In this document: positions 1-64,000 of the stretch, one piece after another | How the letters are laid out: each line of letters starts with the position of its first letter | Position numbering within the stretch: the stretch's first letter is position 1 | Assembly (NCBI GenBank): GCA_033439265.1 | Contig: JAVTVX010000010.1 | Span: forward strand, 22,619,056 to 22,683,055 | Source of the DNA: Dillenia suffruticosa | Taxonomy: Eukaryota; Streptophyta; Magnoliopsida; Dilleniales; Dilleniaceae | Direction of reading: 5' to 3' | Length of the DNA stretch: 64,000 bases | Translations under genes and position numbers: made by a program | The notes under the pieces: generated by a model | Seen by the model: the letters and a program-made list of their open reading frames with translations, nothing else | Database searches by the model: none | Told to the model about the DNA's origin: nothing

Positions 1-1114
1 GATAGTTAATCAAAATAAAATAATAATAATATATTTTTTTGATAATTAGTCATAAGATTTTTCATCAGTAATTTCAATTTTTATGGATTAAAAACATTTT
101 TTTTGGAAGAAAAATTGCAGAAAATATTTTATAACAATTCTTGGTAACAAGGTTGTGAAACTATCGATGTTTTTGGATAGAATTTTTTTTTTCAAAAACC
201 TTTTATAATTTGCATATCCCACAAAAAATTTGTCAAGCATGTAACTTTATAGTGCATTGGAAGTACATAAATAATTTGCTTATTTAATTATAATTTTTCT
301 TTTTATGTTATTTATTTTATAATTAATAATTAAATATTTGATAATTTTAGATTTTTATTATAAGAAATAACCATTTCAATATTTTTATAAATAATTAATA
401 TTTGTTTAAATTATTTTTATTTTTATATTTTTGTTTTCTATGTTCTTATAAAATAGTATTTTGTAGTTTACCCTTTTAGTTTCCGTGGAATAGCTGCTTT
501 CCACTCCACACTCACATGGCCAGCTGCAGGATAAAACACGTGAAGCCATTGTCTTTTATGGGTATTTAGTCAGACTTGCAATTGGTCGCATGGGATCTTT
601 ACGCAAACAAGATAACAGGCGGAGGGAAGCGATGGGAGACGGAACTAGGCCAAAACGGTGTCAAATGGCGTTACCCTTTTCTTGGACACCGTAATCAAAG
701 AGTTGAAGGTTACTCTTTTCTTTTTTTTTTTTTGTTTTGCTATTCCGATTGGTATTTAAAATCATATTTCAATTAATCAGATTCAGAATTTATAATGACT
801 TGGGATTATAATTTTAATATAGTTTTTTTCATATTCATATCGTTAGTTAAACTTAAAAATTTAATTAAGTAACCTAATAACACATCCCACTAAATCAATT
901 ATTACGTTCCTTTTTTCGAGCACCGAAATCAAGGAGACGCAGGTGATTGCATGTGACTCGCAGCATCAATAGTTGTCTCTTATTCGAGAAGGCTAGGAAT
1001 TTTTTTTTAAGACCAGATAAAAAAACTCTGTAACCAACCGCTAGTGACTAGCCTTACTCCCCATTATAATTATAATATTCAATCCTTTGAGCCAAAGCAC
1101 ACGACAGCCTAATC
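1..1114. other. AT-rich intergenic DNA
   Basis: No gene is visible. The stretch is strongly AT-rich with short homopolymers. The short open frame starting at 576 has no family resemblance I recognise and ends in a low-complexity Phe-rich stretch, so I do not call it a gene. The last 50 bases are a plausible old promoter for the P450 remnant. Confidence 0.6.
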
Positions 1115-3258
1115 ATGATACAACTATTAATAAATTGGCCAATTGTTATCACCTTCCAAGTTCTTCCCATTTCTTTCCTCATCTACCTCAACAAATTCAA
1201 ACAATAGAAAAGCAAAGAAACTCTGGTGGTAGCTGCACCGGAACCACCTGGAGCATGGCCAATCATCGGCCACCTCCTCCAGCTAGCCAGGCCCACGGCT
1301 ATCTGTCGAACCCTTGGCGCCATGGCTGACCTATACGGACCAGCTTTTATGATCTGGTTCGGCGTCCGTCCAGCCTTTGTGGTCAGCAGTTGGGAATTGA
1401 CGAAGGAATGTTTTGTTACCAATGACAAGAAGCTAGCCTACAGGCCAAGAAGTGCTGCTGCAAAATTACATGACTTATGGCTATGCAATGATGGGGTTCG
1501 CGCCTTATGGGCCTCATTGGAGAAGAGTGCGAAAAATCGCGACTCTGGTGTTGCTGTCAACCTGGAGGATGCAGTAGCTCAGCTAAATAAGAATGGGGAA
1601 ATCAGTTTGGCAATAAAAGAGTTATATAAGTTGTGTAAGGATTGTCCTATAAAGGTAGATATGAAGCAGTGGTTTGAGGACTTACAATGAATATTATGGT
1701 CAAGATGGTGGCGGGAAAGCAGTGCGTGGACAATTTGGGAACAAATTTTGATATTGATGGAGGTCAGTTTTTGGACACAAGAGAGAGGTTTTTCAATCTG
1801 ACAGTTGTCCCGGTGATATCTGATATTATGCCGTTTCTTCCATGGTTGGATTTTAATGAAAGAACCTTGAAGAGAACGGCTAGAGAGATGGATGTGATCA
1901 TGCAGCAATGGTTGATGGAGCATAGGCAACGAAAAGGAACATTACAGTCCGAAGATCCACAGGATTTCATTGACATTATACTTTCCATCTTTGATGGCGA
2001 TGAGGAAATGTTTCATGGATTTGACAAGGATACCGTTGCAAAGGCAGCTTCAATGGTACTTTATGGTATTTATTCATTGCATTCATTGAATTAATTTAAA
2101 TTGTGAAATATTATACAAACAGTATTTCTTTTAAAAAAAATTGATCTACTGACCATTTTTTTCAATGAAGATTAGTCATTTAAAATTATAAGATGATTTA
2201 GTCATTTCAATAACCCAACATCGCCAAACTAAAAATTTACATATGGGAGTCAAATATAATATGTATTTAGAGTCATAGGTTTTGGGGGTGAGTTTTATAA
2301 TTTTTAGAAACAAAAAAAAATATTGGAAATTATAATTTTTAAAATTATTTATTTAATATATTTTTTTCTCCGGGGAGCTGCCTGCCTCCATTTGTCCCTG
2401 ACCTTGCCCTGCCCAACACTATGAGCAAAATTTACCTCGATTGAATTGCACTATTACTCATATATGTAAGTGTCTTCACAATAGACTCAATAAATTTTCA
2501 CATATAACGATTACTTTCAACTCCATTTGATATTAAGATCAAGAGATGAGGAAGTGGTTTCACACATACGCTGGCTATGATACTGGCGGGCACAGACACA
2601 ACAGCCGTGTCCTTAACATCAGCTCTCTCTTTACTCTTAAACCATCCACAAATCCTTAAGAAGGCTCGGGAAGAGTTAGACATCCGTATTGGCAGAGACC
2701 GACAAATCAGAGAGACCAACATGGACAAATTTGTATTCTTACAAGCCAGAGTCAAGGAGACGATGCACTTATACCCAGCAGGACCATTAGCAATTCCACA
2801 TGAGGCAATCAAGGGACTGCGAAATCAGAGGCTTTCAAGTGAAGGCTAGAGCAGAAGTGCTAATAAATTTGTGGAAGTTGCATCGTGATTCAAGGGTGCG
2901 GTCTGATCCATTAGAGTTCAAGCCAGAGAGGTTCCAAACAGATGCTCATAAGGACAAGGATGTAAGAGGTCAGCATTTTGAGTTGATCCCATATGGGTTG
3001 TGTAGGAAATCCTGTCCTGGCATGTCATTTGCACTGCTCACTATCCATATGACCCTAGCTTGTTTGCTTTACTCATTTGAGCAGAAGATACCTACAGATT
3101 GTTCAAACAAATCAGGAGACGGCTATATTGACATAACTGAAGGGTCAGGGTTGACTATGCCAGAAGTTACTCCATTGCATGTCCTGCTTTCTCCTCGTCT
3201 TCCAAATTTCCTACTATTTGTTGTGCATAAATTTGTTCTGTCCGTCTCTGCATATTAA
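1115..3258 (+). pseudogene. CYP82-type cytochrome P450 pseudogene
   Basis: Remnant of a heme-thiolate monooxygenase of the plant CYP82 family, normally about 520 aa and anchored in the ER. Seen: an N-terminal anchor from the ATG at 1115, the proline hinge (PEPPGAWPIIGH), the I-helix motif AGTDTT (about 2583-2600), the PERF region, and a heme loop ending RKSCPG with its Cys codon at 3013-3015. One intron of about 0.5 kb (roughly 2055-2576) lies before the I-helix, near the family's usual position. It is broken: an in-frame TAG at 1205-1207, frame changes near 1470, 1684 and 2810, and His for Arg in the K-helix ExxR motif (codon 2766-2768, CAC, probably from CGC). The heme loop also has Cys where Gly is usual. 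The reading frame can be followed to 3258, although the family normally ends shortly after the RLP motif near 3210. The substrate cannot be inferred. Confidence 0.9.
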
Positions 3259-5880
3259 CTGTAGCCAAGTGCATATAATAAAGTAGTCTTAAATTTGGGT
3301 ATAAATGAAAATCTTAAAAACAAATTTTTAGGCAAAAGGAATGTGAGCTTACCACTATACATGTTTCCATCGTCCATTGAATTTACCGGTACCTAATTGT
3401 TTGGATGATTGAATGCCTGTATCCTTTAAAGAAGATTTCTATATGAAAAAAACAAGTGTCGAGAGAGTTTTACTCTAATCTCAGCTCAAATAGGATTGAG
3501 TTGGAGTTAAAATGGTTAATGGATACTTTATTTAAAAAAAAAAAATCATTCATTGAATTTTTGCTTAGTTAATGACTAACAAATATAAACCCCCCCCCCC
3601 AAAAAAAAAAAAAGATAAAGAAACAGGAGTTGTTCTTTCTGATTACTGGAAAGATAATTGAACTGATAATCACTGTTTATGTCGCAAAAGAAATTTCATT
3701 CCGTCGTGAAAATTTCATCCAGAAATTTTCTTATTCATGGCTGAGAACCATTTTGCTCGGAGAAGAAATTCCAAGGTCGCCAACTTTTAATAACTGTTGG
3801 TTAAAAAAAATTGTTTACCTCATTTCCAAGGTCGGCAACTTTTTTTTATCATATTTTAATTGTATACTTGTCTCAGATTTTTTTTTTCTTTTTTTGCCTA
3901 AGAGCAATTAACTACCGGAGAAAGCGAAGGTTCTGTCAGTTATATCTCTAAGCGACAGATGAATGAAGTGAGACCTTGACTCTGGGCCAAGCTTTATAAT
4001 TTCTCTACTCTTCCCATCTTTTTGTACTAACCTTGGTCCACATTTTAGTCTAGTAAACAGCTTTGGGCTATGGTTCACGGGATACTTGCACAGGCATGTG
4101 TATATACAATATTACCCATTGCCATCATTTTTAATCACGACTTCTTTGTAAATTTAGCTTTTTAAGCCGTTATTATGGTCATTTGTGTAAATTTCTTTAT
4201 TGTGCCTAAGATTTCCGGTCCTCAAGCCATTCTGTTGCCATCTTTAGGGGTCATTCTTGGGTATTTTTGGGTTTTGGTACCCATGCCTTGCCACCCCAAA
4301 AGCCTTAGAAAAGGCGTAAGAGATTTTCGAACCCTTTTTCCAAAAATGTTCTCAACACCTTTGGATACTCTTTTTCTGTCTTTTCATTGTTATGGATAAG
4401 AATGAAATGGCCAATCAATCGTTCCTTATCACAAATTTCTGTGGAAGCCAAAACATGCAGACGATTTCAAAGTCAAGAGCCAAGATGCTAACACGTCCTT
4501 GTACCCTCCCTCTCGTGATAAACATTTCTAAGGATGGGGGAGATTAAGACCCATCAGACAAAAATCCTACGTTAATTACATAATTGCTAACGTACGATGA
4601 GAAATGTGTTTCGCGTTTTCCGGCATTTAATTCGGAAGAAAACCGTGAACAAGTTGCTACTTAATCGTTAAGGGAATCATTTTCCTCTTGAACAGGACCA
4701 CACACTTGAAGCTGGCTTTACACGATTTTAAATTGAATGCTTGTATTTTATTTTTATTTTTATTTTTATTTATTTTTTAACACGACATTTGAATTTCAGA
4801 ATATGGATAGAAAGAGATATTGTGCCGTGACCACTCTTTTCTTTTCCTTCCTCAATTTTGTTCTCTGTCAGTTAAACCCTCCTCATTGAACTTTAAAAGT
4901 AGAGGCTTTTTCTTTGGCTGCATCTGTCTCCCACGAATTTTTTCTTTTCTTTTCTTCTTTTGTGTGGGAATGGAAGGGTTCATGACGGATAAAAATTTCA
5001 AATTAATAGAATCAGTGTTTAAGTCAAAATTTTTGACATTTTTAAGATTTTTTTGGGTTACGTAATATAGAGTAAGTGTCCCATACGAACACTAAAGAAA
5101 TTAGTGACAGACAGAACTCGAATCGAATGTGCTTCTTGAGGGAGATTACCGAGTTTATTAACCACTAAATTATGTTTACTTATGCTGATTTTTTCTAACG
5201 TATGCACTAAAATGTATTCTATTATAAATTGTGTTAAATTTTATTTTCAATTAAATTATGTAAAATAATCAAAGTGGATATTTTTAGTATTATTGAAGTC
5301 ATCGCATTGTATATTTATGACTTTTTATTAAAGAAAAACAAAAAAAAAATTCTTTTTTTTTTAAAAAAAAAAATTGTTGCGAGTTGTAATTCATTATGTG
5401 TTGTTTTATTCCATTTTAGAGAGAGAGAGAGAGACCTACTAATTTGGCAAATATTCGGCTCTGCAGGGAATGCACTATTATTTCTATTTTAATTTTATTT
5501 TTTAGTTAGAGAAGTTTTGAATCTTGAACCTTAGGATCGGAAAAGAGATTGTGACCAATTATTTCTGTTTTCTAGGAACAAAAACAGTCCGAAACAGGTT
5601 AGAATCGTTAGATTATATTGATTGTGTGGGCCCTTAAACCTAAAAGCCCACGATTGGGATGACTCATCAATTGGGTCGACAATCACATGTGTTGCTCTTC
5701 CAATACAATCAAATCATCTGAACCTACATATATTAAATTAAATAATATAATTATTCTTTACTCCCCTTGCATGCGCGGGTTCATTAACACCACTCGAATA
5801 AAATATATTTTTTTCTTTCCAAATTATTTTGTATTTTTCTTGACGTTGAATATTTAACCTTGTCAACAAGCTTTATAATT
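3259..5880. other. Intergenic DNA, no gene seen
   Basis: AT-rich spacer. It holds homopolymer runs (poly-C then poly-A at 3591-3613) and short pieces that look like SINE tails, for example around 3440-3545 and 5090-5170. No open frame here resembles a known family. Confidence 0.5.
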
Positions 5881-5899
5881 CAAAAGTATCAGAAAACCT

Positions 5900-6100
5900 G
5901 TTTCAACTGACAGACGATGAATTTAATGAAATATGACGTTAAATTTCTTATTTAAGATACCAAATTTGACTCATAACTTGGATCTAAAGCAAATTATGCT
6001 AAAATGGTAACCCCTAAATGGATCACTATAAGTCTCAGATCGGATTAGTCAAAATATGAATTCAGATACCGATTAGTATAGTATCATAAAAAAAAAAGAA
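5900..6100 (+). repeat. SINE-like repeat with poly(A) end
   Basis: The segment ends in an A-rich tail at about 6088-6100. Its last 100 bases (starting CTAAAATGGTAACCCC and ending GATTAGTATAGTAT) closely match 49650-49750, which also ends in poly(A). That arrangement suggests a tRNA-derived SINE family. The 5' end is uncertain. Confidence 0.5.
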
Positions 6101-6639
6101 AACCTGTTTCATTACTTGTGCACGTGTGTGAACCTATATATAAATAGTGTTAATAATAAAAAAATTATAAATTTTAAACTATTTTATAGAAAAATTTGAT
6201 ATTTATTTCCAAAATTTTATACTTTCTATGAAAATATTTTAATTAGTTAAAAAATTAGTATATAAATAAAATAAAATAAAAAAAAGTTCTGTAAAATTGT
6301 CCATTCGACTAATAATCTTTCATGGAAATCTTTGTTATTATAACCAATAATAATATAAGTTACATAGCCCAACAGAGCTGTTAATCACCGGTATACTAAA
6401 ACAGTACTGGGAATATTTTTACACTATTATCTTGTTTAATTGCTGATGAGTAAATACAAAACCAAATAAAATTCTTAAACTGGATTCTGACCAACCTCAA
6501 ACCTATAACACACACTATTTCCACTTCTATCAGCAATCAAAAACCAAGGAAATTTACAAAGTCTTGACTTCAGATCTTATCGCCTCTATCTAGGGCAACG
6601 CTCTCTTTGTAATCAAAGAAGAAAAAAACCCAAGGAAAT

Positions 6640-7533
6640 TTAGAGCCTCCATAGAGTCAAATCCATGTCAAGGTTATCATCATCATCCCACGTATAACCT
6701 CCGCTCATGGCAGGTGGTGTAAGCATCATAGCCTCCGCCATGCTGTCAATAAAGCCCGGCATGTTACACAGCGCCTCCTCATCCAAAAACAATGGAGTAA
6801 GAACACTACTTGTCTCAGAAGATTCCAGAGTCTTCTCGGAGCCGATCACCAAGGAATCAGAATCTCCACAAGAAGATTCTATCTTCTGATGATCACTCTC
6901 AGTCTCAACGTTAGTCAAGTCAACTAAAGACGGTTTGGAAACCTCTTCCAAGCATGAGTTTGTGCATGTCATACCACTGACAGACATACTGGGAACCTCG
7001 ACCTTGGATATGGAATCAACTGCTGTCGAACTCGGGGAAGATTGTGAAGTTGATGTGGAAGGAGAGAAGGCCTTGGCGGCTTCAAAAGCCGCGGCTTGAA
7101 TGTCCTTAGCTGCAGAAGACTTGGCTCGAGGAAAGAGCCAAGCCGAGTCAGGAAAGTTGAGCAAAGCCGCTTTACCACGAAGTGCTATAGCCGCCACATC
7201 ATGTGCCCTAGCAGCCATTTCAGGACAAAGGAAAGTACCAAGCCATATTCTTGACTTCTTGTTCGGCTCGCGCACTTCGCACACCCATTTGTTTCCATTT
7301 CTGCGCCGCACGCCTCTATATATAGGGTGTCTTGTCTCTTTGAACTTCTTCCTTCCCGCCTTTCGCTTGTGTGACACCACAGGCGTTGGATCATTGCTCG
7401 TAGATGTTGGAGAATTAGGATTCGATGAAGACAATGAAGAACTTGATGATGAAAAAGAAGACGAGGAGTCATCGTTCATGTTCAAATCCATTAACACCAA
7501 AACCAGTACCAAGATAGGTTGGTAAAAAGACAA
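6640..7533 (-). CDS. CBF/DREB1: CBF/DREB1-like AP2/ERF transcription factor
   Basis: Intronless frame of 297 aa, nuclear DNA-binding factor. The AP2 domain (about residues 71-128) begins [20 protein letters not shown]. It is preceded by the CBF signature ([15 protein letters not shown], 56-70) and followed by a DSAW motif (129-132), the pair that defines the DREB1/CBF group. Val84 and Glu89 match the DREB-type pair that selects CCGAC (DRE/CRT) sites. The acidic C-terminus has the usual [10 protein letters not shown]-like stretch but ends LWRL rather than the common LWSY. The N-terminus is a Ser-rich run. The true start may be Met15 (7489-7491) or Met19, since residues 1-14 are hydrophobic and not CBF-like. 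Family knowledge: induction by cold, drought or salt. No break is seen. Confidence 0.93.
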
Positions 7534-7792
7534 GGTAGATATGTATCAAGTATTTCAAGGGAGTATTAGGAGTGGTGTGAAACAATATTGGAGTCGTTAA
7601 AGAGAAAATATGATTCTCTCTCTCTAATAAAAGAGTGAGAATAGTTTGGAATGTGAAAAGGGCACTACTTTTGAGGTTGTTGTTTCTGGTCTGAGGAAGT
7701 GGGAGCTCACAAAAATAAGAGGACGGGCCGGGGAGGGAGGTGAAGTGGGCTCCTAGTCCTGCGAAGTGGACACGAAAATAGACACGGAAAAA

Positions 7793-7847
7793 CACGTGCG
7801 AGACGCTGTCAGTTGAAGCACGTGAAAAACGCAACCGCATCCACGTG
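7793..7847. promoter_or_regulatory. Cluster of three G-boxes upstream of the CBF-like gene
   Basis: Palindromic CACGTG hexamers occur at 7793-7798, 7819-7824 and 7842-7847, about 260-315 bp upstream of the longest CBF-like frame on the minus strand. A fourth lies at 8121-8126. CACGTG binds bHLH and bZIP factors (PIF, ABF/AREB types), which are known regulators of CBF genes. Binding is inferred from the motif only. Confidence 0.6.
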
Positions 7848-7922
7848 TGAAAAATGAATCAGCCGGAGTACGTTTGACTTGGCAGTTTGCTCGGAAAGGT
7901 AGAACTTACCTACAAGATGTAC

Positions 7923-7963
7923 AGGTGAGGTGAGGTGAGAGGTGAGGTGAGTTGAGTTGAGGT
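7923..7963. repeat. GTGAG/GTTGAG short tandem repeat
   Basis: Repeats of GTGAG, changing to GTTGAG, run for about 40 bases in the distal promoter of the CBF-like gene. It is a simple repeat and a probable length-variable site. Confidence 0.8.
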
Positions 7964-8189
7964 CAAGCCATTCCCCGTCTGCTTGTTGACCACAGCATTC
8001 CAACGCCTTTTGTTTCTTTCAATTATAGTTTTCTTCTATCACTTAATAACACATGGAAATAAAATGAATAGATCGCCGCACAACCCAATGTCTTCTGCGA
8101 ATATGATTTTGCCACATCGCCACGTGATTTTTCAAAACTCTAATAAATTTTTATTTAAATTAAAAGGAAATTTATATATGTATTAAATA

Positions 8190-9376
8190 AATAAATAAAT
8201 AAAACTACTCAGAAACTGAAGTAGTCGTTAATTATCTATTATTTATCTAATTCCTATTTTTTACTATCACATTTGTATATGCTTCATGGATCGATTCGGG
8301 CAACAAATACTTGAAGAAGAGTGATTTAAAAAAATAAAAATAAAAAATTGCTACAGAATATTTTAATTGTTTCCAACTAGGGCAAACCGATGAATTTAAT
8401 TGTGTATTTGTGATTATTAACTTTATTATTTTTTATAATAGTGGTGATTATAATCACTGTCTTCCAATTATACACCGATAAATATATCTTACATACATAA
8501 TATCACAAATTATACATATAAGATAGTATATAGGCTAAAACCCCTTTTTCTTAATGTAATTCTCAAAATCAAATGTTGGATCTTGACTAAAGAAAATCAT
8601 ATTCTCCTACAAGTTGTATTAGGTTTTAGATGCATTTGAGTATTTTCGACTAGTAACTTATTTATTTTGTTACATCATGTGGCTTATGCCGAAGATATAA
8701 ATCTGAATCTACTTGTATTAATAGTTCATGAACTACATATTATGTGGATGAATGCCTTGATTATCAGCATTTTTGTGAACGGATAGTAATATGCTCAAAC
8801 CAAAAATTTTACCATAGGTCAAATCTTGCTAGTAATATCAAAGTGATGGCTACGCTAATACATCCATTCTAACTTATATTACACGAACCTCTTGCACATT
8901 CTCTCACCTTCACACTCTATTTAACAATTATGTACCAAAAATAATTTAAGACAAAGCCAGAAAAACCTACTCATCTATCTTTACTTTTATTGGAAAATAA
9001 AAACAATCACTTACCACTTTTTGTCATTTACACAGTTAAATTATTTTTTTAACACCTTTAACCTAATATTTCTATTTAAAAATTACTTGTTAAACACTTA
9101 AACTATTTATCTTATGAAAAAATTAAAAAATTTAAGTCAAAAATTAAAAATAAGTAGTTAAGCCAAACAATGTGCTCTAAGTTCTATTTTCCTAGTTAAT
9201 TTCTTTTTTACTTATTTACAAAACAAATTCAACTAAAAGCAAATATCAGTTAACAGATGTAATAAGAAAGGAAATATGGTAAAGTAGTACCTTTCTTCCT
9301 TGAACAACAAAAAATATAAAATATAAAAAATTAAGTTATTTTTCTTTCGTTGGATGACGTTCTGTCTCTCTCTCTC

Positions 9377-9416
<40 letters not shown>

Positions 9417-11690
9417 AGGGAAAATGGGTTAGGGAAAATTTTGCAAAAATGGAATTTTTTTTTCTAATCTCTAACAAGAAAATGAATAATTTACACTAGC
9501 TTAGCTTATGCACTCATTATGGTTTATCTTGAAGGGTTTCATCATTTTTTGTGACTCAATTCCTCTAAAGATGATAACAAGCATCACCATCGGTAATTAG
9601 TCGGTCGAGTGGATAAGGTCGCTTGGCTCATTAATCAAGAACTTGAATTCAAAATTTAAAAATAAAATAAATTATATTAAAAGATCTCATTCCCGGAAGG
9701 AAGAAAAGGGTCGATTAGTTAGGATGAAATGTTGAACATCAGTCGTCCTGTGTAAGAGGGGAAAAAATAGACTTTTTAATTTATTCATGTCACATTCACA
9801 ATTTTTTTTAATCTATGCATTTATTGTGTTAATATGGTTTCCCATACAAATCACAATAAACTCGTTATAATGGGAAAAAAATAGACTTTCCCGTGTGAGG
9901 GGGGTTGAAATGTTGGACATCAGTCGTCCAAAAATATGGGTCGATTAGCAGGCCAATGTTTCTCTCATGGCCGACGTGGATGGTTTTAATCTATGTATTA
10001 ACTTTTTTTGCTGGGGGGAGGGGATAAGAGTAAATTTATTTAAACTAAAAAATCCAGTAATTTGACTAAAGATTTTAGCTTATCTTTCTCGAAAAATAAC
10101 ATAATTTTTTTGGCCTCACTACATATTTGTAAAATCTCTCCATCTAAGCTTTATATTTTAGGAAAAAGGGTGCAGGGAGAACATATTGTAACTATATATC
10201 TCAATAGACATTACTATAAAGAAGTACTACTATCTTGTTGGTCCAGTAACAAGAATATTGCATTCTTTTAACTTATAAATTCTGGACTATGAGAGAGTTC
10301 GTTCTTAACATATCCGATAATTAAGTCAAGTAAAATTAGTTAAAATTAATAAATTGATTATCAGATACTAATCGATCAAATTCAAAAAAATTAATAACAA
10401 AAAATTTTTTTATTCATTGAAAAATGCAAATCATATTTAATTTTTATTATTATTATTTAATGGAGAATCATCTCACAAGTTTGCAGTTGCCATGGTAAAG
10501 GAGTATGAACGCCGACTAGCCTTGGGTAAAGGTGGATATGGGTTGACTGCATTTAGTAAAATTATTATAATTGTTAGAATTTTATTATAATTATTTTAGG
10601 TAAACGTAGCCTTTTCAATTTATTCATCTCACGTGGCATTGATCAATCCTTGACCTCCCCCTCACCCGAACGGATGGAAAATTGGGACAAGGAGACAAAT
10701 TAAGTCGCGCATTTCAAAGTAGTCTACGAATTCTACGTCAACACCTAAGAAAAGAAAATTTGGTACACCGTGGCTATGACGTGTGAGTCAACTTTCCCAA
10801 TGTGGGGGTATTTGGTCAATTCTATGAATCCGTCGACTATTTTTTTTTTTTTTTAATGTCTTCTAAAGATCATAGCAAGCTTTTAAAATAAAACAAATAA
10901 TTTCCATTGGCAAGTTTGCCCTGCATTTTTAAAACCGACAGAAAGTTACCGGTGGTTAATATTTTTGACATTTTACCCCGCCTTTAAATATTTACCTCTT
11001 ATAATTTACTCCATTACAAAATAATAATGATAACAATAATGATAATAATAATAATAATACACATAAAATTCAAATAAAAAAATCGACCTCACTTTCTTTT
11101 TCCAATGCCCTAAAGAAAAGAAACCCATTACCCTCAAAATTTGTTACACCAAAAATTGTCCAGTCTTAAGTCCCAGCCATTGAAAAAAAGAGAGAACCTC
11201 AAACTGGTTCCCGGAGTATGCAAATAAAAGACCAATGATTCCAAAGACGTTAAATTGAAGATATTAGATAGACCAATACATTGTCGACAGACATTAAGAA
11301 ACCCAAAGAAGCTTCGAGTGAATAGCAGAAGAAGGGTATTGATATGATTTCCAAAAAGCCAAAGAGCCCAATTAACTCCGAATGAAGAATCGATATATAA
11401 TACATCCTATGTGACTATTAATTCTATGAATACCTCAAAAGAATGTAAGATCCTCGAATTCAAGTATCCAGGAAGTGGAGAGGGGAGGGGGTGCTGCTAA
11501 CCAAAGGAGTTCGCACAAATCTATGGATTTCAAATTGTGAATGGCAACATATAGAAGAGAAAGAAAAAAAATTAAAAGGACCGGACTGTTTTGAGTTAAG
11601 TATAGGGGAATGGAAAAAAATGATTTGGGAAAATCAATCTTTCGATAGACCCCACAATATTTAGACCAAATTAATTGAATAAAACTCAGA
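8190..11690. other. Intergenic DNA with scattered repeat pieces
   Basis: No gene seen. It holds a pure CT tract (9361-9412) and a sequence with tRNA-like box motifs near 9595-9660. A short motif (ATGTTG-A/G-ACATCAGTCGTCC) occurs at about 9729 and again at about 9909, which suggests a local duplication. Another possible SINE tail is at 10290-10400. Confidence 0.5.
9361..9412 (+). repeat. (CT)n microsatellite
   Basis: Nearly pure CT dinucleotide tract with one CC interruption. Confidence 0.9.
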
Positions 11691-11699
11691 TCAGTTGGT

Positions 11700-12850
11700 A
11701 AAAAAAAATTAAAAGGTGAGGTGTTCTTCTTTGAGATATATTAATCTCATTAAAGATATGTATGGAGGAGCAATAATCGGCATAAGAATTTGTGAGAGTT
11801 TGAGTGATAGTTTTCCCCATTAACATTGGAATCCGTCAAAGTTTAGCATTAATTTCCTTACTCTTTGCAATAGTGATACACGAAATCATAAAAAATATTC
11901 AAAATGAAATACTATGGTATATATTTTTTATAAATAATATAGTGTTAGTTGATAAAATTAGGGTGAGTGTTAGTGCTAAACTAGAGTTATGGAAACTCAC
12001 ACCGGAATCTATAGAGTTTAGATTGAATAGATCGAAAACCGAATATATGACATGTAGATTAGCGACAATTATAGGAATGACGAAATAACGATTATATTAG
12101 ATGGGCAAGACGTATAAAAAAATGAACGATTTAAATATTTAGATTTTATCATTCAAAATGATGATAATATAAATGGAGATATAAATTATAGGATCCAAGC
12201 GAGTTGGATGAAATGGAGAAAAACATCCGGAATTTTTTACGATCGCACAATGACATTGCATTTGAAGGGAAATTTTATAGGACCGCGGTTAGACCTGTAC
12301 TATTATATAGTACTGAATGTTGAACTATTAACTAACGATAAGAATAAAAAATGGATATAACAAAAATGAGAATATTTGGATAGATGTATAGAAAAACTAG
12401 AAAATATAGAGTTAGAAATGAAAAGATTCGTAACAAGTTAGTAGTTAGTTCAATTGTGGATAAAATGTGAGAGTGTTGTCTGAGCTGGTTCGGGTATATG
12501 TAAAGAAAATCCAAAAATGCACCGGTTAGGAGAATGAGAACTTAAATATAGGAAAAATAGTAAAACGTAAAGGTAAATCGCTGAAAATTTGGATATAAGT
12601 TATCCGTAAAGACATGGAAATTAAATGTTTAAAAGAGGAAATGGTCTTGGATAGGAATGAATGGCGTAGAGGAATCCGCACAATTTAAATCAATATATTT
12701 TCAATATCTGTCTATTGATCTATTTATTTTTTTTTGTTTTATTTTTATTTATTTATTTATTTATTTATTTTTTAAATTTATCTCTCAAATAACTAATCTT
12801 AAATATTAGAATTAAGGTATAGTTTGTTATTGTTGTTGTTGTGATATGTA
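11700..12850 (+). mobile_element. Degraded RTE-clade LINE, 3' part
   Basis: The plus strand reads as the second half of an RTE-type reverse transcriptase. It starts with a KDMYGGA-like stretch (about 11750), then a SLALISLLFAIVIHEI block, then a stretch ending KLELWKLTPESIEFRL. The C-terminal end resembles the RTE GHVQRRP and EWRRGIRTI motifs (about 12490-12690). The catalytic FADD box now reads FINN (about 11925-11936). Many stops break the frame. It ends with a TTG-rich tail (about 12825-12842), typical of plant RTE elements. The 5' end is missing, as is usual for LINEs. It is old and inactive. Confidence 0.8.
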
Positions 12851-14570
12851 CTTCTTTTTTTTTTTTTTTTTTTTTAAGGGGAACATGTGAATTTCCTTTT
12901 TTATTTTTTATTTAAATTCTTTATTTATTTATTGTCAATACACATGAAAAACATTTTACAACACCGCAGGTGATGTTGACATGAAACAAAAGTCAAGTCT
13001 TGCATCCTCGAATAAAAGATGAAAGCATAGATTAGTTGGAAAATTTTTTAATTAAAGTAAAATTTAATTTTCCTTTTTTATTAAAAACTTAATTAATCTA
13101 ACCTTAATTTCTGTCGAGCTCGACATTTTCAAATGGGGCAAGTGTGTCCTGGGGTTAGAAAAAGTGATCATTTCGTGTGTATGGCTTATTGTAAATTATA
13201 ATCATAGGGTCAACGTTTAATTATTTAAGTAACCAAATATTAATATCTCATTTAAAATTTATGTATAACGAAAACAAATATTGTGAATGTTTTATCTCTT
13301 AAATATTTAACCTGATTTAAATTAAATTTAATCAAAATCAATTTAATTATCAAATATTGATGATTTATAAATAATAATAATAATAATAATTCATATATTT
13401 TTTCAAAATAGAAGAAAAGAAAAAAAAAGTGAATATAAAAAGTAGAAACATGTTTTACCATCAAAATTAGGAAAATTTTCTCCCAAAATATTTATTAACT
13501 TCTTTTCAAAATCTCAAACCCAGGAAAGAAGGTGTTAATATTGTTTTTATAACTTAATGTCTTTTCATATATGAAACCATGACAACTTAAAAAGATTTCA
13601 AAAACATAAAATATTAAATAAGAGTAAATTAATTCAAAACAATTTGAACTCAATATCTCTAACTTTTTTACTGTTCTGAACTTTGGAAAATAAAAAAGTG
13701 GGGCTGTTCACCCTTCCCCTTTTTCAATTTTTAATGGTTCTTTCCAACTTTATGCTCACTTAATTTAATCTTTTAATGCAAAATTTAAAATTCTTTTATT
13801 TTTTAATTATATTATCTATCAACACTACAAATTAATCGGTCCACAATCAAAACTGATTATAATTAATTAGTTTTAGAGAAAAAATTTTGAAATAACTTAA
13901 TTTTTAAGAAAGAGAAAATTATTATCTTTAAAATTTTAAAGAGAGAAAAATTAACTTTTTATAGAGAAAATTAATTAATGTGCTTATTTTTTAAAAAAAA
14001 TTAATTTTTTATTGAAAAAAAAAAACCTTGTTTGAACTAGTCTTCTCTCATCTCAATGACTCGGTCTGAACCCCTGGTTCCTATTTTGAGCACGAGAGAG
14101 AGATCGAAAATAGCTCGGCTCTTTGGAAAATGACCGTAGAATCACCTCGGACGAAAGGGTTATGTTTGTCGTGTGAATAATGTTTACATCCTACATTTCT
14201 CGAGGCCGTCCGAGGAAAATAATAAGGGAAACGAAGGAAAAAGGTCTAATCAAGAATTTTGTGGGAGATAGGTATCTGGTTGAAGAGCCCAAGGAATGGA
14301 CGGCTCTTTAAGTCAATACATGAACTTGAGGTCGGTTCAACGCAGCAGCACAAGCAACAGTAGCCGTAACGACACCTAAATCAGCGGAAAAACATTTTTT
14401 TTAAAAGATATATGTTGAAACAGTTTAGACTTTTTGGGGGGGGGGGCTGGGGATGGGGAGAGAGAGTACTTGGCTACGAAGTTGATTACATTGAGAGACT
14501 CTAAAAGAAGGGATCTTAAACGAGTCGGTCGGAGCAAATCAATGAAAATCGGGTGGTGGACGTGTCAAAG
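12850..14570. other. AT-rich intergenic DNA
   Basis: Nothing gene-like seen. There is a T tract at 12856-12876, an ATA repeat near 13372-13390, and a less AT-rich stretch at 14040-14400 without a recognisable frame. Confidence 0.5.
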
Positions 14571-14573
14571 GGC

Positions 14574-14578
<5 letters not shown>

Positions 14579-14617
<39 letters not shown>
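14579..14617 (+). repeat. (GA)n microsatellite
   Basis: Pure GA tract of about 38 bases. Confidence 0.9.
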
Positions 14618-14618
<1 letters not shown>

Positions 14619-15109
14619 GACCTGAATAAACAAACCGTCTCCATCTTGTCTTACCCTTAGAATGAAAGGACTTGAATCTAAGCTGATTTTCCTTATACGC
14701 GAGATTGATTTTTGTGTGAAATATAAAACGTTGATGCAATGGTTTCCCATAAGCCAAATATACTTGGTTATAATTCGATTGTCGACTGGTTGATTCTTTT
14801 TTGCCTTCATTCAGAAAAACTACCCAAGATATTATTCATAAATTTCAGTATAATGCAAGTGAGATTAGTTGCAATTTTGCAAAGGAAACAGAGAATTTCA
14901 TTGTAATAACCAAGGCAGAAGCTTGAATAAGTTGATGCAAACTGCTAAAAACCGACAGTTGGTGGTAACAATGGAAGCACTGTAGCGAAATTTGGATTGA
15001 TTTGCATAGGATCAATGGAAGCCGTGCACTGTACGATGATACATTCAAGTTTCCATGCGTGCCCTTCATGCTTAATATATTATGAACTGGGGTAGAGAAA
15101 ACTACAAAT

Positions 15110-15791
15110 TTAAGCCAAAGCATCCCACTGTGTTTTTCTATTCAGGTCAGGGTTCGCGCAACTGTTGTAAGCCCAAACTCTGACACTTCCTTTGCAGAGA
15201 AATCCGTTTTCTATGTCCACGGCCCCGTTGGTGTTGTTCCTATTCATGTGCTCCTCTAAGTAGTTTATCACCGCATGCCTATGACAATCAAGACACGGCA
15301 CACCAATCTTAAAACAAGCAATTGCACCACAAAAAAGAACCAAAGATGACATTTATTCACAAATTGATTTGCAGAAGCCAATCTTTAAACATAAGTCCGA
15401 GCCCCTAGAGAGAGTTTTTTCATGAAAAACAAACCTTGCATATATATTGAGTCCACAAGTCCCTTTGCACTAACTTTGTTCCTACCGCGTTACTTGCAAT
15501 CTCTGAACAAGGCAATGGACTTTCACCATCACAAAGGAAAGATCAAATCACTTGTACTGCTGGTTCAATCACTTGTGCTTCTCATGCGTCATCAGAGTTT
15601 CCTAAAACATGAAGCAGATAAGTCTGATTCAGTATGATACACAACTAAATGTGTTCTCATGACAGAATGACGATTTTGGTTAATGAAAACAACTTGGCAT
15701 ACACCAGCCATACTTGTTATGGCTTCAGTAGCATCGACATAATGTATATTCCATCCAAACAATGCTTCAAGTTGACTAAGCCTCCTCCTCT
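15110..15791 (-). CDS. Terminal exons of an unrecognised gene (or its remnant)
   Basis: I do not recognise the family. An upstream exon begins at 15791 after a strong acceptor (pyrimidine tract then TTGCAG) and reads RRRLSQLEALFGWNIHYVDA and onward. A last exon begins near 15284 after GTCATAG and reads AVINYLEEHMNRNN, ending ANPDLNRKTQWDALA and a stop at 15110-15112. Joining a donor near 15650 (GT|GTATC) to the second acceptor keeps the frame and gives about 100 residues. The compositional look is of real coding exons, not transposon. Intact ancestor exons should lie at higher coordinates. It could be a gene tail, a fragment, or a spliced non-coding transcript. Confidence 0.4.
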
Positions 15792-16189
15792 GCAAGATAA
15801 AAAAGAGTAATGTTCCAAGAAGTTCACAAAGATACATATCCATAGGGTTTTTTCATTTTCACCTAAAATTAGGAGATTAATGATCGATGGAGTAGAGCTT
15901 CTCTAAAGCTCGATTGAGGACTAATATCAACAGAAACTCAGAATTAATGTGCCTCTGACCCTAAAAAGAGTGGCAGCATCAAAATTCTTGACCATTCTTA
16001 ATATGTTTGTCTAACTAACCCAACTCACATAACTGGCAGAAAGGGTCTTTTTTTTTATTATTTTTATATTTTTTACAAAGACGTGACCCGAAAAACGACA
16101 ATTAAAACTCGCTTGTGCTCACTTGGTGAAAAACAAGTCTTCATGTATTTAGTTTCAACTTTCCAATCGCTTCTTGCAATAAAACCTTG

Positions 16190-16405
16190 TGCAGGTTTTC
16201 CTCAGGTGAATTAGGAATTGCCTTTCCTAGCATATCATTTCCTGCATTTGCTGATAATGGAGGGCAGGAACATTGGTTGGATAGTTTTCTTGATGTTTCT
16301 CTCCTTTGAAATGGTCAAATTCTATAAACTTCTCAAATTCTCCGACACCAATGGCTTGTCGTAAGCCTCGAGTATAATCAACGTAACAACAACAACAAAA
16401 ACAAT
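16190..16405 (-). other. Possible further exons of the same unrecognised gene
   Basis: On the minus strand this stretch contains a frame reading GLRQAIGVGEFEKFIEFDHF and, after a possible acceptor (CCATTATCAG), another frame reading ANAGNDMLGKAIPNSPEENL. It lies directly upstream of the exons at 15110-15791 in the same direction. A TTG-rich run at 16383-16405 (minus strand) could be a retroelement tail. No family is recognised. Confidence 0.25.
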
Positions 16406-16444
16406 AACCTAAGTTATACATCTTAATTATATATGGTACCAAAA

Positions 16445-16562
16445 AAATAAAACTCTTAGGAGACCCACCCCATAAAATGAGCCCTATAACGATCGATCCA
16501 AATTAGTCGGAATGAAACTCTGATATTGGGTGGTGGTTAAACCGTGATACAAAAAAAAGTAC
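16445..16562 (+). repeat. Truncated copy of a tRNA-derived SINE
   Basis: The segment matches the 3' half of the SINE at 49930-50160 in opposite orientation. Shared landmarks are the GGGTGGTGG motif and an A-rich tail (16551-16558). The tRNA-like head is missing here. Confidence 0.55.
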
Positions 16563-17114
16563 TACACTATCTTAATTATACATCTCGGATTTAAATTTTA
16601 AAAATAAAAAAAATGAGATTTGAAAAAGTCAATCTTTTAATAGATCTTATAGTACTCGAATCAGATTAAACAAATAAAATTCGAATACTAATAATGAAAA
16701 CCATAAAGAGAAATGGGCCAAGTCGGGTAACATCCGGACTTGTTGAGGATTGGAAATACAAATACAAATGCATATATTGGTAATGGGCGGAAAGAATACT
16801 AAATTTTTTAATCAAAATTTTAGTTTAAATTTTAAAGATAAAAAAATTATGTTGAGAGAGTTATTCTCAATAAATGGATATGATAATAGTTTAAATTGAA
16901 TTAATCAAGAGTATTGGGGAAAGAAAAAAAGGTAACTGTTTCGAGGTTAAATTGGATGGTTGTTTTCTTACTTTTGTAGCAAAGAGGGAAAGGAACAGTT
17001 ACTTTATAGCAAAAGGTGGGGGCATTGTCGTCGCGAGGTCTCCAATTATTCGAACAAATCTTGGGTTTATCTGGGAGCAGCCCAACGCATTGTCATCACA
17101 TGCAATAATATGGA

Positions 17115-17315
17115 ACCACCGTCTCTAATTTTTTTTTTTTTTTTATCGTCGACGTTTAGATTTTATTCGATTAATTCGATTTGAATACGATAAAATCTAT
17201 TTTTAGAATTGATTCTCTTAAATCCTTTTTTACTATTCTTAGAATTTAAATTCAAGATCTCTAATTAAAGGTGTAAAATGTTCGATCATTCAACCCAAAA
17301 AATTTGATATCTCTG
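17115..17315 (-). repeat. SINE, same family as 17820-18011
   Basis: A poly(T) run at 17129-17143 marks the tail in minus orientation. The head at the right end, read on the minus strand, resembles the SINE at 17820-18011 (a CAAATTTTTTGGGTTGA-like start and a CTTGAATTTAAATTC stretch near box B). It has diverged from that copy. Confidence 0.6.
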
Positions 17316-17819
17316 ACTTTAATTTGATTCAAAGGCATGGCCAGACCCGATGGATCCAAGTGTAAATTAGAATTCTATTTTTCCAAACTTATAATCCAAA
17401 CTTACTATGTGAACGTTGAAGAAGTATTTTCAATTGTAATTTCTCTCTTCTAAGAAATTTTCAGGCTATAAACAAATCAATAAAAAAAAAAAGCATGCAA
17501 TTCGATTCTAAAAGGGTATTATTCTAATTTTCAAAAAGCTTAAGAAATTATAATTTAAGAGTCACTTTTTTATTTTAATCTTGAAATTAGTTAAAACACC
17601 AGAAGTCCATTTAGAGATATCAGAGACGGTGAAACTCACACAGTCCCTGCAGGATACCGCAAATGGCATAAAAAAAAAAATGGGAGAGGTTCTACAAATG
17701 CGTGGATGAGAGTACAAACTTTGTCCTAATCAAGACGTTAAGAGACATAAAAAGTCAAAAAACATGGATTATCTCTCCTTTTTTATCAAGAAAGAGATTG
17801 TTCCCTTTGGGCTTCTTGT

Positions 17820-18011
17820 GTATTTTTTTTTTTTTTTAGTTTTTATTATCGGTATTCGGGTTTTACCCGAATAATCTGATTCGAGTACTGTAATATCCAT
17901 TTTTAGTGTTGATTTTCCTAAATTCTTTTTTGCTATTTCCAATTCTCAAACTCAAGATTTCTGATTAGCGAGTAGAGTGATCCTCCACTCAACTTAAAAA
18001 AGTTTGGTGCC
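17820..18011 (-). mobile_element. 192-bp SINE inserted in the UGT pseudogene
   Basis: Flanked by an 11-bp direct repeat with one mismatch (GGGCTTCTTGT at 17809-17819, GGGCCTCTTGT at 18012-18022). The duplicate pseudogene at 45990-46010 lacks the insert, which gives an empty site. On the minus strand it has a tRNA-like head (box A-like AAGTTGAGTGG) and ends in poly(A), seen as poly(T) at 17822-17836. Confidence 0.8.
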
Positions 18012-18255
18012 GGGCCTCTTGTTCAAGAACCTCCATGCAAACAAGAGGATATTGTGATCATTGATTGGCTAAACAAGAAGGAACCTTCCTCTACGGTGTT
18101 TGTGTCCTTTGGAAGCGAGTATTTTCTCACCACGGAAGAGAAAGAAGAAATTGCTCATGGGCTTGAGCTTAGCAATATTAATTTCACATACGTTCAGATT
18201 TCATGGGGATGAGAAGATTAGTGTCGAATTGGACTATCTAAACAGGATCGGAGAC

Positions 18256-18274
18256 TGCACAAAAAAAAAAAAGG
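18256..18274 (+). mobile_element. Poly(A)-only micro-insertion
   Basis: Nineteen bases containing twelve A's lie between two copies of AGGATCGGAGAC (18244-18255 and 18275-18286). The related pseudogene has a single AGATCGGAGAC without the insert. The structure fits a minimal LINE-driven insertion of a poly(A) end. Confidence 0.7.
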
Positions 18275-18357
18275 AGGATCGGAGACATAGGACTGATTCT
18301 GGAAGATTGGGCTCTACAGGCCCAGATTCTTTGGCATTCTAGCCTAGGTGGGTTTGT

Positions 18358-18447
18358 CCTTCTTTTTCGGGATACCGGGCTCGAACCGTGGCGGTCAGGC
18401 ACACTAAGATTCCTTCCCCAGTGTCACATTTGATGTTCGAGCTTGGG
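18358..18447 (-). mobile_element. 90-bp tRNA-like SINE with 18-bp target duplication
   Basis: A perfect 18-bp direct repeat, TAGCCTAGGTGGGTTTGT, flanks it (18340-18357 and 18448-18465). On the minus strand there is a box B match (GGTTCGAGCCC) and a short A-rich 3' end. The paralogous site near 46305-46325 is empty. Confidence 0.85.
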
Positions 18448-18796
18448 TAGCCTAGGTGGGTTTGTGAGTCACTGTGGTTGGACCTCATCACTAGATGGTA
18501 TTATTTTTGGGGTGCCATTTATAGCCATGCAACGAATCTTGATCAGCCGTGGAATGCCAGGTTGCTAGTGGAATGTGGGGTTCGCTTGGAAGTGAAGACA
18601 GATGAGGAATATAAGTTCAAGAGGGACGAGATAGGGAAGGTGACCAGACAAGTGGTGGCGGAAGGAGAGGAATTTAGAATGAATGCTAAGGAATTGAGTG
18701 CGACCACGATACAAAAAGGGGATGAAGAGTTGATGCTGCCATTGAGAAATTGATAGAGCTTGCCGGAGAATCAAACCCAATGGAAGTTCTCTTACT

Positions 18797-18890
18797 CTTT
18801 TTTTTTTTTATAAGGATTTGATCATAAAATCACTAGATTGAGAGCATTTATACCACTAAACTGTCATTCAGAAGAAAGTTTTTCAACTCA
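18797..18890 (-). repeat. Small SINE-like insertion
   Basis: Present here but absent from the paralogous position near 46660. On the minus strand it has a box A-like CAGTTTAGTGGTATAA and ends in poly(A), seen as poly(T) at 18799-18809. A related piece lies at about 47155-47225. Confidence 0.6.
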
Positions 18891-19763
18891 TTGTCTGACG
18901 CTTTTGTTCTCTTCCTTGATTTTGAGCATGAAAATCGAGAACAAGTGGAATAAGTGACTAGAGTGCTAGTGTCATATACATGTGGCAGCACCGGCAGTCT
19001 AGGGGTCCTGGCAAACGTAGAACTACCCGGAAACTTTTAAGTTCAATACGTATAATTTTAAAATTAAAACCTTAAAAATATTATTTGTACCTAAAAATTA
19101 TTATTTTTACTTCTTAAATTATAATTTCAAATATATATTATATTTTATTTATAATAAATAAATATAAATTTTTAATTTGAACCAACATTCGAGGTTATAA
19201 TATATAGCAACTGTCGATCGTCTTTCTTGGTGTTGTCTTCATCACCTAGAAATTGTTCCACGGAATCAACTACAGAAGGAATCTCTATTTTTTCTTGCCG
19301 GAAAAAAAAGGAGAATAATGCACAAAACCATCCAACAAAAATAAATAAATAAAAAACTTTTAGCTGCTAATGCTTGAAAAAGGAAAAACTACATCCACAC
19401 AACAAAAGTAAAATCCTTGTCATCCCATGTTACGTGATAAAAACAAAAACAATACCCAATTCATATAATTAATATTTATAAAATATTATGCATTAAAATT
19501 AAATTAATTATTGAAATAACAAATCAATAAATTTTAATATTTTTTATATTATTTTTTGTTTTTAATATAGTATTAAAGTTATATTCAAAATTTTTTTATC
19601 ACCATATTAGAGACGCCGTCAACTATGCGTATATCTCCAAAAAAACGAATGATCTGTTTTAAAAAATTATTCTTTAATATGCATCAATATATTATTTAGG
19701 GGGATTAAACCACCTATATTGTTTGGCGGAATTATGGCTCACCCATACTAAACCCCAACAGCC

Positions 19764-20709
19764 GAGACATGTTCCAAAATGATCCAAAAAAAAAAAAATT
19801 TTTTTTAAAATAACCCCAACTCAAAAAAATTTCCCCAAATAACCCCAATTTGTCGCTTTTTGGAGACGCGACATGTGTCGCGTCTCCAAGACGCGACAAC
19901 CCAAATTCCAGAGAGAGAGAGAGGGAGGGAGAGGAGTCCGCGGGGGGGGAAGGAGAGAGGGGAGGAGAGCGGCGGTGGAGGGAGGAGCGCTGCGGGGGGC
20001 GGCGGGGGGAAGGAGAGAGAGGGGATGACCGCGGCGGGGTGCGGAGGGGGGAGGGAGGGAGAGAGAGAGGGGAGAGGGCCACGGAGGGGGGAGGAGAGAG
20101 AGAGAGGGAGGGCCGCGGGGGGCGGAGGGGGAGGAGAGAGAAAGCGGAGGCCGCGGGGGGCGGAGGGAGAGGAGAGAGACAGCGGAGGGGGGAGGGAGAG
20201 AGAGAGGGAGGGCCGCGGGGGCCGGAGGGGGGAGGGAGGGCCGCGGGGGGGCGGAGGGCCGCGGGGGGCGCCCCCTCCGCCCCCCCGCGGCCCTCCCTCT
20301 CTCTCTCCCTCCCCCCTCCGCTGTGTCTCTCTCCTCCTCCTCCGCCCCCCGCGGCCCTCCCTCTCTCTCTCCCTCCCCCTCCGCGGCCCTCTCCCCTCTC
20401 TCTCCCTCCCTCCCCCCCTCCGCACCCCGCCGCGGTCCTCCCCTCCGCCGCCCCCCGCCGCGCTCCTCCCTCCCCCGCCGCTCTCCTCCCCTCTCCTCCC
20501 TCCCATCCCCCCGGTGGACTCCTCTCCCTCCCCCCCACCTCTCTCTCTCTCTCTCTCTCTGGACTTTTGGGTTGTCGCATTTTGGAGACGCGACACAGTG
20601 TAGCGCATTTCCAAGACGCGACAAATTGGGGTTATTTGGGGAAATTCTTTTGGGTTGGGGTTATTTAAATTTTTTTTTTTTTATTTTAGGTGATTTTGAA
20701 ACATGTCTC
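19764..20709. mobile_element. GC-rich foldback element, Mutator-like (non-autonomous)
   Basis: A 946-bp palindrome between 10-bp direct repeats CCCAACAGCC (19754-19763 and 20710-20719). The ends read GAGACATGTT(C/T)CAAAAT on both strands. Inside lie AACCCC-type stretches, then CGCGAC hairpin motifs, then long arms of GA- and CGCGGGG-rich sequence that mirror as CT- and CCCCGCG-rich sequence about an axis near 20270. Long terminal inverted repeats with 9-11-bp target duplications are typical of Mutator-like elements. No transposase is present. The open frames inside are side effects of the biased composition. Confidence 0.75.
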
Positions 20710-20719
20710 CCCAACAGCC

Positions 20720-22300
20720 ATCAATTAAAGGTTATAGCCTAATTTAGGTTTTTTTTTGCGTCATTTGGGTCTACAAAAATGGGCGTTTGCTGGGCTCTCC
20801 AATAAAAGGGAAACTCAACACGACAACCACTATAGCTAATTTATTAAATATTATCATTATTAAAGCTACCTGTTATAAAAATTTTATTTTGAACTATAAT
20901 TTTTTTTTTTTAAAATCAATCCCACTAAACATGATATATTAGAAGGAATTATTTGGTTGGATGAGCATGTGTGATCCGTTCTTTCAGTAAAAATAATATA
21001 TTTTTTAACTTTATATTAAGATTATAATTTATTTTGTTTTATGTGAATGAGAATTAAGTAATTCTTTTCTCACAGGATAATTTAACTAATAATAGATAGT
21101 CACAAATTCCATTTTATTCAAAAACTTAAATCACCATGTGGAGCAAGCAATGCACTCCTTCCCTCCAATGGAAGAGCTACCCAGTCCGTGTCTGTCAACA
21201 TTTCATAGCCAAGTCCATTATGTGGGGAATATTATTGTGTTTATCTTTTGGTTCTAGTTTGATTTTCCTTTAATGTGATAGGATAGAGACAAAAAAATTT
21301 GAATTTCCAACTTTCTCATACGGTTCTGCCATCGGTGGGCGTCTGTCCAAATGCCGTGGTCCAAAAGAGGGGATCACAAGAGAACCTTGCGCACACCACT
21401 GGCCAAGTAGGTGTTTCATAAGATTAAGAATGGAAGAACAAAAAATTCCAATGGCTCTGATGCCTTGAATGCATGAAAATGCCCCGCGACAAAAGGAGGA
21501 TATCGGGTCGGCATTAAGTTTTCAATTGAGCTAGCTCATATCACATGTTTTGGACAATTGAAATCTTGTGTTCTTGATATTTTGTATATGTTTTTTCAAT
21601 ACATCAATTTTATTCCTCTTTCCGATAATGGAAGTAAAAGAAAATCTTATATCTATTTATTAATCTGGGCAATTATTTCCATTGCACTTGTACTTTTTAC
21701 AGGCGAAGCCGTTGTGTCTTGTCATGTGCTAAACCTATTCCTTCAAGGACACAATTTGGGCGGCACCTGTAGAGAGAGATTTGACGAGTTGTCCCCTATG
21801 CCAGAATAAGACTGTAGTTTTGCCCACGGGATCACTTAATAGTAGGTTGAAAATTGAGTTTTGAGTTGCAATTGTCAAGCCTTTGACGAACCAAACCAAG
21901 TTTCCTTCCCAAGAATTTGCTCCTCCTTGAATTGCCTAGTATTAGGCTCCCTTTCTAAAGATTAGTGACCCCACGCCACTTTAAATGTCATATCAAGGTC
22001 ATCATTTTCGTTTAGGCTTATTAATGGGGCTAAAGACTTCTGGTACTTCAGATGAAACCTACTATTTCACAGTGGTCATAAAACTAGAGAGCTCCCAAAA
22101 AAAATACTACATCAGAATTAAGAATTCAAAAGAAGCTTCTTCCTATCTTGTTCCATCCCCTCACCAAACATCCAATTTAATATATCAAAAAATAAATAAT
22201 TAATCAAAGTTGCACGTGGCCTCCACTTGTTTCTCAAATTTTCTTATACATATTTTGTTGTGTGACAAAATGACCCCTACCATTTTGACCCTCTAGTGCT
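20720..22300. other. UGT upstream region, no gene seen
   Basis: No gene. The part 21600-22320 occurs again, inverted, at about 51845-52570. The part 21010-21170 occurs in the same direction at 49385-49545. Confidence 0.7.
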
Positions 22301-22306
22301 TTTTCC

Positions 22307-22314
22307 TATATATA
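22307..22314 (+). promoter_or_regulatory. TATA box of the UGT gene
   Basis: TATATATA lies 50 bases upstream of the UGT start codon in a CC...CCC setting. The same box is preserved in the inverted copy at 51845-51852. Confidence 0.7.
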
Positions 22315-22364
22315 CCCACAATCTCGAACCAAACTAAAGAAGAGAGTAAGGAGAAAGAAAATCC

Positions 22365-23738
22365 ATGGAGACCAAGCAGCGGAGAACTAGTATACTCATG
22401 TTACCATGGTTGGCTCATGGTCACATCTCTCCTTTCCTAGAGCTAGCCAAGAGACTTGCACAGAGAAACTTTCTCATATACTTTTGTTCATCCCCAGTCA
22501 ATCTAAATCCCATCAGAGAAACCGTTCCAAGCAAATTCACATCCTCAATTCATCTCGTAGAAATCCATCTTCCTTCGTTTCCGCAACTCCCTCCACGCTA
22601 CCACACCACAAAAGACCTCCCACCACATCTCATGCCAACTCTCAAAGCTGCCTTTGACCAGTCAAAGCCTTCATTTGATCACATCCTTATAACTCTCAAA
22701 CCCAACTTAATAATATATGATTTCCTACAACCGTGGGCACCGCAAGCGGCTTTAGCACAAAAAATAAATTCTCTTCTTTTCTTCGTCAGTGGTGCAGCTT
22801 GCTCTTCCTTCCTTTATCACATAATCAAGAATCCAACCACAGAATTCCCTTTTCCGGCACTAAATTTGCCGGATTCTGAATACAATAAACTTACCCAGTT
22901 CTTGCATATCCCTGCAAATGGTCTCACAGATTGGGAGAGGTTTCTCACATGCATGGGTGAGAGTACAAACTTCGTCCTAATCAAGACATCAAAGGAAATA
23001 GAAGCCAAGTATATTGATTATCTCTCTTCTTTGAGTAATAAAGAGATTGTTCCTGTTGGGCCTCTTGTACAGGACCCATCAAGCAAACACGATGATGAAA
23101 AGATCATTGATTGGCTAAACAAGAAGGGACCTTCCTCTACAGTGTATGTGTCATTCGGAAGTGAGTATTTCCTCACCAAGGAAGAGAGAGAAGAAATTGC
23201 TTATGGGCTTGAGCTTAGCAATGTTAATTTCATATGGGTCGTTAGATTTCATGGAGATGAGAGAATTAGTGTTGAAGAGGCCTTACCAGTGGGCTTCTTG
23301 AACAGGGTTGGTGACAGGGGATTGGTTGAAGAAGGTTGGGCTCCACAGGCCAAGATATTGGGCCACGTGGGCCTTGGTGGGTTTGTGAGCCACTGTGGTT
23401 GGAGCTCAACACTAGAGGGTATAACATTTGGCACACCAATTATAGCCATGCCCATGAATCTTGATCAACCATGGAATGCGAAGATGGCAGTGGAATGTGG
23501 TGTTGCTTTGGAAGTGAAAAGAGATCGAAATGGCAAATTTAGGAGGGAGGAGATTGCAAAGGTGATAAAGCAAGTGGTAATGGAGGAAGAAGGAGCGAGA
23601 ATTAGAAACAAAGCAAGGGAATTGAGTATGAGGATGAGACAAAAAGGGGATGAAGAAATTGAAGTTGCAGTAGAGAAATTGATGCAGCTTGCACCTGCAA
23701 CAGAACCAAATGCATTGAAAGTTCCCCAGTTGAACTAG
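22365..23738 (+). CDS. UGT94-like UDP-sugar glycosyltransferase (branch-forming type)
   Basis: Single-exon frame of 457 aa, the usual length for plant family-1 UGTs, which are cytosolic. It transfers a sugar from a UDP-sugar to a small molecule. The N-terminus (WLAHGHISPFLELAKRL) is characteristic of UGT94-type enzymes, which add a second sugar to an existing glycoside of flavonoids, crocetin, lignans or triterpenes. Catalytic His20 lies in the AHGH motif and the partner Asp is probably Asp119 in IIYDF. The 44-residue PSPG box runs from Trp325 (WAPQAKILGH) to Gln368, with HCGW at 343-346. A final Gln is commonly linked with UDP-glucose use. The start ATG lies in an ATCCATGGAG context just behind a TATA box. 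No break is seen. The acceptor cannot be read from the sequence. Confidence 0.93.
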   Translation: METKQRRTSILMLPWLAHGHISPFLELAKRLAQRNFLIYFCSSPVNLNPIRETVPSKFTSSIHLVEIHLPSFPQLPPRYHTTKDLPPHLMPTLKAAFDQSKPSFDHILITLKPNLIIYDFLQPWAPQAALAQKINSLLFFVSGAACSSFLYHIIKNPTTEFPFPALNLPDSEYNKLTQFLHIPANGLTDWERFLTCMGESTNFVLIKTSKEIEAKYIDYLSSLSNKEIVPVGPLVQDPSSKHDDEKIIDWLNKKGPSSTVYVSFGSEYFLTKEEREEIAYGLELSNVNFIWVVRFHGDERISVEEALPVGFLNRVGDRGLVEEGWAPQAKILGHVGLGGFVSHCGWSSTLEGITFGTPIIAMPMNLDQPWNAKMAVECGVALEVKRDRNGKFRREEIAKVIKQVVMEEEGARIRNKARELSMRMRQKGDEEIEVAVEKLMQLAPATEPNALKVPQLN

Positions 23739-25425
23739 CATGTCTTGTTGAACATAAATTGTGTGTTGCGCGGTTATGCGGAGCAACCATGAACCATTTC
23801 ATGGTGGTTTGTGCATGTCAGCGTAGAAACTGCTGGACATTAGGTAAAGATAGTGCCCGGCATGAGCCTGTAATGCACCATGTGGACACTACACGTAACC
23901 TATCGTGGAAATATATGAGCAATCATCAATTTTATTTTTATTTTGGCTTTTACTAGTGTGTTATATTGTGTACTAGCTAGACACCTGTCCATGAGTTGAG
24001 CAACTATATAAGCTATAAGATCTTTTTGAATTTTGATCCACTTGACGAGAATCCAGCACCCAAGTGGGGTAATGATAACGCGTGTTGAATTATGGTTGCC
24101 AGGTGAAATTTTCAGTAACAATTAATAATTTTTGTTTTTGTATAAAAAAATTAAATTTTATTTTCAAATTTTTAATATTTTATTAATTTTTAATTTAATC
24201 AACATATATAACCAATAAAATAAAATAAATGCCAATAGAAGAGACCAGAAAATGGATCTGAATAACTCTTTGTTGTCCCATTTGCAGCAATGCCAGAGGA
24301 GGGATTGCTTCGTTTTTTCTCCATTTACCTTCTCTTTTGCTAGCAAACGTACAATTACCATCTGGCAAGCTTAAACAAATTCATTAGATACAAATAAAAC
24401 TCTTCATTTAAGAAAAATTCCTTTAAATGTCTTCTTTAATAATCTTTTTGTATATAATAACAATAACTCCAATTAAGTATCATGAGTAAAAACATGGACC
24501 CTCATGGGCGTTATCGAGGTGGTGGGTTTAGTTGGGATAAATAATCCTATATCAGTTAAATATAAATAAATTATTTTATATAAAATTATAAATTTTATTT
24601 TATTAAATGAAATAAAGGTGTACAAGGAGAGGATCATTGATGATCAGTTGGAGTAATGACATGCCATGTTAAATTCTTTAATTAAGGTGTTTTGAGTATG
24701 ACTATATTAAGAGAATAGCTCATTTATATGAATAACTGTAAATATTAAATTAAATTAATCAAAATATAAATTTTAAATATCGATTGGTATAATATTAAAA
24801 AAAAAAAAAAAAAAAACCGCCGGATGGACACGGTAATCGCGGGCCATGTACGTCGGTTAACCGCTGCGTGGCACGTCTTCTAGATTTCGCCGCTCTTCTG
24901 CCCGATGCTGCATTTTGCCTTTGCGTCTGGCACACGTTCTCTCCGTCTTTCTCTCTTCGGGGAAACGTGCAAAGATGAATTTATTATGTAAATCTCTTCC
25001 GATTTTTCTTTCTTTGCGTAAATTAATTTTTTGATTCTTTAGATTTGCTTTTCTATTTGATCATAATTAATTAAATTTTGAGGATGAATATTGTCTGTTG
25101 CAATCTGAACACAACAATCTAGGGTTTAGTCCTTAAAAGAAGCGCCTACTAGTTACACCCATCCTCCAACCCTCGTTGTAAAAAAGAAAAAAAAGAAATC
25201 TAGGGTTTCGTCTATATAGACACACTCAATTCGGTATCGGAGTCCAGCAAAAAATTAATAATAATAATAATAAAGGAAAAGAAAAAACATTGAAACTAAT
25301 GTGTGAAAATTAAAAAGAAGAGACTGAAATTTATTAACTTTACCGATCTTTCATGGTATATCTGTTTCCTTCTCAAAGAAAATGCTATTTCTATGATAGT
25401 TTTATTGAACTTTGTTTGTATGAAT
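23739..25425. other. Intergenic DNA downstream of UGT
   Basis: No gene seen. A SINE-like 3' end with a 21-base A tract ends at about 24818, and ATA repeats occur near 25256-25274. This whole stretch, with the UGT coding region, is missing from copy 2. Confidence 0.6.
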
Positions 25426-25429
25426 CCGT

Positions 25430-25535
25430 ATAGACATTTGGGTGGAGTGGTCGGGGATTCCTATCCTCACTTGTTTAGGAGTTCAAGTCCCATAAACCCC
25501 CTTCTCGCTTTATGCAGCAAAATAAATAAATAAAA
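25430..25535 (+). repeat. Short tRNA-derived SINE
   Basis: A tRNA-like head has box A-like TGGGTGGAGTGG and box B-like AGTTCAAGTCCC, and it ends in an A-rich AAATAAATAAATAAAAA tail. The inverted copy at about 51730-51835 carries the same element, so it predates the block duplication. Confidence 0.6.
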
Positions 25536-26130
25536 AGTTACTAATTCATTGCATTATTGGAGCTGTGCCTTTGAAGATCATTCTTTTCTCTTAGAAGCTT
25601 CTCAACATTCATAACTTAATGCTGTGAATGGACCCAGGATTTAGGTAATCCGCTCCATCAGAATATTTTCCCCCAGAAGGTCTTGAGAACTTCTGTCCTT
25701 TAATTTGAACACAAGAAGAATCAAAAAGACCAAAACATGGTTTTAAGTCTGAGGTCTTTACAGTCCAACATATCTTTTGGGATATGTTCCTCCTACATTA
25801 GAAGACGTTCTTGGAGTGTATGAAAAAAGACAGTGAAATACATTTGTAAAATGAATCAAAATGTTCAACCAAGTACAACCATGATGATTTTTATCTGGCA
25901 CAATGGAGATCCCTGCTGCATCTTGTTTACTAAGAATGTCTTAGTGCTAAGAATTGGTGCTCTTGCTCAATTCCTCGAGCTTCTTCATCCTCAATTTCTC
26001 GCTTTCACTGACCAGCTGCATATTGATTAGGAGTAACGGACAAGAAATGTTGAAGGGTTAGACATCAGATTTTGCCACAGTTTTTACTCATTTGATTGAA
26101 AATTCTATGGTCATGGAGTTCAATTATTCA

Positions 26131-26544
26131 CCTCCACTAACTTCGTAATTAGTTGAGCCTTTTCTCGGTTTTTCTCATTTGCCACAGTTTTTAGTCTTAT
26201 TGTTAACTGTCAATGGCTTAATGATGAACGAAATTTTGCATGAAATAGATTAATATGGATGTGGTATGAAGTTATTTTTAAAACATTTTTACTTCTCGGA
26301 TCTTAGCCAAGCGCTTAGTTTCCTCTTCGACTCGACCCAACTGAGCTTGGACTTTCTCCTTCGCCTTGGTCTTCTTCCTCTCAATCTCTTCTTCCTTTGC
26401 TCAAAAAGCGGTCAGAGCTGATTTTGAGATATCTTCATCTCCTTCATCTTTTAGTGGGCTGACGTTGTAACTGATGGTTGCTGAATTCTTCGTCCGCTGC
26501 ATCAGAGGATTTTGTGACTCCCATGATTGTCTCTGTGCTGCCAT
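26131..26544 (-). pseudogene. RAB6-interacting golgin (DUF662) remnant, exon 1 side
   Basis: On the minus strand, from the ATG at 26542-26544, the sequence reads MAAQRQSWESQNPLMQRTKN, then KDEGDEDISKSALTAF, then AKEEEIERKKTKAKEKVQAQ and GRVEEETKRLAKIRE. That is the N-terminal coiled-coil of the plant DUF662 family, a small golgin-like protein of about 170-180 aa. A TGA at 26401-26403 (probably from CGA) interrupts the frame after ALTAF. A donor follows at IRE|GTAAAA. The middle exons are missing. Only the EKAQL...LVE end of a later exon remains at about 26131-26172. The deleted middle survives in the inverted copy at 50735-51172. Converges with the UGT gene. Confidence 0.85.
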
Positions 26545-26659
26545 AGTGTCATAAAAGCCTATCTCTCTTCCTCGTAGTATCTCTCTCTTTTTTCTTTCTT
26601 TATCTTTTGCTTTGGTATGACGGTCCTCTTTCTTTGTGTTGGTGCTTACAGACAAGAAT

Positions 26660-28225
26660 GGCTTTTAAGGTATTAAATCAACTTGCTTAAGAATAAAAAG
26701 ACCAACTTCCTATGTCCAATGACCAAAATACCTCCCATTCTCCTTTACTTTCATGAAGCTAAAGATTATATTACCTTTGTTCAATAGAAATCAACTTGAA
26801 AATTCCCAAATCTTCTTCCTGCATTACGTAAACACCCTCTTGACAAGCATTGAACTTTTAACCTGGTAGGGTTTTGTATTTGAAAAGAAAAATGTTTTGC
26901 GAACTGTTGATTTTCAAAATGGACCTCCTTAGGTAAGACAACTATTGTCTTAAGTTGGTACTTGGTAGAAATAGCAGGCCAACTGTTCATTTCCAAAAAA
27001 GATTCACACTAGAATATTTTATTTGTCTGCATGTGTATAATTTGCAGAAAAGTTATTTGTTGAAAGGTCCTGAAGGGTATTGGTAAATCCTTACTTTCTT
27101 TGAAGATAGTTCTTAGGATGGAAGTTTTAGTTGTAGAGTGGCTATTAAGGATTCACCTAAATATACAGGAATGAGAGCCTTAAGGGAGAATGCAAGGTAG
27201 GAGAGATTGGCTACAGCTAGTGGCTAGCTGCCCTAATCAAATATGGTTACATTGTTGTTGTTCTTCCTTTTTTTTTTTTTTGTTTTCCTCCCTTTTTTAG
27301 TCCTTTATTTTGCTTAACCGGGGCATGCAGGAAGAAGGCTCAAACTTTGTTCAAATGCTAGGCTAATCTTATTTCAGTATAATGTAAGCATGATCCTCCT
27401 TATGCTGGTAGTGTGATTCCAAACTCAAATTATACCCCTTTCTTTTTTTCTTTCTTCCCCCTCTCCCTTTGCCTTTTTTTTTTTTTTTTAATTTTTTAAT
27501 TAGCTTTTGCACCAGCCCCACAAGGAGGGCGTTAGCAATTTTTTTCTGTTCTGCCATAGTGTAATTTAACAGCTAAGTCTACCGAACTCTAATTATTCCA
27601 GGCTGATGGTGGGCTTCATCCATCTTTTCTTTGTTGGGTGGGTTCCATTCAGACACTTTGTCATAAGGTGCCCCCTCTGGGCACTTTGATCTCAAAGAGT
27701 TAAATTAAAAAAGAAAAGATTTGAAAACTAAGATTATTTGTTATGCAAAATACCGATTATAAGTTCATTGCCATGTAAAATTTATGTTTCTGATCAGTTA
27801 ATCTATGGATGCTATTACTTGGTTCTGCAATCTAGCGCCATGCCATGCCAGCATTCGTGCCTATGTGGTTGTGCTTGAACACGGAATCTACCTTTCCCAT
27901 ATACTTTTTTATCTACTGCTTTTGATCAACTTCATAGATGATTACGAAGGATGTAGCCAGTTGGTTCAAATTTGTTCAGGTTGCCAAACTAGTTATTGGT
28001 TAATTCTTCTCAGCTCGGTTGCCCCATTAGTCCTCTTGCGACACCCAATTAGGCCTCAAACGATGAGCAATTTAGGGAGCTGCTGACCCAGAATGAGCAA
28101 CTCCATTCAAATTCACCGTGCAAGAGAACAAAATGAAAATGAGCATCTCATGGGAGTTTGCAGGCGCCTTGGTAGCCCAAAGCAGCTCAAGAGTATCGTG
28201 AGAGTGTAATGTGATCTACCTACAA
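26660..28225. other. Upstream region of the golgin remnant, no gene seen
   Basis: AT-rich with pyrimidine runs (27266-27281 and 27473-27500). The frame at 27805-28086 resembles nothing I know. From about 28135 the sequence is shared with copy 2 from about 54275. Confidence 0.5.
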
Positions 28226-28227
28226 GA

Positions 28228-28382
28228 CAGAAGGTACTGAATTCTCTCACCAAAGATCTCGGGTTTTTAATCTTGGATATAGAAAAGACAGGCGTTGAGA
28301 GAGCTCGTACCTTAATGGGGGTAAAAGTTAGCTCGAATGAGAATAGTTTGAACTAATAAAATTGATTATCGGATAGCTGTCC

Positions 28383-28417
<35 letters not shown>
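28228..28417 (+). repeat. SINE-like insertion with long poly(A)
   Basis: Ends in about 31 A's (28386-28416). Its 3' part (ATTGATTATCGGATAGC) resembles other SINE tails in the window. It is not seen at the paralogous place near 54390. The 5' end is approximate. Confidence 0.5.
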
Positions 28418-28420
<3 letters not shown>

Positions 28421-29434
28421 CAAGATGTGTGATCCACTCCACTAGTTGAAACAAAGAGTGCAAGATCCAGCCCAGTTCATGAAAAACGATCGAAACCTGA
28501 TCCATTCCCCATGGCTCCGCAGCCCATTTCCCTCTTTTTCTTTTTCTTTTTTTTTTCATATTTATCTCTTTTCTTTAAGGTGTTTCTTTTTCTTTTCTTT
28601 TTTTTTTTTTTTTTGGTTTTTAGTGGGCTGTTTTTGGAACGCATGCCCCCATTGTGGCATCATGCATTAGGTGGTAAAAGCTACATTTTATTCATAATTT
28701 CATCTCAAATTTAAATTGGAGTTCATCATGGGATCAATCATATTTCCACTCTCCCACTTTAGAACTCATAAATTCATCATTCAGGGATAGATCAACCCGT
28801 AAAGTTTTCTTATTTCTATTCTCTCTTCGTTATTTCGATTTCATTTATTTACATCTCCTTATATATATATATAAAAAAAAACCACGTAAATTCATCTTCC
28901 TCCTTCCTCTCTCCAACAAACCAATGTAAAGCAGAGTTATTCCAAATAACAATGTCTTGTTAGTCCACTTCATATCATACATTTTTGGGGGGGAAAAAAA
29001 AGTTTCTATTAATTTAAAGTTGATTGGTCATCTGTCACAATGCCATGCCTAGGGAAATAAAGGGGCGAAGAAGCTGATCACAGAGTGGGAAAATGTGGAA
29101 ATTATGATTATTTAGTAATTACATGCTTTCCCATTCCTTAAAAAGGAAATAAATCTTTGCAAACTATAGTAAATTAAGTTTTGAATGTTATTATTATTGT
29201 TTTTTGAGAATGAAGGTTATTATATTTGAAGATCTTATGTTGTGCTTTTAACGTAAAATTTTCTACGTTGTAAGTGGAATTTTTTTTCTTAAAGAAATCT
29301 TACAATTAGAAAAGAAATATGATTTTTTGAAGTATATAAAAAGTTGACAAAATAGTAACATGGAATTATTTTAACGTAAATTTAGTGATTTTCCCGTTTC
29401 ATAAAGTTAAAATACACAAAGGATTTCATAGAAT

Positions 29435-29470
<36 letters not shown>

Positions 29471-29925
29471 CAAATTTACTATTATTAATTTTCTTTTGAA
29501 AAGCAGTTAAAAAAATTATTGTTAACACAGGCTGGAAACCAAAAAATGAGAAACAAGATTATATATCCATCCGAGCAAATTATATACCTTTTTCACATTA
29601 TTAAGAAAAATAAAAATAATGGATAAAATTGTAAAAGTCAAATAAAAAGTTTTTTACTGAAATTCAAAAGAAAAACACTCATAAAGATAAAAATAAAATA
29701 AAAATATTTTTTCCAGTAATTAAAATATTTTTTTATTTTTTTTAAAAAATGGGATCGTGCTTTATTGTTTGTAAAGTTTGTATATAAATTCAGTGATATT
29801 TTCTAAATAAAAAGAAAAAAAATAATGTACCCAAATTCCAAACCCATCGATGGGCCTGGCATGACCCAAAAAGATCAGAGCCCTTGGCATGCGGGACAAC
29901 ATAAACCTGTTGGGATCCTCCTTGC
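28418..29925. other. Duplicated flank beyond the ABCG 3' end
   Basis: No gene. It is collinear with 54410-57090 in copy 2 apart from the hAT-like insertion there. It includes an AT microsatellite (29440-29468). Confidence 0.7.
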
Positions 29926-29929
29926 CCGA

Positions 29930-30595
29930 CTAATTTCCAATCGCATCTTCCATATCTGTTTCTTCCTTGCACTCTCTAGGTTCGTCCCTTAACAACACCG
30001 ATGTATGGATACTGTTGTCTCTGTTATTGCTTCCCGTGACTATCCCCTGACATAGTTGAGCCTTGTACAGATTTAGGGTTTTCCCCCCCCCCATCTTTTC
30101 ATTCAGTTGAATCGACTCCTACATCAGAGTTAGGGGGTTTTTTTTTTATGATCAGTAATGTCCTTCAGATTCCAACTTTTTGATGGATTTCGCAACAAAA
30201 GAGAGCAATGAATGATGCAAGATTCAGAGATAGAAACCCCAGATTCAAGAACCATCAACTTCTGACAAGATTCATGGACTCGTCTCTCTCTCTCTCTCTC
30301 TCTGTACTTTCTCTGTTTCTTTTCTCTCTCTAGATTCGTCCCTTAACAACACCAATGTATGTATACTGTTGTCTTCTGTTATTACTTCCCGTGACTCTCC
30401 CCTGATAGCTGAACCTTGCACAGATTTAGGTTCTTTTTTTTAATGATCAGTAATGTCCACTGGGCTAGGGTTTTAATCATCTATTGTCTTCGGATCTCAA
30501 CTTTTTGATCGATTTCTCAACCAAAGTGAGCAATGAATGATACAAGATTTACAGAGGAAAACCCCCAGATTCAAGAACCATCAAGTTCTAATCCC
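29930..30595 (+). repeat. About 350-365-bp tandem repeat, two units
   Basis: Landmarks repeat at about 353-bp spacing: TTCGTCCCTTAACAACACC at about 29981 and 30334, and AGCAATGAATGATRCAAGAT at about 30207 and 30530. Each unit holds a CT tract, a TTTAGG or TAGGGTTTT stretch resembling a telo-box, and an ATG-led open stretch. The same unit occurs about four times at 57120-58640. Confidence 0.85.
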
Positions 30596-30805
30596 AAGGG
30601 CTTTTCGGAGTCTCTGATGTTGCAAGTTTGTCAGAAATTGACCGAATTCAATGAGGGTTTGGGTCGGAGGAACACAAGTGTAGAAATTACAGCATTCATG
30701 TTGTTAATAGTTTTCCATCTATCAAATAGGAGTATAGCTCAATTGAGAACAGAAAGCAAAAAAATACTGTCTAATACAAAAGAAAAGCCAAACATAGAAC
30801 ATTAG
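30533..30805 (+). other. Short open frame after the tandem repeat (unrecognised)
   Basis: A 90-codon frame starting MNDTRFTEENPQIQEPSSSN and followed by PKGFSESLMLQVCQKLTEFN. The first 20 codons are repeated in each tandem unit nearby. In copy 2 the equivalent frame stops soon after FSESL. It looks like exon 1 of a lost gene with its leader amplified. No function is inferred. Confidence 0.3.
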
Positions 30806-30833
30806 AGGGAGAGAGGATAAGATTTGAAAAAGA

Positions 30834-30838
<5 letters not shown>

Positions 30839-30872
<34 letters not shown>
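30839..30872 (+). repeat. (GA)n microsatellite
   Basis: Pure GA tract just beyond the ABCG stop codon. It is shorter in copy 2 (about 58842-58857). Confidence 0.85.
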
Positions 30873-30877
<5 letters not shown>

Positions 30878-30960
30878 AGCAAAGGGCAACAAGATTAACT
30901 ATCTATACATTTCCCATCTGTCCTATGTATGAAACCCCCTCACGTGAAAGTTGAGGGGTC

Positions 30961-33900
30961 TTATCTCTTTTGGAAGTTGAGGAATTTGATGCCATAAGCA
31001 AAGACAAAGAAGAAGAGAAGCACCCAACCAAGATGAGCAATCACGACTGGGATGAGGAAATCATAATCAAAACCAAGGTATTTTTTGAGGAACTCATCTA
31101 CTTGAATTTTTGACGACATGCCTGGAATCTCGAGTTTAGTCTTTTTGTCACCTATTTGAGATGTGAAAATACCATATATTGTCCATGCAACTGGAGAAGC
31201 CCAGTAATACCACCTCCACCAAACTGGGATCATCTGCAAAATTGCACATGAAGCATTAATAAAAACAGAATGAATTTGTCATTTATTAATGTTATATTAT
31301 GACCAACTGATGAGTGAAGCTTGAGATGACATACGGGTCTGGGGATGAGGAAACCAGAGAACAAGTTCCAGAAGCTCAAGAAGAAAGACATGACAATGGC
31401 AGCAATCTGATGGCCCGGTGTTAGCGCCACAACCATCATACCATACATTGAGAAATATGTGAAGCACATGAATATGAAGTAGTAGAAATACAAGAACTTG
31501 TCTACTGTCCAATGGTATCCAATCATGGAGTAAAGTAGAAGCGAATACACAAATGTCTGAATTGCAACATAAATCGTCTCAATTGCCACCTGCAGACCAA
31601 GAAAAGGAAGAAAATTGTATCTAGTTTTCATGGAATGTTCGGTGTAAACTTGTATGATCCTAGAAAGTTACCTGAGCAAATGCATATGGCATCTCCGAAT
31701 ACATTCCTGCTGCTCTTTCTCTGTAAAAGACGGTTCTCTCAACTGCTACAATGGCTTGCACCGCAGAAGCATTGGTGGCTCCAAGGAAAAGCACAGCAGC
31801 ATAGGTAGCTCCCAGAAGATTAATGAGGTCTTGTTGCTTGTGTCTGTAGACAAAATTAATTAGCAATTGCACATTCAAACTTGGTACCCAGAAATCTAGT
31901 TTGGTCGTAAATTTTTTTTGTATTCATATGACTTTGATGTACTTAAGACTCACATTTGATCTCCCTTGCCCCAAAAGATAACACCGAACATAATGCCAAT
32001 GATGGTGGTCATCAAAAATCTGATAGCATTGTACTGAGGATTTCTCCAGTATGACCAGTGTTGCTTCCAGAAACAAGCCTTGCACTGAGTTACGAAGGGT
32101 TGAGAGTATTGGGTTGGGAAGTAAAGATCCTCGGAACCTGGCTGGGGACTGCTGTGCTCCTTAATAAGCTTCTGGTTTCTCCTGAAGAGCAAGAACAGGA
32201 TAAACGGGGGATAAATTGCACAAATACTCACAAAATTGAAGAAATTGATGCAAAGTTTGCTTACTGATAGAGGGAGGAACTGGCATAAATTTGTGCAAAA
32301 TCAATATCAAGTTGGGTCTCCACTTGAGGTGAACTAACTTCCAACATCCATGTAGCAGGATTATAACCATCTTTAATCTTGGCGACACCGGGAATAGCCT
32401 GCAATAGATTTCTTATATCAGTTTGGGCTTCGACTTCAGAGATTTTAATCCTACCATTACCAAATACCAGGAAATCATCTGAACCAAACTGATGTTTCTA
32501 TGTAATTATTTACTTCTCAAAGAATTATTGTCCCCCAATGTCAGAAATTGCCTCACATTATCTTTTGATTGGCAATTAGGTCAGGACTAAAAAGCAACAC
32601 GAACTCACCTCGAAGTATTCAACAAGCTTGTAAGATTGGACATCTAATGGTCCAGCATAAATCACTTGTCCTCCTCTCTTCATCAACAGCAGCTGCAACA
32701 GAAGTTACTGTTTCAGATCGAGTAAACGAAACCGACAAACTTGTGTTAAGAAAGCAGAACCGGGGCTATACCTCATCAAAGGCTTCAAATATATCAATAC
32801 TTGGTTGATGAATTGTGCAGACAACAGTTCTTCCAGTATCCACAGTGTTTCTCACGGTTCGCATGACAATCGCAGCAGCTCTAGCATCCAGGCCTGATGT
32901 TGGCTCATCCATAAAGATAATGGAGGGATTTGCGACCAACTCAACAGCTATTGTAAGTCGCTTTCTCTGCTCAGTTGAAAGACCAACCACTCCTGGCAAT
33001 CCAACTAGAGCATTTCTCAGAGGCTTAAGCTCAATCAGGTCCATGACTTCATCGACAAACATCTGCAGAGACAGAGAGGAACAAAGAACATTGAACCATG
33101 GAAATTTCACAGAATTGTGAAACTATCAAGCAGTGAATAACTTACCATCCTTGTCTCCTTGTTCACGTCTGATGCCAGACGTAGCCAGGCAGAGTACAAA
33201 AGAGATTCATAAACAGTGACATATGGGGAATGGATATCGGTCTGCTCGCAATAACCACTGACCCGAGCAAAGGTTGTTTGATTCTTTGGATAACCAGAAA
33301 TGCTAATAGTTCCTTCAATGTAACCACCAGTCTTTCTTCCAGCCAAGACATCCATAAGGGTGGTCTTCCCAGCACCGCTAACACCCACCAGTGCTGTCAA
33401 TATACCTGGCCTGAATGCCCCACTAACATCTCGCAATAGTTGCAGCCGACTCTCTTCAATTCCCTGATTCTTCATTTCCTGATGGTAAAATCACAGTTCA
33501 AGTATTTTAAAGATTATGCCGAGTTGAAGACAAGTGTCGATTTAAGCCTTAGGAAATTACTTACTGCAGGCATATCCACATAGTAGTTCACATGGTTGAA
33601 TGCCAGTGAAAGAGGCTTAAAGGGCAAAACCATTCCCCTTTTGGCCACGTTGTCTACAGCATTTACAGTTGAGCTGGTGCTCGCCTGAGCATTTCTGACA
33701 GCCATATCGATACCTTCACATTGGTAATGCATCATCAAATGATAAAGAGAACAACAATAACTTTGTAGCTAGTTTATCCTAGACCACCTAAGAACATGTT
33801 GGAAAATGGAGGCGGGTCCGCCCATGAGGGTAGACCCGCCGCAACATTTAAATGTTTGAATGTGAGGGAGGGAGTGGTTATGTTTGTTGGTTTATATGAA

Positions 33901-36900
33901 AACCTTCAGAACAAGATGATGAAAAACAGGTATAGGCAAAAGCATGGAAAAAACACCGACCTCCAGCACTGGATGGTAATCGAGATTTGGGCTTGTCAGA
34001 GTTGTCCTCCAAGATTACAGCTTTAGAATCACCCAGAGCTGGTGCATTGTTATGAAAAAGATAAATAAATGATAAGTTACTCAAAGTAGCATAGTTAAGA
34101 GTGACATAGACACTTGATAGTATAGGACTCACGATTTAAGAATGTCAGCGCCAAAACAAAAAGAACATTGAAGAGCAGAGAAAACCCCAGAAGTGCACCA
34201 ATGCAAATCCAGTACCAGTATTCGTCCACAAAGAGACCTCTTTCTTTAAGAAGGGTCTTACCAACTGTAGGCTGTAAGGAATCTGTCACCGGCTGTGCCA
34301 ATTCAACAGAACAACCAAAACTTAGAAAATTCACAACCTTTTAGCATAATCTCTTCTTCTTTTTTGGTTTAATGATGGCTTACAGTGCTCCATCTCTTAT
34401 CCAGAAACTCGTTGATGGCAATGGCATTTTGTCCGTACATCATTGGAGAAACATAGTAGCCCCATATCATCCAAGGTTTAATGTCATCTTAAAAGTAGGA
34501 AGAGCACAAATTATGGTGAGCTATATACTTAGGTTTATAGAAGCTCTAATGTCAAAACAACATTTTAAATCCTAACCTTTTGAGACAATGAAACCTCCGA
34601 GCACAAAAACCAACAGCAAGGTGAAGGTACCGAGAGTGTTTGCTAAAACTGGTGTTCTTCCAATTGCTGAAATGAATCGGAACAGTGAGAGAGCCACCTG
34701 ATGCACACCAAATAGGGCTAGAAACTGACGGAAAAACCTGAAAGTGTTAAGAGTTCTCAAATTTAAAGCTATGTCCATGGGATAAAGAACAATTCAATCT
34801 CTAGACAAAAATCATAATCATGGCACTTACCGACTGGCTGCGGGGGCAAAACCAATGGTGTAATAGGTTAAAATGATCCAAATTCCCGATTCCAAAAATG
34901 AAATGGGAATTCTTAGCACCCAAATTGGCAATCCAAAAGCCCATGCAGGGTAGAACAAAAAATCCCGCTGCTTGAAGAACACAGGAAGCCTAAAAAGTGT
35001 CATGGCAAGCTCTGCCGTCCCATTGAACATCACATTGATCAGAGTAAAAAAAAGCGCTCCCCAAAATTTTGCTCCATCTTCTAACTGTCCGGTCTTCATC
35101 TGGGTTCTCAAAAATACGGTCAAGGCAATTGTGGCCATGATCGTTATCTGGGTAGTCTTAAAAATGTACACAAAAGCGCTCCGCTTCATCAGTAACAATT
35201 CTCTTGCAAAACATGCTCTAAATAGTTCCCAATTAGAAATTCCATACTTTTTAGTTACTAAAGCAGCCGGATGAACTGTGCTTCTGTCATATGGAAATCT
35301 CAACTCTAATGAGAGCTGTTGGCCAATGTGAAAAGAATTGAAAGCTTCCGCAAACTGTGGGACCGCTATGTAACTATAAGGCTCGTTCTTTTTGAACCAA
35401 TATTGCTCCTGGTCCTTCTTGGATGTCACCTCTTGAAGAAAGTCTGCAACACCTTTCCTTTCGGGACATTTGAATCCCATGTATTCAAAGAAATCAAGGA
35501 CATTCTCACGTGGACCCTCGTACACAATCTGACCCTCAGATAGCAATATAATATCATCAAAAAGATCAAATGTTTCGGGTGCAGGCTGCAGTAGAGAAAT
35601 GACCATGGTCACATCCATTATATGAACCATTTGTCTCATGAACTTGACCATCTGAAAAGTAGTGGAACTGTCTAACCCAGTTGATATCTCATCCATAAAT
35701 AGCGCTTTTGCTGGTCCAACCAACATCTCTCCTGCAATTCAAAACCAAAATTTAAATCAAACTATGGTAGAAATTGCTGCAGATCCCAGTTTGGTGAGTT
35801 CCCACGTACCTGTGGTTACGCGCTTCTTCTGTCCGCCAGAGATGCCTCTTCTCATCTCATCCCCCACCAGAATATCAGCACAGATATCCAATCCAAGTAT
35901 CTGTAATAGAATTTAAACTTTTATGTACCTTTTTCCTCAATCATGTATCTAATTGATCAGTTAAATAGATAGAAGAACATGAATGAAACAGTAAAGATTA
36001 GGAATTTACAAACCTTGAGAACGTAGTCCGTGACTAGACTTGTTTCCTGTCCTGCCACAGCGGTTGCTTTCATGAATATGTCAATCCCAGGATCAGGTTT
36101 GATTCCAGTATCTTTCTCTCTCCTAGACAACTCTGCCAACATCTCATACCTAGTTCCAACTCCCAAGCAACGTCCAGAGAAATCTAGAGTTTCTCGAACT
36201 GTCATCTCGCCGTAGTGAAGATCTTGCTGGCTTATATAAGCACAGGTTCTTTGAGGAACAAATTCCTTCAGTTCATATCCACAGTATGTGACTTTCCCAT
36301 CAACCTGTGCATCAAATAATCACGTAAACTTCATTCAAATGTTTTATCATGCCACATAAATCATAAAAACTTTTCACTCGTGGGTCTTCAAAAAAAAAAA
36401 AAAATTGGTGACTAACCCTTAGATCATTATCGAGTTTTCCTGCAAGTGCCTTAAGAAATGTTGTTTTTCCGGATGCAGGAGGTCCAAGAAGTAGAGTCAT
36501 CCTAAGAAATTAAAATAAATGTAGGGGAAGATATTAAGGCTGCTTCATTTTACTTAAAGTAATATAAGATTAAATATTTGAAGTTTAAAAGAAAATTGAG
36601 GAACGAACCTTGATGGTTTTATGATGCCACTAACATCTTGAAGTATTTTAACAACCCTTTTCTTGGAAGGAGACAGCCGAATCATTCCTAGAAATCCCTG
36701 TTCGTTTTACTCCAAAATCCCAAATTAAGATTTCCAATTCCATGAAATTACAGGATTTAAAATTCCAATACTAATTGAATAAATTTTACCTCTATGGTAT
36801 TAATAGTGGAATTCCAGAGGGTTGGAAGTGCTCTGCTCCCAACATAAGCATCTCCTTCAACTGACAAATTCTGAAATCTGACTTCAATCTTCGGAATCTC

Positions 36901-37385
36901 AATTCCGACCCTTGCAACATTCACAAGAAACCAAATCAAGAAGAAAAAAAGAAGAACCGAATAATTCTCGAAGAAAGAGAGAGAAGAGAAAGAGACCTGT
37001 CAGTCCGATTTCGGAGTCTAAGAAGGAACTTCTCATTATCTTCTTCAACAACCTTCAAAATACTTTCCATCAGAAGCTTCTTATCCTGACTTCCTAAATT
37101 AGTAGCATCAACCTCATTTTGCACAATTCTACCATTGCTCATGACCTGCGTTAACATCCCTTTCCTTAATCGATCGTACGTTGGCAGCCGCTCGATCGCC
37201 GCCCACTTGAGCTCTTCTTCGTCGTCCTCCGCCGTCATTCTTCGGCTCCGGCCGAACACGTCGGGCTGCGAATTCCACACTTCTCGGAAACTGGAGGCTT
37301 GCCGCCAGCTCCGACTGCTGCTCGAACTCCGGCTTAGGCTTATCGACCGAGCCAAATCATCTGCGGCTCCGGATAACGCCGCCAT
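30961..37385 (-). CDS. Full-size ABCG/PDR transporter, copy 1 (ABCG34/ABCG39-type)
   Basis: ATP-driven plasma-membrane exporter of lipophilic compounds, with order NBD1-TMD1-NBD2-TMD2. A 20-exon model with GT-AG ends fits throughout: 37385-36997, 36910-36790, 36697-36609, 36501-36417, 36304-36014, 35900-35810, 35731-34831, 34737-34577, 34487-34384, 34292-34133, 34038-33961, 33713-33565, 33478-33146, 33062-32772, 32692-32609, 32398-32265, 32181-31954, 31843-31672, 31589-31335, 31233-30961. It totals 4389 nt, or 1462 aa, the usual family length. NBD1 has GPPASGKTT (about residue 205), ISGGQ and FMDE. NBD2 has GVSGAGKTT (905-913), LSTEQ (1012-1016) and IIFMDE (1032-1037). The N-terminus ([18 protein letters not shown]) and the end [10 protein letters not shown] suit the ABCG34/39 group by recall. 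No break is seen. The substrate is unknown. Confidence 0.95.
33797..33908. mobile_element. Solo LTR of TRIM type in an ABCG intron
   Basis: A 112-bp segment beginning TGTTGGAAAATGG and ending CA, between 5-bp direct repeats GAACA (33792-33796 and 33909-33913). It lies in the intron between exons 11 and 12 of the copy 1 ABCG gene. The same intron in copy 2 (near 61775) is empty, so it inserted after the block duplication. Size and ends fit a miniature LTR retrotransposon reduced to one LTR. It is a fossil with no coding part. Confidence 0.7.
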
Positions 37386-37484
37386 TTTAACCGGAAAATC
37401 TGATCTCTGGCGTAAAGTTTCCGGCGAGTGAGGATGGGCAAAACAGAGCGTGTACCGTGTTAGTTGAAGTTTGAAGAGAAAATT

Positions 37485-37492
37485 TATTTATA
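37485..37492 (-). promoter_or_regulatory. TATA box of ABCG copy 1
   Basis: TATAAATA on the minus strand, about 100 bases upstream of the start codon at 37383-37385. A GA/CT tract lies further upstream at about 37518-37538. Confidence 0.6.
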
Positions 37493-37539
37493 AAGATAAG
37501 CGCGCAAGTGAAAGGAGTCTCTCTCTCTCTCTCTCTCGT

Positions 37540-39424
37540 TTACGATAGGTGAAAGCCATAACTTTTACGGTTCTCATTCCTATCTTGAGATTGAAGTTGT
37601 TCCCGCCTTTTTATCGTAGTAAATTCTAAGAAGCTTCTTTCCGTTAGGCCGTTGGATATTTTTTTTAGATCTAATTTTGGACGTCCGATGAGAATAATTT
37701 TATGGTAATCTTCTCGGCGGATATTTTTCACCTTTCACCGCAGATAAGTTGCGGGTTAAAGTGCGCTCAATTAATTTGCCCCACACAAGTTGACTTTTAC
37801 GCCTCGGCCGAATTTTGTTTTGAGTACCAAATTAAAGAATGGGAGAATAGAAGAAGCTTATCTTATTTGTAACTCTTTGAATATATATATATATATATAT
37901 TGACAATTATTAAAAAATAATTAAATTCAATTTTACTTGATTGTTGATTAAAAAAATTAGATTTGGGCAATTTTAAATTAATTAAATAATCTTCAAAATT
38001 AAGTCGAAAATTTACAAAACATACTAAATTGGGTTGCTACATGCGATCTAGTATATTTAATATTTAATTTATTTGATCTCTGTAATATTAAAATAGTAAT
38101 TAAAATTTATGAGTTTAGTTTTGTTTCAAAATTTTCTCCAAATTGATCTAAATGGTCTTTAGATTAGTTAAATGATATTATCAATAATTAATACAAAAGC
38201 TTTATCAATCAATTTCAGCATAAAGTTCAAAATAAATTGAAAAATGGACAGCTTAATTGAAACTATGAGAAAACGAAAGAAATGTTTGGTTGTACTACAC
38301 ACCACCACCAAAAAAAAAAAAAAAAAAAAAAAAAGAATCCTATGAATCCAAAGAATAGTTTTTAATAAACAAAAAATCTCCATTAAGAAAGTTGTTAAAA
38401 AGGAAATCCTTAGAGTGGAAAGGAAGTCTCACGTATTATTGGACAGTTCAAATAATAGAATTTTCTTAATTTAATTTGATCCCATTTAATTATATTCTCT
38501 TATAAAAAAAAAAAAAAAAAAAAACAAAAAGACCTACATGCTGTGGTAAATAGCTGACCAATACGAAATTCATTTTATTGTATGGCTCATGGCTTCCTCG
38601 TATATCTCTACGCTACATGACCTAACCATGCAAAAAGGAATTTGACCCCATTGCAATATTGTCCAACCAACCTACAAATTATTGGTATTGCTGTAATTCT
38701 TTTTCTATTTAATTTTACTATTTTTTTAAAGTTTTGTTTAGTTGAACGTAGGTTTAAGTAAGATAAGTAAAAAGTAAGAGCAAAAAAAAAAAGAAAAATT
38801 TTAAATAGCATGGGAAATGATTGAAAAAAATTTTAATTCATAATTAAAATTTTTTTTACTCGATAATTACATTATATCTGATTAAATCCAATTTGATTCA
38901 GATTGAACCCATAAAAAATAATTCTTTATTTTTATTATACATAAAATTTTAATTTAAAATATTATTTAAGAGGTATTGTATCAATGAGGTATCAATACAA
39001 TTAAATATTGTAAACATACTTACCGAATGTTTGTCTCGCGAAGAATAAATGAACTCAGAAGGGTTAGGTCCCCTCTTGCATCTGCGTCTCCCGCAGCCGC
39101 CATGTTTGCTCCGTTAGTAATTGCTCCAACCTTGATATCTCAGGATACTAAAATGATATTTAAGATTAAAACCTTTTTGCATATAAACAAAAATAATATT
39201 CAAATAAATTGAGTACACATGGTCATTTTCATTTTTTATTTCTTTTTTGAAAAAATTAGCTTTGGCGAAGGTTAATAAAGAAGTGGGAATCACGTCCATA
39301 GCCTCCTGCAGAAGTAAAAAAATACTAATTTACCGTCTTGGGTGATCTTATTTATTAAAATATATGCATTTCAAGGTATTATATGAATTTTACAACTTAA
39401 TTTTGCAGTAAGTAAAAGTTATTT
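37540..39424. other. Intergenic DNA upstream of ABCG copy 1
   Basis: No gene seen. It holds AT repeats (37882-37901) and two long A tracts (38310-38333 and 38505-38524). Confidence 0.6.
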
Positions 39425-39944
39425 TACTACAAAAAAATAGGTTTTTAACCACAAATTTAGCGACGAAAATTTTAAAAAAATTCGTCACTAAAAACATTAG
39501 CGACGGATTTAGCGACAAAAAATTTTTCGTCGCTAATAACGCGTCGCAAAAATTTAGCGACGAAAATTAGAAATCCATCGCAAAATTTAGCGACGAAAAT
39601 CTGAAATCCGTCGCTAAATTTAGCTACAAATAATTTTTTGTCACTAAAATTCATTACAAAATTTAGTGACGAAAAATTATCCGTCGCTAAATTAACGACG
39701 AATAAAAAAATCCGTCGCTAAATTTAGTTACGAAAATCTAAAATCAAATAATTTTTATCACTAAAATTCGTCGCTAATTTTTTCGCTAAAAACTAATTTA
39801 GCGACAGAAAAATTATCTATCGCTAATTTAGCGATAAAAATATCCGTCGCTAGACGAATAAAAAAATGTCGCTGAATGAGCGACGAATTCCAAATCCGTC
39901 GCTGATTCCAAATTCGTTGCTGATTCCAAATTCGTCGAAGGAAC

Positions 39945-40240
39945 GCGCCCTGTATACCTGAGTTGCACTGCAAGCCACAAGCCACGTGCCTGGACGCCCT
40001 TTCCACCTGAGCCAGCACTAGCCGCAAGTCACATGGACGGGCCTGCCCACCTGAGCCAGCACCAGCCTGCCTGCAAGCGCGCCCTCCCACCCCCAAGCGA
40101 ACCAGAGCCAGCACCCCGTCCGAGCCCTAATTGCTGGAAAATGTCTCCGTTTTGCCTCCAAAGTAATTCTAACTCTTGCACACACACACGCACATCAACC
40201 TGTATATCATTCAACCACCAAGCCAATATTAGTATGTGAT
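39945..40240. other. GC-rich insert inside the CACTA-like element
   Basis: Its composition is sharply different from the surrounding AT-rich DNA, and CCACCTGAGCCAGCAC occurs twice (about 40004 and 40049). It may be captured host sequence. No protein family is recognised in any frame. Confidence 0.5.
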
Positions 40241-40783
40241 ATAAATTTCTTTTTTTTTTACTTATTATCTTTCATTCACATTTTTATAATAATAAAATAA
40301 TATATAATAACAATTTAAAATAATAAATATAATACTTTTTTACTTAAACCACTGACCTAAAATAATATTAATTAAAAATAATAAATATGATAATTTTTAA
40401 TAAAATAAAAAATAATAAAATACTAATTTAAAATAAAATAATAAATTAATTAAAAAATATATTAATATTATATTTGTTTTCTTCTTTTTTCTTTTATTTT
40501 ATTATTTTATTATTCTTTTTCATTTTTATTTTATTTTTTTAATCAGTTTAAAAATGGACATCTTAATAATATAAAATTATAATTATTAATAAATTATAAT
40601 ATATTAATAATTTAAAAAACCTATATATTTAATCACAAAATATTTTTATTCGAATATATATAATTATTATATATAAGAAATTTCAAAGAAAAAAAAACCC
40701 AAGTAAGAGGAAGAAAAAAAATGAGAATAGAAAAAAAAATGAGGAGGAAGAAAGAAACAAAAAAAAAGACTTATACACAAGTC

Positions 40784-40985
40784 TTAGGGTGGTCCAGTGG
40801 TTGACACGTTGCCTAATCAAATCTGAGATTCAAGGTTCAAATCTCTTCAACAACAGAATTTTTTACATTATTTCGGCGCGGGCTTGTGTAGGCGCGCGCC
40901 TGGCGCCCGTGTGTGCATGCGTGGGTGCCTGCGCAGGCTCGCGTCCAGGCCTGAATAAAATAATAGAAATAATAGAAATAAAATA
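40784..40985 (+). mobile_element. tRNA-derived SINE nested in the CACTA-like element
   Basis: A tRNA-like head with box A-like GGTGGTCCAGTGGTT (about 40788-40802) and box B-like AGGTTCAAATCTC (about 40833-40845). A GC-rich body and an A-rich tail with ATAGAA repeats follow. Confidence 0.65.
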
Positions 40986-42659
40986 AAAAATAAAAGGTAC
41001 CTATAGGGTTAATAAAAAATATTAAATAAAACAAAAAAAAAAGAAAATAATAATAAATTAATTAAAAAATATAGTAATATTATTTTTAGAAAAATAAAAT
41101 ATAAAAAAATAAAATAAAATGCATTTCATATGGTTTTAAATAATATAATTTAAATAAAATAAAATATATGATGTTTTTTTAATATTTAAATAATATTATT
41201 CTTTAAAAAAATGAAATATAATATAATAAAATAAATTGTTAAATTAAAATATTATAAAATAATAATATGATTTGTTAATATAAATTAAAATAATGAAATA
41301 AAACTGATTCAGGGACGGACTTGAAAATCCGTCGCTAAATTACCGATAAAATTTATCGTCATTAAATTAATTTTTTTATTTAAATATTATATTTTATTTA
41401 ATTATATATAAAAAATTTAGCGACAGATATGAAAATTTGTCGCTAAATTAGCGATTGATATAAATTCGTTACTAAATCCGTCGCTAAATTAGCAACGGAT
41501 TCTTTATTCGTCACTAAGTTACCGACGGATTTCTCGATCCGTTGCTAACTTAGTGACGGATTTCTAAATCCGTCCCAAAATCCGTCGTTAATTTAATATT
41601 TTTTTATATAAATTTGTATCTTATATTTTGTTTTCTTCTTTTTTCTTTTATTTTATTATTTTATTATTTTTTTTCATTTTTATTTTATTTTTTTAATCAT
41701 AGAATAGTTTAAAAATTGATAGTCGGCTAACCTTACTATCCGTGCTATTCGATGATAAATGAAAATGAACAACTGAACTTTTAAATACCATTGAATTATA
41801 TGAGAGAAACGAATTGATATAGAAGATGAAAAATATAAATAGAAGATGAAAAATATAAATGGTAAACTCCACAATATTGACTTATTTAAAATTGTCTGTT
41901 ACATATTTATTTAATTATTTATTGTTGTAAATTCTCAGAAAATTATAATATTTATTATATATTTAATTCAATTTCGTTATTCAGAATTAGTTAAAACGGG
42001 TACACGGTTAAAAATATTTCCTAACATATTTATAAAAAAAATTTAATTATGAAATTAGTTTTAAATTTTAGAATATAGATAATAAATTAGCGACGAATTT
42101 AGTGACGAATACTTTTTTTTTTGCTAATTAGCGACAAATTTATCTATAAATATTTTTTTATGGCTAATTAGTGACGAATTTAGCCACAAATTTTAGATTT
42201 CGTTGTTAAATTTAGAGACAAATATTTTTTCGTTAATAATTAGTGACGAATTTAGCGACAAAAATTTTTTGTAACTAATTAGTGACAGAATTTCCTACGA
42301 AATTTTTTCATTACTAAATTTAGCAACGAAAGTTGTCACAATAACTGTATTCGTGACAAAATTTAGCCATGAAATATTATTCATCGCTAATTAGCAAAGA
42401 AATTTATAACGAAAAATTTTTTATCGCTAATTAGCGACGAATTTAATCACGAAAACTTTTTCGTCACTAATTAGCGACGAATTTAGCCACGAATAATGTG
42501 TCCGTCGCTAATTTAGTCACGACTTCTTTTTCGTCGCAAATTTTGTGGTAAATTAGCGACAAAAATGTTTTTGTCGCTAAATTCGTCACAAAATAACGAC
42601 GAATTTTTTTCGTCGCGAAAATTCGTGACTAAAATCGTGTTTTTTTTTTTTAATGTTTT

Positions 42660-45265
42660 ACTTTTAAAAGAAGAAAAAAGAGTATATGAAAATAAATTCG
42701 ACAAAATATTATAAAGTTCAAACATACATATATTATCATAATTTTTGAGTCATGGTTCAACGACATTGAATGAAGCAAATGATTTTTTATTATTATTATT
42801 ATTTGAATGGATAGCTTAAGGACAATGGAGTATGAAGGGGATGCTCCACCCAAGAGATTCTAGTTTTGTGGAGGAAAGTGACTTGCTAAAACAAGCACAC
42901 CTAAGTCAGCCATGAATGAGCCATCTTGGTTGGGTAACTTTTGACATCCAACTATTTGAAAAATGCAAGATAGATCAGTTTGACATAAGTCATCAATATT
43001 AAAAAAATATTATGTATTAATATTAAATTAATTATTGAATAATATTATATATTAAAATAAATTAATAATTAATTTGATTTTAAAAAAATTAAATTATTTT
43101 GTTTCTATATTTCTAATAATAAATTTTTTATATGAACACAATCTATTTTAACAAACTTATAATCCCTAGTTCCCAAAAGAATAGCCTAATGGTCACAACC
43201 CATTCCCTCAATGTGATGATCCCATATTCGAATGTCTATGTAATAAAAAAAAAAACTTATAACCCGTAAATTCCAAGAATATCCGTCACAAAATCAACAA
43301 ACTTATTTGCATATCATTTATCTGCTTGAAAATTTACTTATAACTTAGAGTTACCAAAAGAATAATAATTATTTATAATTATTTATGGTCGTTCATAATT
43401 TGCATTATCACTTAAACATCCGATTCAATTGCAACCTTTTAAAATCCACCGTCCTGTTAACTAGCTTATCGCCTCCTCAGTGCCCATTGCTTCGCCCCCT
43501 TAATGCCCATCGCATCAGCCATCTATGGATGAAAAAAGCCATTAATCCCATTATACATAAAATGTTGACTAAAGCAATGGATGGAGGAGAGAACCGAGTC
43601 GCCGTTTTGGTGATATTGACCTCCCACTTTTGCCCAAAGTCTCTTTATTGACTTTTGTGATACCGTCAATTTTACCAAAAAGTCTCCTCCTCTCGTGGCA
43701 CTGGCCGAGGCTTGTGGGTCCTCCGCCGACGGTGCCAGGCATTATATTGCTCCCCTTTTTCAAGTTAATCGTGTTGAATTGAAACTCCAAATTAACTGGA
43801 TAAGAAAATATTTAAATTTAATTATAAATAATTTGGTTAAAAATTTTTAAATTTATACATAAATTTTATTGTCAATATAAATATCCAATCATATTTTACC
43901 ATTTTATGTAACCTGAGAAGTAATACATAAATTATCGTTTAGAATTTGTCATGGTTTGGAATTTTGGGGTCATTTACATTGGCCATGAAGATGAAAAAAT
44001 TGTGCTCCACACGATTAATTCAAATTAGAGTGGGCCCTCTCCCATCGTTAATCCATCCGGTGCATCTTACTTGTACTTCCCGTTATGCATGTGATTGGCT
44101 GATTATTCAGAGAAAACGAATGGGCACAATTATAGTCACACATTTAATAAAAGCACAAGAAATGGAGGGAAAAATCATTGTCGGTCTGTTTTCACCAAAA
44201 TTGACTTTATGCTCTTAATTTAATGCTTAGACTTTGTATTTATCTATTGAAAAAGACTTTTAATTTAGTAATTAGATACTCATATTTTTTTAATAAAATA
44301 TTTGTGTATGAAGAAAATAAAATTGAAAAAATCACTCGAATCAAATTTAATCAGATTCAACGTGATTATCGGATATTTATAATATATATATATATATATA
44401 AGAAAAGGATGGTTTATATTAATTATTAGCACAAAACCAAATTAATGTTAAGAAAATCAAAGTGTTCTTTGAAGCGGCTAAATTCACAACAAAGTTCAAG
44501 GTTTTTTTCTCCCTGGCTCTGACAGAAAAATTTAGACCCGAAAATTAAAAAAAAAAAATCATAAATTCAAACAGGGCACAAACACACAAACAAATAAATC
44601 TACTCGGAATTACAAAATTGTATATCAAAATAAAAGTTTAAAATTTATTTCTTCTTTTTCCTAAAAGATAGAAATTAGGCCCAAAAATCCGAACTTTTCT
44701 GCCAAATTCCCAAAAAAGTACGATGTTATTAAACTAACCTAGTGATCCATCATTTATTGGGACATAATTGGTTCATTCTCATTCTCCTATTTTTGAGCGC
44801 CCAGGTCGGAAAGTGGGAGAGACTGCCTCTTCTTTATTTTGCTATCACATGTAACATGTGCGAGTTCACATGATATTCACACATGCCTTTGACATTTGAT
44901 TAAATAAATTATGCAGGTCCCACCCTCATCTTCTGCAGAATCATCGAGAAGGAATTTACTCACAAGGGCCTGAGTATTAAGGGAAAATAATCATTCAATA
45001 ACATGCATTTTTTTTATAAATTTTTTTTCCTGAATCTACAATGCTTATTTGGTTAAAATAAAATAAAAAAATAATTAAGATAAGCTTTTTCTAGAAAAAA
45101 AAAATTCTCACAGATACTCTGAGTTGACTTCTTTTCCTCCCGGTTAATGACTATTTCGTAATTTTAAAAGTATTACTTACCACTATAGCTTAGCTTATGA
45201 CCTTTTTCACTCCCAAAGCAATGTGACCACGAGAAAAGTATTATGGATTCGAAACCTAATAACCT
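42660..45265. other. Intergenic DNA between the duplicated blocks
   Basis: No gene recognised. It contains a small SINE (43180-43253), an AT repeat (44383-44400) and a moderately GC-rich stretch at 43440-43750 without a family match. Confidence 0.5.
43180..43253 (+). repeat. Small tRNA-like SINE
   Basis: Box A-like TAGCCTAATGGTC and box B-like ATATTCGAATGTC are followed by a poly(A) tail (43243-43254). Imperfect direct repeats beginning AACTTATAA flank it (about 43154 and 43254). Confidence 0.55.
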
Positions 45266-45847
45266 GAGACGGGTCAATGACATGGGCCAACTCGAGTAAC
45301 GTCCGAACTTGTTGAAGACTTAGCAAACATAAATGCATATATGGGCAACTGACTTTCGAGTTGCACTATAAGGTTAAATTGTATGGTTGTTTTCTTACTT
45401 TTGTAGCAAAGAGGGAAGGGGCCAGTAACTTCATAGCAAAACGGGGGGCATCATGAGATCTCCAATTATTGCGTAGCTTAATACGCAGTTTGTCATCACA
45501 TGCAATAATATGTATCCACCATTTGTAACTTTAATTTCAGGATTCAAGGGCCCAAGCTTGACCAGACGCTATGGATCCAATTGTAAATTTGCATTCTATT
45601 TTTTCAAACTTGTAATTCAAATTTACTATCTGAACGTTGAAGAAGTATTTTTCAATTGTAATTTCTCTCTCATAAGAAATTTTCGGGCTATAAACAAATC
45701 AAAAAAAATTAAGATGGTATTTTCTAATTTTTTAAAAAATTTTAGAAATTATAATTTAAGAGTCCCTTTTTTATTTTAGTCTTGAAATTAGTTAAAACAC
45801 CGAAAGTTCATTTAGAGATATCAGAGATGGAACTTACCCCGTTCGTA

Positions 45848-46650
45848 CTGGATACTGCAAATGGCATAAAAAAAAAGGAGAGGCTCTACAAATGCATGAG
45901 AGTACAAACTTTGTCCTAATCAAGACGCCGAGAGAGATAGAGTCAAAGAACATGGATTATCTCTCTATTTTGATCAAGAAAGAGATTGTTCCGGTTGGCC
46001 TCTTGTTCAAGAGCCACCACACAGACAAGAGGATAAAGTGATCATTGAATGGCTAAACCAGAAGGAACCTTCCTCTACACTGTTTGTGTCCTTTGGAAGC
46101 GAGTAGTCTCTCACAACGGAAGAGAGAGAAGAAATTGCTCATGGGCTTGAGCTTAGCAATGCTAATTTTGTGTGGGTTCAGATTCATGGGGATGAGAAGA
46201 TTAGTGTCGAAGAGGCCTTACCATTGGAGTATCTAAACAAGATCGGAGACAGAGGACAGGTTGTGGAAGGTTGGGCTCTGCAGGCCCAGATTCTTTTGCA
46301 TTCAAGCCTGTTTGGGTTGGTGAGTCCCAGTGGCTGGAGCTCATCACCAGAAGTTTTTGATTTGTGGGGTGCCATTTATAGCCATGCCAATGAATCTTGA
46401 TCAGCCGTGGAATGCAAAGTTGCTAGTGGAACGTGGGGATGGCTTGGAAGTGAAGACAGATGAGGAATATTAGTTCAAGAAGGACGGGATAGGGAAGGTG
46501 ATCAGACAAGTGGTGGGGGGAAGAAGGAGAAGAATTTGGAATGAATGCTAAAGGAATTGAGTGCGACCATGATACAAAAAGGGGATGAGGACGTTGATGC
46601 TGCCGTTGAGAAATTGATGGAGCTTGCTAGAGAATCAAACCCACTGTAAG
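45848..46650 (+). pseudogene. 5'-truncated UGT94-like pseudogene, copy 2
   Basis: Paralogue of the pseudogene at 17645, starting at the same codon of the UGT gene. An in-frame TAG at 46104-46106 replaces the Tyr/Phe of FGSEYF. The stretch from 46170 reads IHGDEKISVEEALPLEYLNK and on into a PSPG-like region with a changed HCGW motif (SPSGWSS). It ends RESNPL and a stop near 46650. It lacks the three insertions seen in copy 1, so it serves as the empty-site reference. Confidence 0.9.
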
Positions 46651-47036
46651 TTTTCCAAATCACCGTCGGCCCTTTTGTTCTCTTCCTTGATTTTGAACAT
46701 GAAAATCGAGAACAAGTGGAATGAGTGACTGGAGTGCCGGTGTCACATACATATGGCACATCGGCAATGTAGGGGCCCTGGCAAACTTAGCACTACCCAG
46801 AAATTTTTAAATTAAAAACGTATAATTTTAAAATTAAAACCTTAAAAATATTATTCGTACCTAAAAATTATTTTTTTTACTTCTTAAATTATAATTTCAA
46901 ATATGTATAATATTTTACTTATAATTAAATAAATATAAAATTTTAATTCGAACCAACATTCCGGGTTATAATATTTAGCAAACTGTCGATGGTCTTACTT
47001 GGTGCTGTCTCCATCACCTAGAAATTGTTCCACGGT

Positions 47037-47597
47037 GCTTTCAAATATTGAGAAGTGCTCTCACTCTCTCTCTAACTAGGGTTTTGTCCAAAACATTACC
47101 GCTTCTTTCTTCAAGCAATGGAATTACAGATAGTTAGACAACACTGACTTCTTTTTTATAAAAATTTGAATATAAAATTATTAAATTAAAAAAAGATAAT
47201 TTATATCACTAAACTGTCTTTTTGAGAACAGACAACTCTAACTTCAAGGTAGAAGAGACATATAATTAACTCAAGGACAACAGGACTTTGATGAAATCAT
47301 GTGCAATAGAGAGTTCTATATTTTAAAAGTACGTATCAAATTATAGTATTAAATTATGGTTGCTCTCTCTAAATTTACGAGAGCAAATATAGTAAAGTGG
47401 TTTAATATGAATTATAGTATTAAAATGTCTTCTCTCTCAAAACTTTTAAAGATACACATCAAATTCCTCAAAATACAATTTTAGATATCCAATTAAATAT
47501 CAATTTTTATCATCCAAGAAAAGGGAAAAGGATAGTAATAAAATTGCAATTTGTTAGAAAAAATTGCTGGCTTCGGCATCCAATCCTCTATCCCTCT
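47037..47597. other. About 560-bp segment unique to copy 2
   Basis: In copy 1, CCACGG is followed directly by AATCAACTAC at about 19259. Here the same flanks are about 560 bases apart. The insert is AT-rich with GAGAG/CTCTC pieces and a SINE-like poly(T) stretch near 47150-47165. I could not classify it. Confidence 0.5.
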
Positions 47598-48101
47598 TGT
47601 GGCATCAACTACAACAGGAATCTCTATTTTTTCTTGCTTGAAAAAAGGAGAATAATGCATAAAACTATCGAACAAAAATAAATAAAATAAAAGACTGTCA
47701 GCTGCTGATGCTTGAAAAAGGAAAAACTACCTCCACACAACAAGAAGGGTGAAAATCTCGTCATCCCATGTTACATAATAATTAAAAGAAAATTTCAGAA
47801 ATATCATATCCTTTTAAAATATTTACAAAATATTATATATCAAAATTAAATTAAATAATGATTTAATTTTAAAAATATTTGATTTTTTAAAAACATTTTA
47901 TATTTATAATATTTATTTTTCAATAATTGATTTTTTAAAAATAAATATAATATAATATAATATTTTATTGAAATAATAAATAATAAATTTTAATATTTTA
48001 TAATATAGTATTAGAGTTATATTTAAAATTTTTTTATTTCGGTGTTAAAGCCCCCTCACAACTACGTCTCTTTTGTCATGGTACGAGAGGCCCTCCTGAC
48101 A

Positions 48102-48479
48102 GAGACATGTTCCTAAATAACCCAAAAAAAAAAAAAAAATTTTAAAAAAACCCTGACCCCAAATTATTTCCCCAAATAACTCATATTTGTCGCGTTTCGG
48201 AGACGCGACACAGTGTGTCGCGTTTCCAAAACGCGACAACCCAAATGAGAGAGAGAGAGAGAGAGAGGGAGGGAGAGGAGTCCGCGGGGGGGAGGGAGAG
48301 AGGGGAGGAGAGCGGCGGGGGAGGGGAGGAGCTCGGCGGGGGCGGCGGGGGGAAGGAGAGAGAGGGGAGGACCGCGGCGGGGTGCGGAGGGGAGAGGGCC
48401 GCGGAGGGGGGGAGGGAGAGAGAGAGGGAGGGCCGCGGGGGGAGGGAGAGAGGGGGAGGGCCGCGGGGGGGGAGGGGGA
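48102..48479. mobile_element. Second GC-rich foldback element, left arm only
   Basis: Starts with the same GAGACATGTTCC end, AACCC stretches, CGCGAC hairpin motif and GA/CGCGGGG-rich arm as 19764-20709. It is cut at the assembly gap near where its axis should be. The preceding ten bases (CCTCCTGACA) differ from the target duplication of the first copy. Confidence 0.8.
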
Positions 48480-48679
48480 NNNNNNNNNNNNNNNNNNNNN
48501 NNNNNNNNNNNNNNNNNNNNNNNNNNNNNNNNNNNNNNNNNNNNNNNNNNNNNNNNNNNNNNNNNNNNNNNNNNNNNNNNNNNNNNNNNNNNNNNNNNNN
48601 NNNNNNNNNNNNNNNNNNNNNNNNNNNNNNNNNNNNNNNNNNNNNNNNNNNNNNNNNNNNNNNNNNNNNNNNNNNNNNN
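48480..48679. other. Assembly gap of exactly 200 N
   Basis: The run of N begins inside the GC-rich arm of the foldback element. The sequence after it is not the mirror arm. Its round length suggests a placeholder rather than a measured gap. Confidence 0.95.
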
Positions 48680-49570
48680 TGAGATTTCAACAACAGATCT
48701 GAAAGCTAAAAATAGGATTAGAAAATGCTTGAGTTCTGGAATAGGCTACTTTTGAAGATGTTTTGAAGGATATTTATGATTACAACAAAAACAAGTTTTT
48801 AAGAGATTTTGAAATGGATTTCAATCAACAATATTCAAACTATATTCAGAAGTTTTTGTAAAATTTGTTCATGCATTAAATTGAGAGATATCTGAACCCA
48901 AAAACATCCATTCGTTTATTGTATTCTGACCACCTGCTTTTTGTTCTTGTTACTTGATGTGTTTTTCCATTATTGTAATTTGTTTTTTAGATCTTGTTTA
49001 GTATCACAAGTTTGGAAAGAGTGTAAGAAGTATTCTCTTGAGTTGATATACTAGGTGTAAGAGAGTTTGGATTGGTTTAATATTGGATTAACTCATCTTA
49101 AAAGGAAAAATGTACAGATTGCCAACATTACAATATTGTACTTGTTTTTGTAATTATTTTTCGTTGGGTCCTGACTTGCTGAGTTAGAAAATTAGATGTA
49201 GATACAAGTCTAAACCATTATAAATCAGGTTTAATCTCGCTATCTATACTCTTTATTTTCTTCATTTATATTTGCATATATCATACAATTTGGTCATAGT
49301 ATTAATTGAGATTTTAATGGAGTAAAATCTAAAATTTGAAACTAACAAATTCAATCTCATTCTTGGTTATATAGAGACAAACAATAATTTTATATTATGA
49401 TTATTATTTATTTTGTTTTTTCTAAATGAGAATTATGTAAACTCTTTTTTCACCGGGTGATTTTACTAATAATGGAAGTCACGAATTCCATTTTACTCAA
49501 ACTTAAATTGCCTTGTGGAGCAAGAAATGCACTCCTATCCTGATAATGGAATAGGGCCTAAAAATCAATG
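48680..49570. other. Intergenic DNA after the gap
   Basis: No gene. The stretch 48680-49370 has no match I can see in copy 1. The stretch 49385-49545 matches 21010-21170. Confidence 0.5.
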
Positions 49571-49574
49571 GACA

Positions 49575-49762
49575 GTTAATCTAGTGGGATGTAGTATTAG
49601 ATTTTTTAATCAAATTTCTGAATTCGACTCGTAACTTAGACATGAAAAAAACTACGTTGGGAGGGTAACCCCCTTAAATGACTCACTATAAGTCCCGAAC
49701 TGAATTAGTTAGAGTATGATTTCAGATATCGATTAGTATAGTATAAAAATAAAAAAAAAAGC
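49575..49762 (+). repeat. SINE with tRNA-like head and A-rich tail
   Basis: Box A-like CAGTTAATCTAGTGGG and box B-like GAATTCGACTCGT lie near the start. The 3' part matches 5999-6088. The tail is A-rich (49743-49759). Confidence 0.6.
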
Positions 49763-49929
49763 TGGAATAAGACCTAAAGGGCCATCATACTAAGATTTGA
49801 AATCCTTTGAGTCCACAACCCAATAGGTCAAAATATGCATATACCTCCCAGTAAAGCAAACATAACTTATCTTTTCAATATCTACCGACTAGACCCTCCT
49901 CAAGTGATTGGTTGATTGGGTCAGCAACT

Positions 49930-50160
49930 TTTCGGAGCCCAGTGTTTTTGTTTTTTTTTTTTGTTTGATACATTGTCTTAGCCACCACCCAGTATCCAGA
50001 ATTTCGTTTCAACTAATATGAACCGACCATTGTAGGATCCGAAGGGGGACAGATCTCCCAACGCTGGCTTTTTCATACCCATAAAGGATCGAAATCCTAA
50101 CCATGATTAAGAGGTATCAATCCCCGAGTCAACTGAGCCACCAGTCATTGGTGTGCTTAG
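49930..50160 (-). mobile_element. tRNA-derived SINE
   Basis: On the minus strand it starts with box A-like TGGTGGCTCAGTTGACTC and has box B-like GGATTTCGATCC, followed by a unique body with GGGTGGTGGCTAAG and poly(A), seen as poly(T) at 49950-49962. A truncated relative lies at 16445-16562. Confidence 0.7.
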
Positions 50161-50734
50161 TGTTACTATTTGACTAATGAAGTAATATTCACTTTTCCCT
50201 ATATCACGAGAATAATCTCCCATAATTAGGAAGAAAATTTTTAATTACCACTGACAAGAAAAGAAATCTCTATTACAATCCGAATTTTTCTAACTAATAG
50301 AATTCTAAATCATAAAGAATCCTTCGCTATAAGACTCGAAATCTCAGGATACTTTCACAAAAAAATTAGGATTTTAACATCTCGAATGGGTACGAGACAC
50401 ACATGCAAGCTATATATATGTGGTGACGCTTTGGGCCAAGTATGTTCACCACTTTGGCTGAGATCCGAGGAGTAAAGTAAAAATGTTTTAAAAATAACTT
50501 CATACCACATCCATATTATTCTATGTCATGCAAAATTTCGTTCATCATTAAGCCATTAACAGTTAACAATAAGACTAAAAAAATACTATATCTATCACAT
50601 TTTCCAAATTTAAGAGACTTATGGAATAGAAATCAGGCATACTTCAGTTTATATATTCAGTTGCTTTATCCATCAAAGCACTACTCAGACAACGAGGTGT
50701 TCTCTCATTGAAATTAAAATTCAACAACTATTAG

Positions 50735-51172
50735 GAGCTTGAAGCTTTGACAGATCCTATGAAGAAGGAAATAGCACTGACATGTAAGAAGATTGACACG
50801 GTCAAACGAGACTTAAAGCCACTGGGAATCAGTTGCTAGAGGAAGGTGGCCCATTACCATTTTAAGCCTATGTTATTTATTCACCATTTCATGCAGCTTC
50901 TGAGTAAGGTGGTGAACTTAACTGCCCACAGAATTCAGAGTGGTTTATTAAATCTACACTGCGTTTGACACAAAAGGATCAACCCCCCCCTACCCAATAG
51001 GGGGGAAAAAGCACCTAGTCCTAAATGCTAGGATCATGGCAGAGAGGTTTATATCTGTGGAAACAACCCTTCTTTTGGCCAAAATGAATACAAGGAAGCT
51101 GTTGAAGCTTTTAATGGGAAGAACCAAGAAAAGGCTCAACTAATTAAGGAGTTAGTGGAGGTTAATTATTGA
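50735..51172 (+). pseudogene. RAB6-interacting golgin (DUF662) remnant, later exons
   Basis: After a TATTAG acceptor the sequence reads ELEALTDPMKKEIALTCKKI and then DTVKRDLKPLGISC, the conserved core of DUF662, interrupted by TAG at 50837-50839 (probably from CAG). A donor follows (AAG|GTGG). A later exon from about 51083 reads NEYKEAVEAFNGKNQEKAQL and then IKELVE, running to a stop at 51170-51172. Only about 20 bases of exon 1 (GCTGAGATCCGAG, near 50455) remain at the inversion edge. It is complementary to the remnant at 26131-26544. Confidence 0.85.
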
Positions 51173-51844
51173 ACTCCATGACCATTGAATTTGCAATCAA
51201 ATTAGTAAAAACTGTGGCAAAATCTAATGTCTAACACCCCCTTCAACATTTCTTGTCCGTTACTCCTAATCAATATGCAGCTGGTCAGTGAAAGCGAGAA
51301 ATTGAGCACGAGCATCGATTCTTTGCACTAAGACATTCTTAGTAAACAAGATGCAGCAGGGATCTCTATTGTGCCCGATAAAAATCATCATGGTTGTACT
51401 TGGTTGGACCTTTTGATTCATTTTACAAATATATTTCACTGTTTTTTTTCCTACACTCCAAGAACATCTTCTAATGTAGGAAGGATATATCCCAAAAGAT
51501 ATGTTGGACTGTAAAGACCTCAGACTTAAAACCCTGTTTGGTCTTTTTGATTCTTCTTGTATTCAAGAAGGACGGAAGTTCTCACAGGCCCTCTGGAGGA
51601 ATATATTCTGGTGGAACGGATTACCTAAATCCTGGGTCCATTCACAGCATTAATTTATGAATGTTGAGAAGCTTCTAAGAGAAGAATGATCTTCAAAGGC
51701 ACAACTCAAATAATACAATGAATTAGTAACCTTTTATTTATTTATTCTGCTGCATAAAGCAAGAAGGGGGCTTATGGGACTTGAACTCCTAAACAAGGGA
51801 GGAAAGTAATCCCCTACCACTCAACCCAAATGTCTATCCGAGGG

Positions 51845-51852
51845 TATATATA
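51845..51852 (-). promoter_or_regulatory. Orphan UGT TATA box in the inverted copy
   Basis: The reverse-complement counterpart of the UGT TATA box at 22307-22314, with conserved flanks on its upstream side. Downstream of it, on the minus strand, the UGT frame is replaced by SINE sequence and the antisense of the golgin remnant. Confidence 0.65.
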
Positions 51853-52606
51853 GCAAAAAGCACTACGAGGGCCAAAATGGTAGGGGTCATTTTGTCACAC
51901 AACAAACTATGTATAAGAAAATTTGAGTAACAAGTGGATGCCACATGCAACTTTGATGAATTATTTTTTTTTTTTGATATGGTAAAGTGAATGTTTGGTG
52001 GGGAGATGGAACTAGATAGGAAGAAGCTTCTTTTGAATTCTTATGCGTTATTTCTTTTGGAGCTTTCTAGTTTTATGACCACACTTGGACAATGTGAAAA
52101 AGTAGGTTTCATCTGAAGTACCAGAATTCTTTATGCCCATTAATAAGCCTAAACGAAAATGATGACCTTGATATGACATTTACTAATCTTTAGACAGGGA
52201 GCCTAATCCTAGGCAATTCAACAAGGATCAAATTCTTGGATGGAAACTTTGGTCGGTTCGTCAACGGCTTGACAATTTGCAACTCAAAACTCAATCTTCA
52301 TCCTACTATAGGTGATCCCGTGGTTAAAACCAAAAAGTCTTATTCCGGAAAAAAAAGGACCCCTCGCCAAACCTCTCTCTATGGGAGAACAAACCAACCC
52401 ACCCCCCCCCCCAAAAAAAAAAAAACTCTCCTGCCGCCCACATTCTGTTCTTGAAAGAAGAGGTTTAGTACATAACAGCTTTGCCTGAGAAGAGTACTAG
52501 TGCAATGGAAATAATTGCCCAGATTAATAAATAGATATAAGATTTTCGCTTCGCTACCAGAGTTGATCGGAAACGAAGTGACTATGTTCCAACTGGGGCA
52601 AACACT

Positions 52607-54199
52607 TTCTTTTTTTGGGAGAAGAGAAACAGACCAACCCAAACATAAGCCCAGCAAGCCCAAGGGCCAGACCAGACAGACTAATCTAAAGACACAGGCC
52701 TAACACTAATGATTCTTCTGTCTTCCTCGCTAGCTAAGTCATTCTTTAAAAGAGAGTGAAGAGATCTGGGAGGGGTCTCTAATAAGGACAGACGTTGAGC
52801 ATTGTTCTTTCCCAGACCCACAAGGTGATCGGCGCACATGTCTGCTTCTCTATAGATATGCTTGACGTCAGTAGTCTTCAGGTCTCTCATAAGCATTTTG
52901 CAGTCCATTAGAGCATGACAAAGGGGGTGAGTAGAACAGTTATCTTTTTTCAATAAGTGAGATATCTCCAGGCAGTCGACTACAACTTCTACCCCAACAA
53001 AGCCTCTATTTTTAGCTATCTCTGGACCTTCTCTTAAAGCCCAAATTTCCGCAAAAGTGGCATCTACTTTGCCTATATTCATAGTGAAGCCTACAATCCA
53101 ATTACCCTCCTCATTTCGGATGATGCCACCGCCACCAACCCTTCCACAAACTGTATCTACTGCCCCGTCTGTATTTAATTTAAAGTTCCCACTCTCTAGC
53201 CAATTCCATTTAGTATTTGACTTGTAGGATAGCTTCTGGTGTTTCACTGTCGCTTGAGTCTCTTGTCACACCAGGATGATTTTAGTAGTCAGTTTCGTCG
53301 TGCTCTTCGTGGGAGTTACTTCGCTATTCATAACCACTTTACACCTTCTCTTCCAAATACACCATATAGTCGCAGCAAATAAGCTACTTTCCTGAAGCAT
53401 CTCAGGATTGAAACCTCTCTGCGTACCTTTCTTAGTCCAATCAGCTGAGTTCCTGGTCCAGAAATCACCTAGCCTGCGCTGATATCAGGACAAACCCCAT
53501 TCCATATATCTCTCGCCTCCTTGCAGTCCCTCAGGACATGCAGAACCGATTCCGCACTTTCTTTGCAGATTTCACACCTATCATCATTCGTGAATCTTCT
53601 CCTCTTCCTCTCCACATTTGTTATGATTTTTTCAATCATGGCTAACAAGATGAAGAACTTAACTTTCTCGGGATAACTAGTCCTCCAAAGCCACTTCCAG
53701 TTCCCACTGAAATGCTGCTGAGAAAGATTGGACTCCAGAAGCATCTTGTAAGCACTAGAGGCTAAGAAGATACCATCCTTGGTTTCAGCCCACCCCAACA
53801 AGACCTCAGTCCCTCCTCTCCTGGGAAGAGCAAGCCCTCTTACTTCCTGCACTTTTTCTTCACTAACCATAGCCCTCAACTCCTCAATCCTCCACTGACC
53901 CTCCCTATTTATGAAGTGGCTGACAGTTAGATTTTGATGGTTCCTGTCTAGAGGAATAATAGCATGATCTCTAAGGTTTTCCTTCCCCACCCAACTGTCT
54001 TTCCAAAAGTTTACACTTCTACCATTCCCCACCCTCCACATAGCCCCCATCTTAATGCACCCTCTGCACTTAAGGATGCCCCTCCAAGTATGAGAGCCTA
54101 ACATGTCCCCCTGTGCTCCAAGAAGCTCTCCCCGTTCAGGTATTTTCTCTTCATGACCTAACACTATAATGCTTGATCATTCTGAGTCAAACGCCACCC
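52607..54199 (-). mobile_element. 5'-truncated L1-type LINE
   Basis: Flanked by an 18-bp target duplication with one mismatch (CCAACTGGGGCAAACACT at 52589-52606, CCAACTGGGGGAAACACT at 54200-54217). The minus strand encodes a zf-RVT region (about 54164-53469) with the C-x2-C-x8-H-x4-C knuckle of CEICKESAESVLHVLRDC. It then encodes an RNase H domain (53247-52681) with LNTDGAV, AEIWALREG, VVVDC and YREADMCAD, which supply the four acidic residues. The frame is interrupted between the domains at about 53250-53468. The endonuclease and most of the reverse transcriptase are missing. A short A-rich 3' end is seen at 52609-52616 (as T). It is absent from copy 1. Confidence 0.9.
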
Positions 54200-54217
54200 C
54201 CAACTGGGGGAAACACT

Positions 54218-55242
54218 ACGAGCTCAATACATTACCAGGGCCACAAAAAAAAAAAAAGAAAAGAAAAAGAAAGGAGCATCACATGGGAGTTTGCATGCGC
54301 TTAGGTAGTAGGGACCAAAAAAAAAAAAAAAAAAAATTGTGCTTAGGTAGCCCAAAGCAGCACAGGAGGATCTTAAGAGTACAACTCCGAAGAGCTCTTA
54401 TTTGATCCAGTCCAGTAGTTGAAACAGAGTGCCAGGTTCTGCCCAGTTCATGAAAAATGATCGAAACCTGATCTCTTCCTTATGGGCTCAGAAGCCCATA
54501 TCCTTCTTTTTCATATTTATCTCTTTTCTTTTAATTATTTTTTATCATTCGTATCCAAAATTATAATCCGGTTAATCCAATTCGAATAATTACTATGACC
54601 CTATTTATGAATGACTATCTTAATATAATCTTTTTTATTTTTAATTTTTAGACCTAAAACTTAACTAAAAGATCTAACATCCCATACCATTACACGCCAT
54701 TTTCGTTTAATTATGTTTTAACTTTTAAAGTTTTTCCTTTGTGTTTTTTTAGTGGACTGTTTGGGAACGCATGCCCTTCCTGCGGCATGATGCATAGAGA
54801 TGGTAAAAGCTACCCATTAATCATAATTCATTCTTAAATTTAAAACGGAGTTCATGGGATCAATCATCTTTCCACTCACCCGGTTTAGAACACATAAATT
54901 CATCCTCTTCCTCCCTCTCTCTCCAACAAACCGATGTAAAGCAGAGTTAATCCAAATAACAATGTCTTGTTAATCCACTTCATAACATACAATTTTTTGG
55001 GGAAAAAAAGTTGCTATTAATTTTATGTTGATTGGTCATCTGTCACATGCGATGCCTGGGGAAATAAAGGGGCGAAGAGGGTGAAGTGGAAATTTCGATT
55101 ATTTAGTAATTACATCCTTTCCCAATCCTTATAAAAATAATAATAATAATAAGGAAACAAATCTTTGCAAACTATAGTAAATTAAGTTTTGAACGTTATT
55201 ATTATTTTTTATTTTTTGAGAATGAAGGTTATCATGTTTGAA
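54218..55242. other. Duplicated flank of ABCG copy 2
   Basis: No gene. Collinear with about 28100-29230. It includes two A tracts (54245-54257 and 54318-54336) and a SINE-like stretch in minus orientation near 54530-54720 that copy 1 lacks. Confidence 0.6.
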
Positions 55243-55901
55243 GCATGGTTATAAAAACCCGGACCGACCCGCCCGTGGACCGGGTCAACCCGTTCTGTAA
55301 ACGGGTCGGTTCACTAGATGGACCGCGCCATGCACCTGACCCGGTAAAACCCGCGGGTCGATGCGGGTTAACCGCTAAACCGTGTGACACGCGGTTGCGG
55401 GTCTCGTTTAAGGTTTAAAAGAAAAAAAAAAAAAAAAGATCACATTCTTAGGGTAAGCCGCGAAGCCCAATCTTATTGTTTGAGTATGGAAATCCCGCGA
55501 AGCCCAATCTTATTGTTTGAGTATGGAAATCCTTTTGTAATGTCCTCGAGGGACAGCCAGTGGTACAAACTCCATTATCGATCCAATTTCAAATTCTTGT
55601 AAAAAAAAAAAAGAAATCCTTTTGTAATACAATATCAAGATCATAATCCTTTTTTAAACCCATTTTAAATTTTAAAAAAATTTTAATTTAGGGATAAAAT
55701 TGAAAATATGAAAAAAAAATCACCTCAGTTGGCTTCTCTCTCCGAAAGAAGGCAGCACCGACGACAGAGGAACCTCAAAGAAGAAGAAACCATGAAAGAA
55801 GCTCCTCCGTGGGAGCCGGAGGAGGTCCACATATGGGGGATTCCGCTTCTGGGAGAACTTCTCGGAGCGAGAAGAGCGACAATCCAAAAGGTAAAGGAGA
55901 T

Positions 55902-55934
<33 letters not shown>

Positions 55935-56400
55935 GGAGAGGAGACCTTACCTTCTATTAAAAAAAAAAACAGAGAGACCTTATCTCCACCACGCGTTTTC
56001 AAGTTCCTTTAACTTTAAGCTCAATTTTTTTTATTTTTTTTTATTTTTTTGCTAAGTTGAACAAGAATTTTACTGTTTGACTTTGAAAGGCGACAACGGA
56101 CGCAAATAAATTTTTGCAGACTTAAAATTTTAGAAGATTGCTCCCTGTCCTGTCCTGGGATAATGTTCACATTTACATAATCTTCATTTTATGAGATATT
56201 AATTTTTATTATTTGGATATATTATGTTTCATAAATATTATAATTGATATTTCCTATTATAAAAAATATAATTATATATTTTTTATATTTTAAAATAATA
56301 AAAAAAATCAACAGTTAATTTAGTGATTCGAAAATTTAACCAGTTAAATCATAAATTTTAAAACATACGGATCAATATACGAATCGGATTTAATAATCAC
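55243..56400. mobile_element. hAT-like non-autonomous element
   Basis: An insertion of about 1.16 kb relative to copy 1 (empty site near 29225), between 8-bp direct repeats GTTTGAAG (about 55235-55242 and 56401-56408). The ends are imperfect inverted repeats: CATGGTTATAAAAACCCGG at left, and CCGTGATTATTAAATCCG read inward from the right. The CCCGGACCGACCCG-type start resembles a common plant hAT-like family. No transposase is seen. Inside are a 37-bp tandem duplication (55458-55531), a possible patellin fragment and a GA tract. Confidence 0.7.
55708..55900 (+). pseudogene. Possible patellin (SEC14-type) gene fragment captured by the hAT-like element
   Basis: The frame from 55708 includes APPWEPEEVHIWGIPLLGE. 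In patellins, a stretch close to PEEVSIWGIPLLGDERSD opens the CRAL-TRIO N region just before the lipid-binding SEC14 domain. After LLG the reading frame slips: a GAGCGAGAAGAGCGAC stretch could be the ERSD codons. It then runs into GA repeat. Patellins bind phosphoinositides at membranes and the cell plate. Only about 40 codons are present, with no SEC14 domain, so it is non-functional. The match is from memory of the motif. Confidence 0.5.
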
Positions 56401-56408
56401 GGTTTGAA

Positions 56409-56764
56409 GATCTTATATTGTGCACGTAAAACTTTGTATGATAGAAATGAAATTTTTTTCTTAAAGAAATCTTAAACCTAGAAAAAATTGATTTTTTTTT
56501 AAGTATATAAAAAGTTGACAAAATGGTAACTTGGAATTATTTTAACATATATTTAGTGATTTTCCCTGTTTTATAAAGTTAATATACACAAAGGGTTTCA
56601 TTGAATCTTTATATATATATTTTTTTTTCAAATTTACTATTATTAATTTTCTTTTAATAAGCAGTTAAAAAACTATTGTTAGCACAAGTTGGAGCCCAAA
56701 AAAGAAAAACAAGTTTGTATATCAATCCGATCAAATTATATACTTTATTCACCTTATTAAGAAA

Positions 56765-56795
<31 letters not shown>

Positions 56796-57100
56796 TATGG
56801 ATAAAATTGTAAAAATCAAATAAAAAGTTTTTATCTGAAATTTTAAAAAGAAAAACCCTCATAAAAATAAAAATAAAAATATTTTTCCAGTAATAAAAAG
56901 ATTTTTATTTTTTAAATGGGATTGTGCTTCGTTGTTTGTAAAGTTTGCATATAAATTGAGTAATAATTTTCAAAAAAAAAAAAAAAAAAAAAAACCAAAA
57001 TTCCAAACCGACCGATGGGCCATGGCATGACCCAAATGTAAGAGCCCATGGCATGCGGGACAAAACAAACCCATTTAAAGGAAGAGGTATCCTCGTTCTA
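56409..57100. other. Duplicated flank, no gene
   Basis: Collinear with about 29230-29925 in copy 1. It includes an AT microsatellite (56773-56798) and an A tract (56973-56994). Confidence 0.65.
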
Positions 57101-57119
57101 CAGCTTCCGTATCTGGAAA

Positions 57120-57133
57120 CCGTCTTCCCCTCT

Positions 57134-57171
<38 letters not shown>

Positions 57172-58247
57172 CCTTTCTCTCTCTAGATTCGTCACTTAAC
57201 AACACCATTGTATGTATACTGTTGTCTTAAGTTTTTTTTTCCCGTGACTCTCCCCTGACATAGTTGAACCTGGCACAGATTTAGGGATTTTTTTCATCTT
57301 TTCATTCTGTTGAATCTACTCCCACATCAGAGCTAGGGTCTTTTTATGATCAGTAATGTCCACTTGGCTAGGGTTTTAATCGTCTATTGTCTTTAGATTC
57401 CAACTTTTTGATCGATTTCTCAACCGAAGAGAGCAATGAATGATACAAGATTCAGAGAGGACAACCCTCAGATTCAAGAACCATCAAGTTCTCACAAGAT
57501 TCATGGATTCGCCTCTCTCTCTCTCCACTATCTCTGTTTCTTTTCTCTCTCTAGATTCGTCCCTTAACAACACCTATATATATACTGTTGTCTTCTGTTA
57601 TTGCTTCCCGTGACTCTCCCCTGACATAGTTGAACGTTGCACAGATTTAGGGCTTTTTACATCTTTTCATTCTGTTGAATCTACTCCCATATCGGAGTTA
57701 GGGTCTTCTCAATAATGTCTACTGGGCTAGGGTTTTAATCGTCTATTGTCTTCAGATTCCAACTTTTTGATCGATTTCTCAACCGAAGAGAGCAATGAAT
57801 GATACAAGATTCACGGGGAAAACCCCCCAGATTCAAGAACCATCAAGTTCTCACAAGATTCATGGATTCGTCTCTCTCTCTCTCTCTCTGCACTTTCTCT
57901 GTTTCTTTTCTCTCGAGATTCGTCCCTTAACAACACCAATATATATATATACTGTTGTCCTCTGTTGTTGCTTCCCGTTACTATCCCCAGACATAGTTGA
58001 ACATTGCACATGCTTAGGGCTTTTTTACATCTTTTCATTCTCTTGAATCTACTTCCACGTCAGAGTAAGGGGTTTTTTTTTTTATAATCAGAAATGTCCA
58101 CTGAGCTAGGGTTTTAATCTCTATTGTCTTCAGATTCCAACTTTTTGATCGATTTCTCAACTGAGGATAGCAATGAATGATGCAAGATTCAGAGAGGAAA
58201 ACCCCCGGATTCAAGAACCATCAAGTTCTCACAAGATTCATGGATTC

Positions 58248-58288
<41 letters not shown>

Positions 58289-58640
58289 CTTTCTCTGTTT
58301 CTTTTTTCTCTCTAGATTCGTCCCTTAACAACACCAACATATATACTGTTGACTTGTGTTATTGCTTCCCGTGACTATCCCCTGACATAGTTGAACGTTG
58401 CACAGATTTAGGCCTTTTTTTTACATCTTTTCATTCTGTTGAATCTACTCCCACATCAGAGTTAGGGCTTTTTTATGATCAGTAATGTCCACCGGGCTAG
58501 GGTTTTAATCATCTGTTGTCTTCAGATTCCAACTTTTTGATCGATTTCGCAACCGAAGAGAGCAATGAAGGATACAAGATTCAGAGAGGAAAATCCCCAG
58601 ATTCAAGAACCATCAAACTCTAATCCTAAGGGCTTTTCGG
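57120..58640 (+). repeat. About 365-bp tandem repeat, four units
   Basis: The landmark TTCGTC(C/A)CTTAACAACACC occurs at about 57189, 57556, 57921 and 58317, with spacings of about 367, 365 and 396. The AGCAATGAA(T/G)GATRCAAGAT landmark recurs in step. Units carry variable CT tracts, TAGGGTTTTAATC and an ATG-led stretch starting MND. Copy 1 has only two units at 29930-30595. Confidence 0.9.
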
Positions 58641-58975
58641 AGTCTCTAAAGTAACCAGTTTGTCAGAACTTGACCGAATTCAATGAGGGTTTGATTCGGA
58701 GGAACACAAGTGTAGAAAATTACAGCATTCATATTGTTAAAGAGCTTTCTATCTATCGAACAGGAGTATAGCTCAATCGAGAACAGAAAGAATAAAAATA
58801 CTGTCTGATACAAAAGAAAAACCAAACCAAGCAAAACTACAGAGAGAGAGAGAGAGAGGATAAGATTTGAAAAGAAGAAGAGAGGGAGAGGAGAGAAAAG
58901 GGCAACAAGATTAACTATCTATACATTCCCCATCTGTCCTATGTATGAAAGCCCACACGTGAAAGTTGAGGGGTC

Positions 58976-61900
58976 TCATCTCCTTTGGAAGTTGAGGAAT
59001 TTGATGCCATAAGCAAAGACAAAGAAGAAGAGAAGCACCCAACCAAGATGAGCAATCACGACTGGGATGAGGAAATCATAATCAAAACCAAGGTTATTTT
59101 TTAGGAACTCATCTACTTGAATTTTTGACGACATGCCTGGAATCTCGAGGTCAGTCTTTTTGTCACCTATTTGAGATGTGAAAATACCATATATTGTCCA
59201 CGCAACTGGGGAAGCCCAGTAATACCACCTCCACCAAACAGGGATCATCTGCAAAATTGCACATGAAGCAATAATAAAAACTGAATGAATTTGTCATATA
59301 TTTATGTTATATTATGACCAACTGATGAAGCTTGAGATGACATACGGGTCTGGGGATGAGGAAACCAGAGAACAAGTTCCAGAAGCTCAAGAAGAAAGAC
59401 ATGACAATAGCAGCAATCCGATGGCCTGGTGTCAGCGCCACAACCATCATTCCATACATTGAGCAGTATGTGAAGCACATGAATATGAAGTAGTAGAAAT
59501 ACAAGAACTTGGTTACTGTCCAATCGTATCCAATCATGGAGTAAAGTAGAAGTGAATACACAAATGTCTGAATTGCAACATAAATTGTCTCAATTGCCAC
59601 CTGCAGAAAAAAAAAAAAAAAATTGTATCTAGTTTTAATGGATCAATAGATGTTCAGTGTAAACTTGAGTAATTCTAGAAACTTACCTGAGCAAATGCAT
59701 ATGGCATCTCCGAATACATTCCTGCTGCTCTTTCTCTGTAGAAGACGGTTCTCTCAACTGCTACAGTGGCTAGCACCGCAGAAGCATTGGCGGCTCCAAG
59801 GAAAAGCACAGCAGAATAAGTAGCTCCCAGAAGATTCATGAGGTCTTGTTGCTTGCGTCTGTAGACAAAATTAATTAGCAACTGCACATTCAAACTTGGT
59901 ACTCAGAAATCCAGGTAAGGTCGTAAATTTTTTGAATTCGTTTGACTTGCTGAAGACTCACATTTGATCTCCCTTGCCCCAAAAGATAACACCAAACATA
60001 ATGCCTATGATAGTGGTCATCAAAAATCTGATAGCATTGTGCTGAGGATTTCTCCAGTATGACCAGTGTTGCTTCCAGAAGCAAGCCTTACACTGAGTTA
60101 CAAAGGATTGAGAGTATTGGGTTGGGAAGTAAAGATCCTGGGAACCTGGTTGGGGACAACTGTGCTCTTTAATAAGCTCCTGGTTTCTCCTGAAGAACAA
60201 GAAGAGGATAAAGGGGGCAAGACTTGCACAAATACCCACAAAATTGATGAAATTGATGCAAAGTTCGCTTACTGATAGAGGGAGGAATTGGCATAAATTT
60301 CTGCAAGATCGATATCAAGTTGGGCCTCCACTTGAGGTGAACTAACTTCCAACATCCATGTAGCAGGATTATAACCATCTTTAATCTTGACGACACCTGG
60401 AATAGCCTGCAATAGATTTCTTATATCAGTTTGGGCTTAGACTTCAGAGATTTTAATCCTACCATTACCAAATGCCAGGAAATTATCTGAACCAAACTGA
60501 TGTTTCTATGTAATTACAGTGTCAGAAATTACCTCACATTATCTTTTGATTGGCAATTAGGTCGGGACTAAGAAGCAACACAAACTCACCTCGAAATACT
60601 CAACAAGCTTGTAAGAGTGGACACCTAATGGTCCAGCATAAATCACTTGCCCTCCTCTCTTCATCAACAGCAACTGCAACAGAAGTTACCGTTTCAGATC
60701 GAGTAAACAAAACAGACAAATTTATGTTTAAGAAAGCAGAACCTGGGTTATACCTCGTCAAAGGCTTCAAATATGTCAATACTTGGTTGATGAATTGTGC
60801 AGACAACAGTTCTTCCGGTATCAACAGTGTTTCTCACAGTTCGCATGACCATCGCAGCAGCTCTAGCATCAAGGCCTGATGTTGGCTCATCCATAAAGAT
60901 AATGGAGGGATTTGCGACCAACTCAACAGCTATTGTAAGTCGCTTTCTCTGCTCAGTTGAAAGGCCATCCACTCCTGGCAATCCAACTAGAGCATTTCTC
61001 AGAGGCTTAAGCTCAATCAGGTCCATGATTTCATCGACAAACATCTGCAGAAAAAGAGAGGAACAAAGAACATTGAACCATGGAAATTTCTCAGAATTGT
61101 GAAACTATCAAGGAGTGAATAACTTACTATCCTTGTTTTCTTGTTCACGTCTGATGCCAGACGTAGCCAGGCAGAGTACAGAAGAGATTCATAAACAGTG
61201 ACACGTGGGGAATGGATATCGGTCTGCTCGCAATAACCACTGACCCGAGCAAAGGTTGTTTGATTCTTTGGATAACCAGAAATGCTAATAGTTCCTTCAA
61301 TGTAACCACCGGTCTTTCTTCCAGCTAAGACATCCATAAGGGTGGTCTTCCCCGCACCGCTAACACCCACCAGTGCTGTCAATATACCTGGCCTGAATGC
61401 CCCACTAACATCTCGCAATAGTTGCAGCCGATTCTCTTCAATTCCCTGATTCTTCATTTCCTGATGGTAAAATCAAAGTTCAAGTATTTCAAAGATCATG
61501 CCGAGTTGAAGACAAGTGTCGATTTAAGCCTCAGGAAATTACTTACCGCAGGCATATCCACATAGTAGTTCACATGGTTGAATGCCAGTGAAAGAGGCTT
61601 AAAGGGCAAAACCATTCCCCTTTTGGCCACGTTGTCTACAGCATTTGTAGTTGAGCTGGTGCTCTTCTGAGCATTTCTGACAGTCATATCGATACCTTCA
61701 CATTGGTAATGCATCATCAAATGATAAAGAGAACAACAATAACTTTGTAGCTAGTTTATCCTAGATCACCAAAGAACAAGATAATGCAAAAACAGGTCTA
61801 GGCAAAAGCATGGAAAAAACACCGACCTCCAGCACTGGATGGTAATCGAGATTTGGGCTTATCTTCAGAGTTGTCCTTCAAGATTACAGCTTTAGAATCA

Positions 61901-64000
61901 CCCAGAGCTGGTGCATTGTTATGAAAAAGATAAATAAATGATAAGTTAGAGATATTACTCACAGTAGCATAGTTAGAGTGGCATAGATACATAATAGAAT
62001 AGGACTCACGATTTAAGAATGTCAGCGCTAAAACAAAAAGAACATTGAAGAGCAGAGAAAACCCCGCGAGTGCACCAATGCAAATCCAGTACCAGTACTC
62101 GTCCACAAAGAGGCCTCTTTCTTTGAGAAGGGTCTTCCCAACTGTGGACTGTGATGAATTTGTCACCGGCTGTACCAATTCAACAGAACAACCAAAACTT
62201 AGAAAATTCACAACCTTTAGTATAATCGCTTCTTTTTTTATTTAATGATGCCTTACAGTGCTCCATCTCTTATCCAGAAACTCGTTGATGGCAATGGCAT
62301 TTTGTCCGTACATCATTGGAGAAACATAGTAGCCCCATATCATCCATGGTTTAATGTCATCTTAAAAGTAGGAAGGGCACAAATTATGGTGAGCCATATT
62401 CTTGGGTTTATGGAATTTTTAATGTCAAAACAACATTTTGAATCCTGACCTTTTGAGACAATGAAACCTCCGAGCACAAAAACCAACAGCAAGGTGAAGC
62501 TACCGAGAGGTTGTGCTAAAATTGGTGCTCTTGCAACTGCTGAAATGAATCGGAACAGCGAGAGGGCCACCTGATGCACACCAAATAGGGCTAGAAACTG
62601 ACGGAAAAACCTGAAAACGTTGTTCTCAAATATAAACCTATGTCCGTGGGACAAAGATCAATCCAATCTCTAGACAAAAATCAAAATCATGGTACATACC
62701 GACTGGCTGCGGGTGCAAAACCAATAGTATAATAGGCTAAAATGATCCAAATTCCCGATTCCAAAAATGAAATGGGAATTCTTAGCACCCAAATTGGCAA
62801 TCCATAAGCCCATGCAGGGTAGAACAAAAAATCCCGCTGCTTGAAGAACACAGGAAGCCTCAAAAGTGTCATGGCAAGCTCTGCCGTCCCATTGAACATC
62901 ACATTGATCAGAGTAAAAAAAAGTGCTCCCCAAAATTTTGCTCCATCTTCTAAATGTCCGGACTTCATTTGGGTTCTCAGAAAAACGGTTGAGGCAATTG
63001 TAGCCATGACCGTTATCTGGGTAGTCTTAAAAATGTACACAAAAGCGCTCCGCTTCATCAGTAACAATTCTCTTGCAAAACATGCTCTAAATAGTTCCCA
63101 ATTGGAAATTCCATACTTTTTAGTTACTAAAGCAGCCGGATGAACTGTGTTTCTGTCATATCGAAATCTCAAGTCTAATGAGAGCTGCTGGCCAATGTGA
63201 AAATAATTGAAAGCTTCCACAAACTGTGGGACCGATATGTAACTATAAGGCTCGTTCTCTTTGAACCAGTATTGCTCCTGGTCCTTCTTTGATGTCACCT
63301 CTTGAAGAAAGTCTGCAACACTTTTCCTTTCGGGACATTTGAATCCCATGTATTCAAAGAACTCAAGGACATTCTCACGTGGACCCTCGTACACAATCTG
63401 ACCCTCAGATAGCAATATAATATCATCAAAAAGATCAAATGTTTCGGGTGCAGGCTGCAGTAGAGAAATGACCATGGTCACATCCATTATATGAACCATT
63501 TGTCTCATGAACTTGACTATCTGAAAAGTAGTGGCACTGTCTAACCCAGTTGATATCTCATCCATAAATAGTGCTTTTGCTGGTCCAACCAACATCTCTC
63601 CTGCAATTCAAAACCAAAATTTAAATCAAACTATGGTAGAAATTGCTGCAGATCCCAGTTTGGTGAGTTCCCACGTACCTGTGGTCACGCGCTTCTTCTG
63701 TCCGCCAGAGATCCCTCTTCTCATCTCATTCCCCACCAGAACGTCAGCACAGATATCCAATCCAAGTATCTGTAATAGAATTTAAAGTTTTGTTTACCTT
63801 TTTCCTCAATCATGAATCTTAATTGATCAGTCAAATAGATAGAAGAACATGAATGAAACAGTAAAGATTAGGAATCTACAAACCTTGAGAACGTATTCAG
63901 TGACTAGACTTGTTTCCTGTCCTGCAACAGCTGTTGCTTTCATGAATGCGTCGATCTCAGGATCAGGTTTGATTCCAGTCTCTTTCTCTCTCCTAGACAA
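58976..64000 (-). CDS. Full-size ABCG/PDR transporter, copy 2 (5' end beyond the window)
   Basis: Tandem paralogue of the transporter at 30961-37385, in the same direction. Exons 5 (partial) to 20 fit without a break: 64000-63884, 63769-63679, 63600-62700, 62610-62450, 62360-62257, 62169-62010, 61907-61827, 61695-61547, 61460-61128, 61044-60754, 60673-60590, 60406-60273, 60189-59962, 59858-59687, 59600-59346, 59248-58976. All full exons match copy 1 in length except 61907-61827, which has one extra codon (Glu in NSEDKPK). Both Walker B boxes, the NBD2 Walker A and the LSTEQ signature are intact. In the large exon (62700-63600) I count about 18 differences in 298 residues from copy 1. Exons 1-4, with NBD1 Walker A, lie outside the window. 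Confidence 0.94.

Follow-up and report, generated by a model that had tools for sequence, protein, structure and literature searches.

A 28-kb direct tandem duplication with unequal fates of UGT, golgin and ABCG genes in Dillenia suffruticosa

Introduction

One of the closest described parallels to the locus reported here is found in the EPSPS repeats of Kochia scoparia, which are direct units of tens of kilobases with an inversion and mobile elements nearby (PMC6808082). Those units are recent, occur several per locus and are attributed mainly to a mobile element acting together with unequal crossing-over, and short-homology joining is proposed for one repeat type (PMC6808082). In contrast to the Kochia units as described there, the present pair is old (Ks 0.10), single and in an advanced state of decay, with no mobile element detected at its junction.

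Our analyses concern a 64,000-nucleotide stretch (the window) of D. suffruticosa contig JAVTVX010000010.1, hereafter C10. A first-pass annotation had attributed most of the window's right two thirds to a tandem segmental duplication of about 28 kb. The duplication itself is confirmed here, and the interpretation is supported. With a probability of roughly 0.85, we favour a direct tandem duplication that followed the split from a third copy of the locus, arose more probably by end joining or template switching, and gave way to unequal decay of the two copies.

Results

Self-BLAST of the window and its flanking sequence, a comparison akin to the self-dotplot recommended with the first-pass annotation, yields a direct chain of homologous pieces in which 16.94-44.84 kb corresponds to 45.37-70.31 kb, such that the second copy ends beyond the window. 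The strongest pieces (3,963 columns at 88.8% and 3,642 columns at 93.7%) are far above chance. Copies A and B (Table 1) are adjacent head-to-tail units, several kilobases and genes long, within a 596-Mb genome assembly, and represent an ordinary tandem duplication. At least six landmarks had been noted to recur in conserved order at offsets of 28.0-28.5 kb. Many pieces do fall at 27.8-28.4 kb, but others lie at 25.1-27.2 kb where insertions and deletions intervene, and one segment of B is inverted relative to both other copies. Neither the left flank of A nor the right flank of B is repeated within 204 kb (pieces of at least 250 bp).

A third, unduplicated and inverted copy of the locus (C) resides on the same contig at 14.49-14.53 Mb. 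This copy is colinear and single-copy, carries the left flank of A and the right flank of B, and thereby allows changes in A and B to be polarised. No second unit is seen in the 40 kb that make up C. Its right edge is itself locally duplicated, and therefore the right breakpoint corresponds to either 14,491,233 or 14,493,790. UGT, golgin and ABCG genes are also neighbours on C16 and C34, and older paralogous blocks occur on C13, C16 and C34. We infer that C is the whole-genome-duplication homeologue of the tandem locus.

Table 1. Features of the duplicated locus (window numbering).
Feature	Position	Strand	Remarks
Copy A	16381..44912	+	Left edge eroded
UGT pseudogene of A	17600..18830	+	5' truncated, frameshifted; later insertion of ~190 bp
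Stretch of A missing from B	22318..25426	+	3.1 kb; holds intact UGT; part present in C
Intact UGT reading frame	22365..23738	+	457 aa; in A only; Pfam PF00201, tblastn, genome search
Golgin, first part, in A	26293..26490	-	PF04949 positions 2-68
359-bp unit in A	29955..30589		About two copies
ABCG-A	30964..37385	-	Full-size (PDR-type) ABC transporter gene
Putative Mutator-like insertion in A	39429..42655		Empty in B and C; ~290-bp inverted ends; imperfect 9-bp flanking duplication
Junction region	44701..45001	+	44,701-44,913 matches right edge of C; 44,912-45,001 matches left edge of C; 2-bp overlap TG
Copy B, part within window	44913..64000	+	Extends to about 70,589
UGT pseudogene of B	45800..46660	+	5' truncation and 2-bp deletion common to both pseudogenes
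Assembly gap in B	48480..48679		200 N; right after GA/GC-rich array, near-palindrome in A
Inverted segment of B	50454..52573	-	Inverted relative to A and C; holds golgin
Golgin, middle exons, in B	50732..51163	+	Inside inverted segment; homology starts inside exon 1; PF04949 positions 68-133
LINE-type fragment in B	52684..54176	-	Degenerate; RVT_3 and zf-RVT domains
Array of 359-bp unit in B	57141..58616	+	About 3.9 copies; same unit as in A
ABCG-B	58979..64000	-	Continues to about 65,273; faster protein evolution

The junction had been placed at 45.2 kb. Instead, the switch between sequences related to the two edges of C sits at 44,912/44,913, within continuous, gap-free sequence. A genome search with the 88 bases to its right returned two matches only, namely these bases themselves and C. 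The two edge-like sequences overlap by a dinucleotide, which could easily be due to chance. To the left of copy A, homology with C stops at 16,380 and homology with B starts at 16,679; the intervening bases of A (16,381-16,678) have no match to B or C above shuffles. Because the left edge of A itself has been lost, the breakpoint is defined by C alone.

No similarity beyond the shuffle maximum was detected between the breakpoint surroundings in any of eight comparisons. Seven of these remain below the 95% shuffle level, and one exceeds its own (39 versus 37). Given the 2-bp overlap, and given that no longer ancestral repeat was found at the breakpoints, end joining fits best, and end joining or replication-template switching appears likelier than crossing-over between long repeats. 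Unequal crossing-over is nevertheless a common route to tandem duplicates, and repeats flanking the ancestral unit could have mediated it. Copies of a dispersed repeat (about 180 bp, 74%) are indeed present in direct orientation near both outer ends, at 17,129-17,309 and 70,307-70,489. However, neither copy has a counterpart at the equivalent position of the other unit, and so we interpret both as insertions that came after the duplication. Nor does the repeat occur at the junction, which switches directly between two unrelated sequences of C. Homologous exchange predicts an ancestral repeat common to both edges and the junction, and none was detected in a comparison limited by age and by the eroded left edge of A. 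We therefore regard crossing-over as improbable here, and prefer end joining or template switching.

The two ABCG genes had been described as sharing their exon structure, and an alignment of 19 sampled, trimmed exons from both (1,424 codons) is free of stops. Their synonymous divergence, which had been proposed as a means of dating the event, is 0.103 (bootstrap range 0.085-0.127), compared with 0.180 (0.146-0.213) between A and C and 0.194 (0.162-0.231) between B and C; the range for A and B overlaps neither of the others. An ABCG Ks of 0.10 against 0.18 indicates that the tandem event is younger than the split between A and C. The ratio of A-B divergence to A-C/B-C divergence is similarly low in the golgin 3' segment (0.60), the 28.6-kb segment (0.66), the ABCG body as a whole (0.61) and 38-39.4 kb (0.64). 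It is 0.45 in the ABCG introns and 0.33 at the right end, where the proper copy in C is ambiguous.

An older duplication followed by loss of one unit in C, or gene conversion that lowers the apparent age of A and B, would find some encouragement in a short ABCG 5' segment in which A-B divergence (0.242) is no smaller than A-C divergence (0.209; ratio 0.96), in contrast to the introns, and in an exon-7 tree whose support for grouping A with B is only 0.883. Both variants are very improbable given the separate bootstrap ranges, the agreement among the four segments with ratios of 0.60-0.66 and the single unit in C. Conversion of ABCG had been suspected from its 94% identity, compared with 76-89% elsewhere, but the four concordant segments make it unnecessary, although the ratios in the introns, the 5' segment and the right end leave some conversion conceivable. 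A duplication after the split from C thus remains the preferred reading.

That two haplotypes of one locus were wrongly placed in series, the alternative named with the first-pass annotation, is scarcely credible: the genome is represented here by an assembly alone and a scaffold gap, the only one, does lie 3.6 kb inside B, but this gap joins consecutive rather than overlapping sequence at a nearly constant offset to A (28,338 before and 28,379 after), the A/B junction is gap-free, the outer flanks are unrepeated within 204 kb, and a Ks of 0.10 (over half of the divergence to C), an inversion and a number of private indels exceed ordinary allelic difference.

The UGT pseudogenes were said to be truncated at the same codon, and both do have a common start, which different alignments place at about codon 163-175 of the intact UGT. 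Judging from this start and the 2-bp deletion that they share, the UGT pseudogene was already dead before the duplication. A live-looking UGT in A had been overlooked. Its uninterrupted frame matches PF00201 at 61.7 bits (cut-off 19.5), as expected of a plant UDP-glycosyltransferase, and its closest solved chains are glycosyltransferases. Since UGT, golgin and ABCG genes also adjoin one another on C16 and C34, this UGT is ancestral. Its later insertion into A was considered and rejected, because its nearest relatives, on C16 and C34, have the same neighbouring genes and because part of the stretch missing from B is present in C.

Golgin genes had been assigned to both copies, but A and B hold different exons and are complementary remnants. 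The name golgin (RAB6-interacting-golgin-like) follows the first-pass annotation; Pfam itself calls PF04949 Transcrip_act. The gene in C covers positions 2-154 of this domain in four exons, whereas neither A nor B retains the complete domain of about 154 positions. The counterpart of C 14,513,735-14,514,257, with golgin exon 2 and most of exon 3, is missing from copy A. Landmarks conserved in order thus need not mean conserved genes.

ABCG is open in A, B and C where sampled. Like plant full-size ABCG (PDR-type) genes, it has two nucleotide-binding and membrane halves; when the sampled exons are joined, two Walker A motifs follow each other in order. Pfam places ABC2_membrane in exon 7, between these motifs, and recognises ABC_tran at the second of them, whereas the second membrane half was assigned by reading the sequence. 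For exon 7, the best solved relatives are fungal CDR1/PDR chains. No structural difference from the plant genes is evident, but here the tandem partner B exhibits accelerated protein change: ABCG-B has 62 private residues versus 23 in ABCG-A (p=3e-5), while private synonymous codons number 44 and 37. A function of ABCG-B that has relaxed or shifted may underlie this asymmetry.

As anticipated, the two copies permit comparison of filled with empty sites, for example at the 39.43-42.66 kb insertion in A. Mutator-like elements carry long terminal inverted repeats and a 9-bp target duplication, and the 9-mers flanking this insertion agree at 7 of 9 positions. No Rfam match was obtained at the gathering threshold, and none of the three left-flank ORFs tried matched a Pfam family. 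A metabolic gene cluster comprising a P450 (1.2-3.3 kb), an AP2/ERF gene (6.6-7.5 kb), UGT and ABCG was also considered, but the P450 pieces are in shifted frames and the UGT-golgin-ABCG-invertase order looks like old synteny.

Discussion

We conclude that a 28-kb stretch carrying a dead UGT fragment, a live UGT, golgin and full-size ABCG was duplicated in direct tandem after its split from copy C, the presumed homeologue. The new junction brought together two sites that have no extended repeat in common. Copy A afterwards lost the middle of golgin and gained the putative Mutator-like element. In copy B the golgin segment was inverted, the start of golgin and, through the 3.1-kb deletion, the live UGT were lost, and the LINE fragment was gained. 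Copy C kept golgin and lost UGT. An open ABCG is retained in all three where sampled, and ABCG-B changes fastest.

The contig also resembles, apparently, a published case in which two homeologous copies of one ancestral chromosome reside on a single chromosome. The arrangement differs: pairs on C10 occupy opposite strands and their coordinates add up to values near 37.2 Mb, a mirror order instead of a head-to-tail one, and C10 may also be the product of a scaffolding mis-join. Among all 13 ERF matches listed for C10, nine opposite-strand pairs (some sharing a match) fall within a band of coordinate sums of 36.9-37.9 Mb that was chosen after seeing the data, compared with a random mean of 0.97; none of 5,000 draws was as high. 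The equivalent test with 13 of 14 ABC matches, the omitted one being another exon of a gene already included, gave three pairs (fraction 0.08), which is not significant. Telomere repeats were located, among the matches listed, on C1 only, and a separate search revealed no close head-to-head telomere junctions, which says nothing about a gap-bridged join. It is a doubtful, though conceivable, extension of our reading that C10 truly is a mirror-image chromosome, formed when two homeologous chromosomes became joined following whole-genome duplication, with the locus thus threefold on one chromosome, and that ABCG-B is gaining a new function rather than decaying.

Although the type of event is ordinary, it is legible here with unusual precision. 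The tandem pair, a single-copy homeologous locus and the older blocks on C13, C16 and C34 together allow most losses, the inversion and the insertions to be placed in order, and the joining site can still be read at a Ks of 0.10. The passengers golgin and UGT survive in one copy each, whereas all three copies retain the transporter and the protein of one tandem partner evolves faster, which offers a testable case of unequal fate after duplication.

Tandem pair and its inverted counterpart

A tandem segmental duplication carrying UDP-glycosyltransferase (UGT), golgin (PF04949 family) and ABCG genes had been proposed by the first-pass annotation, and was confirmed by a self-BLAST chain linking copy A to copy B; the interpretation is supported, with corrections. 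The direct pair was recovered by BLAST of the window (C10:22,619,056-22,683,055, where C10 is contig JAVTVX010000010.1) and of the surrounding 204 kb, with identities between pieces ranging from ~73% to a maximum of 94% over ABCG. No further units were listed within 60 kb leftward or 80 kb rightward among pieces of at least 250 bp. Left of the window (-19,237 to about -100, window numbering) lies a separate group of local duplicates that carry DUF247 genes and are as much as 95% similar. The presence of DUF247 genes and of a PDR-type ABCG, among other gene content, indicates a plant genome.

Coordinates of features in the tandem pair (window numbering)
Feature	Position	Copy	Remarks
Copy A	ends 44,912	A	BLAST
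Copy B	44,913 to ~70,589	B	BLAST
GA/GC-rich near-palindromic array	19,764-20,709	A	long open frames on both strands
Intact UGT reading frame	22,365-23,738	A only	457 aa
Insertion, 3.2 kb	39.43-42.66 kb	A	~290-bp inverted ends; flanking 9-mers agree at 7/9 positions
Assembly gap, 200 N	48,480-48,679	B	sole gap in window
Degenerate LINE fragment	52.7-54.2 kb	B	

Searches of the genome (596 Mb, 37 contigs) with one ABCG exon and with the golgin family both returned to C10, at 14.50 and 14.51 Mb, where 40 kb of sequence was read. This locus, copy C, is inverted and colinear with the window: pieces of the left flank of A (8.1-16.4 kb) are followed by a single golgin-ABCG unit and by pieces of the right flank of B (70.5-73.5 kb), and its right edge carries a local duplication (~1.8 kb, 70%). 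The flanking genes agree with this colinearity. The best relative of the AP2/ERF gene at 6.6-7.5 kb resides at C10:14,530,372 (84% aa). To the right of B, a neutral invertase that is open in the exon searched has relatives on contigs C34 and C16 plus one at C10:14,477,469-14,478,075 that is interrupted by stops. P450 gene pieces at 1,208-3,255 are in shifted frames, apparently a pseudogene.

Across C10 (38.4 Mb), paralogous ERF, ABCG and invertase pairs occupy opposite strands with coordinate sums of ~37.2-37.9 Mb. The contig could possibly represent two homeologous chromosomes joined in mirror order, via fusion or scaffolding.

Relative age

The 19 ABCG exons sampled amount to 1,424 codons after trimming; an exon near 33.9-34.1 kb, and possibly others, fell outside the sample. 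NG86 Ks values over these codons are 0.103 (A-B), 0.180 (A-C) and 0.194 (B-C), and no stops occur in any copy. Exon 7 (299 codons) gives 0.077 for A-B, 0.189 for A-C and 0.140 for C16-C34, whereas every comparison between the groups C10, C13 and C16/C34 is saturated, at 2.3 or above. We take these tiers, on their natural reading, to be a recent whole-genome duplication (A/B from C; C16 from C34) over an ancient hexaploidy. The same natural reading would make the tandem duplication slightly more than half as old as the A/C split.

Assembly and insertions

The rival possibility that two haplotypes were wrongly joined bears on the gap. The gap directly follows one arm of the GA/GC-rich array of B, and the offset to A is nearly unchanged across it (28,338 before, 28,379 after), which fits a sequencing drop-out better than a haplotype join. 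Comparison of filled and empty sites, as anticipated, is possible: the 3.2-kb insertion of A is empty in B, and the alignment of C runs through the site. A 359-bp unit is present in ~4 copies in B versus ~2 in A.

Junction of the two copies

Positions 44,701-44,913 match C 14,491,471-14,491,233, as well as the local duplicate of C ending at 14,493,790 and the end of B at 70,589, while 44,912-45,001 match C 14,520,709-14,520,619 (93%); these two stretches overlap by 2 bp. In the genome search, the 88 bp immediately to the right of the junction match only themselves and C, and so are not a dispersed repeat. Likeness among breakpoint surroundings stayed within the shuffle maximum in all eight comparisons, one exceeding the 95% shuffle level (39 versus 37). 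Near each of the outer ends (17,129-17,309 and 70,307-70,489) is a dispersed repeat of ~180 bp. The two were inserted at different places, and neither has a counterpart at the equivalent position in the other unit; both are therefore read as younger than the duplication. We infer that end joining or template switching probably made the junction; the main weakness here is that the left edge of A itself is lost.

Gene fates

Both UGT pseudogenes, earlier described as truncated alike, indeed have a common 5' truncation and also a common 2-bp deletion, and were therefore dead before the duplication. The intact UGT of A had been overlooked. B lacks the 3.1 kb that holds it, and a tblastn search (E 0.01) of the 40 kb read at C found no intact UGT. 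The closest relatives of the UGT in A (54-58% aa), three on C34 (7.487-7.512 Mb) and one on C16 (18.874 Mb), along with a broken relative on C16 (18.850 Mb), reside near the ABCG and golgin matches of those contigs; this linkage is therefore long-standing, and where the UGT is absent it was lost.

Rather than golgin genes in both copies, we found complementary remnants: C covers family positions 2-154, A 2-68 and B 68-133. A lacks sequence corresponding to C 14,513,735-14,514,257, and the piece in B is inverted and begins within exon 1; the two remnants arose through separate damage.

The two ABCG genes were borne out, both being open across the sampled exons and retaining both Walker A motifs. 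ABCG-B has 62 private residues versus 23 in ABCG-A (binomial p 2.8e-5), and private synonymous codons number 44 versus 37 (p 0.51). Our own arithmetic from NG86 values over sampled exons puts Ka/Ks at ~0.38 for the branch leading to B and ~0.17 for that leading to A. By these ratios ABCG-B is less constrained than ABCG-A, yet not free of constraint. This kind of event is already known; of moderate interest here are how exactly the junction can be placed, how the gene losses of the copies complement each other, and how unequally the two ABCG genes have evolved.
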